From Mrakia gelida (Eukaryota; Basidiomycota; Tremellomycetes; Cystofilobasidiales; Mrakiaceae), in contig BRON01000016.1 of the NCBI GenBank assembly GCA_024345305.1, positions 248,001 through 312,000 on the forward strand: DNA of 64,000 nucleotides, given 5' to 3'. The stretch's first letter is position 1. Every line of letters starts with the position of its first letter. This document shows positions 1-64,000 of this stretch, piece by piece. The notes under the pieces were generated by a model. That model searched no databases. It was not told the DNA's origin and saw nothing but the letters and a program-made list of their open reading frames with translations. Position numbers and translations under genes: made by a program.

Positions 1-13
1 CTCGCCCGTCGTC

Positions 14-805
14 ATGCTGTCCTCCATCGCCTTCGACCCTCCTCCTTCTCGTCCAGAACCAGAAATCTACACTTCAACCACTCCAGAAGGAGACGTCGCT
101 TGCATCACCTCGGAGACTCTCGACGAAGCTGCCATCTTAAACTCGGTCAAGGACTCCAAAGCAGGAGGCATCTGCGTCTTCGCTGGGACGACGAGGGATA
201 CGTTTCAAGGTTAGCTCGGCTTCTCTTCTCTTGATCTGATACTTCTACGACTGACTACCGTCGAAGGATCGCGTCTGAAAGCAAGACTGGAGCTCAGAGA
301 CGGGCGAATCTCCTTCCAACCGAGCGAAAGCTGACCTCCGCCCCCTCCTCCCCTCCCACCTCTCACAGACAAACAAGTCTCCCACCTCTCCTACACCTCT
401 TACTCCCCCCTCGCTCTCAAAACGATCATCTCCATCCTCTCCTCCACTCGACTAAAACACCCGACCCTCGTCCATCTCACCTGCCACCATCGTCTCGGCG
501 TCGTCGATCCAGGTCAAACGAGCATCGTGATTGCTGTTTCCTCGCCTCACAGAAGAGAAGCGTTCGAGGCGTGCGAGTGGGTGCTCGAGGAGGTGAAGAG
601 GAAGGTTCAGGTCTGGAAGAGGGAGGTTTACGTCGGTGGGGAGGTGCTGGACGAGGCGAGTGGGGGGAGGCAACCCGAGGGAGGGGTCGAAGGGAGGGAG
701 AGCGAGAAGAAGGAGGAAGAGGGAGATGGGAAGTGGAAGGAGAACTTTCCGGGTGGGAAGTGGAGTGAGGAGGAGTTCAGGAAGGAGAAGGAGAAGTCGG
801 GTTGA
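14..805 (+). CDS. Molybdopterin synthase catalytic subunit (MoaE/MOCS2B type)
   Basis: Two exons, 14..209 and 369..805, close in frame to about 210 residues. The large subunit of molybdopterin synthase takes sulfur from the small MoaD-type subunit and converts precursor Z to molybdopterin, in the cytosol. Seen: the strand motif VFAGTTRD near residue 57, then after the intron SYSPLALK, the HRLG(V)VDPGQ segment and VSSPHRREAF with KVQVWKREVY, which is the family's active-site and dimer region. The C-terminal ~55 residues are a Glu/Lys/Gly-rich tail beyond the usual ~150-residue length. The start is the first ATG in the window; an upstream in-frame start outside the window cannot be excluded. 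The small subunit is not in the window. Family call is firm. Confidence 0.88.
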
Positions 806-1477
806 GCTTTGGACGGGAGTTGGGAGGTTGGAGGGAGGCGAGTCGCGTCGAGGTCAGTCTTCGCTTTCCAGCAACCGCGTTCGAGCTCGTTCCGTCTGAC
901 TTTTGCCGTCAGACTTACCCGACCGCTCTCATCCTACCTTCCTATCAGAAAAACGAACCCCATTTTGCTTCGAAGACCTCAAAAGCATCGCGTCGGTCCT
1001 TCCTTTTCACGTCCGTTCAGTCCCTCCCCCTTCCTCCCTCCTCCTCGCCTGCCTTTTCGTTTCACTGACCAACCTCCCTTATCTTACAGGCCATCCATGA
1101 AGCTTCACGCTACCTTTACGATCTTTCTTCCTTGGCCGACGTTCGAACACACGAGTCGTCGAGCGGAATACCGACGTCGTTTTTTCGTGCGTCTTCGAAC
1201 ATCCCGTACAATCTCCCTTAGCCTTAGCTTGAGAATCAATCAATCGATGATGCTCTACGCTGCTGACTTGAAGATCTTCAGAAGGTGAGAGGGAGAAGGC
1301 GTGTCGAGGAAGGAAGATGCTCAACGTGCGCGTCGCACCTCTCTCTCGTCTCGTAATGCCTCGTCTCGCCTCGCTCGCTCCTCTTCTCCAACTCCGACTT
1401 CTCGCAGAATCTCTCGCGTTGTTCCCGCTGAGAATCATGAGACTTTAAGATCCCTATCTATCGCTCTCCGTCCCTCC
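806..1477. other. Convergent 3' intergenic region
   Basis: About 670 bases between the stop codons of the MoaE-type gene and the FAD oxidoreductase, which converge here. It contains CT-rich stretches and short unsupported reading frames only. I see no gene in it. Confidence 0.5.
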
Positions 1478-3992
1478 TCACAGCCCAAACGCACCCCCCT
1501 CGTTCCCCTCTCCCTCCACCACCACTCCCTCACCCTCATCCTCCTTCCCAGCCTCCTTCCCAGGATTCTCTCCGTCAGGAAGCATCGGTTTGATTTCCCT
1601 CGCTCGCTTGAACCTCTCCGTCGTGATCTCGAACGAGCGAGGCAAGCGATCGTCCCACGTCCCTTGGTCTTTGATCTGTTGAGCGAGCGAACGCGTGCAG
1701 CAGAGGATTCGGGACATTCCTGTGAGGCGAGGAGAGAGATAAAGCCAAATTGAGTCAGAGAGGAGGTAGATAGGAGGTGAGTTGGGGGGGAGGAGGAAGG
1801 GAACCGACCGTGTCCGTGAAACGCGACGGCAGCCCAAAGTCCAGGCTTGTTGGGGACGGGACCGATGAGGGGGAGGATGTCTCGCGAGTAGCCCATGATT
1901 CCTATGAGAGCGGTCGAACAAGGCGAAACGACGTCAGTGTCGGAGAACGAGAGGGGAAACGGAACGAAGATAGGAAGCTCACCAGTCCAAGCTCGCGTCG
2001 CACCCTCGCCAGTAGCTTCCTCACCCCACTGCAACTGCTTCTGAAGATATCCAGCGAGGTCTGTCCGAAGCAAAAGGTCAGCGTCTCTCTCGTCGTGGAA
2101 TGAGCGACTCAGAAGACGAGACACTCACATTCCTTCACCGGCTCGAGCACGACGCTGTCGTCGGTAACTCCAATGAACTCTTCCTTCTTCCCCAGTCCCT
2201 CTCCGACGCATGTCCCCCATCCCACTCCAATAACAAACCCCGCCCCTCCAGCATCGATGAAGTAGGGTCCCTCGAACCCGTAGGTGAAGTCGGGCGAGCC
2301 TGAGGCGCCAGAGAACGAAGGGGGAGGGGTGATGAGGGAAGCGTGTCCTCGAACGGGGGTGATGCTTCGAGGGGAACAATGAGAACGAAGCGATAGAGAA
2401 GGGTCAGCGTAGTTCGATCGAAGGTGAACAGTACATATCGAGCTTCCGAAGAAGAAGAAGAGCTCTCGAGAAACGAAGCGAAAGCAAGACGCGTCGCGTT
2501 CGAGACTCACTGCTTCCTGAAATCATCCTCTTCCTCTCCAAACAGATGACCCGTATGAGCGTTCGAGCACAAGATGACCGTAACAGCCTCCACGCTTCCC
2601 TTCGATCCTACCGTCTCGACCTTCCAGCCTTCTTTTCCCTCGCCGGCGAGAGGAGTGAAGGACTTGACGGGAGTCCAGGACTGGAGTTCGAACGAGGCTG
2701 CTGAGGAGGTCTTGGGATCGAGAGCTATACGCAGTAGAGCTGTGCAGAGCTTGTGAGGGTGAACGGATCCGGCGGTTTTGATGGTGGCTCCGATCGCTTT
2801 GGGTGTTCGGGAGATCTGGGCGAGAAGAGTGGGAGGATGGGGAGGAAGAGATCAGGACGGAAGGTGGTGTGATGAGAGCTGTTGCGCGAAGGCAGCTCGA
2901 AGGAGGATCTTCAGAGGTGAAGGAAAGACGATAGTGCTGATGGTGTGACAGCTGGGCCGAGAAGAAGAGGACGGAAAAAGGAAAGACGATGCGAACTCAC
3001 CTTCTTCGCCTCCTCGGGATCCTCAATCCATCTCGACTCCTTGTCCTCCTCCATTCCATGCTCAGCACGAGCAGCGAGCCATTCCTTCCGAGCTTCTCGT
3101 TGGTTGGCCTTTACAGGCTCGGTTTCGAAGACTGCGATCAGAGAGGGGAGGAAAGGAGTCAGCGGGACGCGTCGTCGAAAGCAGCTTCGCTTCTCTATCG
3201 TCGCTGCCCTCTTCTCCACGAAGCGATCTGAAGCAAGAGATGGCACTCACCTCCAATCGCCTGCCCACAGTATAAATCGACCTCGTCGACCAGTCCCTCC
3301 TTCTCACAGATTTCCCGCACGAGCTCGTAGTTCTCCCTCTCCGAGCTGATGATCTTGAGCGCTTCGACGACTGAGACTCCCGCTCCTCCTTCCGACAATG
3401 GAGTGATAAGAGACGGGTAGGCGTTGGAGGTTGCTGGTGCGAGATGACCTCCGTTTCGACCAGCTGAATGAGGCAAAAAATGGAGAAGACGGGTGTGAGT
3501 TTGAGCTTCGAGCCGCAACGTAAAGATGTCGAGAGAGGCGCTGAACGAACTGGCTCCCGAAGCGACATCTTTGGCTTCCAACAGCAAAATCTTCTTGCCC
3601 TCTCCAGCAGTTCCTGGCCGAGTGAGTTGGTAAGCGAGCGAAGCACCTGTGTTTCAGAAGCGAGGCAGCGAAGCGAGTCAAGTCAGTTCGAGCGAGCTCA
3701 CTTCCATCTTGCCGCCCGATGCGACATGAACGAACCAGTCATTCCAGCTCCGATGATGAGGATGTCGACCTTCTCCTTAGGTAGAGGATCTTCCCTTCCA
3801 TGGTTCCAGAGACTCTTGCGACCTTTGTTCTGTCAGCAGCAGCGAAAGAGAGAGGAGGGAAGGAGGGAGGGAAAGGTGAGCTTGAGCTTCGTGCTGGCAT
3901 GAGCTCATGAGATCGAGCGAAAGAGAACGAGGGCGAACGGTTGCCTGCCAGTGAGAGACGGTTGAGGTGAAAGGTTGAGGCCAGCTTGACAT
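1478..3992 (-). CDS. FAD-dependent oxidoreductase, DAO superfamily
   Basis: Ten exons close in frame (3992..3939, 3829..3736, 3646..3551, 3463..3251, 3131..3001, 2815..2511, 2364..2129, 2060..1983, 1901..1809, 1719..1478), giving about 513 residues. The N-terminal dinucleotide-binding fold is clear: VDILIIGAGMTG, then an acidic strand end LLLEAKDV and SGATGRNGGH, typical of fungal DAO-fold oxidases. The C-terminal FAD/substrate part has MGYSRDILPLIGPVP and AFHGHGMSRI. Such proteins oxidise amines or amino acids using FAD; the substrate cannot be read from sequence. Three donors are GTTCG-type instead of GTGAG. The intron 2816..3000 is longer than the rest and could hide a small extra exon. 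It is divergent from the asparaginase gene with 580 bp between starts, but no functional link is shown. Confidence 0.85.
2488..2495. repeat. GACGCGTC palindrome, example copy of an iterated motif
   Basis: One of 33 exact copies found by eye. Others start at 3166, 5658, 7132, 8279, 11365, 11730, 13744, 16325, 17626, 19407, 22322, 22456, 24360, 28818, 29523, 33430, 37611, 39771, 40986, 41095, 41580, 41766, 46759, 47536, 47821, 48130, 48455, 52020, 59291, 59647, 62261 and 62888. Most lie in introns or between genes; only four (17626, 22456, 28818, 39771) appear to be in coding exons. Confidence 0.85.
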
Positions 3993-4572
3993 GTCTGAAC
4001 GAAGAAGTCGTGGGGGCGGGTGAGTGTTGCAGGAGAGGGAAGGAGGACCAGGGAGGACAAAGAAGTCGAGCTCGATCTCGATTTCGCTGAAAGCCGTGGG
4101 CGCTCTTCTTTACGAGATCCCGTCTTTCGTTGAGAATTTTTGGAGTCGCTGATTCGGGTTCGTAAACACTCAGCTTCGAGCCTGGTCGACCTGGCCAGAA
4201 ATTTTTGATCTCGAAGGGAGGCAGACGAGAGGCGAGGGCAGAAAAGACGAAAGCGTCCAAAACGAGACGGCGCTCTTGAGGTTTGTTGACGCGACTTTCT
4301 TCTGCTCCCTTCGGTCGCCAAACAGCTTTGCAATCTTTGTTATCGCACGAGAGGACACCTCCTGATGTCTTCTACTCTGAAAGTGAAGATCTTCCCTCAG
4401 AACGTCACGTAACCTCTTCGGTCGAGGTCGGGCGAAACGAACCCCAGCTCGTTGAAATCTCTCTCGTTTCCCTCCCTCCTCCATCTGACCTTCGACCTGT
4501 TCTCCATTGCGCCTTTCGACTTTTCACTCCCAACGGTGATTCGACTTAGATCTATAGACTGCAATCATCAGG
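3993..4572. promoter_or_regulatory. Intergenic divergent promoter region
   Basis: About 580 bases between the start codons of the FAD oxidoreductase (minus) and the asparaginase (plus). It must hold both promoters and 5' leaders. No TATA box or known site could be assigned with confidence. Confidence 0.45.
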
Positions 4573-7500
4573 ATGGCTGCTTTACAAGGTCAGTCCGAGG
4601 TGCAGGAAGCGGAAGGGGAGAGCTGGAGAAGGAGGAGGGAGGGGAAGGAAGGGATCGAACGAGCTCAACATTTTTGAATCAGCTCCCATGCTTAGACTCG
4701 AAGCTGATCGTTTCTCGTTTCTCTTGTCTGATGCACAGATGACTCCAAGGTTCTTATCCTCTATGCTGGAGGGACTATCGGTATGCTGCAGAGTGATGTT
4801 GGGTGAGTCGAAGAAGAGGAAGCGAGCTCACCAGATTTGGCGAGCTCGACCTTCCCTTCCCCTCCCTCCTCTTCCTCTGCTTCTGCAGAGAGAGCAGCTT
4901 CCGAGTTCGGGCCCTGACCATGCCTCACCTTTTTTGGACCTTCTCCCTCGTTCGCCAGATACGTCCCCGAACCAGGGTTCCTCACCGTTCGTCTTCGTCG
5001 ACCTCCTCCGCTCCCTCGACTGGGGTTCCCTCCTCGCTCTCCCTTGACCTTTCTGACCTCTCTCCTCTCCCTTCTCGCTTCGAACCAGGCCACCCTAAAA
5101 GCTCAATCTCGTTTCCACGACCCCACACGATCTTCCCTCCACTCTCACACACAATCCTCCTCAGCCTTCCTCTCCTGGTCCTCCTCCGCCTCGAACCCCT
5201 CGAGCTCCAGACCGACCACTCCTCCGAATCACACCCACCAGCATCACCATCAACCTTTCGACGAGACTCTTGCCTTCACCGTCAAGGCTTCACTCGCGGA
5301 CGAGGAGACCGAGGTCGAAGGGGAGGAGCTTCAGAATGGACCGGACGGCGTGAGATATCGAGAGAGCAGGGTCGAGGGATTGGTGACGCCTCCTGTCGAT
5401 AAGGGTGGACGTAGAGTTCGATACTGTGTTTTGGAGGTGAGTTTTTGAAACCCCGAGAGGACTCGAGCTGGTCATCCTCATAGTCTAGCAAGCAAGAACG
5501 ACGTCGACGGCGAAACGCTGACCTCTCGTTCTCTTCTGCGTTCACGCGCTCACAGTACTCGCCTCTCATTGACTCTTCAAACGTCTGCTCTTCCGGTTCG
5601 TAGCTCGTACTCGACTTATCCTTTCCGTCGCCACTCCCTGCTGGTTCTTGAACGTCGGACGCGTCTTTCTCTTCGCGCCGACGAACTCATCACCTCTCCT
5701 CGCGTCCTTTTCGCACACAGACTGGATTCGCCTCGCCACCGACATCTCCCTCAACTATGCTTCCTTCGACGGTTTCCTCATCCTTCACGGAACCGACACT
5801 ATGGCTTTCTCAGCGAGTGCTTTGAGTTTCCTGCTCGAGGATCTGGTGAGTCTTGTCTCGTCTCGTCCGCGTGCTCAGGCTCGAGCTATCCTCACGCTTT
5901 CCTTCCTTTCATCAGGGTAAACCCGTCATCTTCACCGGAGCTCAAAGTTAGTATAAGTTCTTTCCGAGATCGTCCCCCTTCCCGCGCCGTCGACACTCAT
6001 CGCGGACTCCTTTCTGTTTTCGCATCCTCTCAGTTCCTCTCTCCTCGCTTCGATCGGACGGATTCGCCAACCTCCTCGGCGGTCTCATCATCTCTGGAAC
6101 TTTCCCGACTCTCCCCGAAGTCGGACTCTTCTTCAACGGAACCGTTTGGAGAGGAAACAGGACGAGGAAGATCTCGAACGAAGGGTTCGACGCGTTCGAG
6201 GGAGAAGGTGGAGGAGTCGGACCTTTGATCACCGGTGAGTCGGACGATATTCCTGCTTTGAAATACGTAGAGTGTGCTTCGATGAGATCCGAGGTGAAGG
6301 GAACCCGAGGAAGCAGGCCGAAGACGAACGGATCGAATATTCGACGCGAACTGATGCGTTTGCTTGCCTCACTTCTCGCTTGCTGGGATCAACAGTCGGG
6401 ATCCACATGGAGGTCAACTGGGGGCAAATCATTCGACCCAGGGCTCTGAGTCCTTTCAAGGCTCATCGAGGTGAGTTCGATCGTCCACTCAAAGCCGAGA
6501 GCTTGACGCGACGTTTATCTGCTCCACTCGCGACTGACTCGCTTGCTCTCCGCTCTTTGTCCGTCCACATTTTTTCTGCCACCTCAGGAATGTGCACCGA
6601 CGTTGGTCAGTATCCGCCCTCTCATCACGTTCCTGAACAAAGAGCTCCCCATTCAAGTCGCGTGTTGATCTCGCCTCTCTTTCATCTTCCTCCCTTTCAG
6701 CCATTCTTCGGATCTTCCCCGGTATCTCAGCAGCCTTCTTTCGATCCTTCCTTTTCTCCGCCTCACCTCCCCTCCGAGGAGTCGTCCTCGAGACCTTCGG
6801 AGCTGGAAACGCTCCCGAGCGAGAGGACATCATGGCTGAGCTGAGGAAAGCGACCTCGGACATGGGGATCGTGGTCGTGAACATCACTCAGTGTCCGGAG
6901 GGATTTGTGAGCAAGGCTTATTCGGGTGGATGGGCCCTCGAGAAGGCTGGAGTTGTGGCCGGAGGTGGTGAGTGTACCTTTCGTTCTCTCGTCCTTCGAA
7001 CTGTGCGAAAACCTCGACTTCGACGTCGTTGAGCTGACCAGTGTTCCTTCCCTTCACCTCCAGATATGACTACCGAGGTGAGACTCGCGTCGGGTCTTCT
7101 CTTGTTGTGGCCTTATCTCTTTCGGGAAGTCGACGCGTCGCTGACCTTTCTTACCGCCTCGTATCATTTCTCGCCCCACAGTGCGCCCTCGCCAAACTCT
7201 CCTACCTCCTCTCCAAGCCGAACCTCACCATCGCTCAAGTCCATCACCTCATCGGCGTCTCCCTTCGTGGAGAAATCTCCTCCCCTCCATCGACCAACGA
7301 CACCTCCTCTCCCGAACCCGCCATCGAGTCCCTCGAACGTCTCCAAGACCTACTTCTCCAAGCCTCTCGCCTCTCGGAACCTCATCCCTCTTCCTCAACC
7401 ATCACCGTCACCGTCCCACTCCCTCCCATCCCCTCCGACTTCTCCTCCCTCCCAACCTCGTCGAACCCCGTCCTCCCTGCTTCGACAAGCGTCGCCGCTT

Positions 7501-8141
7501 GGTCCCAACCCTCCAAATCCGCTGCCATTCTCGAATCAGCTCTGCTACCTCATCTTCTTTCTTCGGCAGTGAAGAACGGAGATGCTGTGTTGCTGAGCTC
7601 GCTGCTCGACGAGCATGCGGCGCCGAAGATGGGGAGTCCGAGCGCGATGGCGTCGGAGAGGAACCCTGCGAACGGGATCAACGAGGTGGGGATGAGCCTG
7701 TTGCACGTCGCTGCTATCCATGGGAAGGAGGCGGTGGTGAAAGTCTTGCTGGAAAGGGGAGCGATGGTTCACGTCCGAGATCTGCTCGGGTGAGTCCTCG
7801 CTTTCTTCTTTGTTCTGAGCTTGAGGCAGGTTCGGAGCGTGCTGACCGTCTTCTGTCAACTCTTGTTTCCGCTCTCAGACACACTCCCCTCTACTACGCT
7901 GCTCGACAAGGTCACGACGAGACAGCGAAGGTGTTGAGAGAAGCAGGTTCGTCGCGTCTCCCTTCGCTCCCTTTCCCTCCTCTCGCCCTTCGTCGGCTTG
8001 TCGCTGACCTTCTTCCTCCGCGTCGCTTTCTCAGGTGCCATGTTCGCTGGATCCGACGTCGAGGGTGGGTTCGTGGAGCTGGGGAAGAGGAAGAAGGTCG
8101 AGGACGTCGACGATCAGCTCAGCGGCGGGATTTGGGATTGA
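4573..8141 (+). CDS. L-asparaginase, cytosolic type with C-terminal ankyrin repeats
   Basis: Fourteen exons close in frame (4573..4588, 4739..4802, 4959..5436, 5556..5595, 5721..5845, 5916..5946, 6034..6234, 6396..6470, 6588..6605, 6701..6967, 7064..7077, 7182..7789, 7879..7946, 8035..8141), about 703 residues. It hydrolyses asparagine to aspartate and ammonia. Seen: the first catalytic Thr motif ILYAGGTIGM near residue 12 and the second, LHGTDTM, with further family blocks PVIFTGAQ, RIFPGIS and TFGAGNAP. The C-terminal third holds two ankyrin-like repeats (GMSLLHVAAIHG and GHTPLYYAARQG), as in animal and fungal ankyrin-tailed asparaginases. A low-complexity Ser/His/Pro insert lies in exon 3. 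Exons of 14 and 18 nt are unusually small. No signal peptide is seen, so a cytosolic enzyme is expected. Confidence 0.9.
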
Positions 8142-8288
8142 TGACCGCTTGGGAGCAGCTTTCGCCTGAGGGTCCGACGAAAGCGAAGATCATCCCTACG
8201 AGGTAGCCGAGAAGATGAGAAGAGCGAGTAACGTCATCGCATCCAACCCAAACGCGTCCCTCTCGCCAGCTCTCCCTCGACGCGTCGT

Positions 8289-9633
8289 TCACCAGATCGG
8301 TTCCCAGCAGGTCTTCTTGTAGATCTTCCAGTGCAGCTTTTGATGAGCTGGTAAGAGGAGCGGATATATATCAGCTGGAAGTACTCTTGTACGAGTGAAA
8401 AAGAAGAGGGGCCGTACCGACTGAGCAGTAGCGAACCGTCTTGCACTGAACGTACGAAAAGCGAAGAAGTCAGCAACGCGCGACGTCGACGCGAGAGAGA
8501 ATCGGAAGGAAGCTGCACTCACTCGACCACACGCCATCATCTCGTCCCCAGCCTTAACCCTCCCACAAGGTCCAGCTCCCATCTCCGCACCCTTCGCCTC
8601 GCACCTCCACCAGGGACTCGACTCCACCAACATCTGGAGCATCGACGACGGGCAGCTCCCCACCAAGAGTCCTGCCAGCTGTGCGGCGTAGCTCAGAATT
8701 TCGTCTATATCCTCCCGAGATCGTCCGCGAAGGTTCGATTTAGCAGTCTTGAGTTCGGAGTTGAGCTTGGAGAGCCGCTGAAGGAGAAGGAGGGAAGCCG
8801 GAGAAGTGTTGGGACGGGGAGGACGGACGCCTGAACTTTGGCTGACGGCGAAGACGGCGAGGAATCCTAGGATACTGCGAGTCGTATAGAATGCTTCGTA
8901 TCCTCTGGTCATCATTTTGTTCGGATGAGGTGTCTGCGATGGGGTTTGAAGAGAAGACGGAGCGAAGAACGAGAAGGGGTCAGCGACGTCAAGCGAGGAT
9001 CATCACGACAAGGTCCGTCAGCAAACGAGGCTGGACGCACCTGATCCAAGAGATCTGCGGCTGAAGGAAAGCGCATCGTGTAGAGGAGCGTGAAAGACTC
9101 CAGGAGAGCCTTTCCCTTGACGGGATCCCTCGCGTAACGGTCGAAGTAAGGGTTGACCATTCCCCCGAGACCGACGAGAACGCTCGCCCATGGGTTCTTC
9201 CAGGCGTTGGCTGATGCGATCGCATGGGCCTTCAGAAGGTCGGGGAGGTATCGATGGGCGAACTCGGCCTTCAGGATCCAAAGGAAAGCGAGATGGAAGG
9301 CGCGTCGACGAGCTCGAGAAGGGAAGGATGGAAGGCGAAGCTCACGAGAAGACGACCATCGTCCAGGGCGTCACTTCCCAGAGCAGAGACCTATAGGATG
9401 GGACATAAGTCAGTCAGTGACCGCGAGGTGCTCTCCAAGAGAAGAGGAGAAAGGGAACGAACGATTCGCTGCATCTTAATCCTTTCATCGAACGCTTCGA
9501 CGAGGACGCCTTCCGGCACGACGACTCCAGGAAGACGAGTTAGCTCGAGGTCTTCGCGTATCCTGTGCTCGTATGTGCCGTCAATGAGTCCTAGGCAGGT
9601 GGCCATTTCTTCGAGGGTAACATCGTCGTCCAT
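8289..9633 (-). CDS. MYND-type zinc-finger protein, paralog 1
   Basis: The start at 9633 (MDDDVTLEEM) and the stop at 8289 (CWEPIW end) are clear. The C-terminal part carries WWRCEAKG, MMACGR|C, then VRYCS and AHQKLHW...C, a MYND zinc-binding module split over three exons. The middle exon, 8418..8445, is 28 nt long. A helical N-terminal region, including FLWILKAEF and NPYFDRYARD, precedes it. MYND fingers usually bind Pro-rich peptides and recruit partners in the nucleus; no target is known here. Between about 9240 and 9400 the exon junction is unresolved: two competing reading frames are plausible and I could not join them in phase. Four paralogs lie elsewhere in the window on the same strand. 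Confidence 0.75.
8418..8445 (-). other. 28-nt microexon coding the MYND core (paralog 1)
   Basis: The exon runs from TGC after a CAG acceptor to a final G before a GTACGG donor, and reads CKTVRYCSV plus one base. It joins in phase to ACGR upstream and AHQ downstream. The other four MYND paralogs have an exon of identical length at the same place. Confidence 0.8.
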
Positions 9634-9948
9634 CGGGTAGAGAGGAGAAGGGAGAGGGAGGAGGAGGAAGGAGTTGGGAGGGAGGAACGTTGAGCTCGAC
9701 GTACGAGCGTTCGCTGATCCTGGGCCCGCCTTGAATTATTTTTTTATGACACGAACTGGTTTAGAGCGAAAAAGAGGCTCAGGCTATCTGGTCGAAAAAG
9801 TTTGAAGATTTTTGTCCGAAATTTCAGAGCCTGGAGGCGAGAAAGAGGACGCATCTTTTCGTCGACCTCAACCACGACAAGCTCTTCCCTTCCTTCCTCC
9901 CTTTCCTTCCCTCGACCTCAAGATTCGGAAGGAGGTCTTCCCCTACAG

Positions 9949-11311
9949 CTTTTCGACGCTCGGCATAGAATCACGGAACAGCTCATCCAGTTCGCGTCGA
10001 AGCTGAGCTCAAACTTGCACTCGACCTCGTGAGCCCTCCTTCCTTCCCTGCTCCCCTTCCTTCTTCTCCTTCCACCTCTTCATCTCACCTATCGAGCGCC
10101 CGTTCGATGGGTTCTTTCTCGTAGCAATGATGAGACCGTAATTTGTATTCACACGCTTACCTCGTTCAGGCTACTACTTCGCAAGAGGGAAGACCTGTCC
10201 GAGGAGATGAGGTCAAACTTTTCATTCTTAGCGCCTTCCTCCCTGCCCCCTTCCTTCTCCTTCGTGACTGCTAGAGCTTTCCCATCACCTCTTCCGAGCT
10301 TGGACCGATGACCGTGATGCTGACTTTGTTTTTCTGGTTCCTGTTCGTCGTTTTCGAAGGAAGGAGGAGCATTTTGCGAGCTCGAGAACGAGATCGCCTC
10401 GAGCCCGTCGACCGTCGGTTCTCTTCCAGACCCACCCAAGCTCGCTTCGTGGTAGGACCTCACCTTTGGGTATCCGCGAGAACGGGAAAGGGTGTCGAGG
10501 AGGGCTTAATTCAGGAGCTGCTCTCGGTCAGTCCCTCTGCATCGGAGGTCTGTCGAGCTCTCCTCCCTCCCTCCCCCTCACCTTCGCCTTCATTCCCCCA
10601 CGTCTCTCTCTACGTCTGCTTCCGGCTCGTCCCTATCCCCCTCTATCTCTCTCGACATCTAGTATCGTTCTCGAACACTTCGTCTCCTTTGATCAGCTCT
10701 TCAACTGTCGTCGTCTCTTCCCAGAACGACGTCGCGCGAAGGGTTCGACCTCGAGGTTTCGTCGTCGTCGAGATCGGTCCTACATGTCCCGACGAATTGA
10801 GGAGCATGTTCTTACTTTGTTTATCCCTTCTCGGCTCCTCCTCGCGTCTTACGACTCTCGTTATCTACTTCTTCGTTCGTCGTTTCACGATCTCCTCGCT
10901 TGCTCTTCTGTTCTCCTCTTCCTCGTCTCTCATGCTCGCTACTCTATCTATCTCGACCCGTCAGACTAGCCACGATACTGTCTCAACATCGTGTAACACT
11001 GCTGTCTCTACCCGAACCCTCCGCGGCTGGCGTTGGAACGCTGTTGCACTGTTTGAGAGAAGACGTGCCCGGCACGAACGGGCGACCTGAGACATTCCTG
11101 GCCCTTCCTCTTCGCCTTCCCCTATCTCCCCTATCTTGTATTTCTCTCCTTCTCTCGTATCTTGTTGTCTTCTCCCTCTCCTTCGAGCTTGCACCCCCAG
11201 AACAGCGTTCGTGCGAGAGACGCTCAGCTTGCTGAGATTGCTCGGCACGAGACCTTCAAAAGAACGACTCCTGCAGGTTTTCAAAGGTTGTCGAGGAGGC
11301 CAAGGGTCTGA
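9949..11311 (+). CDS. Possible multi-exon gene, function not recognised (exon islands only)
   Basis: Exon 9949..10028 follows a CTACAG acceptor and reads ARHRITEQLIQFASKLSSNL; it joins in phase to 10170..10211, reading LLLRKREDLSEEM, with normal donor and acceptor signals. This looks like a genuine helical or coiled-coil protein. Near the end, a long pyrimidine tract and CAG at 11200 precede VRARDAQLAEIARHETF, in frame to a TGA at 11309..11311. The exons between 10212 and 11200 and the start codon could not be determined, so it is unproven that these islands belong to one gene. No family was recognised. Confidence 0.35.
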
Positions 11312-12857
11312 TTACGTGCTTCATGGGAAACCTCGGAAGCGAAGAAGGGCGAGCGAGAATCGTCGACGCGTCTTCCAACTTTCCTCTTCTCCTCGTTCCC
11401 GACTTTCGTTTCCCAGCCACCTTTTCTTCCGGATCGGAGAGCTTGTATGAATCTGTATCGCATCGTGGGGAGCTGCACCTCAAGGCGGGCTGTCCGAAGC
11501 AGAGCTGGATTGCGTCCCTTGTCAAGCTTCCCAGGCTCCCGTTCCCGAGCTTCTTCTCTCGACTTCGCCTGAGATTCGCTTTCGAGCTCCAACTCCCCCA
11601 AAGGAGGCTTGCTCAACCTTGATAGAGCAGGAACAAATTAACAAACGAGGCTCCAACGCTTTCAGAATATAGCAGAGGAGCAGGACGAGCTGGAAGAGGG
11701 AAGGAGGAGGCGAGCTCGTAAATGACTTCGACGCGTCGAGCGTACTCGATCACCAAATAACTTTGCTTCGAGTCTGGCTCTTTTCTTGCACACATATGAA
11801 GGGTGACTCGGTCCCATGAAACGAGTCGAGGGAGCTTTTCAAGCCTCCTGTGGTCTGTGAAAAGCTGAGGATTTCTTATCCGGCTCCCAAAGAACAAAGA
11901 GAAGAGCCCAGCCCTCGAGAAGGGACCGAGACGTGCGGCGGACTCATCCCCATGATTTCGATGGACTCCCGAGCTTCCTTCTTCGCCTCCCAGCCTCCTT
12001 TTTTTTTGCGTTGTTCGGAAGGTTCTCATGGATCTCATCAGAGTTTTCCTCCGCTTTGAGTGAAGAAGACAAGCGAGAACTCGCGTCTCTCGACGACTCG
12101 ACGAGCCCCCTCCTCGTTCGTCCTCGTCTGCGTGCCCACCGGCGTCGCGTTCGAGCTTGAGTGCTTTCCTGTTTTCAAAACGTCTGATTGCGCGGAAGCG
12201 TCGGCCACGGAACTAAATTTGTCGAAGACAGCCGGCCGCAGGCTTGGGTGAGTGGAGCAAGGGAAGGTCAAACTCGCCTCGCTCGCTGGAATCAGGTGAA
12301 TCGAGCCCAAGGCTCTCCTCGATCTCCCAAACTCAGCTTCTGCTTCAGGAATCCTTCCAACCTCCATCCCTCCTCTTCCTCTTCTCGGTTCGTGTACTAT
12401 TATACCCACCAACCTTCCCCTTCTGTGAGTATCATTCCCTACCGAAGCTGTTCGAACGGCGGGACGCGTGGGATCAGAAGTCTTAGGCTGGAATTCGAGC
12501 TCGAACTGACCTTCGACCCCCCCTTCTCTCCCTCATTCATTTCCCTCCCGCTCGTTCCTGATCCTCTCTCATTCTGCACCATGTGTAGCCTGAACTCCAA
12601 CTCGCTCATCACTCGATCTATCTTGGACTGGACTCAAGACTACGAACGAGTCAGGCCTCCCTTCCTTTAATCGAATCGAACGAAGGCCTGCTTTCAACCT
12701 ACCACCCACCACCAACTCTCTTCTCTCGACACCTCCCTCCTTACCTTCGGTCCAACTCACTCTATTCAAGACTTAACTCGCCCTCGACTTTAACTTCCTT
12801 TCCCCTACCAACCTTCAATCTCTTCGCTTTCGACCCAAAACCAACTCGAACTCTCGA

Positions 12858-12875
12858 CCCCCCCCCCCCCCCCCC
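12858..12875 (+). repeat. Poly(C) run, 18 nt
   Basis: Eighteen consecutive C within the CT-rich leader, 66 bases before the kinase start codon. Such runs are length-unstable and hard to sequence; no function can be inferred. Confidence 0.95.
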
Positions 12876-12941
12876 TCCTCCTCGGCTCCCCTCCCCAACC
12901 TTAGCCCCTCCCACCTTCCTCCTCCCCTTCCTCCTCCAAAA

Positions 12942-15074
12942 ATGCCCTCCTCCAATTTCACTGCTTCGTGCTCGGACCTCATCGGAAACAGAATCGATGG
13001 TGGACGACTCGTCCTCGAGTCTATCCTGGGAGTAGGAGCGTACGGAGTCGTCTATCGAGCGAGGGATGTCACGAGGTCGATGCCCACGTACTACGGTGAG
13101 CCTTTTCTGCCTTCTCTGCCCTTCCAAAATTGCTCTCTCTCGATCTCTGACTCGTATCTGACCTTCCTTCTTCTTCTCCAGCCGTTAAATGCCTACCGAA
13201 CGTCGGTCTCGACACTCGTCAACGACACTTCCAACGACGCGAACTCTCCCTCCATCGACTCGCCTCCTCCCACCCCTCCATCGTCTCCCTTCATCGAATC
13301 ATCGAGACTCCCACCATCGTCTATGTCATCCTCGAGTTCCTCCCCGACGGAGACCTCTTCGGAATGATCACCGAGTCGCAGCGGTATATTGGAAACGACG
13401 CTCTCATCAGCAAGGTGAGACCAACCGCCTCTCGCTTCTCTTCTCGAACGTCTTCTCTCTTACTGACCGCTGTCTTCTCGTTATCGCTCGTCGCTGCAGG
13501 TCTTCCTCCAGATCCTCGACGGAGTGGAGCACTGTCACGAGCTGGGGATCTTCCATCGAGACCTCAAGCCGGAGAACATCTTGTGCGCGAGAGGAGGAGA
13601 GAGGTTGATGATCGCAGACTTTGGTCTCGCTACTTCGGAGAAGCAGAGCACGGACTTCGGATGTGGTTCTACCTTTTACATGTCTCCAGGTACGTCTCAA
13701 CCTTCCTCGTAATCTCGCAGAAGTACCAGCAGCAGCTGCGAGTGACGCGTCTTTTCGCTCGACTATTCCCGTTCTGACCTCTTTCTCTCTGTCTTGCCTT
13801 CACTCAGAGACCCAAGGTGGCATCTACGCTCGACCTGCTTCGTACTCGACTGCTCAAAACGACATCTGGTCCCTCGGAGTGATCCTCGTCAACCTGACTT
13901 GCGGACGAAACCCGTTCGTCGATTTCCCGTCGCGTCCGTCTTCGTCGTCGTCGCTCTCGCCGCTGACCTTTCCTCCCACCCTTTACTTTTCCAGATGGCG
14001 TCAAGCTACCACCTCCGACGAGACCTTCCGAGCCTTCCTCGCCGACCCCGACTTCCTTCGATCCATCCTCCCCGTCTCTCTCCAAACCAACCACATCCTT
14101 CGCTCGATTTTCGAACTCGACCCGAGTCGACGGATCGGGATCCAGCACCTCAGGGAGTTGGTCAAGGGAGTGAGGAACTGGAAGATGGATGAGGACGAGT
14201 TGATGAGTGCTACAGATGCGGCGAGGAAGGCTGCAGAGTCGAGTGGTTGTCCTGCGGCGTACAGGGTCAAGGAGAGACTTCGAGCGGTCGAGGAGGAGCG
14301 AAGGTCAGTTTCATTCCTCTTCTCTTTTCTCTTGCTCGCGCTTCATTCTTGGGCTGACTCTTTCCTCTTCTTCGCGCACTCAGACGTCGTCAACTCGCTG
14401 CTCAGGCCCTTCTTCTGTCGCAGGCCTCGCACTCTCCCTCCATCCCTCCTCCCTCGCTCCTCAACTCTCCTCTTCCTCGACCTCAATCCCTCCTCTCCTC
14501 CCCCTCCAACTCCTTCTCGGAACCTACCTCTTCGATGGCCGGAATCCACATCCTCTCTTCATCGCACGGAACTGGGTCGACCTACGCCGACGACGAGAAC
14601 GCGTCGCTGGATCATCACCTCATCTCCCCCTACCCTCTCGCCAACTCCCACTTCTTCTCCTCCGGTTCCAACCAGTTCATCCTCGCCTCCGCTCAACCCT
14701 CACAGACCTCCTCTCACCGAACCTCCTGCCACCCAATCAACCTCAACGAGCCCAAGTCGATCTCGCCCTTCTTCAAGGACACGAAGCACCTCTCCCCGTC
14801 CTCGTCGTGCGGCGACTCCTCCTCCGCTGGTCCCTCGCTCCCTCCTACTCCCGAGTTCCCAGCGACCGACAAAAAGGGATCGGCAGCCTCGTCGCGTCGA
14901 GGTTCGGGGGAGGACGAGCTCCTCACTCTTCCTACTCTCGACGGTCGAGCAGGGAGTCGAGAGCAGGGAGAGGCTCGGTTCGCGTCGGAGAAGATCGAGG
15001 AGCTTCTACGAATGGAGGAGAGCGAGAGGCGACGTGGACACGAGCATCCTCCTTCGTACGCTTCTGCTGCTTGA
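12942..15074 (+). CDS. Serine/threonine protein kinase, Ran1/Sks1/Ksp1 type
   Basis: Six exons close in frame (12942..13095, 13182..13414, 13500..13689, 13808..13913, 13995..14303, 14384..15074), about 560 residues. All kinase landmarks are present: the glycine loop GVGAYGVV, the lysine in AVKCL, the catalytic loop [11 protein letters not shown] in [17 protein letters not shown] and the terminal Arg in DPSRRI. CGRNPWRQA and the FQRREL block point to the fungal Ran1/Sks1/Ksp1 group, which links nutrient state to meiosis, filamentation or TOR signalling. After the catalytic domain (to about residue 340) comes a disordered Ser/Pro-rich tail of some 220 residues. The ATG at 12942 follows a CT-rich leader. 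One donor (13914) is GTTCGT. Confidence 0.9.
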
Positions 15075-17010
15075 GCTTTAGACCTCGTTCGTTCACCTTT
15101 TCCCGTACTTGGCCTTCGTCGTCGCGTCGCTCTCTCTTCTTCGTTCTCTCCTTCGATTTCCCCTCTCTCTCTCTTTCTCTTCTACGCTCGTATCTACTTA
15201 AAATCTGCTTATTCTCGCAACCTCTCCTAAACACTCTATACGGTCTCGACTCGCTGCTTCTTCTCTCTGCCTCCTGTCCTCGTTCATCGCATTCACTCAC
15301 GTTCTCGTCGTCGTAGAGTTTTCCTTCGCAACTTGTTGTACTCTTTCGCTACCCTGTACTTGTTCGCTATCACTTATACAAGCACCTGTTCACACCTTGA
15401 CACTTCGACTCCTCTGCCTCTTCTGGAAAGCTTTCTCGAATCGGAAAGGAAGGCCGTCGACGTCGCCGCGTCTCAGCTCGACCTGTCCTTCTGAGATTTT
15501 CGCTTAGGACGTCTCTGCTAAGGTTGTTGAACTTTCTTACTTCGAGTCTCTAGACGTCGGCTGGTATCTCCTTAATGACGTGCTAAGAGAACAAAGGGAG
15601 GATCGTTGAACGATCGCTTCGAAAATCTGAAACCACCCGTGTCTCTCGCTCGTTTTCGTGAGCAGCACGCTCGATGAATCCCCGACGCGTTTGGCGGATA
15701 CAGTTTGACCACGCCGAGAGCCGAAGCAAGGGAGGGTGAGATCAAGCCCGTAAATGAACCGAGGGAGGAGGGACGACGACGCGACGGGAGGATGAAACTA
15801 CTGAGCCTCTTCGTCTTCTTCGCTTCCCTCCTCGATGTCTACAACCCAACTAGAGTTGAATGATCAAGTCTAGGTCTCTACAGCCGCACAGGAAGCAGAG
15901 CATAAAAGTAAGCTGAGCCTACTCGAGTGAGTGAGTCTTTGAGTCGGATGAAGCAGCAGAGTTGCGTCTGACTCATCCGGAAGCTCAGCCTTCAGACGAC
16001 GCGCCTTGCGAACAGAGCCTATTCTCGATTCGATATGCGTGAGTGGAAAATCTTGACAACATCCGAGCTGGACAGAATTCATAGACACCGACGAAGAGGA
16101 TCAGCCGATGTCGAGACGAAAAGGAGGTGAAGCCGATTTCGACCTACGAGCGCGTTCTTCACTTTCCCTTGCTTCCATTTCGGCAAACTTTCACTTGTTC
16201 CAGGAGACCGAAAAGTTATCAGCTGACCCCAAGTCAAGTCGTCGAATCAAAGCCTCGAGACCTCGAGATCGTGGGTTTCTCGTGGAGCTGTGAGCAGTTG
16301 TGCGAGCGAGTTTCCTTCGAGGGAGACGCGTCGAGGGGGCTACATTGAAGTTTGGTTCGGATCGCGTCTGCAAGAGGTGACGACTCGAGCGTGAATTTTT
16401 GAAGGCTGCGTTCTCGAGATGGGTACCATCGCTGGTATCCTACAGTATTTGGTCCCCCATATCTCGTGAATGTCGCAGGGAAGAGCAGAGAACGGCTCGA
16501 CAACGAGGAATCCATCGACCTCGGATCTCGATTGCGCACTCGTCCGCTTCGACTTTCCTTTCTTCTCGAGCAAGTCTTCCTTGTTCGGTTCCCGAGAAGC
16601 AACATCTGAAGAGCAAGATGTACCTTCCTCTTCGAGAGAACAAAATTGGGCAGCAGCAGGCTCGAAGAGGAAAGATAAGGCGGGACGCAGAATCAGGTCT
16701 CGGACTGTTGAAAGCTCGACGATCGAGACGAGGTATCCTTCCTTCTCCTTTGTTTTCTCCAACCACGACTCCACCTCCACCTTTCAGATCTTCTCAGCTA
16801 TACCATCCACTCGCTTGTCTGCCACCCAGCTCGGAAGCTCGCTCGTAACTCTACAGTCCACTCCGAACGCGACGAGTGAGCCCACCTCCCCCTTCTTTCC
16901 GCTCGTTCGAAACCTCCTCTTGACGTCAGTTGATCTCTTCTCTCGCTGTTTCTCCGGCTTCCTTTCCTTCTTACCTTCCTTCTCTAACGTATAGAAGTAC
17001 ATCCATCACC
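15075..17010. other. Intergenic region, about 1.9 kb
   Basis: The first 350 bases are T/C-rich and resemble the kinase 3' UTR. The last ~500 bases look like a leader for the next gene, with a possible 5'-UTR intron acceptor at about 16994 (TATAG) just before the ATG at 17011. The middle shows only short discordant frames; no gene can be supported. Confidence 0.45.
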
Positions 17011-19131
17011 ATGGCCTTCGGATTCATCTCTCCTCGACCCAAATCTCGAGTCGCCTCGACCTCCGCTCCTCTCAACTCGACCTCGAACATCTCCTCCCCT
17101 GTCCCTCTACCCAACTCACTCACCACCTTCTACCCCTCCCGAGTCCCTCCCCCTCCTTCCTCGGTCATCCTTCCCACGCCTCCCATCACCTCTCGGATCC
17201 CAACCTCGTCGACCTCGCGACTCCCTCAACCCAAGTCGACGACGACTCGCATGCCGTCGACTCCTCCCAAATCGACCCCCATCCCTCCCTTCACTCCTCC
17301 CTCCTCTCGGATCCCACCTCGACCGAGGGCTACCCCCTCTTCGACTCCCACTCCCGCTCCCGCTCCAACTCCCAATCGAGTCCTCCGCAAACCTTCCACC
17401 GGCCCAAACTTCCTCCAGCGACTCACCTCTCCGTCCCTCTCCTCCTCCACCTCTTCCAAACCCTCCCCTCAAACTCAACCAACCTTCCCTCCTCCCTCGA
17501 CCTCCTCCAAGCCCAAAGTCCCAGTTCTCGGACTCGCCATCGAATGGGACAAACCTCCTGCTCCCCCAAATCCGAAACCTCTCTTCCCAACCACCGTAGC
17601 TCCCGCTCTCTCTCCCTCGCTCGACGACGCGTCCTCTGACAGCGGAGCAAGCTCCCTCTACCACTACGGTCGAAGTCGGGATCCTATTGGAGGAAGCTTG
17701 GGTCGTCCGAGTGCGGACAACGGTCGTCGGTCGTCGAAGACGTGGAGTCGCGACTTGGGCGAAGGGACGCTGAAGTTTGGCATGGAGAGGGTGTTGAAGC
17801 TCGACGAGCGGGACGGTGATGGGGACACGTTTGGTGGCTCTAGAGGCGAGAGCGGCGGAGGGAGGGGAGGCATTGTGAGGCTGGATTCGACGGAGAGCGT
17901 TCCTCGGATGGACGAGTTTGGAGTTCTGGACGATCGGACAAGGGCAAATCAGCCATCGTCGCCATCCTCACCGTCCATCAGAGGATTCAAGTCCCCCCCA
18001 TCCGCTCGATCCTCCTCCCTCTCGTCAGTAAACGGAAACGGAGGAGCAGGACCTCAAATCTCAGCCGCCTTCGGAACTCGTCGCTCGATCTCGATCTCCC
18101 CTTTCCACTCCTCCTCCCTGTCGGTCGCGTCCTCCACTTCGTCCTCGGGAGCACCAGTCTACTTCCTGAATGGGATCCCTCGCGCTGGAGGAGCAGGAGG
18201 AGAGTCGCGGCGAGGATCAATCCGAGCGGTGGAGAGTTCGAGGTCGTCGTCGGTTTCGTCGACGTTCGGAGACACGCGAGGGTTCGAGTCTCCCTCACCA
18301 TCACCCTCTCCTCGCGCAGATTTTGGGACGCTCATTCCTCCTCCGAACGTGGAGGACCCCCCAACTCCTCCCATCGGCTTCACTCCTCCCTCAACCCGAG
18401 TGACCTACACTCCTCCCCCCCTCCTCGCCACTCCTCCTCCCATCGACCTCAACAACGAACCACCCTCCTCTCCACCTCTCTCCCCTCTCTCATCCCCATC
18501 TCCACCCCTCCCAACCCCCAACCTTCCAACCCTCCACCGAACAATCTCCCCACCCAAATCACTCGCCTCAACCCGTCGACCCTCCTCTCCTCCTCCTCCT
18601 CCTCGCCGACTCGCGACTCGTTCCACTCGACCAGTCCCTCCACTCCCTACCTCACCTCCCTTCTCCCTCAAATCCCTCCTCTCGGATTCGGAAGGCTGGA
18701 CCGTCTCCATCTCTTCCTCCTCCTCGCCTCATGATCGCGTTCCCGCTCCCGAGGGTTCGCTCAGCTATACCATCACGCTTTCCCCGCCCCCTCCCTCCTC
18801 CTCCCCCAAACAAGTCGCCCACAACCACCAGGAGCATCCAACTCCCCTGCTTACCCCCTCCTCCTCGCCTCAGCCATCACACAGCCAACTCGCTTCGTCG
18901 CCAACGTCGGCGCGTCGAGCCACCCACCCAATCAGTCCAACCTCACCCCCACCATCCTCCTTCACCGAGGCTAATCCGCACACCCACTCCTTCGGCTACG
19001 CCGGAACAAGCTCGGGCAGGAGCTGGAAAGCTCCCAGTCGAGCGACGATGGTGAATTTGGTGCTGCCGTTGGGAGGAGCGGGAGGCGGGAAGGTGACGTT
19101 TTTGAGCTTGCCGCCGAGGGGGTCGGATTAG
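17011..19131 (+). CDS. Large Pro/Ser-rich, probably disordered protein
   Basis: A single uninterrupted frame of 706 residues from an ATG in good context (ACCATGG). The product is dominated by Pro, Ser, Thr and Arg with repeated PPS, SPP and TPP runs across residues 30-220 and 440-690. It shows no globular domain, signal peptide or membrane segment that I can recognise. The lack of introns is unusual among these intron-dense neighbours and fits a low-complexity exon. Slightly less biased stretches near residues 240-330 and the very C-terminus (NLVLPLGGAGGGKVTFL) may be the conserved parts. Similar proteins in fungi are often cytoskeletal or signalling scaffolds; that is only a guess. An in-frame ATG upstream (16930) gives a longer but less likely start. 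Confidence 0.7.
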   Translation: MAFGFISPRPKSRVASTSAPLNSTSNISSPVPLPNSLTTFYPSRVPPPPSSVILPTPPITSRIPTSSTSRLPQPKSTTTRMPSTPPKSTPIPPFTPPSSRIPPRPRATPSSTPTPAPAPTPNRVLRKPSTGPNFLQRLTSPSLSSSTSSKPSPQTQPTFPPPSTSSKPKVPVLGLAIEWDKPPAPPNPKPLFPTTVAPALSPSLDDASSDSGASSLYHYGRSRDPIGGSLGRPSADNGRRSSKTWSRDLGEGTLKFGMERVLKLDERDGDGDTFGGSRGESGGGRGGIVRLDSTESVPRMDEFGVLDDRTRANQPSSPSSPSIRGFKSPPSARSSSLSSVNGNGGAGPQISAAFGTRRSISISPFHSSSLSVASSTSSSGAPVYFLNGIPRAGGAGGESRRGSIRAVESSRSSSVSSTFGDTRGFESPSPSPSPRADFGTLIPPPNVEDPPTPPIGFTPPSTRVTYTPPPLLATPPPIDLNNEPPSSPPLSPLSSPSPPLPTPNLPTLHRTISPPKSLASTRRPSSPPPPPRRLATRSTRPVPPLPTSPPFSLKSLLSDSEGWTVSISSSSSPHDRVPAPEGSLSYTITLSPPPPSSSPKQVAHNHQEHPTPLLTPSSSPQPSHSQLASSPTSARRATHPISPTSPPPSSFTEANPHTHSFGYAGTSSGRSWKAPSRATMVNLVLPLGGAGGGKVTFLSLPPRGSD

Positions 19132-19160
19132 GCGTCAGAGCTGTTCCGGGTTGGGGTGGT

Positions 19161-19208
19161 GGAGGGGAGGGGAGGGGAGGGGAGGGAGAAGGGAGGGAGG
19201 GAGAGGGA
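19161..19208 (+). repeat. G-rich (GGGGA)n tract downstream of the disordered-protein gene
   Basis: Consecutive GAGGGG units and related GGGA runs just after the stop codon at 19131. At least four G-runs of 3-4 lie within 40 bases, which satisfies the simple rule for an intramolecular G-quadruplex in DNA or 3' UTR RNA. No experimental support. Confidence 0.6.
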
Positions 19209-19774
19209 GAGGAACTTGGTGCGTCGCGTCGCGTTTTGGTTCGTTCGCATCGTCTCGTTTCGTTTGTTTTGTTTTATATCCTCTCTTGTCCTCGTTATTC
19301 TCTTCCTCGATCTTACTGTCTCTACAGGTCTGAGTGAAACTCGGAAGAACCGAGAGCGAGCGCAAAAGAAGATGGGGACGGACCAAGAGACGAGACGGCG
19401 AGACGAGACGCGTCGATCTCGACTGCCAAAGGAGAGGATAGGAAGGAGGATGGATCAACAACCGACCGCAAGCCACCCTCCACGATCACCCGAGATGGTC
19501 AGCTCGTCAGAGACGAGGCTGAAACGTTATGGGTGACTCGAGGGGGAGCGAGTCGGTCGGGAGGGTTGGGTTGGGAGGAGGAGGAGGGAGATGATCGAGG
19601 AAAGATAGAAGAAGGGAAGGAGGCAAGAAGAAAGCATGAGAGAGAGGAGATAAAAAGGGATACGAGAGAGAGAAGCGTGAGAAGATTGAAACGAACCACC
19701 GTCGACGACGCGACGACGACGCTCGCAGAGCTTCTTCCATCACTCTGCCCTTCCTATCCTCCAAGTGACGACGA

Positions 19775-20267
19775 CTAGACCGTTCTCGTACCCACCCTTA
19801 TCTGCTCATATAGTTCAATCTCGTCGCCTGAAGGCTGGAAGAAGAGAAGCGGACATGAGGAGATGAGGAGGGCCACAAGAGCGGTCGAGAGGGCGTGGTT
19901 TGAGAGGTGAGAGAGGACGAGAGGAGATGGTGAGAGAGAGGAGTAGGGGATAGGGATGAGGAGAGAAGAGGAGATGGAAGAAATAGAGTAAGAGAAGCAA
20001 GAAGGGATAGAAGGAGAGGTTGAAGCCGGCGGAGGAAGGACGAGATGAGACGGAGGATGGGACAGCGGCCGTCTCGACCAACGACATCCCCGCAACTTCT
20101 ACCTTGACCATCCAAAGAGACCAGGAGATTTCCTCGTACTCTTTGAAGAAGAGAGGAGGAGTCTCGGGCGATGGATGGCGAGGAGGAGTTGGAAGGGGAT
20201 GAAGGTGGAGCGAGGGCGGAAATGGAGGCGAGCTTCGACCATCCTTCGCTTCTGTGGCCGCGATCCA
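19775..20267 (-). CDS. Possible small membrane protein (tentative)
   Basis: On the minus strand an ATG at about 20267 opens a frame with SEGWSKLASISAL and LLQRVRGNLLVSLDGQ before a possible GTAGAA donor. A frame further down, after a TTCCAG acceptor near 19836, reads PSGDEIELYEQIRVGTRTV to a TAG at 19775; without the intron it is preceded by the hydrophobic run TALVALLISSCPLLFF. These look like exons of a small single-span protein, but I could not join them without ambiguity and recognise no family. It may equally be antisense noise opposite the BolA promoter. Confidence 0.28.
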
Positions 20268-20646
20268 TGAGAGCTGATGTTGGAGACGGAGTGAGTTCCC
20301 CTCTCTCCAGCTGGACCAACGAGAAGAAGAGCCGAGCAGATGGAGCGAGAAGGAGAAGAAGGGGAGGGAAAGCAACCGTCCATCTCGACGAGCTCCTCCC
20401 CGACTCCCTCTCCTCCACTTCATCTCTTCGACCCGTTCCGCCTTCCAACTTCATCACCACCACCCTTCAGGCAACAGCCTCCTGAGAGGTCCCTCTCCCT
20501 GCTAACTCCCAATTCGAAGACCTTCTCCAAAAGAGATGGTCGTCGTTACGCTCCGAACCAATCCTCTCCTCCCCAACTCGATTTCAAGCTCATGATGAGC
20601 TCTTCTCTTCCCTTCCTCTGACTTCCACCCTCCCTCCCCTCCTCGT

Positions 20647-21318
20647 ATGCGCCTCCCCCTCTCCCTCTCCCTCTCCCTCCCAAGATCCCAAACCTCCTTC
20701 CTCAGATCAACTCCCCACGCCTTTTTCCAACGATCCAACATGTCCTCAACCGCGAGTGAACAACTGCCCTCCATGGAGGAGAGTATTCGAACCAAGGTGA
20801 GCTCGACCGTTTCTCCTTCCTTCCTCCTTCGTCTTCATCGCTTCCTCCCCATCAGTTGAGTTCGAGTGAGTTAGCAGATCGCTGACTCTACCTTGCTCGT
20901 TCGTTCGTTGGTTCAGCTGGAAGCCCTCCTTGAACCCACGCTGTTCAACATCCGCAACGACTCGTCCAAGCACTCCCATCATCAGCCCATGCTCGTTCCG
21001 GGTGCTTTCACTGGGGAGACTCGTTAGTTCAACCCAGTCTTCTCCTTCTACACCCCCACCTTCATCTTCATCTTCCCCTGCTCCTTATGAACACGCTCAG
21101 GTCGTTCGAACGAACGCAAGCTGACCTCTCTCTCTCTCCTCCTTCGCTCAGACTTCTACCTGCACATCCGCTCGCCCTTGTTCACCTCTAAAACTCGAGT
21201 CGCTCGTCATCGACTCGTCAACGCTGCGCTGGTGGATGAGTTTGCGAGAGGTCTGCATGCGTTGAGTCTCAAGTTGGAGACGGAGGAGGAGGCGGAGAAG
21301 GCGGAGGGGTCGAAGTGA
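20647..21318 (+). CDS. BolA family protein
   Basis: Three exons close in frame (20647..20796, 20917..21022, 21152..21318). The product has the BolA signature: SIRTKLEALLEPTLFNIRND, SKHSHH, GETHFYLHI and a helix RLVNAALVDEF. BolA proteins act with monothiol glutaredoxins in iron-sulfur cluster delivery and iron regulation. Starting at 20647 adds about 31 residues rich in Arg, Ser and Leu without acids, which look like a mitochondrial presequence (Bol1/BolA1-like); starting at the ATG at 20740 would give a cytosolic form. Both forms may be made. The C-terminus ends in a short Glu/Lys tail. It converges with the importin gene, 277 bp away. Confidence 0.85.
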
Positions 21319-21595
21319 GCTGGAGGGCTGAACGAGAGGGAGTGGGAGGAGATGGGTTGTTGTGTTGTTTTGTTTACGATCTTTATGATGGCTTCTCGTT
21401 TTTGTGTTCTTGGTTTGGGGTCATTGCTTCAAAGCAGGAGAAGAGGCGAACGAGAGAGGAGGACAACCGAGATCGCGTTTTCCCTTCCTCCTCCTGCCTT
21501 TCATTTCTTCGCGCGAATGAGAAGCAAAGCACCATCAAAGCAGCCTAATCTAACTAATCAAGTCTACTCCTCCCAACTCGACCAACAGCGAGGCT

Positions 21596-24500
21596 CTACT
21601 CATCATCCTCCCAATCCTCATCGGGCGCGAACCCCAGGTCCTTCACTCCCGAGCAAACGAACGCGAGTCTGTGCGTTCCTCCCGAAGCAGGAGGTTCGAG
21701 CAGCGTGAAGAGCTTGGTGAACTCGTTCAAAGCGGCGGTTTCTTCCCGTTCGAGCTGAGCCGGGCGATGAAAATAGAGGGAAGGAAGGGGAGGGGAGGGG
21801 AGAGAGAGGTCAGCGCGTGTTCGACTCGTTTCACTCTCTTGGTTCGTTCGCTCTCTTCGAGCACGAGGCGTGCGAAGAAGACGGCGATGGTGGAGTTTGG
21901 TAAAGATGGTGGCACGGACCTCGTAAGCGCTCTCCTTCTCCTCCATATCCCAGCCCTCAGCCCGCTCAGCTCTCAGCTTCCTCTTCGCGGAGATGTCGAC
22001 GAGTTGTGTTTCGGCTCCCGAGTCGAACTTGGTTCGGAGTTCGAGAGGGAGGTTCTCGACTCCTACTACACGGACGCCTGTGAAGGAAAAAAGAGGGAGG
22101 AAGAAGTGGAGGTCAGTGGAGGGAGGAGGGAGGGAGGGAAGAGTTACGGAGGGGAAGGGGAGAGGTGAGGAGGAGATGTGGGACGAACAGTCGGCGAACG
22201 ATTTACTGGAGAAGAGGAAGGAAAAGAAAAGGGACGAGAGGAAAGATGGGAGAGTCAGGTCCCAGCGTCGAAAAAGAGAGAGAAGGAGGGCGCGATGAAG
22301 GAGTGAAGGAGAGGAAGGGAAGACGCGTCGAAGTCGGCGAGTGCGGAACTTACACGAAGAACTGCGGCGACGAGAAAGAAAGGAAGGTCAGTAAGAGTAA
22401 AGGAGATACTCAAGAAGGATTCGAGAGGATGGATGAGCAACTCACAGCAAGAGCAGACGCGTCAGGTTCCGAAGTCAGGACGTCGACGAGTTTGAGGAAG
22501 ACGGCGTTCAGCAGCTGAGGAGTGATCTGGTTGGTCTGCTTGGCGGTAGCGATGAGGATGGGGATCAAGCTGCATAAAGAAGAAGCGAAGGGAGGGAGTC
22601 AGCGACCTGACTCGACTCGAGGGTGAGCGAAGGAGACTCACATCGCAGCACTCTGTCGAACCTCGTCGTGGAAGAAGAAGGTCAGGTTCTTGAGAGCCAG
22701 CGTCATGGTAGCCTCCATGTAAGGCGAGAAGTTGACGCCCAGAGCTGAAGAAGAAGAAAAGGAACGAGGGTGAGCGAGGAACAACGAGGGAAAGGGGAGC
22801 GAAGACGCGACTCACTCGACGCGTAAACGACCAGCATGGCGAAGGCTTCAGCGGTCTGTTGGAGCGAAGAGGTCTTGATTCCGATGTTCTATAGACAGGG
22901 AAGAGCGGTGGTCAGTCCTCGCAAGCTAGATATAAGAGTAGACGAGACGAGAACGAACCTGTCCGCCAATGTTGACCTGCTCCCAATCCTGGGTGTAGTC
23001 AATCTCGTTCTCGGGGTCGTCGTCGGCTGCAAGATCGAGAACGAGGATAGGTCAGTAGAGAGACGGAAAGCAGGCTGGAAAAGATGACCCACGATCCATG
23101 AGCGACACCTCAGGAGTCAGAGAAGCGGACTCGAGCAGCGAAGGCATCAGGAAAACCAGGTAAGGAGCGAACTCCCCTCGAAGGATCTCGCATAGCTTTC
23201 CCCAAGCTGTGAAGACGAGGAAGTAGAGTCAGCTTCCAGAGGGAAGGAGGGAGAAGAGAAGAAAAGGACTCACTCATCATAACGTAGCTGCGACCAAGAC
23301 GAGGAGGAGGAATGTCAGCGCGGACGAAACGAGACGCGACGAAGAAGAGAGGGATCGAAGCTCACGTGTTCAGAGGATCGTCGTCCTCGGTGATACCAGC
23401 TGAACGAGATGAAAAAGGTCAGTGTTCGTTTCTTTGAGATCGAATAAACCAGACGAACGAACCTTGAAGAGCCCTGAGAATCTCAGCGAGCTCCCTCGCG
23501 TCCTGCTTGCATCGCTCAGGTCCAACGGCGATGACTGCGATCGAAGAAGAGCGACTCGATCAGTTCTTGGCTCGCTTATCAAAAAGGGTCAAGCAACTCA
23601 CATATCAAAGCACAGCACTCGAGGACCTTTCCTCGAAGGACTCGATCCTTGACGTCCGAAGCATCAGCGGGAGGTGCTCGAAGGAATCCCAGCAGGGTGG
23701 GCATGAGTTCGTCGTAGAACTGCGAAAGGGGCAAGAAGTCAGCGAGACGATGACAGTGGATGTATGAGGTGGTACTTACTCGAAGGAAAGAAGGCCCAGC
23801 CGCGTTGGCGACGGTCGCGAGAGAGTTGATGGCCTGGACGAGAAGAGAGGGGAATCGTCAGTCCTCGACGCGACTTGGATCTCGAGAATTGTTCAACGAG
23901 ACTTGACTCACCTGCTCCTGAACAAACTTGTTCGGCGAGTTGAGAAGCTGGAGGAGTCCCTTAACGATCTCGTCGAGGTAAGGAGCCAGAAGCTCAGGCT
24001 CGTCGACTCCGTCGCAGAAGTTGACGAGGGCAGCAGCGGCATGGCAGTGAACGCGAGGGACGGGGTGTTGGAAGGTTTGGAGGATGACGGTGATGAGTTC
24101 GCGAGAGTGGAGAGGTTGGAGAGTGAACTGGAAGAGAAGGAGAGGACGTCAGCGGGGTAAACGAGGAGACGAGAGCGAAGAGTGCTCACAGCGAAGTCGG
24201 TGCAGAGCTGTCCGATGGTGTGGACGACGGCGTATCGAACTCGAGGATGAGGGTCCTGAACGAAAGGGCAGATGAGCTCGATGACCTTGGAGAGTTGAGG
24301 CTCCATGACCTTGGCGGTTCCTGCGAGAGGAAGAGAGAGACGAGGACGAGGTCAGTTCCGACGCGTCGAGTTCCTCGAGCGTTCGCTCGAAGCTCACCCT
24401 CAGCAACCGACGCGATGGTGCTGTTGAGACAAGCAAGGACAGTCAGTACCGTTCGGAAGGTGGTCATACAGTAGGCGATCGAAGAACTCACATCAAAGCA

Positions 24501-26131
24501 GCATACCGTCCCTTCCAATCCGATCCTCCGGCCTTCAACAAACCCTCGACCAGACCCCAAACGGCAGGCAACATCGCCCTGCCGCCCAACGACGTAGCAA
24601 GTCTATCCAAGCACTCCTCTCCCCACACACTCCACCCTCCATCCTCGTCCTCCTCGTCCAGCTCCTCAGCTCCCCAGCCCTCCTCGTCGTCCAAAACGCC
24701 AACCATGCTCATCGCGACCTGAGCAGCCTGGGCGATGAACGCTCCTCCCTCCCATTTCCTCAGCATAGCAGGTTTCGACTCCACGAGCGAGAGGATGAGT
24801 TCGAAGGCGGGTTGGGCGGGCGAGTTGTCTGGGATTTCGAGAGATTCGAGAGGACCTTGGGGAGGGGAGGCGACGTGGAGGACGTAGGGGAGGAAGGTGG
24901 TGAGGTGAGGGAGGAAGATGGTTGGGTGAAGGGAAGCGAGAGGAATGAGGTGCTGGATGGTCGTGGCGAGATCTTCTTGAGAGAGGGTTTCGAGGAGCTG
25001 TAGAGACGAGCAAAGGATCAGCTGGGCGAGCTCGAGGAAGAGGCAGGTAGAGGAGGGGAGGACGCACCTTGAGGATCGCGGTCATGAGCTCGGTGCTTCC
25101 GTTTCGAGTGTCGGTGGTAGCGTCCTGAAGGAAAGCAACAGCTCCTCGAAGGGAAGCCAATCGAACCTCCAGCGAGTAGGGATCGTTCAAAGCGTTGGCG
25201 AAGACCTCTGAAGGAAGCGAAGGAGAGAAACGAAAGTCAGAAATCGAGCGAGCTTTGACCTCTCGAGCTCACCACTTTTGCCCTTCCCTCCTTCCCTTCT
25301 GAAGCCTTTGGGACTCACGTCGCACAGCAACAGGGTCCTCCTCCTCTACCAGTCCAGGGCAGTCCTCGTAGATCTTGAAAGCGCTCTCCCTGACCTTGGT
25401 GACGGGGTTGGAGGTCATCTCGACGAGCCCTCCGAGGAGCTCCCTCCAAAGGTTCTTGTCGTCGAGAGCTGCTTGAGCGAGTCCAGAGACACAGTCCGCG
25501 AGACGAGTCCTGACGGTGTTATCGGGTTCGGTGTGAAGGGAAGCGAGGAGTTGGGATCGGATGTAGTGGAGGGACTCGTTGGAGAGGGTGTTGATCAACG
25601 AGGAGGGCTGGATAGAGAAGTTCTGTCCTTCGACGATGGGAGGAGATTTCAACGACAGTCGTCGGAGAAGAAGGAGGGAGAAAGCTCGGAGCTGATAAGG
25701 TGGAAGAGAGATGTATAGGTCAGCTTCTTATCAGCGAGTTATGGTAGAGTTGAAGGAAAGAGAAGGAGAAGAGCTCGAGAGGAATCAAAGGAAGGAAGGG
25801 GAAAGAAGTTGAGCTCACGTTTGGGTCTGCTTCTTGACTCGTCCCCATCAACGCAAGAGAGGTCAAAACACCAGAAGCATTCTCCTCGACTTTCTCATTA
25901 AGAGAGTTCTCGGCACTGTAAACGTCATCAAGCAAGAAAGAGGGAGAACGAAGAGGAAGAGAAGGGTCAGCTTCAGCAGGGACCTCGCTTCCCTCCTCCT
26001 TCCTCCTTTGCTTCCTTCGAGAGCTCCTCCAGTCCTACTCGATGGACTCACGCGTTTCTGATTTCGTTATCTCCGACGACGAGGTTGGAGAGGATAGCCT
26101 GGAGATCAGGGACCAAGGCGGAGGGGTTCAT
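21596..26131 (-). CDS. Importin-5/Kap121 (Pse1) karyopherin
   Basis: The N-terminus (ATG at 26131) reads MNPSALVPDLQAILSNL then DNEIRNA|AENSLNE, matching the first HEAT repeat of the Kap121/importin-5 family. Later exons carry LRRLSLKSPP, RTRLADCVSGLAQ, VRESAFKIYEDCP, AVHTIGQLCTDFA and the HCHAAAALVNFC block, all in importin-5 order. The C-terminus is PDEDWEDDE. It imports ribosomal proteins, histones and other cargo through nuclear pores with Ran. About 18 introns are indicated by CTCAC (reverse GTGAG) donors; not all junctions were phased, especially 21750-21950 near the C-terminus. Expected length is near 1,100 residues. Confidence 0.85.
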
Positions 26132-26400
26132 CTTCGGAGAAGGAAGGAGAGAGTTGAAGGGAAGAAGCGACGTCGAGGAGACCTCGAACTTTTTGGCGGA
26201 GAGGAACGGGGACGCGACTCTCTTCCTCGCCCAACAGTCTTTCATTGAGCGAGACACTACTCTCTCCACATGGTCAGTCGAGCGTTGTCCGTTGAAGGGC
26301 TTGTAGATGGCTTCGGCTCCGCAAAAAAGGGATGGATAGGACACGAGCAGAAACAGAAACGCAATCCAACCGACGGTCGCCCTAAATCAACGTACTAGAT

Positions 26401-27864
26401 CTACCAATCGGGCTTGACGCAGTGATGTTTGTGCGTCGGCCAATGATCCAACTGGTGAGCTAGAAAAACGAGAAAAATAGATGAGGCGAAAGAGCGTCAG
26501 CTTGTGATTCCACGTCGAGAGCGAGGCTGAGCGACGCGTTGGAGGAAACGGAAGAGAGCTGCTGACCTGGGCCACAATAGCAGGCCGTTCGGCACTGGAT
26601 GAGGAGTAGGCACACAGCGGAATTATAAGTGTCTCGGTCAGACTCGATCGACAAGGAGAAAGAGAGATCAAGAGAAGAAAGCGAAACGAACTCACTCTCG
26701 CGCACGTCATGTTCTTGCCGTCTCTCTCCGTGCATAGCTCCGACGCCGGCGATCCAGAGCATGTCCCCCAAGCATGGAGATGGTACAACTCCTTCTCCTC
26801 GTCTGGACCCAGCCTCAAGAAAATCGCGAGCTGGGTGAGCAGCTCGCGAAGTCCTAGATCCCCTTCGTCCCAACACGACCACCGTCGCTCCGGCGACGCC
26901 TCGAAGTGAGCATCGCAGTCCTTGATGACGGTTTCGAGAGCGAGCTTAAGGGACCTCGCCTCGCTGCTCAGAGTTGCTGGACCGTCGGGGATGGGCGCTC
27001 CGGGTACAGGAGCCGTCTCGTTGAAGGTAGTTGGGGAGAAGAAGTGAGCCGTGAGGGCGGTGACCTCCGTCTTGAACCCCCAGAGTTGAAGGGAGAAGTT
27101 CGGGTCAGACCCATCGAGCTGTGCAAAGAAAGCGAAGAAAAGTGGGCGTGCGGTCTTGAGCGAGGAGAGGAGGAGGAACGACGGCGAAGAAACACGCACG
27201 ATGCTGATCACTCTCGCGCTGAAAGGGAACCTCCGCGCCTGCCATCCTCTCATGAAAGCGATTACGGCGTCTGAGGAGTCCTGAGGATGTCTCCTGGCGA
27301 ACTCGCTGAAGATAGGAAGGATGATGATCTGCTGGAAAGCTGGGAGCCAGAAGTCGATTTGTTCGTGACCTTCCCAGATCTCCTCGTTCGAGCACCTCGT
27401 GTAGGCTCGAGCGAGTCGAGGGAGGTACAGGGCGCCGAAACGGTTCTGGTTGGTTCGAACGAATGCAGAGCACCTGAATCAGCTGGTGAAAGCGAGAGCG
27501 TTCCAAGAGCAGAGAAGAGACGAACCCAGAAGACCGTCTCCGGGTTGGTCCTGTCGAAGACTGGGAGAGTCTTGACACGCCTGACCTGAAGGGACGAGCA
27601 ATGTTAGGGTCAGAGATACAGCCTCGCGCTGCTTTGGAGCCTATAGCAGCTGTATGGACTCACAAGCTCGACCATCTTTGTGGTCCTCTCCCTGACACGA
27701 ACCAGCCGTCTCGCTGAGCGCTCGTCTCCCCTCATCGCCACTTCGAGCTCGTAGACCGTTTCATTGAAGACTAGGTCTGATAGGAGGGCTTTGAATGAGT
27801 CGTCCTTCACCGCTAGGGAGTCTGCTAGCTCGTCGATGAGGGCGGCGTGAGGATAGGGAGCCAT
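26401..27864 (-). CDS. MYND-type zinc-finger protein, paralog 2
   Basis: The start at 27864 (MAPYPHAALIDELADSL) and the stop at 26401 (CVKPDW end) are clear. Exon 1 is 27864..27664. Middle exons read KTLPVFDRTNPETVFW, FGALYLPRLARAYTRC, QIDFWLPAFQQIIILPIF and PNFSLQLWGFKT, a helical region with W/F-rich helices. The C-terminus has MTCAR|C, ACYCGP and AHQLDHWPTHKHHC, a MYND module with two flanking introns and a 28-nt middle exon (26567..26594). The junction around 27480-27520 does not close in phase with the best-looking frames; one coding frame change there is unexplained. It is divergent from the RING-H2 gene with only 187 bp between start codons. Function unknown beyond likely protein binding. 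Confidence 0.78.
26567..26594 (-). other. 28-nt microexon coding the MYND core (paralog 2)
   Basis: Begins TGC after CCAG and ends CCAG before GTCAGC; reads CRTACYCGP plus one base. It joins in phase to TCAR upstream and AHQ downstream. Confidence 0.8.
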
Positions 27865-28051
27865 GGGAAGGAAAGAGGGCTGAGCTTGTGTTGGGTTGAG
27901 GTCAACTCCGAAAGCGGGCGACCTTCGTTCCTTCCCTCCAACGGTCAAGGGCGCAAAATAAACTCGGAAAAACTCTCGAATCCTTGACACCCTTCTCATC
28001 TTCGACCTCACCTTGGAGCAGCTTCGCTAAGTCCAGGAGCTCTCGCTCAGA

Positions 28052-29513
28052 ATGGCTCTCCCTCGTCCTCGTCCTGCGTCCAGCTCCTCCCTCCCCTTCT
28101 CCCTTCACCTCACTCTCCTCTCCCACGCCCTCGCCTCCTACTACACCTCAACCTCCCCTTCCCTCTTCGGGAACCAACCCTATCCCAGCTTCCCTCGGTA
28201 TCGAGAAGACGACTCGGACGACGAAGGTGGAGAGATGGACGACGCTGTCATCGAAGGAGGAAGGTCGTTGCGAGATCGAGCTCGTCAGCTCATGGAGTTC
28301 GCTCGTTGGTGGTTGGACGTCAAGCAGGCTCGTTCGACGGATATCATGCAGAGGAGGGTGTGCGCTATGGTTGATAGCTTCGTGAGTTGCTTTACACCTC
28401 TTCCCCAGCTCTGGTCTTTCAACGTCGAGCTCACCTCGTCTCCTCCCTCTCGCTCATCAGACCTCGCACGGACTCATCCTCCTCCTCCACTCCCTCTCAC
28501 TGTACCAACTCCCTCTCCTCCTCCCGACGCTCCTCCTACCCCTCCCTCTCGCCTTCATCCCTTACAACCGCTCCTCTTCCCTACCCCTCCAACTCAAAAC
28601 CCACCCCCAACCTCTCCGTCGACGAACCCTCCTCCTCCAACTCCTCTTCCAACTCCCTCCCCTCCTCATACTCTCGCTCTTCCTCTCGGAAATCCAACGA
28701 ACAACCGTCCTCTACATCCTTCAACTCCTCCTCTCTCGCTCGTCTTCCTCCAACCGACGCTCCTCCCTCCCTCGTCTCCTTCTCCAAGGAACCCCCCTCC
28801 CTCTCCCACCTCCGCAAGACGCGTCGTCCTCGGTCTGTGCGATCTGCGTCTCGCCGTCAGGAGGGGAACTCGAGCTCTTCTGTCCCTCGGGAGGACACAC
28901 GTATCACAAGCGGTGCATCTCTAGATGGCTGAAGGTTTACACTCGAGGGAGACGAGAGGGAGATGGTGCTCAGGAGGGGATCACAGTCGCGTTGGTTCGT
29001 GAAGTCGACGACGACGCCGAGGAAGTCCAGGAGGAGGAGGCGAGAGCGTTTGTTTCTTCTCTTCTGAGGAGGGAGCTAGGTCTTCGCGTCGAGCGCTCGC
29101 AACAGACTCAGCAGCAACATCCACATCACTCCCATCCTCACCTCTTCCCTCCTCCACCTCCTCTTCCTCCTCACTCGCCAAACGGCCAACCGACGCTCCT
29201 CCTCACCTCACCCTCCCCCCTCATATCTACTCCCACCACCACCACCACCACCGCCGCCTCGCCCACTTTCCTCGGAACCCTAACAACCACCCACCCACCC
29301 TGCCCAACCTGTCGCTCCCCTCTCGTTTTCCAACTCCACCTCTCCCCTCCTTCTCCTCCCACGTCCTCGCCAGGGCCGCTCACGACGTGGCGGGAGTTCG
29401 TCAGTGGCGAAACGATGCTGAAGGAGCGAGGTGGGATGCAGGTTGGAGCGTTAGTGGTTGTGTTGGTGATGGGGTGGTTGAGGAGGGGGAGGGGGAGGGA
29501 GGGAGGGGTTTGA
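28052..29513 (+). CDS. RING-H2 finger protein with a long insert inside the finger
   Basis: Two exons, 28052..28381 and 28461..29513, give 460 residues in frame. The N-terminal exon is acidic in the middle; exon 2 opens with Leu/Pro-rich hydrophobic runs (LILLLHSLSLYQLPLLL) that may be membrane-associated. The finger is CAIC, then C-PSGG-H-TY-H-KR-C, then about 145 residues later CPTCRSPL. That fits a RING-H2 arrangement (likely E3 ubiquitin ligase) except that three extra residues lie between the third Cys and the first His, and the fourth loop is greatly expanded with acidic and Pro/His/Thr-rich sequence. The last pair is followed by a short hydrophobic stretch (VGALVVVLVMGWL) near the C-terminus, a possible tail anchor. 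Substrates unknown. Confidence 0.72.
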
Positions 29514-29780
29514 GCGAGGAGGGACGCGTCGAGGGCGGAACGAAACGAAACGAACGAATGAACGATCTTGATGATTTCCCTTTCAAGCGAGGGCGAAAAG
29601 AAGTTTGGTTCAAGACAAAAAAGCACATATAAACCTCGCCAGAATTCCACGTAAGAAACGAAACGAAACGAGAAGAGTCGCGGATAAGGAGGCAAGAGCG
29701 AGAGCGAGGGTCTGCGATCCTCTAGAGAGGGAGAGAACTCCTTGCTGCTACTAGAATAAGGTGGCGAGAGGAGAGCGTGT

Positions 29781-29800
29781 GAGAGAGAGAGAGAGAGAGA
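29781..29800 (+). repeat. (GA)10 microsatellite
   Basis: Ten uninterrupted GA units in the intergenic region between the RING-H2 gene and the OSBP gene, which converge here. Confidence 0.9.
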
Positions 29801-29833
29801 ATAACGAGGCGTACGAAGGAAAGAGATTAGGGT

Positions 29834-32334
29834 TTAAGCCAACGAAGGCGTCGACGTTCCAGTGGAGGGTGCGGACGACTGGAAGAACGGTCGGGAGGGA
29901 CGGATCTCAGGTCCTCCGATGAAGACCCAGCCTTCCTCCTCGGCTGGGGAGTGCTTGAATTGGGAGGCGAGCTTCTTGTCTGTGAGATGAAGGGGGTGAG
30001 AAGGAGTCAGTGGGGTGGAAAGGAAGGAGGGAGGGGGAGTTAAACGAACAGATCGGATCCGAATCAACGTGCTTGAAGTGGATAGGATCCCAGGTGACCC
30101 CCTCGTTGAGCTCGGTCTTACGTTGCTCTCGCTGCTCGACCTGAACGAGCGACAAGAAGGGGAGAGGGAGGTCAGTTTCCCTCGACCTCGACGACCGACG
30201 TGACGGGAAAAAGGCAGACGGGACGTACCTCGATCTTAGTCTTCTCCCTCGAGGCCCTATCGAAATCGCCCGTCTTGATCCCATCAGCAGCCTCCTTCCA
30301 AAGCCTCCTCGACTCCCAATCTCCCTGCGACTCGAGCGGCGCGACCGTCACCTCCTCCTTCTGAGTCGTCGAGTCCGAGAAGAGCTCTCCGGTCTTGAGC
30401 TTGGAGATCTCTGTTGGAAGCGAAACGGCAAGGTTGAGGAAGAGATCAGCTCGTGCCCGAGGAGGTCGTCGGAGCGAGAGAAGGGGGTCGAGGAAGGGTA
30501 CTCACTGTCCCACTGTCCCTCAACGGTGAAGACGTTCCTTCCGGACGCATCGACCATGTGAGCCTTGAAGGTGTGGGCCTTTCCGGAGATGTATCCTCGT
30601 CCGGAGTAGGAGATGGAAGCGTTGTAGCCAGTGGAAGCGTGGATGTGGGAGCCTTCGGTGATCTCCATGTAGGGCGAACCTGGGAGAAGGGAGGGAGAAA
30701 GGGAGGTGAGCTCGAGCTCGACGCGAAAAGGAGATGGGAAGCGAAGACGAGGCGAGACTAGAGAAAGAGCCACGAGAGCAACTTACCAGTGATCAGACCA
30801 TCGATACGGAGTCGAGCTGTTGGAGGGAAGTGAGAGAGAGTCTGAGGTGAGCTTCGAGGTCGAAGAGGAGCGACGAGGGCAAAGGAGGGAGGGAGGGAGA
30901 GACGAACGAAGGGTGATCAGGAACTCCTCCTTTGTTCCGTCGGCGAGAGTAACAGTCAAGATCGCGTGTCCGTTCTGCTTGACTGATCAATCAAAACCAA
31001 ATACAAAAAATGAAACGTCAGATCGGGCTCGGGGCGCAACGAGAAACGAAGAAAGGTGCGTCGCGGGAAGGGGAGGAGATGGGCGAGCGAGCTCACCGAT
31101 GATGGAAGGGAACGAGAAGCTCGTCTTCTGTCCACTGGCTCCCTGAAGGGCGACTCCCTTGGTCTTGTTCTCGACGAAGTAGGAAGTGATGGGAGGGTGG
31201 TGGGAGACCTGTTCGACGACGAGAGTGGTCTCTCCTCGGTCATTGAGGTTCGGCCAAGTTCCAAAGAAGACTCTGCAGAGTCGGAAAGGAGGAGAAGTGC
31301 AACGAAGGTCAGCTTGGATTACGGTTTGAGAGGAGAAGGTCCGAGTGGGGAGGCGGCAGAGGAGGCGGAAAAACTCACTCTCCAAGAACAGGGTTGAGAG
31401 GCCTGAGGAAGGAAGAAAAGTGAAGGCGAGATCAGCAAACGAAAGAGGGAGGGGAAGGGTAGGAAGGCGGAATCTCGGCATCGAGCTCTCTCGTCCTCGC
31501 TCTCTCTTCCTCGCGAGACTCAGAGAAAAAAAAGTGACTGGTGGTACTTACTTCTTCTCGCTTCCCATCTTCTCGTTACGGGAAGTGTACTGTCCCTTGA
31601 GAGTGCACTACAAGAACGCAAACAACAGTTGATGGTGAACTTCGAGTCGAGATCTCCCACAGCCCCCTCTCTCGATGGATTGATTCTTGAACTGACGATG
31701 AACCACCGCAGAACGAGGCTCGCCCTCTCCTCAGGAGTCTTTCCGTCTCCGATAGCGGCGAACATGTCAGGTCGCTCACACCAGTAGGCGGGGAACTCGG
31801 TCAGGGACTGGCAGGAAGAAGAGGGAGGGGAGGAGTGGAGGGTCAGCTCGAAAGAGAGTGGGACGACAGACGATGGAGAGATGAGAGCTCAGAGCGAGGA
31901 GGATGGATACGTACGACGGGAGAGAGTATGAAAGGAGGAGCAGTCATGGAGGAGAGATCCCCAGAGACATTGGCGAGACTGAGAGAGAGCGAGAACCAGA
32001 CCGGGAGAGAAGAAGGGAGGGAGGGAGAGGAGGGAGGCGGAGGGAAGGGAGGGAAACAGAGGTCAACTCTTCTGTGTTCAACACGATCCCTACACTTTCT
32101 AGCAGAACGAACCTCTTGATGAAAGAAGTCCATGTAGCCTCTGTTGCGTATCAAACGAACGAGAGCGAGGGTCAGTTCTATCGGATGGAGCGAGGGAGGG
32201 GAGGAAAGGGAAGGGAGGGGGTCGCACGTTGAGCTGGGGGAAGAGCAGAAGCAGCGTTCTCCTCGACAGAAGAAGTCTCAGAATCAACAGCTGAGCCGGA
32301 CTTCTTGGAGCTGTGACCGGGAAGGTGAACCATG
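29834..32334 (-). CDS. Oxysterol-binding protein homolog, Osh4/Kes1 type
   Basis: A multi-exon gene from ATG at 32334 (MVHLPGHSSKKSG) to TAA at 29834 (STGTSTPSLA end). The OSBP fingerprint EQVSHHPP is intact, preceded by GTWPNLNDRG and followed by the beta-barrel strands GRGYISGKAHTF and GQWDS. The N-terminal lid/helix area reads ATWTSFIKSLANVSGDLSS then APPFILSP, as in Osh4. Such proteins exchange sterol and PI4P between membranes. There is no PH domain or ankyrin part, so this is the short Osh4-like class. At least eight introns are indicated; one donor (32112) is GTTCGT. A longer upstream in-frame start (32426) is possible but less likely. Confidence 0.88.
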
Positions 32335-32600
32335 GTAGAGGAGTAGGAGTGAAAGAGGCAGGTAGGGTGGGGAGGGTCGATGGTGTTGGGCGAAACCGAG
32401 TGGGGGAGTTCGAGCGGGCCATTCAATCGACTCTGCGCGTCATCGTTACTCGTCCTCTTTTTCCCTCTTTCTCTATGCTTTTTTTCTTCGATTCTCGCTT
32501 AAAAGACTCGTACGAGGTTGAAAAGGCATGCTGTGCATGAAACTTGAGCAAGAAGAGCAGGGTTCGGGCAAGAGGAAGACTCGCTTCGAGAAACGCTCCC

Positions 32601-32921
32601 TTAGCGACGGGGAGGGCTGAACGACCTCCGCCTCCTCGCGTCCCTCTCCCTCTCCTCAGGTTCGGTCTCGAGAGCCGACGCTAAAATGGTTTCGTGATTC
32701 GTAAGCCAGTTCTGCCGTCTCATCAGGGCTCGGAAGCGAGGACGAGAGGCGGAAATATCGGCGAGGCGACGCAATGCGTCCTTTCGCATCGCCGTTCGTT
32801 TCTCGTCTCGTCCGAGCTCGCAGTCAGACTTGCTTGCCCCAGCTCTTGATGCTTGGGTGAGGCGATGCGAGCGAGATACTCTCATGAGGTGAGGAGGGAA
32901 GGAGAAAGGCTCGGTATTCAC
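32601..32921 (-). CDS. Unsupported short reading frame, possible exon
   Basis: A minus-strand frame of about 106 codons reads RRLADISASRPRFRAL and NWLTNHETILASALETEPEE before a basic C-terminus (RRRRSFSPPRR). Its composition resembles real protein more than neighbouring shadow frames do, but there is no matching family, no clear start context and no paired exon. It lies between the OSBP start and the third MYND gene. Confidence 0.22.
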   Translation of the reverse strand: MNTEPFSFPPHLMRVSRSHRLTQASRAGASKSDCELGRDEKRTAMRKDALRRLADISASRPRFRALMRRQNWLTNHETILASALETEPEERERDARRRRSFSPPRR

Positions 32922-33069
32922 CGTCGGCGTCCGTCTCGTTCAGCCTCTGCATCGAGCTTTTTGACGTGTTCGCTTTCAGGTCAGAGAGACGAAGCAGCAG
33001 CATAGAAGAGTTGAAGAAAACGAAGTCAAGACCTGTACGAAAGTTACGTTGGGATGAAACGAAGAGAGC

Positions 33070-33094
33070 AAGAGAGAGAGAGAGAGAGAGAGAG
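33070..33094 (+). repeat. (AG)n microsatellite
   Basis: About twelve uninterrupted AG units in the intergenic region downstream of MYND paralog 3. Confidence 0.85.
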
Positions 33095-33488
33095 TGGTCG
33101 TTCGAGTTGACGCGACGACAACGACGACGTGGGAGATCTTGGGAAACGAAGACGACGAGGAGATCTGGAGAAAAGGGCGAGCGAAAGGAAGGGAAGAAGG
33201 TCAGCTCGGGTACTGGTCGTGAAGGGTGGGAGGGAGGTGATGAGCGGGACGGAGTGAGAGAAGAACGAACGTTGACCTGTCGACCGACGGTGAGGACGGA
33301 AAGGCTGTGAAAACGAGAGAAGTGTCAGCTTCGAAGACTCAGTCGAGACAGAAAGAGAGGAAGGAGGCTGACCAGTCCGAGCTAGAGTTGAAGAAGAGAG
33401 GAAGCGAGAGTGAGTTGAGCTCAAGTCGCGACGCGTCGAAAGGAGAACCGATCTCGACTCACCCTCGTCCTTCGCCGTCTCCTCATCT

Positions 33489-34836
33489 TCAGTCCCACGA
33501 ATGCTTGACGCAGGATGGTTTGTGCCGTTTCCATTCTTCTCGTTGGTGCCCTGCGAAGGAAAAGGAAGGGTCAAAAGGAAGAAGATCAGCGAACGCGACG
33601 AACGAGCGAAGTCGGCCAAAGACGAACCCCGAGAGCAGTATCGGACGGTGAGGCACTGTAAGGAAGGAAGAGGGAGATAGTCAGTTTCGAACCGTCGAAC
33701 GCTAGCTGAGGAGAGACACTCACACCCGAGCAAGCCATCATTTCGCTTCCCGACGGCAGCTCCTCGCACGACTTGCTGGCTTCACCTCGTCCTCCCTCGC
33801 ACCTCAACCAGGGTCGATGTGTACGAATGGCATCCAGCACTGAAACCACCGGCTGAAGCTCAGGTAGGGTCTGAAACTCCGGTCCTCCCAGCAACACCAT
33901 CAAGAGGGAGAGGCGCATCTCGTCCGTCTTTAGCGTGCGGAGCAAGTGGTTCGGGGTATTCCTCGGGTTCTCGACGATCCTCTGGATGAGTAGAGCTGTG
34001 CTGTTGAAACAATCTGCTAGAGTTGCTTCTTGGATCCCATCCGGCGGAGACGAGGATGATGTCCAGGGGAAGGGTGCGCTGGGAAGACCGGTGAGGAAGA
34101 GGTCGAAGAGGAAACATTCGACGAGGTTGAAGAGTCTCGACCAACGGACGGCAAAGTCGTTCGCCTGTTGGAAAGCAAGCGAGGTCCGAGATCAGAGGGC
34201 GAAGAGCAAACTCAAGTGAGAGGAAAAAAGGACGTACGGCTCGAAACGACGTTTCGGAGGGAGGGTTCGATGCGAGACTCTCGACGAGGCGGAAAACCAA
34301 TGCTGGGGCTTCCTCGCTCGTTCGGATGTAGGCGGAAAGAAGAGGTGTGTCCGAGTCGATCTTGAAGAGGAGGTCGGACCATACGCTGATAGCAGTGAGG
34401 TGGGCGGGGAGGAGAAGGATCGCTCGAGCGAGGCGAGGGAAGCAGACTGAGACGAAGGCGGTCTGAGGGGAACAGAGCAGCAGGCATCAGCTCAGACCTT
34501 CTGAAGGTGAAGAAAACATGGCTCACCTGCATCTCCTCGTGAAAGAGACCGGTTTGGTGATTCGTAGGGGTGTCTGTCTGCAGGGAATTGAGAATGGAGT
34601 CGATGAGCACGACGAAGGAGGGGGGGACGAGTCGTCGAGAAGAACCAGAGGGAGAAAGAGGCACGCACCAAGGATACATACTGATCCAGGCGACGGCACA
34701 CGTCTTCAAGGTCTGGTGGAGCTCTAGCACCTTCCTCCATGGCGTGATATTTGACGAGAAGTGGGGCGAGGTCGATGTAGGAGTCGTCGAGAAGTCCGAG
34801 GAGGGCAGCGACTTCCTCCGCCGTTTCAGAGGCCAT
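33489..34836 (-). CDS. MYND-type zinc-finger protein, paralog 3
   Basis: Start at 34836 (MASETAEEVAALLGLLDDSY), stop TGA at 33489 after CVKHSWD. The finger is WLRCEGG, SCEELPSGSEMMACSG|C, VRYCSRG, HQREEWKRHKPSC, a good match to the YC-x3-[CH]-Q-x3-W-x3-H-x3-C half of MYND domains. It is interrupted by two introns around a 28-nt exon (33628..33655); the downstream intron starts GTTCGTC. Upstream exons code helical sequence including ESLASNPPSETSF, NDFAVRWSRLFNLVECF and VENPRNTPNHLLRTL. The segment MMAC is shared with paralog 1, which suggests these two are closest. No catalytic domain such as SET is visible. Confidence 0.8.
33628..33655 (-). other. 28-nt microexon coding the MYND core (paralog 3)
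   Basis: Begins TGC after TACAG and ends CGGG before GTTCGTC; reads CLTVRYCSR plus one base. It joins in phase to ACSG upstream and GHQ downstream. Confidence 0.82.
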
Positions 34837-35252
34837 GCTGGAGTGCTGAAGGGATGGAAGGCTAGGAGGAGTTGAAGAGAAGTAGAGAGATGAGGATAGA
34901 GAGGTATCGAGGGAGGTGAGAGAGTCGAGTCGTATCGATGTTGGCGGTTTTGGGAGGAAGGAAGGAACGAGTTGAGTTGAGCTCAACTCTTCTCGACCGA
35001 CTCTGGCCTCCTTAGCGACCGCATACCATTTCATCGTCCACCGACGTCCTGTTTTCTCGACTCCTAGAAGCTTCTATAGGAGGAGAAATCTTCACTTTCA
35101 AAACAATAAACCCTTCGAGCCCAAATTCATGACGATCGATCTCTCGTCGGCCCTCCCTCCTCCTCCCTCCTGACAGCAAACGCCCACCAACTCTCCCTTC
35201 TTCCCTCCCTTCCCAACCCTTCTTCCTCTTCTTTTCCTTCCCACCTGGCGTG

Positions 35253-37330
35253 ATGACCTCTCGAATCAACATCCCCGCTTCCCAGCGCCATCAACCTCCC
35301 CCTCAACCTCAGTCTTACCAGCCCTCTACAGCGTCTCGACCTACGGGCTCGAGCCATCACACCCGGAACCAGAGCCAGATCAGTGGACTCGCTCAGCAGA
35401 TGGGAATCGACAACGACGCTCTCGACAAGGTCAGGAAAATCACAAGCAAGGTAGAGGACGTCATAGAGACGGTCACTCAGCCCTTGAAGCCTTACTTGCC
35501 AGCGGTTGCAAGGTGAGTCGCTTTCTCTTAGAGCAACGAAACTCAGGGGAAGTGAAGGGAAGGGAGACGGGCGAGTTTGGAGACAGACTTCTTCTGGTAG
35601 CTGGAAAGGGAGGGAGATGCCTGAGGTGGCTCTGGCTGCATAGGGTGGACTCGGATCTTTGCTGGTACGGGGTTGGGAGTCGGTGAAGCAACGAAGGAAG
35701 AGGAGGTCAGGACGTCGAGCTCAACTCTCTCGAGCTCGACAACCGTCGTTCCACCTTCCACCTCTCCCTCTTGCTAGCTCCCACCTCGACTCCCTCAGCT
35801 CATAGAACGCATCTCAGGGATAGAGCACAGTCTTGGTGTATCTGTAGTAGCGTCTCGAGCTCCCAGCTCGACCAGAGCTGCCTTGAAACACGAGCTAGAA
35901 GAACTCAACTCCGCCACGTTGACCATCGAGCTGACCTTTTCTTTTGTTCTTCCTCGGCTTCTTTCCACACTCTCAGGTTCCTCATCGTCGTCACCTTCAT
36001 CGAGGACTCTCTGCGTATCGTCAGCCAGTTCGGGGACCAGCTCTGGTACCTCCAAACGTGAGTTCTCGATCCGTCTTCGTTTCGATCTCCTCGCCAAGGG
36101 ACGACCTCCTCTCTTCCTTCCTTCAATCACCTAAACTGACCTCTCCTTCGTCCTTTTTGATAGTCAACGACACTTCCCCTGGGGACTCTCTCACCTCTTC
36201 CTCACCATCAACGTCATCGTGAGCTCCTTCTCGCCTTCTAGCTCCTTGCCTTCGTCCTTCCTTCTTTGCGAGGGCTGACCTCGATCTCCTCGCCTCCCCT
36301 TGCCCGTCTCCTCCCTTCTACAGGTCATGTCCGTCGGATCCGCTCTCGTCATCACCAAAAGGTACCCTGAATACGCCGTTGGAGGTCTCCTCGGAGTCGT
36401 CGTCGCTCAAGCGTTCGGTTACGGCCTCATCTTCGACCTCTCGTTCTTCCTCCGGAACTTGTCCGTCATCGGTGGGCTTCTGATGGTCCTGAGTGAGAGC
36501 TTGGGATCCAAGAAGCAGCTCTTCGCCGGACTGCCTAGCATCAGTGAAGTTGACAGGAAGAAGTAGTGAGTCCAACGTTCTTGTCTCTTCCAGGAGCTCC
36601 CTCCCTCCAGCTCAAGAGGTCGAGCTCGACACGCGTTGAGCTCGCTCGAGCTCGCATCTGAGCTCGTTCACCCTTCTCCCCTCGACCACATCTTTGAGCT
36701 GCATCATCTTCCTCGTTCTAGTACTGTCGAGCTGACTTTCCTCGTTCTGTCCATCTTCCCTCCCCATCAGCTTCCAACTCGCCGGCCGAATCCTCCTCAT
36801 CTTCCTCTTCATCGGATTCGTCTTCCAGGGGAAATGGTCCTTCGCTCGAGTCATCGTCTCCCTCTTCGGTCTCGGAGCCTGCATCATGGTCGTCGTCGGA
36901 TTCAAAGCCAAGTGGTCGGCAACCTTCCTCGTCCTCCTCCTCTCGTGCTTCAACGTCCTCGTCAACTCTTGGTGGACCGTCCATCCCAACCACCCTCAGA
37001 AGGACTACCTTCGATTCGATTTCTTCCAGACTCGTGAGTTCCTCGTCTGTTTTCCCTACGTGGGGGGTGGGCTGGGAGCTCGAGAAGCCGGCGAGAGAGA
37101 AGGAACGAGCGAAGCTGATCGTTTGTTGCGTCGTCCATTCGCTCTTCTTTTCTGCAGTTTCGATCGTCGGTGGACTTCTCCTCCTGGTGAACATGGGTCC
37201 TGGAGGGATCTCGGTTGATGAGAAGAAGAAGGACTACGTGAGTTCAACTCTTTCCCTCTTTCTCTCCCCCTCTTCGTCTGGTCCCAACTCTCGAACCTGA
37301 CCCGTCGCTCTCCTTTCTTCCCTCTAGTAA
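35253..37330 (+). CDS. SURF4/Erv29 cargo receptor
   Basis: Seven coding exons close exactly (35253..35512, 35977..36057, 36164..36218, 36324..36565, 36771..37033, 37158..37237, 37328..37330), 327 residues. SURF4/Erv29 is a multi-span receptor that packs soluble secretory proteins into COPII vesicles at the ER. Seen: FLIVVTFIEDSLRI, HFPWGLSHLF, the KKYFQLAGRILLIFLFI helix and SIVGGLLLLVNMGPG, with several hydrophobic segments. It ends in KKKDY, a dilysine-like tail (the family usually ends KK-x-x or similar). Two oddities: intron 1 is 464 nt, about five times the usual size, and the last intron falls directly before the stop codon, so the final coding exon is TAA alone. Confidence 0.92.
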
Positions 37331-37803
37331 ACCCCCTCGAACCCCAACGCAATCCTTCTCTCTTTCTCTCTCTCGCTCTCTCTCTCGTATTTCTTCTTTC
37401 GCAACTCCCATCTCCTCGTTCACCGCATCGCAACCCCCTGCTTTCCCTCTCTTCTTTTCCTTTGTTCTTCCCTCTCGAAACCCAACCCATCGTCTTCGTA
37501 CATACCGTAACTGTCCTTTAACCCTTTTCATTTCGCTTGGCCCTTTCGAGGATTCGATGCTCGCATATTTGCTTGAGATAGGTAGATCTCAGGGCGAAGA
37601 GAGAGAGCGAGACGCGTCGAAGGACGAACGAACCACTCAGCGTTCGGGCGACACTTCGCAGGCAGAAGAGAGCGACAGAGGGCTCAAGGGTTTTTCTATG
37701 TCGTCACTTGGTACCTAAAGGCGTCGACCAGCGAGATATTAAAGCTCATCAAAACGTCGTAATTCACTGAAAAGCTAGACCAGCACCGTCGTCGCGCCCG
37801 TCC
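37331..37803. other. Convergent intergenic region
   Basis: About 470 bases between the SURF4 stop and the stop of the homeodomain-like gene A. The first half is a CT-rich 3' UTR; one GACGCGTC palindrome lies at 37611. No gene seen. Confidence 0.5.
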
Positions 37804-38960
37804 TCAATTCCCTCCTCGAATCCTCGCCCTCTCCTCCTGCCCTCGTTCCCTCCTGCTCCGATAATGCTCCTGCTCCATCCTCGCATTACGAGCAGCTTCC
37901 ATCGGAGTTATTGGACTCGAGGGCGACATATAAAGCGGAGGTTGGACCTGTCCCGTCGCGGCTGCACGAAAATTTCTCTCCCTCTCCATCCCAAGCAGCT
38001 CCAGCTCGTTCCGCCTGTCTTCCTCCTTCTGAGCTCGAACAGGGTCGATCTCCCTCGACCGAATCCAATGTCTGCACTCCTCCATCTCGTACTCGTCGTC
38101 ACGTTCGTCTTGTTCCTCGCCGAGCAGACGAGCTTCGAGGAGGGAGTTGGTGTAGCCGATGGGGTCGCGGTCGTACGCGCGCCAGATGGCGGCGGGACTG
38201 GAGAAGGAGTGGGAAGGGAAAGAAAAGGAAAGGAAAGGACCGAAGTCAGTTTGTGAGTCGGGAGAAGAAGGAAGGGAAGGGAAAGAACGAACCTGATCTC
38301 GAGGATCTCAGACGTGTCAACGAGCTCGCCTTCGTTCTCCGGTCTCTCCCTCTCTACGCCGAACCAGGCCGTGATCTGGGCCTTGGTCAATCCGGTCGAG
38401 TGCATGAGCAGAATTGTGTCGTGTGCGTTTGGAGCTGAGTGGGGGACGAGACACCGTTCAACGAGATGAGTTTCGAAACGGGAGCGAGGGGAGAGAAGGC
38501 GAACGAAGGTCTCACCAGGATTCCTCTCGAACACTTCCGAAAGAAGTCGAAGCTGCTCGGGAGTCTTCCTCTGGTTTGATGGTCGACCCTGCTTGGCTTT
38601 GAGGCGTCGAGAGAGGTACCTGCGGGTCAAAGGAAGGGGAGCAAGGAGTGAAGGATAAGCTCGCGATCAAGGGCGCCAAAGGAAGGTCGAGCAGCTCTCC
38701 TCCCTTCCAACAGCTCCAAGGCTGCTACAACATCTCCTCGCGAAGCTCAGGGGCCAGACTAGGCATCGGGCACTTACTTTCCAAGCTCCTGAGAAGTCAC
38801 CTCCGGACCTGCTCTCGACATCTCATACGCCCACCCCAGCTGCATCCGCTTTACGAGCACACTCGTCGTCTCCGTACGCTGCCTCGTGTTCTCCGAGAAG
38901 TCCTGCGAGGATTTGGGATTGTAAGAGAGTAATCCTGTGAAGAAAGGGGTCCTGAGACAT
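37804..38960 (-). CDS. Homeodomain-like protein A, with one-base frame break in exon 1
   Basis: Four exons (38960..38778, 38619..38516, 38434..38293, 38197..37804), about 273 residues if one base near 38861 is skipped. The homeodomain-like core spans exons 2-3: RKTPEQLRLLSEVFERNP, PNAHDTILLMHSTGLT, KAQITAWFGVERER. Helix 3 keeps the W-F pair, but position 51, normally Asn, is Val. The C-terminal half is charged and helical (YEMEECRHWIRSREIDP). It is paralogous to gene B on the other strand: shared motifs GPEVT.QELG and QRKTPEQ, and three identical intron positions. Exon 1 length (183) only fits the phase of exon 2 with the one-base correction, so this allele may be broken or the base may be an error. 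A nuclear DNA-binding role is inferred. Confidence 0.7.
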
Positions 38961-39452
38961 GTCGAAGAAGGTTGGAAGGAGGAGGCGGGATGGAGGGTCG
39001 AAGGGAGGAGGGGAGGGAGGGCGAGTTGAGCTCGTGCGTCCGAGGAAAGATCGATTTGACGAGGGCTGAAGTGAGCTGGCGAGATGGGAGCAGGGGAAGA
39101 TTAGACGGGACGAAGGTGTTACGGGATGGTGGCCTGAGAATCCGAGAAATGTGGTGCTGGCGGTCGTAGGGAGGAGAGGAGAGCCCTCGGAGAGCGAAGG
39201 GGTCGATTTCAACTCGGCCCTCGCCCTTCCGTCTTCCTTGAAGCCGTCACCATCGATTTTTCCCCTCTTTCTCATATCCTCCCGTTCTCTCCTCATCAAA
39301 CACTCCCCCTCGAGCTCGTCAAAACTTCCTAGAATCAGTCCAGAAGGCCTCCCCGTCCCTCGCTCCTCCTCCTTCAAGAGTCGAGCTCACCTCTCCCTCC
39401 CTCCTTATCTCGATATCCCTTCCTCCCCCTTCCCTGCCTTCTTCAGCCTCAA
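38961..39452. promoter_or_regulatory. Shared upstream region of the divergent homeodomain-like pair
   Basis: A 492-bp segment between the two start codons that must serve both genes. One side is purine-rich, the other pyrimidine-rich on the plus strand, giving mirror-image CT-rich leaders. No known binding motif was assigned. Confidence 0.55.
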
Positions 39453-40543
39453 ATGCCTCGCGCTACCTTTCTGGACCGTCTCCTTCCTGCTCAGCTCGAA
39501 CTTCTCGAACTCAAGATCCAGCAACACGAACGAATATTCCTGCAAGGTCGACCAGATCCGATGCAGAACCGGATGCTGGCGATTGGGATGTCCTCCCTTG
39601 GACCAGAAGTCACGCCTCAGGAGCTCGGAAGGTGAGATATACCTCCCGTCGCTCGAGCCTACAGCATGCTGCTCGCTTGAAGGAGGAGAGCTCTGTAGCT
39701 CCGGTATGAAACGAAACTGATCCCTCGACGTCGTGGGTTTCTGCCCTTCCTCCCTCCAGATTCCTCGCTCGACGCGTCAAGCAGCTCGAGGGGAAACCTA
39801 CTCAGCAGAGGAAGACCCCTGAGCAGGTAGTTCTTCTCCAAGAATCTTTCGACCACGGACCTCGTTCGTTCTTTCTCCCTCTCTCCCTCTCCTCCTCGCG
39901 GTGTGCTTGCGGTGAAGTCCGACCTGACGCACCTCTTTCTTTGCCTCGCCTCGCCTTGCCTTCCCCCAGTCCCCAACGCCCACGACGTCATCCTGTTAAT
40001 TGAGTCTACTGGTCTCTCTCGCGAACAGATCAACGCTTGGTTTGATCACAAGCGAACGAACCTGCCGTTCTTGGAGGATTCTTCCGAGCAGCTTGAGTTC
40101 GTCGCCTTTCTCTTTCTCTCTCTCTCTCTCTCGACCTTCGCTCTCAACTCACTCACCTCTCTTTTCTCCTCAAATTCTTCAGGGAAACCCCATCCCAAAT
40201 CTTGGGCGCGTTCAAGAAGGATCCCGAAGCCTACACGGCCTCCATCCACGAACGACGTCGACTCGCTCGCGAGCAGGGCGAACGCGACTTCCTCGTCTAC
40301 CAGGAGGATGCTCGTCGCCTAGCTCGGCTGAGGGAAACCGATCCTGCACAAGCAGCGGAGGAGGAAGCGAGGGACGCTGAGCTGAGTAGGGAGAAGTACA
40401 GGGAGTGGCAGAGGGAGAAGGCAGAGAAGGAGGCGGAGATAGAGGAGAGGAGGAGAGGGATGACACCGCTGGAGAGGCAGTACGACGAGATGAGGGTTAG
40501 GGTGGCGAATGGGTTTAGAGGGAGAAGAACGTATGTTGAGTGA
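39453..40543 (+). CDS. Homeodomain-like protein B
   Basis: Four exons close in frame (39453..39631, 39760..39863, 39970..40096, 40183..40543), 256 residues. The N-terminus MPRATFLDRLLPAQLELLE leads to GPEVTPQELGRFLARR, then the homeodomain-like fold QRKTPEQVVLLQESF, PNAHDVILLIESTGLS, REQINAWFDHKR. Position 51 is His, not Asn, so DNA contact must differ from a classic homeodomain. After it comes a long charged helical tail (EARDAELSREKYREWQREK). Exon 2 is 104 nt in both A and B, and the second intron splits the helix 1-helix 2 loop in both. Two donors are GTTCGT. The divergent layout recalls fungal HD1/HD2 mating loci, but A and B are clear paralogs of each other, and no pheromone or receptor gene is present. 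Confidence 0.78.
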
Positions 40544-40823
40544 GCGGAGGGAGACGTTGGGACGGGAGGAGGAGGAGCGAAGAGGGAGCGATCGTTCGAT
40601 TGACGACTTTTACGACTTTCTTTGGGTTCAACCGAGAGTCGATTTGGGATAAGCAACGCGAGCGCACAGAGAGGTTACCAGAGGTCGAACGAATGGTAGT
40701 ATAGCCGGAGCTCATGCCTCGTGAGAGCGCCGGATCTATCGAGTCGCGTCGCGTCGAGACGAAGTGTCGACGAGAGCTGCGTTTCAAGTTTCAGTTTCAT
40801 TCATCAAGAGCAGATTGAAGCGA

Positions 40824-42762
40824 TTAGAAGTTGATCCTCTTTCCCTCCTTCGAGCTCTTGATCGCCGCCTCGATAACCTCGATGACAAGAGCAGCTTGTT
40901 CGGGCTTGACGAGCAGGTGCGAAGGGTTCTTGGTTTGGACGGCCTCAGCAACGTTGATGAACCAATCTGAACGAGGAAGAGGCGAGACGCGTCAGACAGG
41001 TGGACCGAAATCAAAAGTATGCGAAAGTTCGCTAGACTAACCTTTGTAAGCACCGGTCTTGCTTGGGACCCTGGGGGACGGTGAACGAAAGCGAGACGCG
41101 TCGTCGAAGATGATGAGCTCGCGCTTAGACGAGTCGAATTGGGGACGTAGGAGATCTGACTCACTTCTTCTGCTTCCCATCGAGAGTGTAGAGCGTTCCC
41201 TGGATACTCTCTGGCTCAACCGCCCAAACTCCAGTGGTATCGTCGGGCTTGACAGCTCCCTCTTGAGGAGGACCCTTGAAGAAGCCGGAAGCGATGAGCT
41301 GCTCCTCCTGGACGTCGAGACCGAACTTCACGAACGCAGCGTCGGTTCCTGTAGTGAGAGACGAGAAATATGATATTCGTCAGACGGACGGAAGAGAAGA
41401 AAGGCAGCGAGGGAAGACGGGAACGAACCTTTGATGGAGAATCGAAGCTGAGGAGCGACGAGGGAGAGGATGGATCCTTGGACGGTGGCGATGAGAGGGA
41501 GACGTCGACCAGCAGTCTCGGTGGCAGGGTATCCGACTGAGGGATGGGAAGGAGGAGAAAAGGGGAAGACTGATCAGCGGACGCGTCTCGAGAAGAACCG
41601 GTCGAAGAAAAGAAAGAGACGAACGCTGAATGTGGAAGGAGTCCGCAACGTCTGGGTGACCGATCGCTCGGGAGTTTCGGATGACAGCGGTGATGGTTTG
41701 AGGTCGTCCGAAGAGAGTCAAGACTTGATCGAGCTGGGGCATAAGGGAAGGAAAGGTCAGGATGCGACGCGTCGAGGACGAGACAACGAAGCGTGCGAGA
41801 CGACGTACAAGATGGGATCCCAAGTCGAACTCAGCTCCGATTCCAACCTCAGGAGCGGCCTTCCATGCCTTTGAGGCGATCGCCGTGCTGTATCGGTCGT
41901 AGTGGGACTGGAGTTCGAAGGAAGGGAGGGAAAGGTTGAGCTCGTCGTTTTTGCGCGCGGTCGAAGGGAAGAGACTGAACGAACCTCAAACTCGCTGAGA
42001 TCTCCGAAACCACCATCCTCGATGAGAGCCTTGGTGGTAAGGAAGTCAGAGTCGAATCGTCGGGAGTGGTAGGTGGCGAGGACGAGGCCAGTCCTCTTCG
42101 CGAGGGCGGCGAGGGTCTGAGCCTCCGCGAAGGTGGGCGTGATGGGCTTTTCGACGACAACTGCAGCGAGAAATCAGAAAAAGAAAGGGAGAGGAGGAAG
42201 GTCAGCAGCCACTAGCGGCAGATAGGGAGCTGAGTCGGGACCGAGAGAGAAAAGAGCGAGAGATGAGAGAAGGGAGGAGCAGCGAAGATGAGGTCGACTC
42301 AAACGTACCGTTCTTTCCAGCCTCAAGAGCAGCCTACAAAAGCGAACGAGTCAGCTCAGAGTCTTCCCTAAGTCGCAGAGCATGGTCTTAACGAACCTTA
42401 GCGTGCTCGAAGTGGACTCCGTTGGGTCCTGAGACGACGACAAGGTCGACCTCAGGATCTTCAATAACTTCCTTGAGGGTCGTCACCACTTTTACTCCAG
42501 GGAAGAAATCCCTCGCATCCGACTTCTCGGGAGTGGCTTTCCTCTCGAGGATGGAGTGGAGGGTGTAGAGCTTGGGGAGGGCGAGGATGAAGGGGATGTG
42601 GAAGACGCTGAGAAGGAGAAGGGGGAGGAGGGAAGGGAAGGAAGGACGTCAGTTCGCGAGCTTCTTCGTTCTTCGCTTCTCGCCGACGAACGAGTCCTCT
42701 CCTACTCACAGAGCACTCATCCCAACTCCGATGACGGAGACTCTGACTGGCGAAGGCGACAT
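40824..42762 (-). CDS. Gfo/Idh/MocA family oxidoreductase
   Basis: A multi-exon gene from ATG at 42762 to TAA at 40824. The N-terminal Rossmann fold starts RVSVIGVGMSAL, followed by VDLVVVSGPNGVH and the signature VVVEKPI. The C-terminal part reads HYDRYSTAIASKAWK, GAEFDLGSHLIDQVLTLFG and ends VIEAAIKSSKEGKRINF. These NAD(P)-dependent enzymes oxidise or reduce sugars, inositols or dihydrodiols; here the substrate is not evident. The conserved Lys of EKP, which contacts the cofactor and substrate, is present. Total length is about 370 residues, normal for the family. Four GACGCGTC palindromes lie in its introns. Confidence 0.87.
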
Positions 42763-43235
42763 GCTTTGTGAAGGAAAGAGGGAAAGGAAGAGGGGAAGGA
42801 GAAGATGGGAGTTGGTGAGTCGGAAGAGGACGACCTCAAAAGGGCTGGCTGAAGCCAGAGGAGGAAGTGGAGGGCAAGAGACCGGCGGCAGGCGAACCAT
42901 CAAACGACGGTAGATAGAGGAGAACGATGCAAATTGTTCTGAGAACTCTGAGAGCTACCGGCAATATTCTTCTCCACTTTTGAAGATAGATCTTCTTCTT
43001 TGAGCAGGTTTGCGGGCGAGAGGAACGAGGGACGAGCGACCTCGGGCTTTTGTTTTCGGTTCGAAGGCTGAAGCGACGAGAGAGCTCGCCAGGTTTGCTG
43101 TAAGAGTCGAGACTGAGGTGAGAGATGGAAAGAAGCATGTTATCGTCTCGCTTCGACTACTGGCGAGCGAACGAAGGGCGGACGGTGCAAAGCGAACAAA
43201 GCTAAGGATCTCGTCGTCGTAGAGTCCTCGCGAAG

Positions 43236-44710
43236 TCAAGCGTTGTCCCAAACGATCTTCTGGCAGAAGTGCTTGTGTTGCCCGTGATCCCAGTCTGATT
43301 TGGCGTGTTCTGCGAGTTCGATTCGACCGAAAGGAACAGAGAAAACAGAGTGAGCGAGCGAGACGAGAGCGAGGAGGGGAAACGCGTCGCTGAAGGCTCA
43401 CCGACGCAGCAGTACAGCCTGACGCGACACTGAAGAGCGAAGAACGAGAGGCGAAAGGCGGTCAGAGCTCGAGTCAGAGACGTAGAGGAGGACGAGGCAC
43501 TCACCTTTGAGCAGGCCTTCAACTTCTTCGGATTTCTCTCCTCGCACTTCAACCCGGACGACCCACAGACCAAGAAATCGGACCCAGCAGGAGGCCACTC
43601 GGGACCAAGGAGTCTAGGTTCCTCGACTCGTATATCTCGACCTCTCATCGGCATCAAGAACGCGAGGTAGTTCACGAGGAGTAACCCAGGCCAATGGAAA
43701 GACCTCTCGGGATCGTTTCGTCGAATGACTTCAAGGAGAGGTTGGATGAGGGACTCGAACGATCCGGCGACTGATCGAAGTTCAGGAGGGAAGGTAGGGT
43801 TCTTCTGGGCCGATTTTGAGAGAGTAGAGGTAGCGTAGGCGACGATGCAGGTGTGAACGACGAGGAGATGAGGGCAGAGATGGAGATAGCACGCGTCGAC
43901 GTCGAGTTTCTGTACGGACGGGAAAGGATTAGCTCGAGCTCGAGATTATCGAGAGGTAGGGGGCTAACAACATACGAGAGTAGTAGCCTGTGGAGTCTTC
44001 CTGTAGTAGACGTCTCGAAGCTGGATCGCCTTGTTCGGATGAGCTCGAAGGTAGTATGAGAGGAGCGCGGTGTCTCCAGCTCCTCGAAGGATCAGATCGT
44101 AGGGAGAGTCGAAGATGGAGGGAGAGGGTTCGTCGATGACTGCTGAGACGAGGAAAGGGAGGTATTTGGTGCAGAAGCAGTACTGAAAATGGAGAAGAAG
44201 GTCAGAGGGAGGAAAGAGAGAGGAAGGGGTAACGAGGACTCGAGCTCACCGTGTACGTATTTCCCGCCCTCCTTCCGTCCGACCACTCGAGAATAGACCA
44301 GACCTGCGAGCGTAGATATCATCTTTGTGAGCCTATGTAGGCCTCGGGGGAGCTTTGGAGGACGAGAGACTCACAAGCTTGCAGAGCTGACTTCTGTTCT
44401 GCTCCATCGTTCTCCAGACCTCCTTCCATCCTCCTTCCCTGTCGAGACCGAGAGCTGCAGCAAGAGGACTCATGTGCGAGAGCTGAGGCCTTACCCAGGC
44501 TGGCCTGTCTCCTGAGATGCTCATGGGACCTGTAGAGTAGTGGATGGTAGGTTTGTCCATGTCTCGTTCCATGATCTTGATCGCGGCGTCGACGACAGCA
44601 GGATCGTTCTTCGTGTCCTTCTTGAGAGCTTTGAGGATCGCTTCGTTCATCCTTCTCTCTCCAGCATGGTCGGCAGGGATGACATTCTCGTACAAGGGAG
44701 AAGTGGACAT
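43236..44710 (-). CDS. MYND-type zinc-finger protein, paralog 4
   Basis: Start at 44710 (MSTSPLYENVIPADHAGERR), stop at 43236 (KIVWDNA end). The N-terminal exon is long and helical, with AVVDAAIKIMERDMDKP and ALGLDREGGWKEVWRTM. Middle exons include FLVSAVIDEPSPSIFDSPYD and LLSYYLRTNKAIQLRDV. The finger reads LVCGSSGLKCEERNPKKLKA CSK|C, then RLYCCV, EHAKSDWDHGQHKHFC. Two introns flank a 28-nt exon (43402..43429). The His-Gln of the other copies is His-Ala here, but Trp, His and final Cys remain. It starts only 122 bp from the eIF2B beta gene on the other strand, so the two probably share a promoter region. Confidence 0.78.
43402..43429 (-). other. 28-nt microexon coding the MYND core (paralog 4)
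   Basis: Begins TGT after TTCAG and ends GTCG before GTGAGC; reads CRVRLYCCV plus one base. It joins in phase to ACSK upstream and EHA downstream. Confidence 0.82.
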
Positions 44711-44832
44711 TCTGAGGGAAGTGGAGAAAAGGAGGAAATGGAGTTGGAAGGAAGGGGACGAAAGCTGAGCTCGTTCGTTTTCTGACTCGCCGGGCGCTTC
44801 TCGCCTTCCCTTCAACTCCTTCTACCTCAAAC
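44711..44832. promoter_or_regulatory. Compact divergent promoter, 122 bp
   Basis: Everything between the start codons of MYND paralog 4 (minus) and eIF2B beta (plus). Core promoters and 5' leaders of both genes must overlap or extend into the genes. No TATA box seen. Confidence 0.6.
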
Positions 44833-46850
44833 ATGGTGAGCTCAGATCTTCTCTATCTTCAAGACAGGATGTGTAGGCTGACTTCTACCTTTCTTTCCAG
44901 GCTCCTTCTGCATCTCTTGGATCCATCCGGAATCGAGCTACTCTTCGTTCCATCGAGGTCCTGAAGGAGAAGCTCAGAAGGAGGTTAGTCCAAGCTCATT
45001 TCCCTTCCTCTCTGCTACACCCACTTCGTATATGTTTGACCTCCAAGGTAGTAGTACCCTTAGATCCCTTCTCTGGCTGACCAACTCTCTCCCCTCCTCT
45101 TTCTCCTAGACAAATCTCTGGATCCCACGCCGTCTCGCTCGAGACCGCTACCTTGCTCAAACTCGTCGTCTCCAACGCCAAATTCTCATCCATCGACGAG
45201 CTGATTACGAGCGTCAAGGAAGTAGGAAGGGAGCTTACTCTCGCTCAGCCCAAAGGTACGCCTTTCGTTCCCATCTATAGTCGAGGGGAACGAGCTCGCT
45301 TCTGGCGTTTTTCCTTCGAAGCTCGCGAGCTCACCTCCTTCCTTTGTTCTCCTTCTTGCTTCCCTTCGCCCTCCCTCCTCCCTCCATAGAGTTCGCCTCG
45401 GGAAACATCGTCCGCAAGATTCTTCGACTGATCCGAGAAGAGTATCGAGCCTTCGTCATCCAATCTCAAACCACCTCCTCCAACTCCAACCCATCTTCCC
45501 TCTCCTCCTCCCAACTCCTCCTCGGACCTTCCTCCTCAGCCCTCTCCCTCTCCACTTTCCTCCTCCATGGCGGCTCCTCTCGTTCGACTCGAATCCCCAC
45601 AGGAATCGTTGGTCCTCCAGCAGGAGTCACCTCGACTAGCTTTTCGTCAGCAACTCCAACACCAGCTCCCGTCGACGTCCCCGAGTGGGAATGGGAGGAC
45701 AACGACAAGTCAGGTTTGGGAGGCAAGAAGGCTAGCAACGTCAAGCCTCATCTGATCGGAGCTATCGACGAGGTTATCGACGAGGTCATGTCAGCAGTGG
45801 ATAACGTAGCCAAGGGAGCTGGTAGTCATATCCATTCGACGTGAGTCTTTTGCAAGAAGAAGGAAGAGGGAGTTGAGCTCGTCGCGCGTTCGCTGACCGT
45901 CGACCTCGTCTCCTTCCCTTCTTCCACCTCAGCGAGATCATCATCACCCTCGGACACTCTAAAACGATCGAAGCCTTCCTCAAGCACGCCGCCAAAGATC
46001 GAAAGTTCACCGTCATCATCGCCGAAACCGCTCCTTCGTTCGTTCAACTTCGCCCTCCTCCCACCCGCGTCTCGACTCGACTCTTCCCAGCTGACCTTAT
46101 CACTCCCTCCTGTTGCTTCCCTCTCTTTCCTCTCTCCGTAGCCTCTCCGGCCACTCCCTAGCCCGCTCTCTCGCCTCCCACACTCCACCCATCCCAACGC
46201 TCCTCATCCCCGACTCCAACCTCTTCGCCTTCATCCCTCGATGCACCAAACTCCTCCTCCCTTGCTCCACCATCCTCTCCACAGGAGGCATCTTCGCTCC
46301 CTCCGGCTCCCTCCTCGCCGCCAAAGCTGCCAAGGCTCACTCGGTTCAGGTGATCGTGTGCGCGGGACAGTACAAGTTGACGCCGAGTTGGAACAAGTAC
46401 CAGGAGTTTGGAGCTGGAGATTTCGGACCTCCTGGGGAGGTGTTGGGTTTCGGAGAGGGTGGGAAGGTTGGAGACGTGGTGGAGGTGGTGAACCCGAGGT
46501 TCGATTACGTGGGACCCGAGTTGTTGGATGTGTTTTTGACGGATCAGTGAGTTTTGGGTCTGGTTTCTCGCGTCGTCGCTTCCGCTCCTGGTCGAGCTCG
46601 TCGCTGATCTTCGTTCCTCGTGCGACGATTTTGTCCCACTCTTTCAGTGGTGATCATGCTCCTTCGTACATCTACAGGTGAGTCTCAAGCTGGTCTTGTC
46701 TTACCTCTTACCTCTTCTCACTTGGACGACGAGCGCGTCGCGTTTTCGTTCGTTCACTGACGCGTCTTCCTTTCCCACCTTCGTCGTTTTCTTCTTCCCC
46801 CTCTTAGGTTGATCCAGGAATCGTACGATGATGAGGATGAGGAGCTATGA
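44833..46850 (+). CDS. GCD7: Translation initiation factor eIF2B subunit beta
   Basis: Eight exons close in frame (44833..44835, 44901..44983, 45110..45255, 45390..45840, 45933..46037, 46142..46546, 46648..46677, 46808..46850), 421 residues. eIF2B is the GDP/GTP exchange factor for eIF2; beta is a regulatory subunit. Seen: SIEVLKEKLRRRQISGSHAV, the family block ITLGHSKTIEAFLKHAA, FTVIIAET, GHSLARSLA, ILSTGGIFAPSG, AAKAHSVQVIV and the C-terminal SYIYRLIQESYDDED. A Ser-rich insert sits near residues 95-150. The first coding exon is the ATG alone: the intron begins at the next base. Intron 5 uses a GTTCGT donor. The gene is divergent from MYND paralog 4. Confidence 0.92.
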
Positions 46851-47638
46851 TAGATGACGTTCACGATTCATCCGAAGCTTCGAGACGGGCGAGGGTCGGA
46901 GACTCGCGACTGACCTTTTCACAGGGCGGTCAGTGCAAAGGGGACAGACGAACTTGACACGCCGGAACGCCAGAGCCGTTACGAAGGACACATTTATCCG
47001 CTCGGGAAGACAAGAGCTGGGAGATACAGCTGAAAGGAATAGAGCTCTGCTTGAGCGACGGAGGTCAACCTCGAGTCACGTTTGACACCGAACGATAGAA
47101 GTACAAGTCCTTGGAAACAATCATACAGCGAGAGAGCATCTGAGACCGAAAATGTTTGGAGCGAGCGAGAACTGGGTCGGCGATAAAAACTGAGTGAAGA
47201 AGAAAAGAAGCCAGACGCGACTGTCCTCCCCGTCGAATTCAGCCTGGAACCCCGAGCTTCTGAGCCTTCCGGAGTCTTCCGGGTGATCTCTGAGCGCATG
47301 CATAAGACCAAGGAGATTGGGATCGTCTCGACCGTATCGCGAGAGATGGACAGTGAGCGAAACAGCCAACGGACGCGACGAGCAGGTCGGCCAGCTCGAC
47401 CTCTCTGTCCGTCTTTTCACGTCTCCCGGAGGCGACCGAGTCTGGAAGGCAAGACACCTAGCCATTCTCTCGACTCCGACTTGACAAGTTGTACGCGCCC
47501 AGAAGCTTGCGCGAGCGAGGCAGAGGGTATGAACGGACGCGTCGTTCCTCCCTTCGGCTCAGGAAAGAAAAGGGAAGCCTCCCCAGGGTGATCGAGGCTC
47601 GCGAAACTAGCCTGGTACATCGTGGAGGGCAGCAAAAG
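46851..47638. other. Intergenic region
   Basis: About 790 bases between eIF2B beta and the tRNA-Leu gene. Only short overlapping frames with skewed composition; one GACGCGTC copy at 47536. Nothing supported. Confidence 0.45.
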
Positions 47639-47735
47639 TGAAGACGATGGGATTCGAACCCATGCCATTTCTGACCAGCGAGACAAATTTTCATTCACCT
47701 TAAGCTGGCGCCTTAGACCGCTCGGCCACATCTCC
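47639..47735 (-). tRNA. tRNA-Leu(AAG) with a 17-nt intron
   Basis: On the minus strand the 7-bp acceptor stem GGAGATG pairs with CGTCTTC (two wobbles), discriminator A. The A-box region TGGCCGAGCGGTCTAAGG, the T-arm ATGGGTTCGAATCCCAT (perfect 5-bp stem) and a type II variable arm are present. Anticodon stem CCAGC/GCTGG encloses TTAAGG, giving anticodon AAG at 34-36, with an intron after position 37 (47681..47697), the standard eukaryotic site. A TTTT run just downstream fits a Pol III terminator. Confidence 0.9.
47681..47697 (-). other. Intron of tRNA-Leu(AAG)
   Basis: Seventeen A/T-rich bases between G37 and C38 of the anticodon loop. The position is the canonical one cut by tRNA splicing endonuclease. 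Confidence 0.8.
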
Positions 47736-48547
47736 CAGTCAACTGTAGTAGATACTGTTGATGACGTCAATTCTCGGTTTATCACTAGTATCTGTCTGAG
47801 ACTTCTGCGAGACCCAGAGAGACGCGTCGCGGTAAGAATCGATTTCTGCTTTCGAGGTGTTGTAGTTCTGCTAGCAGGACATGAGCAGGAGAGGGAACGC
47901 GCTGTTAGCCTGGGTTTGGGGAGGTTGGGTTGGTGCAGCGGTCTAGAGTGTGGGATGTGGGGACCCCGAGTTGCTGGTTCGAGTCGCGTTCGATTCTTCT
48001 TTTTTCTCTTCTTCCTCCCCGCCTCCTCCTATCGTCTCGTCTCACCACTCTCCATTCTTCGACGAATGATGGTCAAGAGTTCAAAGGTAAAAGTAAAGAA
48101 GGGATCTGCATCTCTCGCAAAACAAAGACGACGCGTCCAGTCAGCTCCCCAAATTCTCGTTCCGTCCTCCCCTCGCCTCAAACACTCGCAGCTTCATCAT
48201 CACCACAGAACGCTTCCGGTCTTTCCTCTACCCTCATCATCCCGGCATAATCAAACCCGACCTCTTCCTCCCGATCGCAGAACAACGACGAACGACCTCA
48301 ACCCCGCCGACGCAGACGACGAGGTGCTCCTCTCCCTCGTTCTCCTGATACACCTCCAGCTTAAAAAGCACTCGCACCGCTCATCCGCTCATCCGCTTAC
48401 TTGAGCCTGCATCGTGGAGGATCCGAGCTGCTCGTCAGCTTTTGCTTTGGCTCGGACGCGTCGCTCTCCCTTCTCGCCCTTCTCGCTCTCGTTCAACCCC
48501 AGAGCAGAAGCCAGCACGTCGCGAAACATACTCATCAGATCCAAAAT
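47736..48547. other. Intergenic region between the tRNA gene and MCM10
   Basis: About 800 bases with three GACGCGTC copies (47821, 48130, 48455). Several short plus-strand frames exist (e.g. MVKSSKVKVKKG near 48069), but none matches a family or has a consistent exon structure. A tRNA-like B-box at about 47981 does not fold (see rejected items). Confidence 0.4.
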
Positions 48548-51500
48548 CTAGATATCTCCCTCCTCCGAATCCGACATGCTCCCTGTCCTAGCCTTCCTCA
48601 ACTGCTCCTCCGTCGGTCTCTTCCTCACCACCTGTCCCCCTCCTCCGACACCAGGCCCAGCAGCAGCGGCTCGAGGAGGAGGTTTCTCCACTTCCAGATC
48701 GTCGTCCGAGTCCGTGTCGAGGTTGACCTCGCGTTTCGGCAGAGTCGAGGAGGTGGTGAAGGAGAAGGAGGGAGCGGCGACGGAAGTTCGATGTTTGGGA
48801 CCAGGGACGGGACCGAGTTGAGGTTGGCGAGAGGCTCGTTTGGAGGAGGAAGGGTCGTCGAAGAGGAGGGCCATGGCGTCGACCTAGAACGAATCGAAGC
48901 AAGAAATAAAAAGATGACGGAGGGGGGGGGGGGGAAGGGTCAGAACCAGAGGAAGTACACGTCGTCGAACGAAGGACGACCAACTCACTCGTTTCTTCTC
49001 ATCTCCCTCATCCCTCCGGACCTGTCCAAACGGCAACGTAGGATCGAACCCAATCCTCTTAATCGCCTCCGCCGAGAACCCTTTGTTCCTCCTCTTCCTC
49101 TTCCCATCCTCCTCCGTCTCCTCCTCCCCCTCCTCTTCCTCCCCTTCCTCCCCGTCCCTCCTCCTCTTCTTCTTCACCAAAGGCAGCAAAGGAGCTCCCC
49201 CATTACTGATCCTCTCCTCCTCCTCCTTCCTCCTCGCCTCAACCAAGTTCTTTCCCCCCTGGGTCTTCCCAGCGTCCCTCCCGAGCAGACGAAGGAACTG
49301 CTCCTCCGCTTCAGCGTCCTCTCGTTTCCGTTTCGTGATGGCGTCCTTGTTGCGACCGATCTTTTCTGAGGTGTACTCGGGTTGACCGAAGAGGGATTGA
49401 GGGCGATCGGGTCGGACGACGTGGCCGCCGACGATGTAGGTTGCTGAGGAGGAGGAGGAGGAGGTGGGCATGTTTCCTCGAGTTCCGCGAGGGAGGAGAC
49501 CGGTCTTTTTGATGGGATCGAAGGTTGAAGAACCGCCACCTGAGCGAGAGGTGGAGGAGGAGGAGGAGGTGGATTTGAGGGAGCGGGAACCGATGGTGAA
49601 GGCCGAGGTACTGAGAGTGAGAGGTGAACGAGGAGATCAGCGACGCGACGAGGGAGAAAGAATGACAGAGAGAGGAAGACGAACCTCGCAGAGAACTCAG
49701 CTCGTCCGGAACGCGACTTCTTGAGAGCGGCAGTGAGATGAAACTCGCAGACCTCGGCGATTCGCCTGAGGAAGTACGAAGGAACGAAGGAAGGGACTGA
49801 ATCAGCGATCGTGCTCGAGAGCGAAACGGCGAAGAGTACGAGACGCGACGAGGACTCACTTGTCGATCCAGTTCCCACACCTCGCTCCATCGAGCTTGAT
49901 CGCAGTACAGGTCCCCATATCCCTCGACATCCCAATCTCCATGATCGACTCGGCGGATTCGGGGTTGATGGCGAGAGCGTTGGTGAGCGGATGGGGGGAC
50001 ATGGCACCCTGAAGACGAACGAACGAACGACGAGTGGAAAACAGAGCGATCAGCTCGAGTCCTTCTTCGACGCGTTTCAAGGCCAAAGAAGGGAGAAGAG
50101 TAGATGGATGCTCACCTTCATAGGTCTCAGCACCCTCGGATTCAAAATCGCCACCACCGTCCCAACTCTCAAGTTCCAAAACTTCTCAAACGCACCTCCA
50201 CTCCCACCCTTGTAGACCTTCTTCCCTCCGTTCCTACTCCCTCCAGACGTGAACGAGTCCGCCTCGAACAGCAGCATCGTCAAACTCGCATCTCCTCCCG
50301 TCGCAGCCTTGCCCGACGACTTCGTAGGGAGCGAAACGAGCTTGAACGTGACGAACTTCTTCTTCATCTGAGCTTTGTTCTTCGCCTTGTCCTTCGGCGG
50401 AGGCTTCCTTCCTCCTCCTCGAGGCTTGTTGTTGTTATTGTTAGGATCGGGTGCAGCTGCTCCATCCTCTTCTCCATCGTCGTCTGAAGCTTCGTCTCCG
50501 ATGGCTGGACCTCCTTTGGTGAACTTGACGCCTCCGTTCTGTTCTGCGACGACGGCGATGGTGATCCAGTCTCCGAGGAGAGGGATGTCGTAGAAGGTTC
50601 CGTCGCGGGAGAGTCGGATGATGGAGTAGAGGAGGGAGGGAGGGACGTGGAATCGGTCGGAGAGGTGGGCTTGGAGGGTTTCGTGGGAGAGGGTTCGTTC
50701 TCTGTGAGGGAGCAAGAGGGGAGGGAGGGGGAAGGTGAGCTCGTCGCTCCTTCGTCTAAGAGAGCGAACGAAGTCGGAACAGCACTCACCTCAGACGTAT
50801 ACCAGAGTTAGGTTCGACAGTCTTCCATTCCCTATCTCCACCAGGTCCGACGCCAAACTCCTTCGGTCCCATCTCGAGCTTCTCAGCGACGGTTCCATCC
50901 TCCTCCCTCTTCCCTCCTGCACTCGTTCCCAAAGCTCCCTTCTCCTCCCACTCCAGATCGACCGGCTCCCTCTCCCTCTCCTTCCCTTTCCGAGTTGGAG
51001 GAGCGATGGCTGGGGTGGAGGTGAAGTTGGAGGTTCGCTGGACTTGAGGGAGGGAGGAGGAAGAAGCCGCGTTGGTTGCATGGGAGACGGAGGAGAGGAA
51101 GGTCGATTGACGAGGAGGGGGAGGGATGATGTGAGTTGGTTTGGGAGGTTTGGGCGGGGCGAGTTCTGTATATTATCGAGGCGATGGAGAGGAAGAGACG
51201 AGGGTGAGTAGGGAGTTGAGACGGCGAAGAAGAAGGGAGGACGAAGGAAGGGAGGGGAAGGGAAGAGGAAGGGAAGCTCACGATCGAAGCGACCTGACGC
51301 TCCGTTGTACTTCCTCTTTGGTGAAGCTGGAAGAGGTCGAGTAGGATCCGTCCAGTTGACAACCTTCGACTTCCCTGCAGAGTGAACGCGCGAGAAGAGA
51401 GAGACGGAAGGAGGTCAGCTCGAACGAAACGAAAGAAGAAGCTCAACAACACCTCGTCCTCCCTTCCTTCCTTCCTTCCCTTCCTTCTCCCACCCTTTCC

Positions 51501-51753
51501 CTCTCAGCCGACTCTCCACATCTCCCTCGAGCAGCCCCTCCACCCCCGTGCTCAAATCCCATAACGAGTCAAACTCACTCGGACTCTTACTAGGACTTTG
51601 GGGCACGAGGACGGTTCCGGAACTCTTGACGAGCTCCCTCTCCCTCGCTCGTTTCTTCAAAGCCTGATCCGCTTCCTCCCGAGCAATCATCTCGGTCAGC
51701 TTCGCTTGCTCACGCTTAAGCTCAGGGAGAGATTTGCCGTTCGTTTTCGACAT
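48548..51753 (-). CDS. MCM10: DNA replication factor MCM10
   Basis: Multi-exon gene from ATG at 51753 (MSKTNGKSLPELKREQAKL) to TAG at 48548 (MSDSEEGDI end). The conserved core has an OB-fold strand series ending FWNLRVGTVVAILNPRVLRP, then the zinc-binding segment GTCTAIKLDGARCGNWIDK and RIAEVCEFH, diagnostic of Mcm10. Upstream is a disordered linker; downstream a Lys/Glu-rich tail with KNKDAITKRK-like and GEEGEEEEGEEE runs and the conserved GFDPTLPFG. Mcm10 loads DNA polymerase alpha and activates the CMG helicase at origins. An intron near 48922 contains a run of 13 G on the plus strand. The OB fold is interrupted by an Asn-run insert (NNNNN). Confidence 0.9.
48922..48934 (+). repeat. Poly(G) run, 13 nt, in an MCM10 intron
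   Basis: Thirteen consecutive G between the last two exons of MCM10 (a C-run in the transcript). It lies within the pyrimidine-rich part of the intron, so it may form part of the polypyrimidine tract. Confidence 0.9.
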
Positions 51754-52142
51754 CGTGAGGAGGGGAGGGCGGGGGGTGGGGGGTGGAAGAGGAGAGTCAG
51801 AGCAGGCGCGTCCTCGAAAGTCAAAGTGGGTCGAAGAGAGAGGGACGGTCGCTAAGGAGGGAAGGGGAGGAAAGTGCTCAGCAACAGTCGCATCGAGTTC
51901 AACGGGACTGAACGAATACTATTCAGCCACCTAAAACTTGAGAACGAGAAAGGTGGATGTCTTGTCCTCGACTTCTCTTTCCCTTCCCTTCACCGAGGTG
52001 TGTTCGAGCGAACGAAATCGACGCGTCGACGCTCGAGGCCTCTCCTTCACGTTCTTCCTCTCCTTCCTTCCTCGCTCGCTCACTCTCGTCCCATAGGTAG
52101 ACTCCAAAGAGAGCTTTGTATCCATTTCAAGATCTAAACAAA

Positions 52143-55100
52143 CTACAGCGACGACGACGCCTCCGCCTTCTTCTCCTCCTCAACCACAAACTCCTTCCTC
52201 CTCACCTCATCCGTCTTCCCCTCCTCCTCCTCCCCCTCCTCCTTAACCACCCGCCCCTCCGCCTCCCCCTCCTCAACATCCTCCACCACAACCTCCCTAA
52301 CAGGTCTCCTCTCCCCCTCCAACGTCCCCCTAATCTCCCTCAAATCCCAAACCGTCTCCACCGTCTGTCCCACCTCCCACCTCGCCCGTTCCACAAGGGT
52401 CCTCATCTTCCTCCCCTCCACCACCACCTCAACCTTCATCCCCTCCTCCATCACCGGATCCAAATCGAACATCCCCGGCTCTCCAATCAGCGCGCCGACT
52501 TGTTCGAGAAGGTCGACGTCGATGAGGTTGAACGACTTGGCTTCGATTCCTGGTGCGAGATCCTTTCGCGCGACGGAGAGGATAGCGCAGACGAGTCTGA
52601 GGAGGGTGTAGATGGGTTCGTTTCGAGTTGCGAGAGGTTCGAGGGGTCGGAGATCGTTCTTGGTTCGGATCTTGTGGGAGGGGGGGTTGGGGTGTTTTCG
52701 TGCCGCTCGGAGGGAGGATCCTTCGTTGACGGTGAGGAGTCGATGAAGGATGGTCGTCACTGTTGGGATCGCGAGAGGGAAGGATTTCTCCTGAAGGACG
52801 GTGTTGAGGAGGGTGTCGAGGACGGTGATCGAAAGCGCTCGTCCAGGTCGAGGTCGAAGGATTTGCTCTGCTGAACCGACGCGAGCGAGGTAGATCTGAT
52901 GCGCGACGGAGAAGGCTTGTTTCCAGGATTCCGAGGTAGGGAGGTCCGAGGCGGAGGAGGTGAGGGAGGTGGTGGAGACTTGGTAGGAGGAGACTTTGCC
53001 GATGAGGGTTTTCCAGTGAGCGGGGGTGAGGCGGACTTTGGTGAGACGCTCGAGGGCTTCGAGGCGGGCGAGGAGGTGGGTTGCTTGGAGGAGGTGGGAG
53101 CGGGAGGTGGCGAGGAAGGCTTGTTTTCGGTCTTCGAGGGAGAGATCGGAGGTGGGAGGAGTGGAGGGAGTGAATTTGGAGGGGAGGCTGGATTGCTGGC
53201 GAAGGAGTCGACGAAGGATGTCCTGTCCGGCGGGAGGGAGGGGAGTGCTCGACGACGCGGTGGTTCCATCCTCGTTCAACCCCGAAGGAAGAACGAGGAG
53301 CTTCTCCGCCAGCGTGATCACCTCCCTAGCGTCCTTGAGAGCCCGGTCGATACCCGCCTTCCTCGACTTCATCGCGTGCTCGGACCTCTGCCAACTGAGC
53401 AACTCCTTCTTCCTAGGCTGAACGATGTTCTGATCCACCTCCACCCAGATGTCCCTCTCCGTCTCCCACCCAGCCCTGATGTCCCTCCCCCACTCGGAGA
53501 CGTTGTAGTCCTTGTGCTGCTGCCAGAGCGTCTCGACTTCCTCCGGACTCCTTCCCTCGATCCCGTCCTCCTCCTCCTCGAGATCTCGAACCTGCTGCGA
53601 GAGAGCCGCCTCCCGGTTGTGGTAGATGCTGACGGCGTGTCCTCGACTTCGAACGGCGGCTTTGGAGAGGAGTCGTTTGGTGGTGGCGAGGATTCGATCC
53701 GAGACGGAAGGCGCGGAAGCGATGGTTTGAGCGAGTCGAGCGTCCTCGGTTTCCCAGAGAGCGAGTTCCTTGAGGTGGAGAGCGATCTTCCTCTCGGCTT
53801 CGGCGATGGTAGCGAGGGTTGACCTCCAGGAGTTGGAGGCCGAGGGGAGTTCCGAGGTGTCCTCCGTTTCGACTTCGAGGACGACGGTCGCTTCCGGGAG
53901 CCAGGTCGACGACTTTGCAGCGGACTTGACGACGACTTCCTCTCCTCCCTCTTCCTGAGCGAGAGCCTCCGCCTCCCTGAACACCCTCTCGACGTCCAAC
54001 CCCTCCACCAGAAGCCTAAGCGTCTCCTCGTCGCACTTGACGACGTTCTTGATCATCTCCTCCACGAGCTTGACACTCTCCTCGAACTCCCCTCTCCTCA
54101 CACTGAACGCCAGATCCTTGTTCCACTGCTCCGTCGACTTGTGGTGACCCGTCACCCTCTCCACGACCTCCTTCTGCCCGTACTTCAGGCGCATGTAAGG
54201 AAGCTCCTTCGGCGCGCTCCTCTCCCTGTTGAGGTTGGGTTTTCGAACCATCGGAGGCGACGAGTGGGTGAAGGTCTCTCCCGTCAGAGCGTCCGTTCGA
54301 GTAGTGGGACCGAACTTGTCGAGGACGGTGGTGTGAGCTCCGGGGGTGTAGTGGGCAGAGATGGGAGGGTTTCGACCTGTCGAGCGGGAGTGGGAGAGGT
54401 AAGGATCTGGGTTGGGGTTGGAGATGCCGGCGCGGAAGGTGTCGACGAGGTGTTGACGGTTCATGAGGTTCGGGTCGAGGTTGTAAGGGTAAGGGTGGGA
54501 GGCTGTGGGTTTGGGTTGATCGGGTCTTCGAGCTTGACGAGCTTTCGGCTGGAGGGAGGAAGGAGGGCGGAGGGAAGGAAGAAAAGGGTCAGCTTTGAGC
54601 TTTGTCTTTCAACGATGCGGGCGATGGAGTTGAGGGATCGAGAGGGAAACGACGGATAGAGGGAACAAGATGCTTCTGCGTGGGCCCAGGCGTGTTACTA
54701 GACCTCGAGAAGAGCGAAGAAAGGCTGCTGCTCGAGCAAGGTGGTTCGCGAAGAAGTCGAGGCGAGAAGGAGCGACGTCGACCTCACTCCTTCCTCCCTT
54801 CTCCTTGCCCTTTCTCCCCGTCGAGCCTTCGGTTCGTCGCTCACTCTGCTCCTCCTCTATATACACGCCCTGCATTCTCCACCCGTCGACCAGGAGCTCA
54901 GATTGCCTCTCTTCCCCCCTGCTCCTACATCGCCCTCGCCTCTCCTCCCTTCGCTCCCTTGGTCTGAAAAACGAGCTCGTTCGTTCACTCACCGAGTACA
55001 GACCGTGCACGCTAACGAGAGCAGGATGCATTCCCGTCGGGTAAAAGGGTTTGGGTCTCCTCCCTCCTTCTTCTGTGTAGTACACGAAAGGTTCCGGGTC

Positions 55101-55302
55101 TTCTTTGGTTGCGATCGCTCGTCGAGAAGACGAAGACGAAGCGAACGACGACGTCGAAGCTGGGAGGGAGATCGGAAAAACGAGGAACGACGAAAGCGAG
55201 AGAAGGTGGTCAGCTTGGGGGTTTGTTCGCTCGAGAGGAGGTAGAGGAGGGGAGAGGGTATAGAGGCTCACCCTTGAGAGAAGTCCTCCTTATTGAAAGC
55301 AT
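52143..55302 (-). CDS. Unrecognised protein with mitochondrial-type N-terminus
   Basis: Exon 1 (ATG at 55302) codes MLSIRRTSLKG, a basic, Ser-rich start; exon 2 begins ASTSSFASSSSSRRAIATK and contains FVYYTEEGGRRPKPFYPTG. The last exon is a very long open frame that begins PKARQARRPDQPKP at about 54549 and runs to the stop at 52143. These features suggest mitochondrial import. The body is helical and charged (e.g. EESVKLVEEMIKNVVK, AEAERKIALHLKEL) with Arg/Lys-rich connectors, and the C-terminus is strongly acidic. In length (about 870 residues) and style it resembles fungal mitochondrial gene-expression factors, but I recognise no domain and do not assign a function. Confidence 0.72.
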
Positions 55303-55613
55303 CGTTTGGAGGAGAAGGGAGGGAAGGGAGGGAGGGACGAGGTGAACGGCGGAAGGTGAACGACGCTCTTTTTGAAGGGGAGTCTCGCTCGGTTGGACGA
55401 CCTTGCGAGTAAGGAGAGATGGGTAGGGAGGGAGAGGGCGGGGGTGCTGTCCTCTACGAAGTCGCTTCTGAGGAGATGGTCGAGGTTAAGGAATCGCTAA
55501 CAGCTCTCAAAGAGAAGGGAAAAGAAACGAAGTTCGAGCTCCGCGACCTTCCTCTTTCCTCCCTTTGCCCCTCCCTCCCTCCTCTTCAACTTCAACACCC
55601 ATCCACTTCAAAC

Positions 55614-56419
55614 ATGCTTTCCTCCAACCTCCTCCGATCCACTCCCCGAGTCGCTCTCCGAGCTGTGAGTAACACCATCTCATCTTCACCCTTCTTACTT
55701 GAGAGGAGAGTGGCAGAGACGAGAAAGGGAAACGAACGACTCATCTCCTCCCCTCCTTCCCTTCTTGCCTCTCGTTTCCTCACTCAGCCCGTCATGTCCG
55801 TCCGACACACCTCCGGATCAGCCGGATCCGTCACCTCTAGCAAGATGTTCCAGTCAGTATCCCTTCCATTCACTCGCTCCTCCACCCAGAGTCTTCGAAT
55901 GAGTGAGGCACATGCGAGAGGAAGAGAAGCAGAGATGGAGGAAGGAAGACACGGGATGTTCCGGCCCCCTTCCCCTTTTGCTGCTACAAGATTTCTGACC
56001 TTGGGTGACTCTTTGTGCGGAACAGGGCTCGAGAGAAGGGCCAGGAGGACTGGTTCATCCGTCAGGCTGAGAAGGAGAAGCTGTTGGCTCTCAAGTCCAA
56101 AGCTCAGGCTGAGATCGCTTCCAAGCAGCTCGAGATCGTGAGTCCCTTCCCTTCCGCCTCGCTTTACCTATACTTCTCCCTCGGCCGCTTCGTCATCTCC
56201 CTACACACCGCATACACCCCTTGCTCCCATCTTCATCCGACCTCCCTATCTCCCACCGTTCTTCAGCCGAACGAAACCCGAGCTGACCCCTCCCTCCTTC
56301 CCTCCTCTCCCCTCCCTTACCTCTTCGCTTCGCTTCCAAACCAGGACGAGATCGACCGACAGCACAAGGCCCTCGGAGACGACCTCCAGAACTCTGAGCC
56401 TCCTGCTCCCAAGCAGTAG
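55614..56419 (+). CDS. Mitochondrial F1-ATPase inhibitor (IF1/INH1 type)
   Basis: Four exons close in frame (55614..55664, 55788..55852, 56026..56137, 56345..56419), 100 residues. The N-terminal part, MLSSNLLRSTPRVALRA, is a mitochondrial presequence. The inhibitory helix reads AREKGQEDWFIRQAEKEKL, the family signature that binds between alpha and beta subunits of F1 when ATP synthase runs backwards. A predicted coiled coil follows (LKSKAQAEIASKQLEIDEI). Length and organisation are normal for yeast Inh1. Confidence 0.9.
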
Positions 56420-57273
56420 ATTCTCTTCCCCCGCCAACCCACATCTCCTGCAACCAATCCAACGACCAGACCACGCTACGAAATCCGTCCGAGAACGGAG
56501 TGAACATAACAGAACATGGGTAGAGAAGGGCTTTCTTTTGATTCGATGAGGACTTGACTGTGCTTGTCGGCTGTCTGGGAGAGGAGAGAGAGCTGGGGTG
56601 GGTTTGGGTTGGGAGTGGGTTGGAAGGAGGGAAAGGGAGAGGAGTGAGGAGGACGTCGTCGTCGTTGTCTTGAAGGAGGAACAGCTCGGGTGTGAGAGGA
56701 GCGCAGAGGGCACGCGTCTCTGGGTCCGCTGAGGAGGGCGGACTGAGGACAGAGAGCTTTGGTGACCTCGAAGACTGGCTTGGAGGTGTTCAACGCGAGC
56801 GAATCACGACCAGTCGGGAGGGAGGAAACGGAGTGCGAGCTCGACGTCGCTCTTGCCTCCCTTTCTCTGCTTTCAGGAAACCAACGCAAAGCTCAGCAAG
56901 TCATCCTCTCCCTTGCCTACCTCGTCTTCTCGAGCACATCTCGCTCTCACCACCAGACTCGCGTGCGAGAATGAGAAAACGAAAGGCAACGAGAACAGAC
57001 CGAACCAAACATCCCCCTCCTCGCTTCTCTCTTCCTCCCTCTCACCTGCCTCCTTCCCTTTCCTGAACAACCTCTTTTTCTTCTCCCCCCTCTCCTCTTC
57101 TTCCAATCAGCTCGAAAAATCGAAAAGAGAAGCTCCCTTCACCGCCGTCGTCAAGGCCAACCCTGCCTCGCCACTTTCCCACTCTCGCTTTCGACGCGTT
57201 CCTCCTTCCACCGTCCATCGTCCATCTTCCCCCTCCTCCTCCTTCTCCCTTCTCCCCTTCCTTCTTTCAAGCT
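56420..57273. other. Intergenic region
   Basis: About 850 bases between two genes on the same strand. The part from 57000 to 57270 is CT-rich and likely the ASF1 leader. No separate gene seen. Confidence 0.45.
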
Positions 57274-59084
57274 ATGTCTGTGAGTCCCCCTCTCCCCACT
57301 TTGTCCAACTCGTAAACAGCCCTAACGAGCTCCCTTCTTCGTTCTCGTTGCAGATCGTCAACATCCGAAACATCGAACGTGAGCTTCCCACTCCCTCCCT
57401 CCTTCCCCTTCCCTTCTCCCTTCCCCTTGCTGTGTTTCTTGGGGGAGAATGTATAGACAGATGGCTGACGCGCTTTACGCTGCTTTGGTTTAGTTGTCAA
57501 CAACCCTGCGAAGTACACTGATCCTTATGTTCTGAGGATCCAGTTTGAGTGTATCGCTCCTTTGAAGGAAGGTCAGTTCAATGTGGCTCGCTCGTGGGTT
57601 GGGGCGGCGACGACTGGGTCGAGAGATAGCAGAAGGGGACAGAGAGGGAACTAGGGGAGTGGGGACGAGGCTGGGGTGGTGGGATAGCGAGAGCAGAGGA
57701 GTGGGTCGGGAGGCTGAGAGGGAACAGAGGGGAAGGGAGCGAGGCGAGGCGAGGGAAGGGAGGGGAGGTGGGACAGCTCGAGTGCTCGTTTCCTCGAGCT
57801 TGGGAGCCTTCCAAAGTCTTTCGAGACTCTTGCCATCGAGCTCTTCACCTCGATAGTAGGCGGTCAGCTCTCGAAAAGCTGGGATGCACCCGTGGAGGGA
57901 CAGGAAGCGGGAGGGAAGGGATCGCGAGCTCATCTCATTTTCCTTTGTCCTTCCTTTCGAGCTCGTGAAAGCGTCGAGCTGACTTGTGCTTCGCGATTGG
58001 AACAGACCTCGAATGGAAGCTCATCTACGTTGGATCAGGAGAGAGTGAAAAGTTCGATCAGGAGTTGGATTCCTGCATGGTCAGTGGCTCTCTCGCTCTC
58101 TCTTTCTTTCGAGCTTTGGGAAGGAGATCGAGGTCGCGTCTCTCACCTTTCTTTCTTCTTTCGCTCGCCTTCGTTCGGACTGACCCTCCTCCTTCTTCTC
58201 TCTTCTCCCTCTTCCTCGTATCTTCCACTTCTCACCTTCGTCGCCAACAACAGGTCGGACCCATCCCCGTAGGCCTCAACTCCTTTGAGTTCTCCGCCTC
58301 CCCTCCCACGCTCTCCCTCCTCCCTTCTCCCTCGACCCCAGCAGACCTCATCGGAGTGACCGTCATCATCCTCTCTGCCTCCTACAACGATGCCGAGTTT
58401 GTCAGGGTTGGATACTACGTCGCTACCAACTGGGAGTCGGAGGAGTACGCTGCTGAGGTGGAGGAGGGAAGGAAGGACGGAGACATGGAGCATCTGGTGA
58501 GGAACGTGAAGGTCGATACGCCTAGGGTTACGAGGTTCAGTAACAAGTGGTGAGTCCTTTCGCGCGAGAGTCTGGTTTGGTGGTGAGAGGGTCTGGGAGG
58601 AGGAGGCGGAGGGACGGGTCGACGAGAAGACGAACGAACGAACGAACGACCAAGCTCACCACCTTCCCTCCCCCCCTATCTCTCTCCCACCTCTAGGGAC
58701 GCCCCCGAAACCACCACCACCCCCTCCGGAACCACCCTCCCCACCTCTCCTTCCTCTACCCTCCTCTCCGCTCCCCTCCCCATCCCAACCAACTCCGCCC
58801 CTCTCCCTCCTCGAGACCCAACCCAATCAGCCCTCCCAGCTCCTATCACCGCTCTCCCTGCTCCCGCGCCCGCGCCTGCTACCCCTTCGCCTCTCCCTAC
58901 CGCCACCACTTCGACGGAGGGAGAGAAGACCGAGACGGACGAAAACACCAACGCTCACCCTCTTGCCAGTCAGGCGGAGGACGAGGATAAGATGGGGAAA
59001 GAGGTGATGGGAGATGAGGGGAGGGGAGAGGAGGGTGGAGAGGGGCTGAGTAATGCTGGCGGAGCGGCCATGGGGGAGATGTAG
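57274..59084 (+). CDS. ASF1: Histone chaperone ASF1
   Basis: Six exons close in frame (57274..57279, 57354..57378, 57494..57571, 58006..58079, 58254..58549, 58697..59084), 288 residues. The Ig-like core is unmistakable: MSIVNIRNIELVNNPAKYTD, FECIAPLKEDLEWKLIYVGS, FDQELDSCMVGPIPVGLNSF, GVTVIILSASYNDAEFVRVG and YYVATNW. ASF1 delivers H3-H4 to chromatin during replication and repair. The core carries an extra Ser/Pro-rich insert near residue 77 and a disordered, acidic C-terminal tail of about 120 residues, as in fungal ASF1. The first coding exon is only two codons. Intron 3 is 434 nt, far above the local norm, and holds an antisense protein-like frame. Confidence 0.93.
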
Positions 59085-59671
59085 AGTGGGAAACTGAGGG
59101 AATGGGAAAGAGGAAGCGTGGTGGGTTGGGTTGAGTGTCTGTGCTGAGTACTTATGGTTTATGGTTATGTTCTCGTGGCTCGCGTGCGTCCGAAAGGTGT
59201 AGCGAGGCCTATCGCAAATCTGACAACTCGATGGTAAGAGGAGGAGGCTGTCTTTTGAATCAGGATGAAAGGAAAGAAGTTGGCGGGTTCGACGCGTCTC
59301 GTCTCGTCCTTTTCGTTCATCACCTCCCTTCTCGCCGCCAGCGTCTTGCATCGTTCTCGAGTTTCCGGTGGTCAACAGCAAGACAATCATCCCTCTCCCC
59401 TTAAGCATTCTCCAAAGACTCTCCGAATAATCTCGTATTAGATCTCGTTCTCTCCCTCGCCGCTGCCCCCGCAACCGCTCTTCGAGCCGTCTCCCTCTCG
59501 CTCCCAAGTCAACGCGTCTCGATCCTCTTCCCTCGCTCTGTCTTCAAAGTCGGACGATGCTGAAACAATAAAAGAGGGAGGTATCGTTTCAGTCTCAGGT
59601 CGTCGAGACGAGCCGGGGAGAGGCGAAGGAAAGAGACCAACCGAACGACGCGTCGCGATCTCGTCCTCGGA
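59085..59671. other. Convergent intergenic region
   Basis: About 590 bases between the ASF1 stop and the stop of MYND paralog 5. GACGCGTC copies at 59291 and 59647. No gene seen. Confidence 0.5.
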
Positions 59672-60963
59672 TCAGACCCAAGTAGGTGAGAAGCACTTCG
59701 ATCTATGGCTCTTCCGATTTAATTTTTGGTGGTCTATAAAACAACGGATTCCGTCAGTCTCCGAGCTCGAGCTCCGGGGAGAGAGGCGCTAGTGAGGTTG
59801 GGGGTGAAGTGGAAAGGGAAACTCGACGCACCTCTGCAGCAGTATCGAACCGAATAGCACTGCAAATGAGTGACATATGTCAGCCGCCATTGAGGAGAAG
59901 GCGATAGAGTCAGACTCACCTTTCCACAAGCCGGCATCTCGGTTCCTTCGGGGTACTGAACGCAGACGACGTTCGGGTCGGACGCCTTGAGCTCACATCT
60001 CCACCACGCCTCGTTCCCATGCTCCTCCCGCATAACCCGCATCCACGAGGCGAAGGTAAAATCCGGGTTTCTCATCATGTTCAACAAGTCCATCATGTCG
60101 TCGAACTTGACGAGGAACTGAGCCAAGTCCTGGCTCGACATGGGCGTCGAGCAACCTCGGTGGGGAGCGAGCTGTCGAGCGAGCTCGGCGAACCTGGCTC
60201 GATGGAGGAGTGGGTAGGGTTCGGTCTGGAGGGAGGTACAGTGGTAGTAGATATCGCAGCTGCGAAAAGATCCCCGTGAGGGAGATGGCAGTGGCTCGAC
60301 GCAGGGCGGGTTCCATCTTGTTTGGCGCGCAAAAAGAAGATAACAGAGCCTGTGGGTCAGCAAGAAGATGACGTTCTAGAGTAGGTACGTAGGAAGTCTG
60401 ATCATCTCACCGTAGATTGCGACAGCTGGGATATCCTCTCGACCAGGACATGGTGAAACAGAACGACCTCCGAAGGACGTGCGCGAATGAATCGACCGAC
60501 GGGAGCGATGTCGTTGAGGCAGAGGAGTTCCATCACGCATCTCCCTACGAAGCTTTCATACTGGTAATGAGACTCGTTGAACCGGTTGTTGAAGTACGTG
60601 CGAAAGAGGGAGGGCAAGCAGAGAGAAGCGAACTCGGCCTAGCGAAGGGAGAGACGAGGTCAGCTCGACAGCTTCTTCCCCTTCGCTCTCGCTTCGACCA
60701 GTTTTGGGGATCGGGACGAACCCAGAAGGGGTACCGGAACTCTGGGGTAGAGCTCAGTACTGCAAAGGACTGTTTGAGACGAGGTATGGTTCAGGTGAGC
60801 AGGGTGCTGCGAAAACGAGAAGCAGAAGGCGAAGGGAGACAGTCGAGCTCACCATTTCGACGACGGGAGTGACTTCGTGAGAGGCAAGAGGTCTTCCCGC
60901 CTTGCCGTCGATTCCAATCGAGAGACCCACGAGTCTTCCGTACTCTGAAGGTGATGGACCCAT
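59672..60963 (-). CDS. MYND-type zinc-finger protein, paralog 5
   Basis: Start at 60963 (MGPSPSEYGRLVGLSIGIDG), stop TGA at 59672 (FSPTWV end). Exons code FRTYFNNRFNESHYQYESF, SEVVLFHHVLVERISQL, CDIYYHCTSLQTEPYPLLH and FLVKFDDMMDLLNMM. The finger is WWRCELKASDPNVVC, EMPACGK|C, VRYCCR, DHQKLNRKSHRSKC. Two introns flank a 28-nt exon (59832..59859); the downstream intron ends TATAG at about 59735. The Trp expected four residues before His is absent (LNRKSH), so this copy's second half is the most divergent, though the His and Cys ligands remain. Helical N-terminal parts resemble the other copies in style rather than identity. Confidence 0.78.
59832..59859 (-). other. 28-nt microexon coding the MYND core (paralog 5)
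   Basis: Begins TGC after TTGCAG and ends AGAG before GTGCGT; reads CYSVRYCCR plus one base. It joins in phase to ACGK upstream and DHQ downstream. Confidence 0.82.
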
Positions 60964-61242
60964 CGTGGCGAAGAGGAGGGCGAAGGGAAGGAGGAGAGGG
61001 GAGGGGAAGGGGAGGGAAGGAAGGAGGTCGACGTTGAGGTCGACTCGAAAAACGAGGGAGCTTCCTCCTCCTTCTGCTTGCCTTCGAACTCTCCGCTTCG
61101 AACTTTGCCCCGGCGTCGTGCTACCTTACCGAACTGAGAAAAGTTATCGGTGTATCTGAGAGCTCTCAGCTGGCCGAGAGAAGAAGTTCAGAAGATTTCA
61201 TCGCTGAAAGAGAGGAAGACTGAAACGCGTCGCTTCCGAGCT

Positions 61243-63791
61243 CTAATCCATCCTCTCATCCCCCAAATCCTCCTCTCCCTCATCCCCAACCTCTTCCGCA
61301 ACTCCCTCTCCAATCCCCCAAAGTCCCTCGACAAGTTCCCTTCCCTCGTCCCTCCCAAACGTATCACCCATCCCGCTCATCCTCATGTCACCGTGCCGTC
61401 TCAGGAAGGAGTCGATCTTCTTCGCGTGCGAGGAGAGGAGGTGCCGGGGGAGAGTGGTGGTGCTTAACGTTGAGGCGAGGGCGATGCTGGAGGCGGGGAG
61501 AGGAGAGGGGTCGGAGGGGGTCGTGGGAGGGAAGAAAATGGGTGGGAAGGGAGGGAGGAGAGGGAGTGGAGAGGGGAGGGATTGGCTGAGAGCGGTGGAA
61601 GAAACGGGGAGGGGTCAGTCTCAGATGATGCTGTCGAGGAATAGATGAGATGGAGTGAGATGGAAAGGAGGACAAGGCGAAGAGACTCACCTCGAAAGCA
61701 AGTGTCCCTTGAGACCGCCGGAGGAAGCTTCGAGCGATGCGAGAAGAGCGGGAAGCGACGACTGTCCGACTCCTCGTATCACTGAGTGAGAGAAGAAGGG
61801 AGTATACTTCTAAAAAGCGAAGAGAGTGTTGGAAGGTCTCCGTCAGCTCCAGAGATCTCGACGAAGCGTTCGACACCTTCGATTCTTCGCCGCGTCTCAA
61901 ACGAAGGACTCACCTCGGCTCTCGCTCCAGCAGCGCTACTGAAGTCCCAGACCTCAACAACAGCTCCCAACGCGAGAGGAGCTACCGCGGTAACGTCCCA
62001 TATCGGCGCTCGACCTGAGAGCCCGATGATCCTGGTGTCTCCTCGCCAGTTCAGTTTTTGAACGAGCGTCGGCAAACTGATTCGATCGGCTTTGAGTCGA
62101 AGAGGGAGGAGAGCGGAGGCGAGATGGGTTGCCAGGAGAGCCGAAGAGAGATGGAGGTTGGAGGGCTGTGAGGACGAGGGAACGATGGTGAGCGAAGGAA
62201 AGAGGTGGAAGAGGAACAAAAAGGGAGGAAAGACGAACCGAAAGACGAGTGCAAGGATTGGACGCGTCGAACGAGGGAGTTGCTGGAGAGGGAGTGGAGG
62301 GAGAGAGCCAAGTTTCCTCGGGTGCTTGGAGAGGAAGAAGAGTCGACCCTTGGTCGATCAGCGTCTTGATGGCTTGACTCTCGGTGAAGATGCGCTGCAG
62401 AACGAGAAGGTCGCAACCGAGTCAGTACTTCATTCGAATTCCCTCTCGAGCCTTGCACGAAAGGATCTGCCCATGGGGAGCCTCGAAAGGTGATCGATGA
62501 TCAAGAAACAGAGGGGAAACTCACCGAGATCTCCCTCATGTTCCTCGCCGCGTCCGTCTCCTCCTCCCCTTCTCCAACCTTCTCTCCTCCTCCTCCCAGC
62601 AGACCACCAAGCGATCCGATCGAGATGGAATCTCCCTTCGGGTAGTCATCCTTGAACTCTCCAAGCATCTCGCAAGCCATCGTTGCGAACCCAGTCGAGA
62701 TATCGAGCGAGAGCTGAACTCCCTGGAGGAGGTCGGATTCTTCAGCGAAGAGGCGGAAGTTGTCGGCGGGTGATGGGTCGAGCTGTTGGGTCGCAGAGAA
62801 AAGGAGAAAGGAGTCAGAACGAAGCTCTTGAGGCTGAGTTTCTCCAAGTGATGCGTTGGCACTCGCGAGCGGGCGAACGAAAAGAGCGACGCGTCGAGAA
62901 CAGAAGGAGCAAAGGACTCACCAAACTCATCGCCTTCCAACCCTCCAGCCCTTCTCCCCAAGATCCCATTCCCTCACCGAGACCCATATCGTCCTTCTCC
63001 CTCCTAAAGACAGCGGGCAGAGGGTTCATCGACCGAGGGTGATACCAAACTCGGTTGTAATCCGACCAGAAACGAGTCTTCTCGACCGCTGGAGCGACGG
63101 GAGGGTCTTCTATCGAGTCTTCGTCGACGGGAGGGTTGGAGAGGAAAGTTTGGTAAGGGGAAGGGGTGACGGGTTGCTGAGTTCGGATGATTTGAGGTCT
63201 GGATGCGAGAGGGAGAGTGAGCTCGCGAGATTGAGAGAGGGAGGAGCTGGGCGAGCATGAAGGGAGAAGGGCGACGAACGGTGCGAGGATGTCTTCGAGA
63301 GGGTCGGTGTCGGTGGTGTTGTAGAGAGCGTTGATGTTGGGGAGGGCTCCGAAGTTCTCTGAGGATCGAGAAGAAGGAAGACGGTCAGCTCGAAGAGAGG
63401 GTGGGAGTCGACGGTCGACGAGAGGGAAGGAGAGTCAAACGAACCCTTGATATCGACCAGGATCAAACGGGGAGTGTAGGTCTCTTCTCCCTGGGGTCCA
63501 ACATGATATCAAGAACATGTATAAGCGGGAGTCAGCCAAGTCAAGCTCAGATCCGACTCGAGGAAAGAACAAAAAGAAGAGGGAGCGCCGAGCTCAACAC
63601 CTCCTCCTTCTCCCTTTTCAACCCCAAGAACTCACCTCTCTGCCTATCCCCTGCCTCCAATCAACGTCATGAACGACTCCGTAATCGATGTCCTCGTCTC
63701 CGTACGAGAAGAGGGACTCTGCGATGTTCCAGTAGTGAGTCCCGACGTGGTTCGAACGAGGACCGAACTGAAGGTGGATGATCTCGTGCAT
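61243..63791 (-). CDS. DML1: DML1/Misato family protein
   Basis: ATG at 63791 gives MHEIIHLQFGPRSNHVGTHY WNIAES, the N-terminal segment shared by Misato/DML1, followed by DEDIDYGVVHDVDWRQG and YTPRLILVDIKG, all typical of the family's tubulin-like N-terminal segment. Later parts include KLNWRGDTRIIGLSGRAPIW and VVEVWDFSSAA. The C-terminus reads FLRRHGDMRMSGMGDTFGRD and ends DLGDERMD. DML1 is needed for mitochondrial inheritance and shape in yeast. At least eight introns are implied; not all junctions were phased. Note that 63792-64000 is its upstream region, with no further gene seen. Confidence 0.87.
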
Positions 63792-64000
63792 CTCGTGCTC
63801 GATCTTCTTTGTTTTGTTGAAGAAACTGAGGGGCTTCGCTGAGGTTTCGGTGAGATTCCAGACTCAAAAGTGTCGTTAGGTCGTGATGGTTGAGCTCTCA
63901 CAGCCGCCGTCTATATCTCTCGATTCAGTCGTTCGAAACAAGGCAGTGAGTCGTGCCCTCCCCTCGCCGCCTGTTCAAAAATCGAACCTCGCCTTCCTTC

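Follow-up and report, generated by a model that had tools for sequence, protein, structure and literature searches.

The locus examined here raises a simple question: why should five genes dispersed over one stretch of the Mrakia gelida genome all encode a C-terminal MYND-like finger that is cut by two introns so as to leave a middle exon of exactly 28 nt? The window, meaning the whole stretch of DNA that was analysed, comprises 64,000 nt of contig C16. A sequence-only reading of it had proposed either the old expansion of one family or a functional constraint on splicing.

Structure of the five window genes

Five genes on the minus strand could be modelled from ATG to stop in frame, and both their ends and the exact positions of the five 28-nt exons agreed with the sequence-only reading (Table 1). 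In every case CAG stands directly before the 28-nt exon and GT directly after it, the intron on its 5' side being in phase 0 and the intron on its 3' side in phase 1. The common layout extends beyond the microexon. The second exon (the third in D) measures 45-60 nt, and the next exons measure 207-246 nt and then 405-441 nt (156 + 210 in E); compared with the layout of the other window genes, D and E each have one additional intron. An alternative model of gene A, in which an additional 51 nt are spliced from exon 4, is also in frame. Automatic gene models, attempted for sites before L076, were obtained in 13 cases out of 58; three of these are window genes, and two of the three differ from the hand models used here.

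Table 1. Coordinates of the five family genes in the window, of their 28-nt exons and of the introns on either side
Feature	Position in window	Strand	Description
Family gene A	8289..9633	minus	313 aa, six-exon model, C-terminal variant MYND finger
28-nt exon of A	8418..8445	minus	CKTVRYCSV + 1 nt
Introns flanking 28-nt exon of A	8446-8522 (77 nt, phase 0); 8348-8417 (70 nt, phase 1)	minus	
Family gene B	26401..27864	minus	338 aa, six-exon model
28-nt exon of B	26567..26594	minus	CRTACYCGP + 1 nt
Introns flanking 28-nt exon of B	26595-26695 (101 nt); 26460-26566 (107 nt)	minus	
Family gene C	33489..34836	minus	324 aa, six-exon model
28-nt exon of C	33628..33655	minus	CLTVRYCSR + 1 nt
Introns flanking 28-nt exon of C	33656-33723 (68 nt); 33551-33627 (77 nt)	minus	
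Family gene D	43236..44710	minus	348 aa, seven-exon model; HA replaces HQ
28-nt exon of D	43402..43429	minus	CRVRLYCCV + 1 nt
Introns flanking 28-nt exon of D	43430-43504 (75 nt); 43310-43401 (92 nt)	minus	
Family gene E	59672..60963	minus	280 aa, seven-exon model
28-nt exon of E	59832..59859	minus	CYSVRYCCR + 1 nt
Introns flanking 28-nt exon of E	59860-59919 (60 nt); 59734-59831 (98 nt)	minus	

The five proteins all score above the zf-MYND cut-off (PF01753, 22.7 bits), with 28.8-46.3 bits for the fingers and 24.1-40.6 bits for the full proteins, which bears out the proposed MYND-like C-terminus. The HQ expected after the last junction is present in A, B, C and E and absent from D. No other Pfam family scored above its own cut-off in these proteins. 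The intervening genes of the window had been described as conserved, but this was not confirmed, as none of the ten long window ORFs that were scanned scored over a Pfam cut-off.

Short motifs outside the finger could be aligned in 14 family proteins, nine of them automatic models from outside the window: LGLxDG close to the N-terminus, LPxLxRA where exon 3 begins, and additionally FxRFxRxHP and WWRCE. No weight was given to an N-terminal match to 8vd6 'CAP REPEAT' (whole-sequence E 6.3e-5), in which no stretch passes alone. The predicted fold of exon 4, from a construct lacking most of the finger, has a mean pLDDT of 47.6.

Size of the family and integrity of its fingers

The microexon was written as the pattern YAG-TGY-N12-TAY-TGY-N7-GT and searched for in the 34.86-Mb genome, where it matches 254 times (123 forward, 131 reverse). 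There was no match in the reversed genome, none in the reversed 64-kb window and none in the genome for a version one codon shorter (25 nt). A 29-nt version matched the genome once, at a family-like site where the extra G would break the frame. An F-for-Y pattern gave three family-like matches as against four in its reversed control, and these were left uncounted. The contrast between 254 matches and the 0, 1 and 0 of the reversed-genome, 29-nt and 25-nt controls shows that the pattern is not due to chance. The idea of five isolated paralogs was therefore rejected. There is strong support for an old expansion of a family that shares one gene structure, on a scale far beyond what the window had suggested, and the 28-nt length is shared by other members in the genome. 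The suggestion that the family is lineage-specific fits the data but was weakly tested, against a protein collection of uncertain fungal content that yielded no homologue: protein C gave 2628 candidates, none at E 1e-3, and for the 14-protein alignment the 7997 candidates with the most words in common were scored, none at 0.01.

Residue statistics cover 252 of the 254 sites, the other two lying beyond C20:430190. None of the 252 microexons contains a stop codon. Several features recur that the pattern does not demand, namely Val at position 4 (226/252), Arg at position 5 (182/252) and a G before the microexon donor (233/252).

We examined 81 sites for closure of the finger: 53 on C16 (five of them in the window), eight on C14 and a random sample of 20 from 14 other contigs. 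Under a loose rule (C-x-x ahead of a GT donor, plus x-[H/C]-Q or similar behind an AG) 75 of the 81 close, including 17 of the 20 random sites. Under a strict rule, by which the 20 codons before donor 1 are stop-free and His, His/Tyr and Cys then follow in order past the junction, 67 close (46/53 on C16, 6/8 on C14 and 15/20 random). By eye, the six loose-rule failures comprise two sites that close in frame but have an altered or absent ligand 6, one truncated site, one with a stop before donor 1, one unclosed and one with HQ followed by a broken frame; all six were excluded from the intron statistics, the tail consensus and the codon and Cys-spacing counts. The eight sites lost between the loose and the strict rule include a truncation right after EHQ, an upstream stop, sites with a single altered ligand, one site with a long insertion and one copy that an insertion interrupts. 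Site L047 (minus strand, 8917), which lies in an interrupted copy, had closed loosely with a wrongly chosen acceptor. Among four further sites on C14 and C20, outside the 81, one is without GT at donor 1. Most sites thus appear to be real fingers, with a minority degenerate or variant. Working genes must number fewer than 254, since the strict rule excludes 14 of the 81 sites, several of which have a degenerate appearance.

The consensus of the 75 loosely closed tails reads W-x-C-E...C...M-x-A-C-x-R up to the microexon, C-x-x-V-R-Y-C-S-x within it and E-H-Q-x-x-D-W-K-x-H-K-x-x-C-F-x-P-x-W in the last exon. The later zf-MYND ligands, C3-x2-C4-x4-C5-x3-[C/H]-...-H-x3-C, are present as a full downstream set in 67 of the 81 sites. 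Ligand 6 is His in all 74 aligned family tails, where the usual residue is Cys. Among the 66 fingers with two upstream Cys, the C1-C2 spacing ranges from 2 to 24 residues and equals 2 in two of them, and the C2-C3 spacing is 11 in 35. Of the 68 tails whose end could be measured, 50 finish in Trp. Because the first knuckle departs from C-x2-C, we file the family finger as a variant and not as canonical. A profile of the family nevertheless detects the solved MYND fingers of SMYD3, DEAF1, ZMYND10/12, SMYD2 and ETO. The order of Cys and His is the same as in SMYD3, DEAF1, ZMYND10/12 and ETO/CBFA2T1, from which the family differs in its His at ligand 6, a C1-C2 spacing that is mostly not 2, the terminal Trp and the very C-terminal position of the finger. 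Unlike the SMYD proteins (SET and MYND), the five proteins scanned have no match to a SET domain, nor to any other known domain. MYND fingers elsewhere bind short proline-rich peptides; zinc binding and the docking of such peptides are predicted for the family finger by analogy.

The pattern by itself is no proof of splicing and canonical MYND fingers do exist in this genome, so that the matches might be unrelated MYND genes or chance. An exon-by-exon zf-MYND search of the genome gave at least 28 hits (150 of 207 candidates scored). Ligand 6 is Cys in 25 of the 28 listed hits, in contrast to the invariant His of the family; these 25 come from MYND genes outside the family, whose introns, where visible, lie at different positions. 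L023 has EHQ but is otherwise unlike the family. Only two of the 28 listed hits belong to the family. Taken together with the pattern controls and with closure under both rules, this leaves the explanation by unrelated genes or chance largely refuted and very improbable.

Spread, selection and splicing of the copies

The reading that we favour, with a probability of roughly three in four, is that of one old, still active and very large family whose members copy one ancestral exon layout. An ancestral gene of fixed layout, with two finger introns leaving a 28-nt exon, would have been copied hundreds of times; copying and spread would favour the same chromosome, and ectopic gene conversion would exchange sequence between some of the copies at least.

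The copies are spread unevenly over the contigs (chi2 390 on 19 df, the length of C15 being approximated). There are 42.6 copies per Mb on C16, 23.7 on C11, 19.0 on C20, 17.2 on C14, 12.7 on C18 and 10.6 on C5, with fewer than 7 on the remaining contigs, and C1 together with C21-C25 (4.1 Mb) holds none of the 252 listed. The nearest neighbour by 33-mer lies on the same contig for 39.6% of copies, in comparison with 9.9% in 500 shuffles (maximum 16.3%), and the excess persists when C16 is left out (41.2% against 8.8% shuffled). Adjacent copies are a median of 38 kb apart, with less than 5 kb between them in 25 of 233 gaps, and 120 of the 233 adjacent copies share a strand. This combination of same-contig kinship and dispersed gaps suggests that the copies multiply largely within chromosomes and not as simple tandem arrays. 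The placement of all five window genes on one strand was rejected as a signal and is chance: C16 carries 28 copies on the minus and 25 on the plus strand, and a same-strand run of at least seven (the run containing the window) occurs in 32% of random draws.

Two copies on C20, 18 kb apart, share an identical run of 816 bp across exons, introns and the microexon. The rest of their alignment is 73-88% identical in bins, and the longest permuted run is 105. To judge from these alignments, the 816-bp run is a gene-conversion tract, and it is the one clear case. Other pairs also go beyond the permutations, but there the uneven constraint on exons and introns may produce the same result.

The divergence of the N-terminal parts, already apparent to the sequence-only reading, holds up on two counts. 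BLAST among the five window proteins finds strong similarity only in the last ~60 residues. Additionally, in the 12 of 16 close pairs with finite values (two of the 12 resting on 32 upstream codons, and sites from L076 on being excluded), the finger has a dN/dS of 0.14-0.54, against 0.38-1.02 for the part of exon 4 upstream of it; the upstream value is the higher in 11 pairs and equal in one. The N-terminal part thus evolves faster than the finger, which is not proof of positive selection.

On a rival account, most copies would be passengers, duplicates that recombination or mobile elements have dispersed and that drift beside a few working genes. Copies broken by a stop before donor 1, a last-exon frame break, a truncated finger or a lost donor GT would fit such an account, as would the copy split by an LTR-like insertion and the one pair with an upstream dN/dS of about 1. 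However, the microexons are free of stops, the fingers are under clear purifying selection and the strict finger is retained at 67 of 81 sites. An all-against-all comparison of 40 loci and the window, with short flanks, found one LTR-like repeat and not one per copy. We consider it improbable that passengers make up most of the family.

The finger introns of the 75 loosely closed sites measure 60-148 nt (median 77) and 64-144 nt (median 91). Short introns can be recognized across the intron, and a 28-nt exon then needs no exon definition. As both finger introns are short, the special recognition that had been claimed for the microexon would not be needed, and the data give no support to a particular constraint on splicing. 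Under the favoured reading, the constant length would follow from intron positions that were inherited and retained, together with a finger spacing, C-x4-YC-x2, that was kept. The other MYND fingers L026-L028 use C-x3-YC, which indicates that MYND fingers in general can depart from this spacing.

The competing explanation is that selection for regulated splicing keeps the 28-nt exon. Since 28 is not divisible by 3, skipping would shift the frame and drop the finger, giving an on/off switch. The donors are suggestive in this respect, donor 1 being GTGAGT in 56 of 75 sites and donor 2 GTTCGT, GTCCGT or GTACGT in 39 of 75, but GTNCGT donors are present at other introns of the window genes too. 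Intron loss is also rare: beside the 254 sites only two losses were found (a lower bound), both of intron 2 (L009 and, with a stop, L017), and no family member among the 28 listed zf-MYND hits has lost intron 1. There is codon bias within the microexon, where Val is GTT in 136 of 226 cases, in comparison with 33/186 in family models and 38/163 in long window ORFs. However, the flanking exons are skewed as well (last-exon His CAC 42/43; exon-4 Cys TGT 53/75), and we therefore rejected codon bias as proof of a splicing signal. On these counts the bias appears not to be specific to the microexon, yet it is not fully explained. The tails predicted to follow skipping vary from 4 to at least 40 residues, with no obvious common motif among those inspected, and the constant exon length can be explained without a 250-gene switch sharing one exon. 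Regulated skipping is hypothetical and unsupported, and we regard it as an unlikely reason for the constant length.

As a separate point, inheritance accounts for the codon bias of the microexon only if synonymous sites are unsaturated.

Xlr2 of Trichoderma is described as having a functional microexon that acts as a regulated switch (PMC11121469). In both cases a fungal gene contains a tiny exon whose length shifts the frame; they differ in that the 28-nt exon is common to hundreds of paralogs and is known from sequence alone.

Mating-type context and possible role of the family

Both of the STE3 pheromone-receptor genes found in the genome sit on C16, at 465 and 503 kb, and have 74% DNA identity. 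The window itself contains a divergent homeodomain pair at ~37.9-40.5 kb, of which the plus-strand partner scores 24.1 bits for Homeobox_KN (cut-off 24) and the minus-strand partner 20.4 bits for Homeodomain (cut-off 22.9). In a genome-wide homeodomain search, the window pair and two further C16 hits (222 and 326 kb) were all below cut-off, and the hits at cut-off were on C11, C14, C1 and C9; a homeodomain alone is therefore no marker of C16. C16 is probably the mating-type chromosome. The density of the family peaks there, at 5.9-fold over the genome mean, and none of the listed copies falls within 407-538 kb, the receptor stretch. The relation between family density on C16 and the mating-type genes is one of association only.

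The predicted products, of ~270-350 aa, would combine a fast-evolving N-terminal part with a conserved variant finger at the C-terminus. The finger would dock on a common partner and the N-terminus would supply specificity. The proteins may tentatively be seen as adaptors of this kind, with the finger on one common partner and a variable N-terminus, because of their variable/constant build and the behaviour of known MYND fingers. It is considerably less likely that they form a repertoire for mating compatibility or for telling self from non-self, or else selfish meiotic elements together with antidotes to them. Each protein would then pair a diversifying N-terminal sensor with a constant variant docking finger, and the repertoire would be renewed by duplication and conversion within each chromosome and be densest on the probable mating-type chromosome, beside a homeodomain locus.

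Large birth-and-death families include the F-box, receptor and NLR repertoires. The present family resembles them in its dispersed, chromosome-biased copies, in the pairing of a diverging N-terminus with a conserved module and in its gene-conversion tract. Unlike those repertoires, the five window proteins scanned lack any NACHT, F-box or receptor domain, and they gave no match to NB-ARC either (NACHT and NB-ARC being the domains of the fungal NLR type).

Published PF01753 counts are 7 in M. lychnidis-dioicae, 11 in S. roseus and 26 in R. glutinis, with 1-7 in six other basidiomycetes and 41 under 'Agaricomycetes (7)' (PMC4469406); the count of 7 is repeated in PMC7499883. MYND genes per Rhodotorula strain average 24.7 (SD 15.1; PMC10662464). 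Variable copy number of MYND genes in the Microbotryomycetes is thus already noted (PMC4469406, PMC10662464). The present genome has about 10 times more copies than these published Microbotryomycetes counts, a comparison of number and not of finger type or microexon. A full-text literature search, with most subscription papers outside its range, found no description of such a family. Domain searches and poor gene models may under-count families of this type, because the finger is split over three exons.

The surprising part is the size of the family, with about 250 copies of a finger gene in one fungus, and the tiny exon has the look of a gene layout passed on by descent and not of a special splicing device. 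Hundreds of natural replicates of one microexon make the rules of tiny-exon splicing and of intron loss statistically testable. Given its variable/constant build, its contig-specific relatives and its high density on C16, the probable mating-type chromosome, the family is a concrete candidate for a recognition repertoire not described before.

Donor sites, possible duplication and recombination, and an insertion among family copies

In the variant MYND-finger genes, the two introns that flank the 28-nt exon differ in their donor sites. GTNCGT donors are frequent at intron 2, which follows this exon, and rare at intron 1, which precedes it; the types GTTCGT, GTCCGT and GTACGT occur 39 times and 4 times, respectively, at the 75 sites that close by the loose rule.

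On contig C3 of the same genome, there are two pairs of family sites about 105 kb apart (1856369 and 1859103; 1961320 and 1964084). The spacing within the pairs matches and the 33-mers at the sites are identical or near-identical, suggesting that the pairs arose by segmental duplication. On C16, the contig that includes the window, the copies in stretches L060 and L063 (C16:714491 and C16:834089) are 91–93% identical in the outermost upstream stretch and 51–72% identical in the remainder. Judged from these identities, they may be a further recombination mosaic.

Another copy, in stretch L047 (109-6393; C16 about 212.8-219.1 kb), is split by an insertion of ~4.9 kb and is 85–88% identical to the gene in L043. 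There is a 5-bp overlap at the break, and 212 nt at the insert end are identical to L057 1823-2034. The insert looks like a recent LTR-type element.

Homeodomain and STE3 receptor genes on C16

Between family genes C and D there are two similar, divergently oriented homeodomain frames (window 37908-40543), which resemble the homeodomain pair of basidiomycete mating-type loci. Sequence comparison gave 74% similarity between window 38925-39402, upstream of the minus-strand homeodomain gene, and L047 8822-9295 (C16:221.6-222.0 kb), which is close to another homeodomain match at C16:222554. This region is possibly a second copy of the homeodomain locus.

Homeodomain frames and STE3 genes on C16
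Feature	Location	Strand
Homeodomain frame	window 37908-38666	minus
Homeodomain frame	window about 39333-40543	plus
STE3 gene	L096, C16:464900-466200	
STE3 gene	L097, C16:503350-504700	

Additionally, C16 carries a pair of STE3 pheromone-receptor genes in the same orientation; 38 kb separates them, and their DNA is 74% identical. The assembly of a haploid would not usually contain two such receptor genes, and the pair could reflect a homothallic, dikaryotic or duplicated state.
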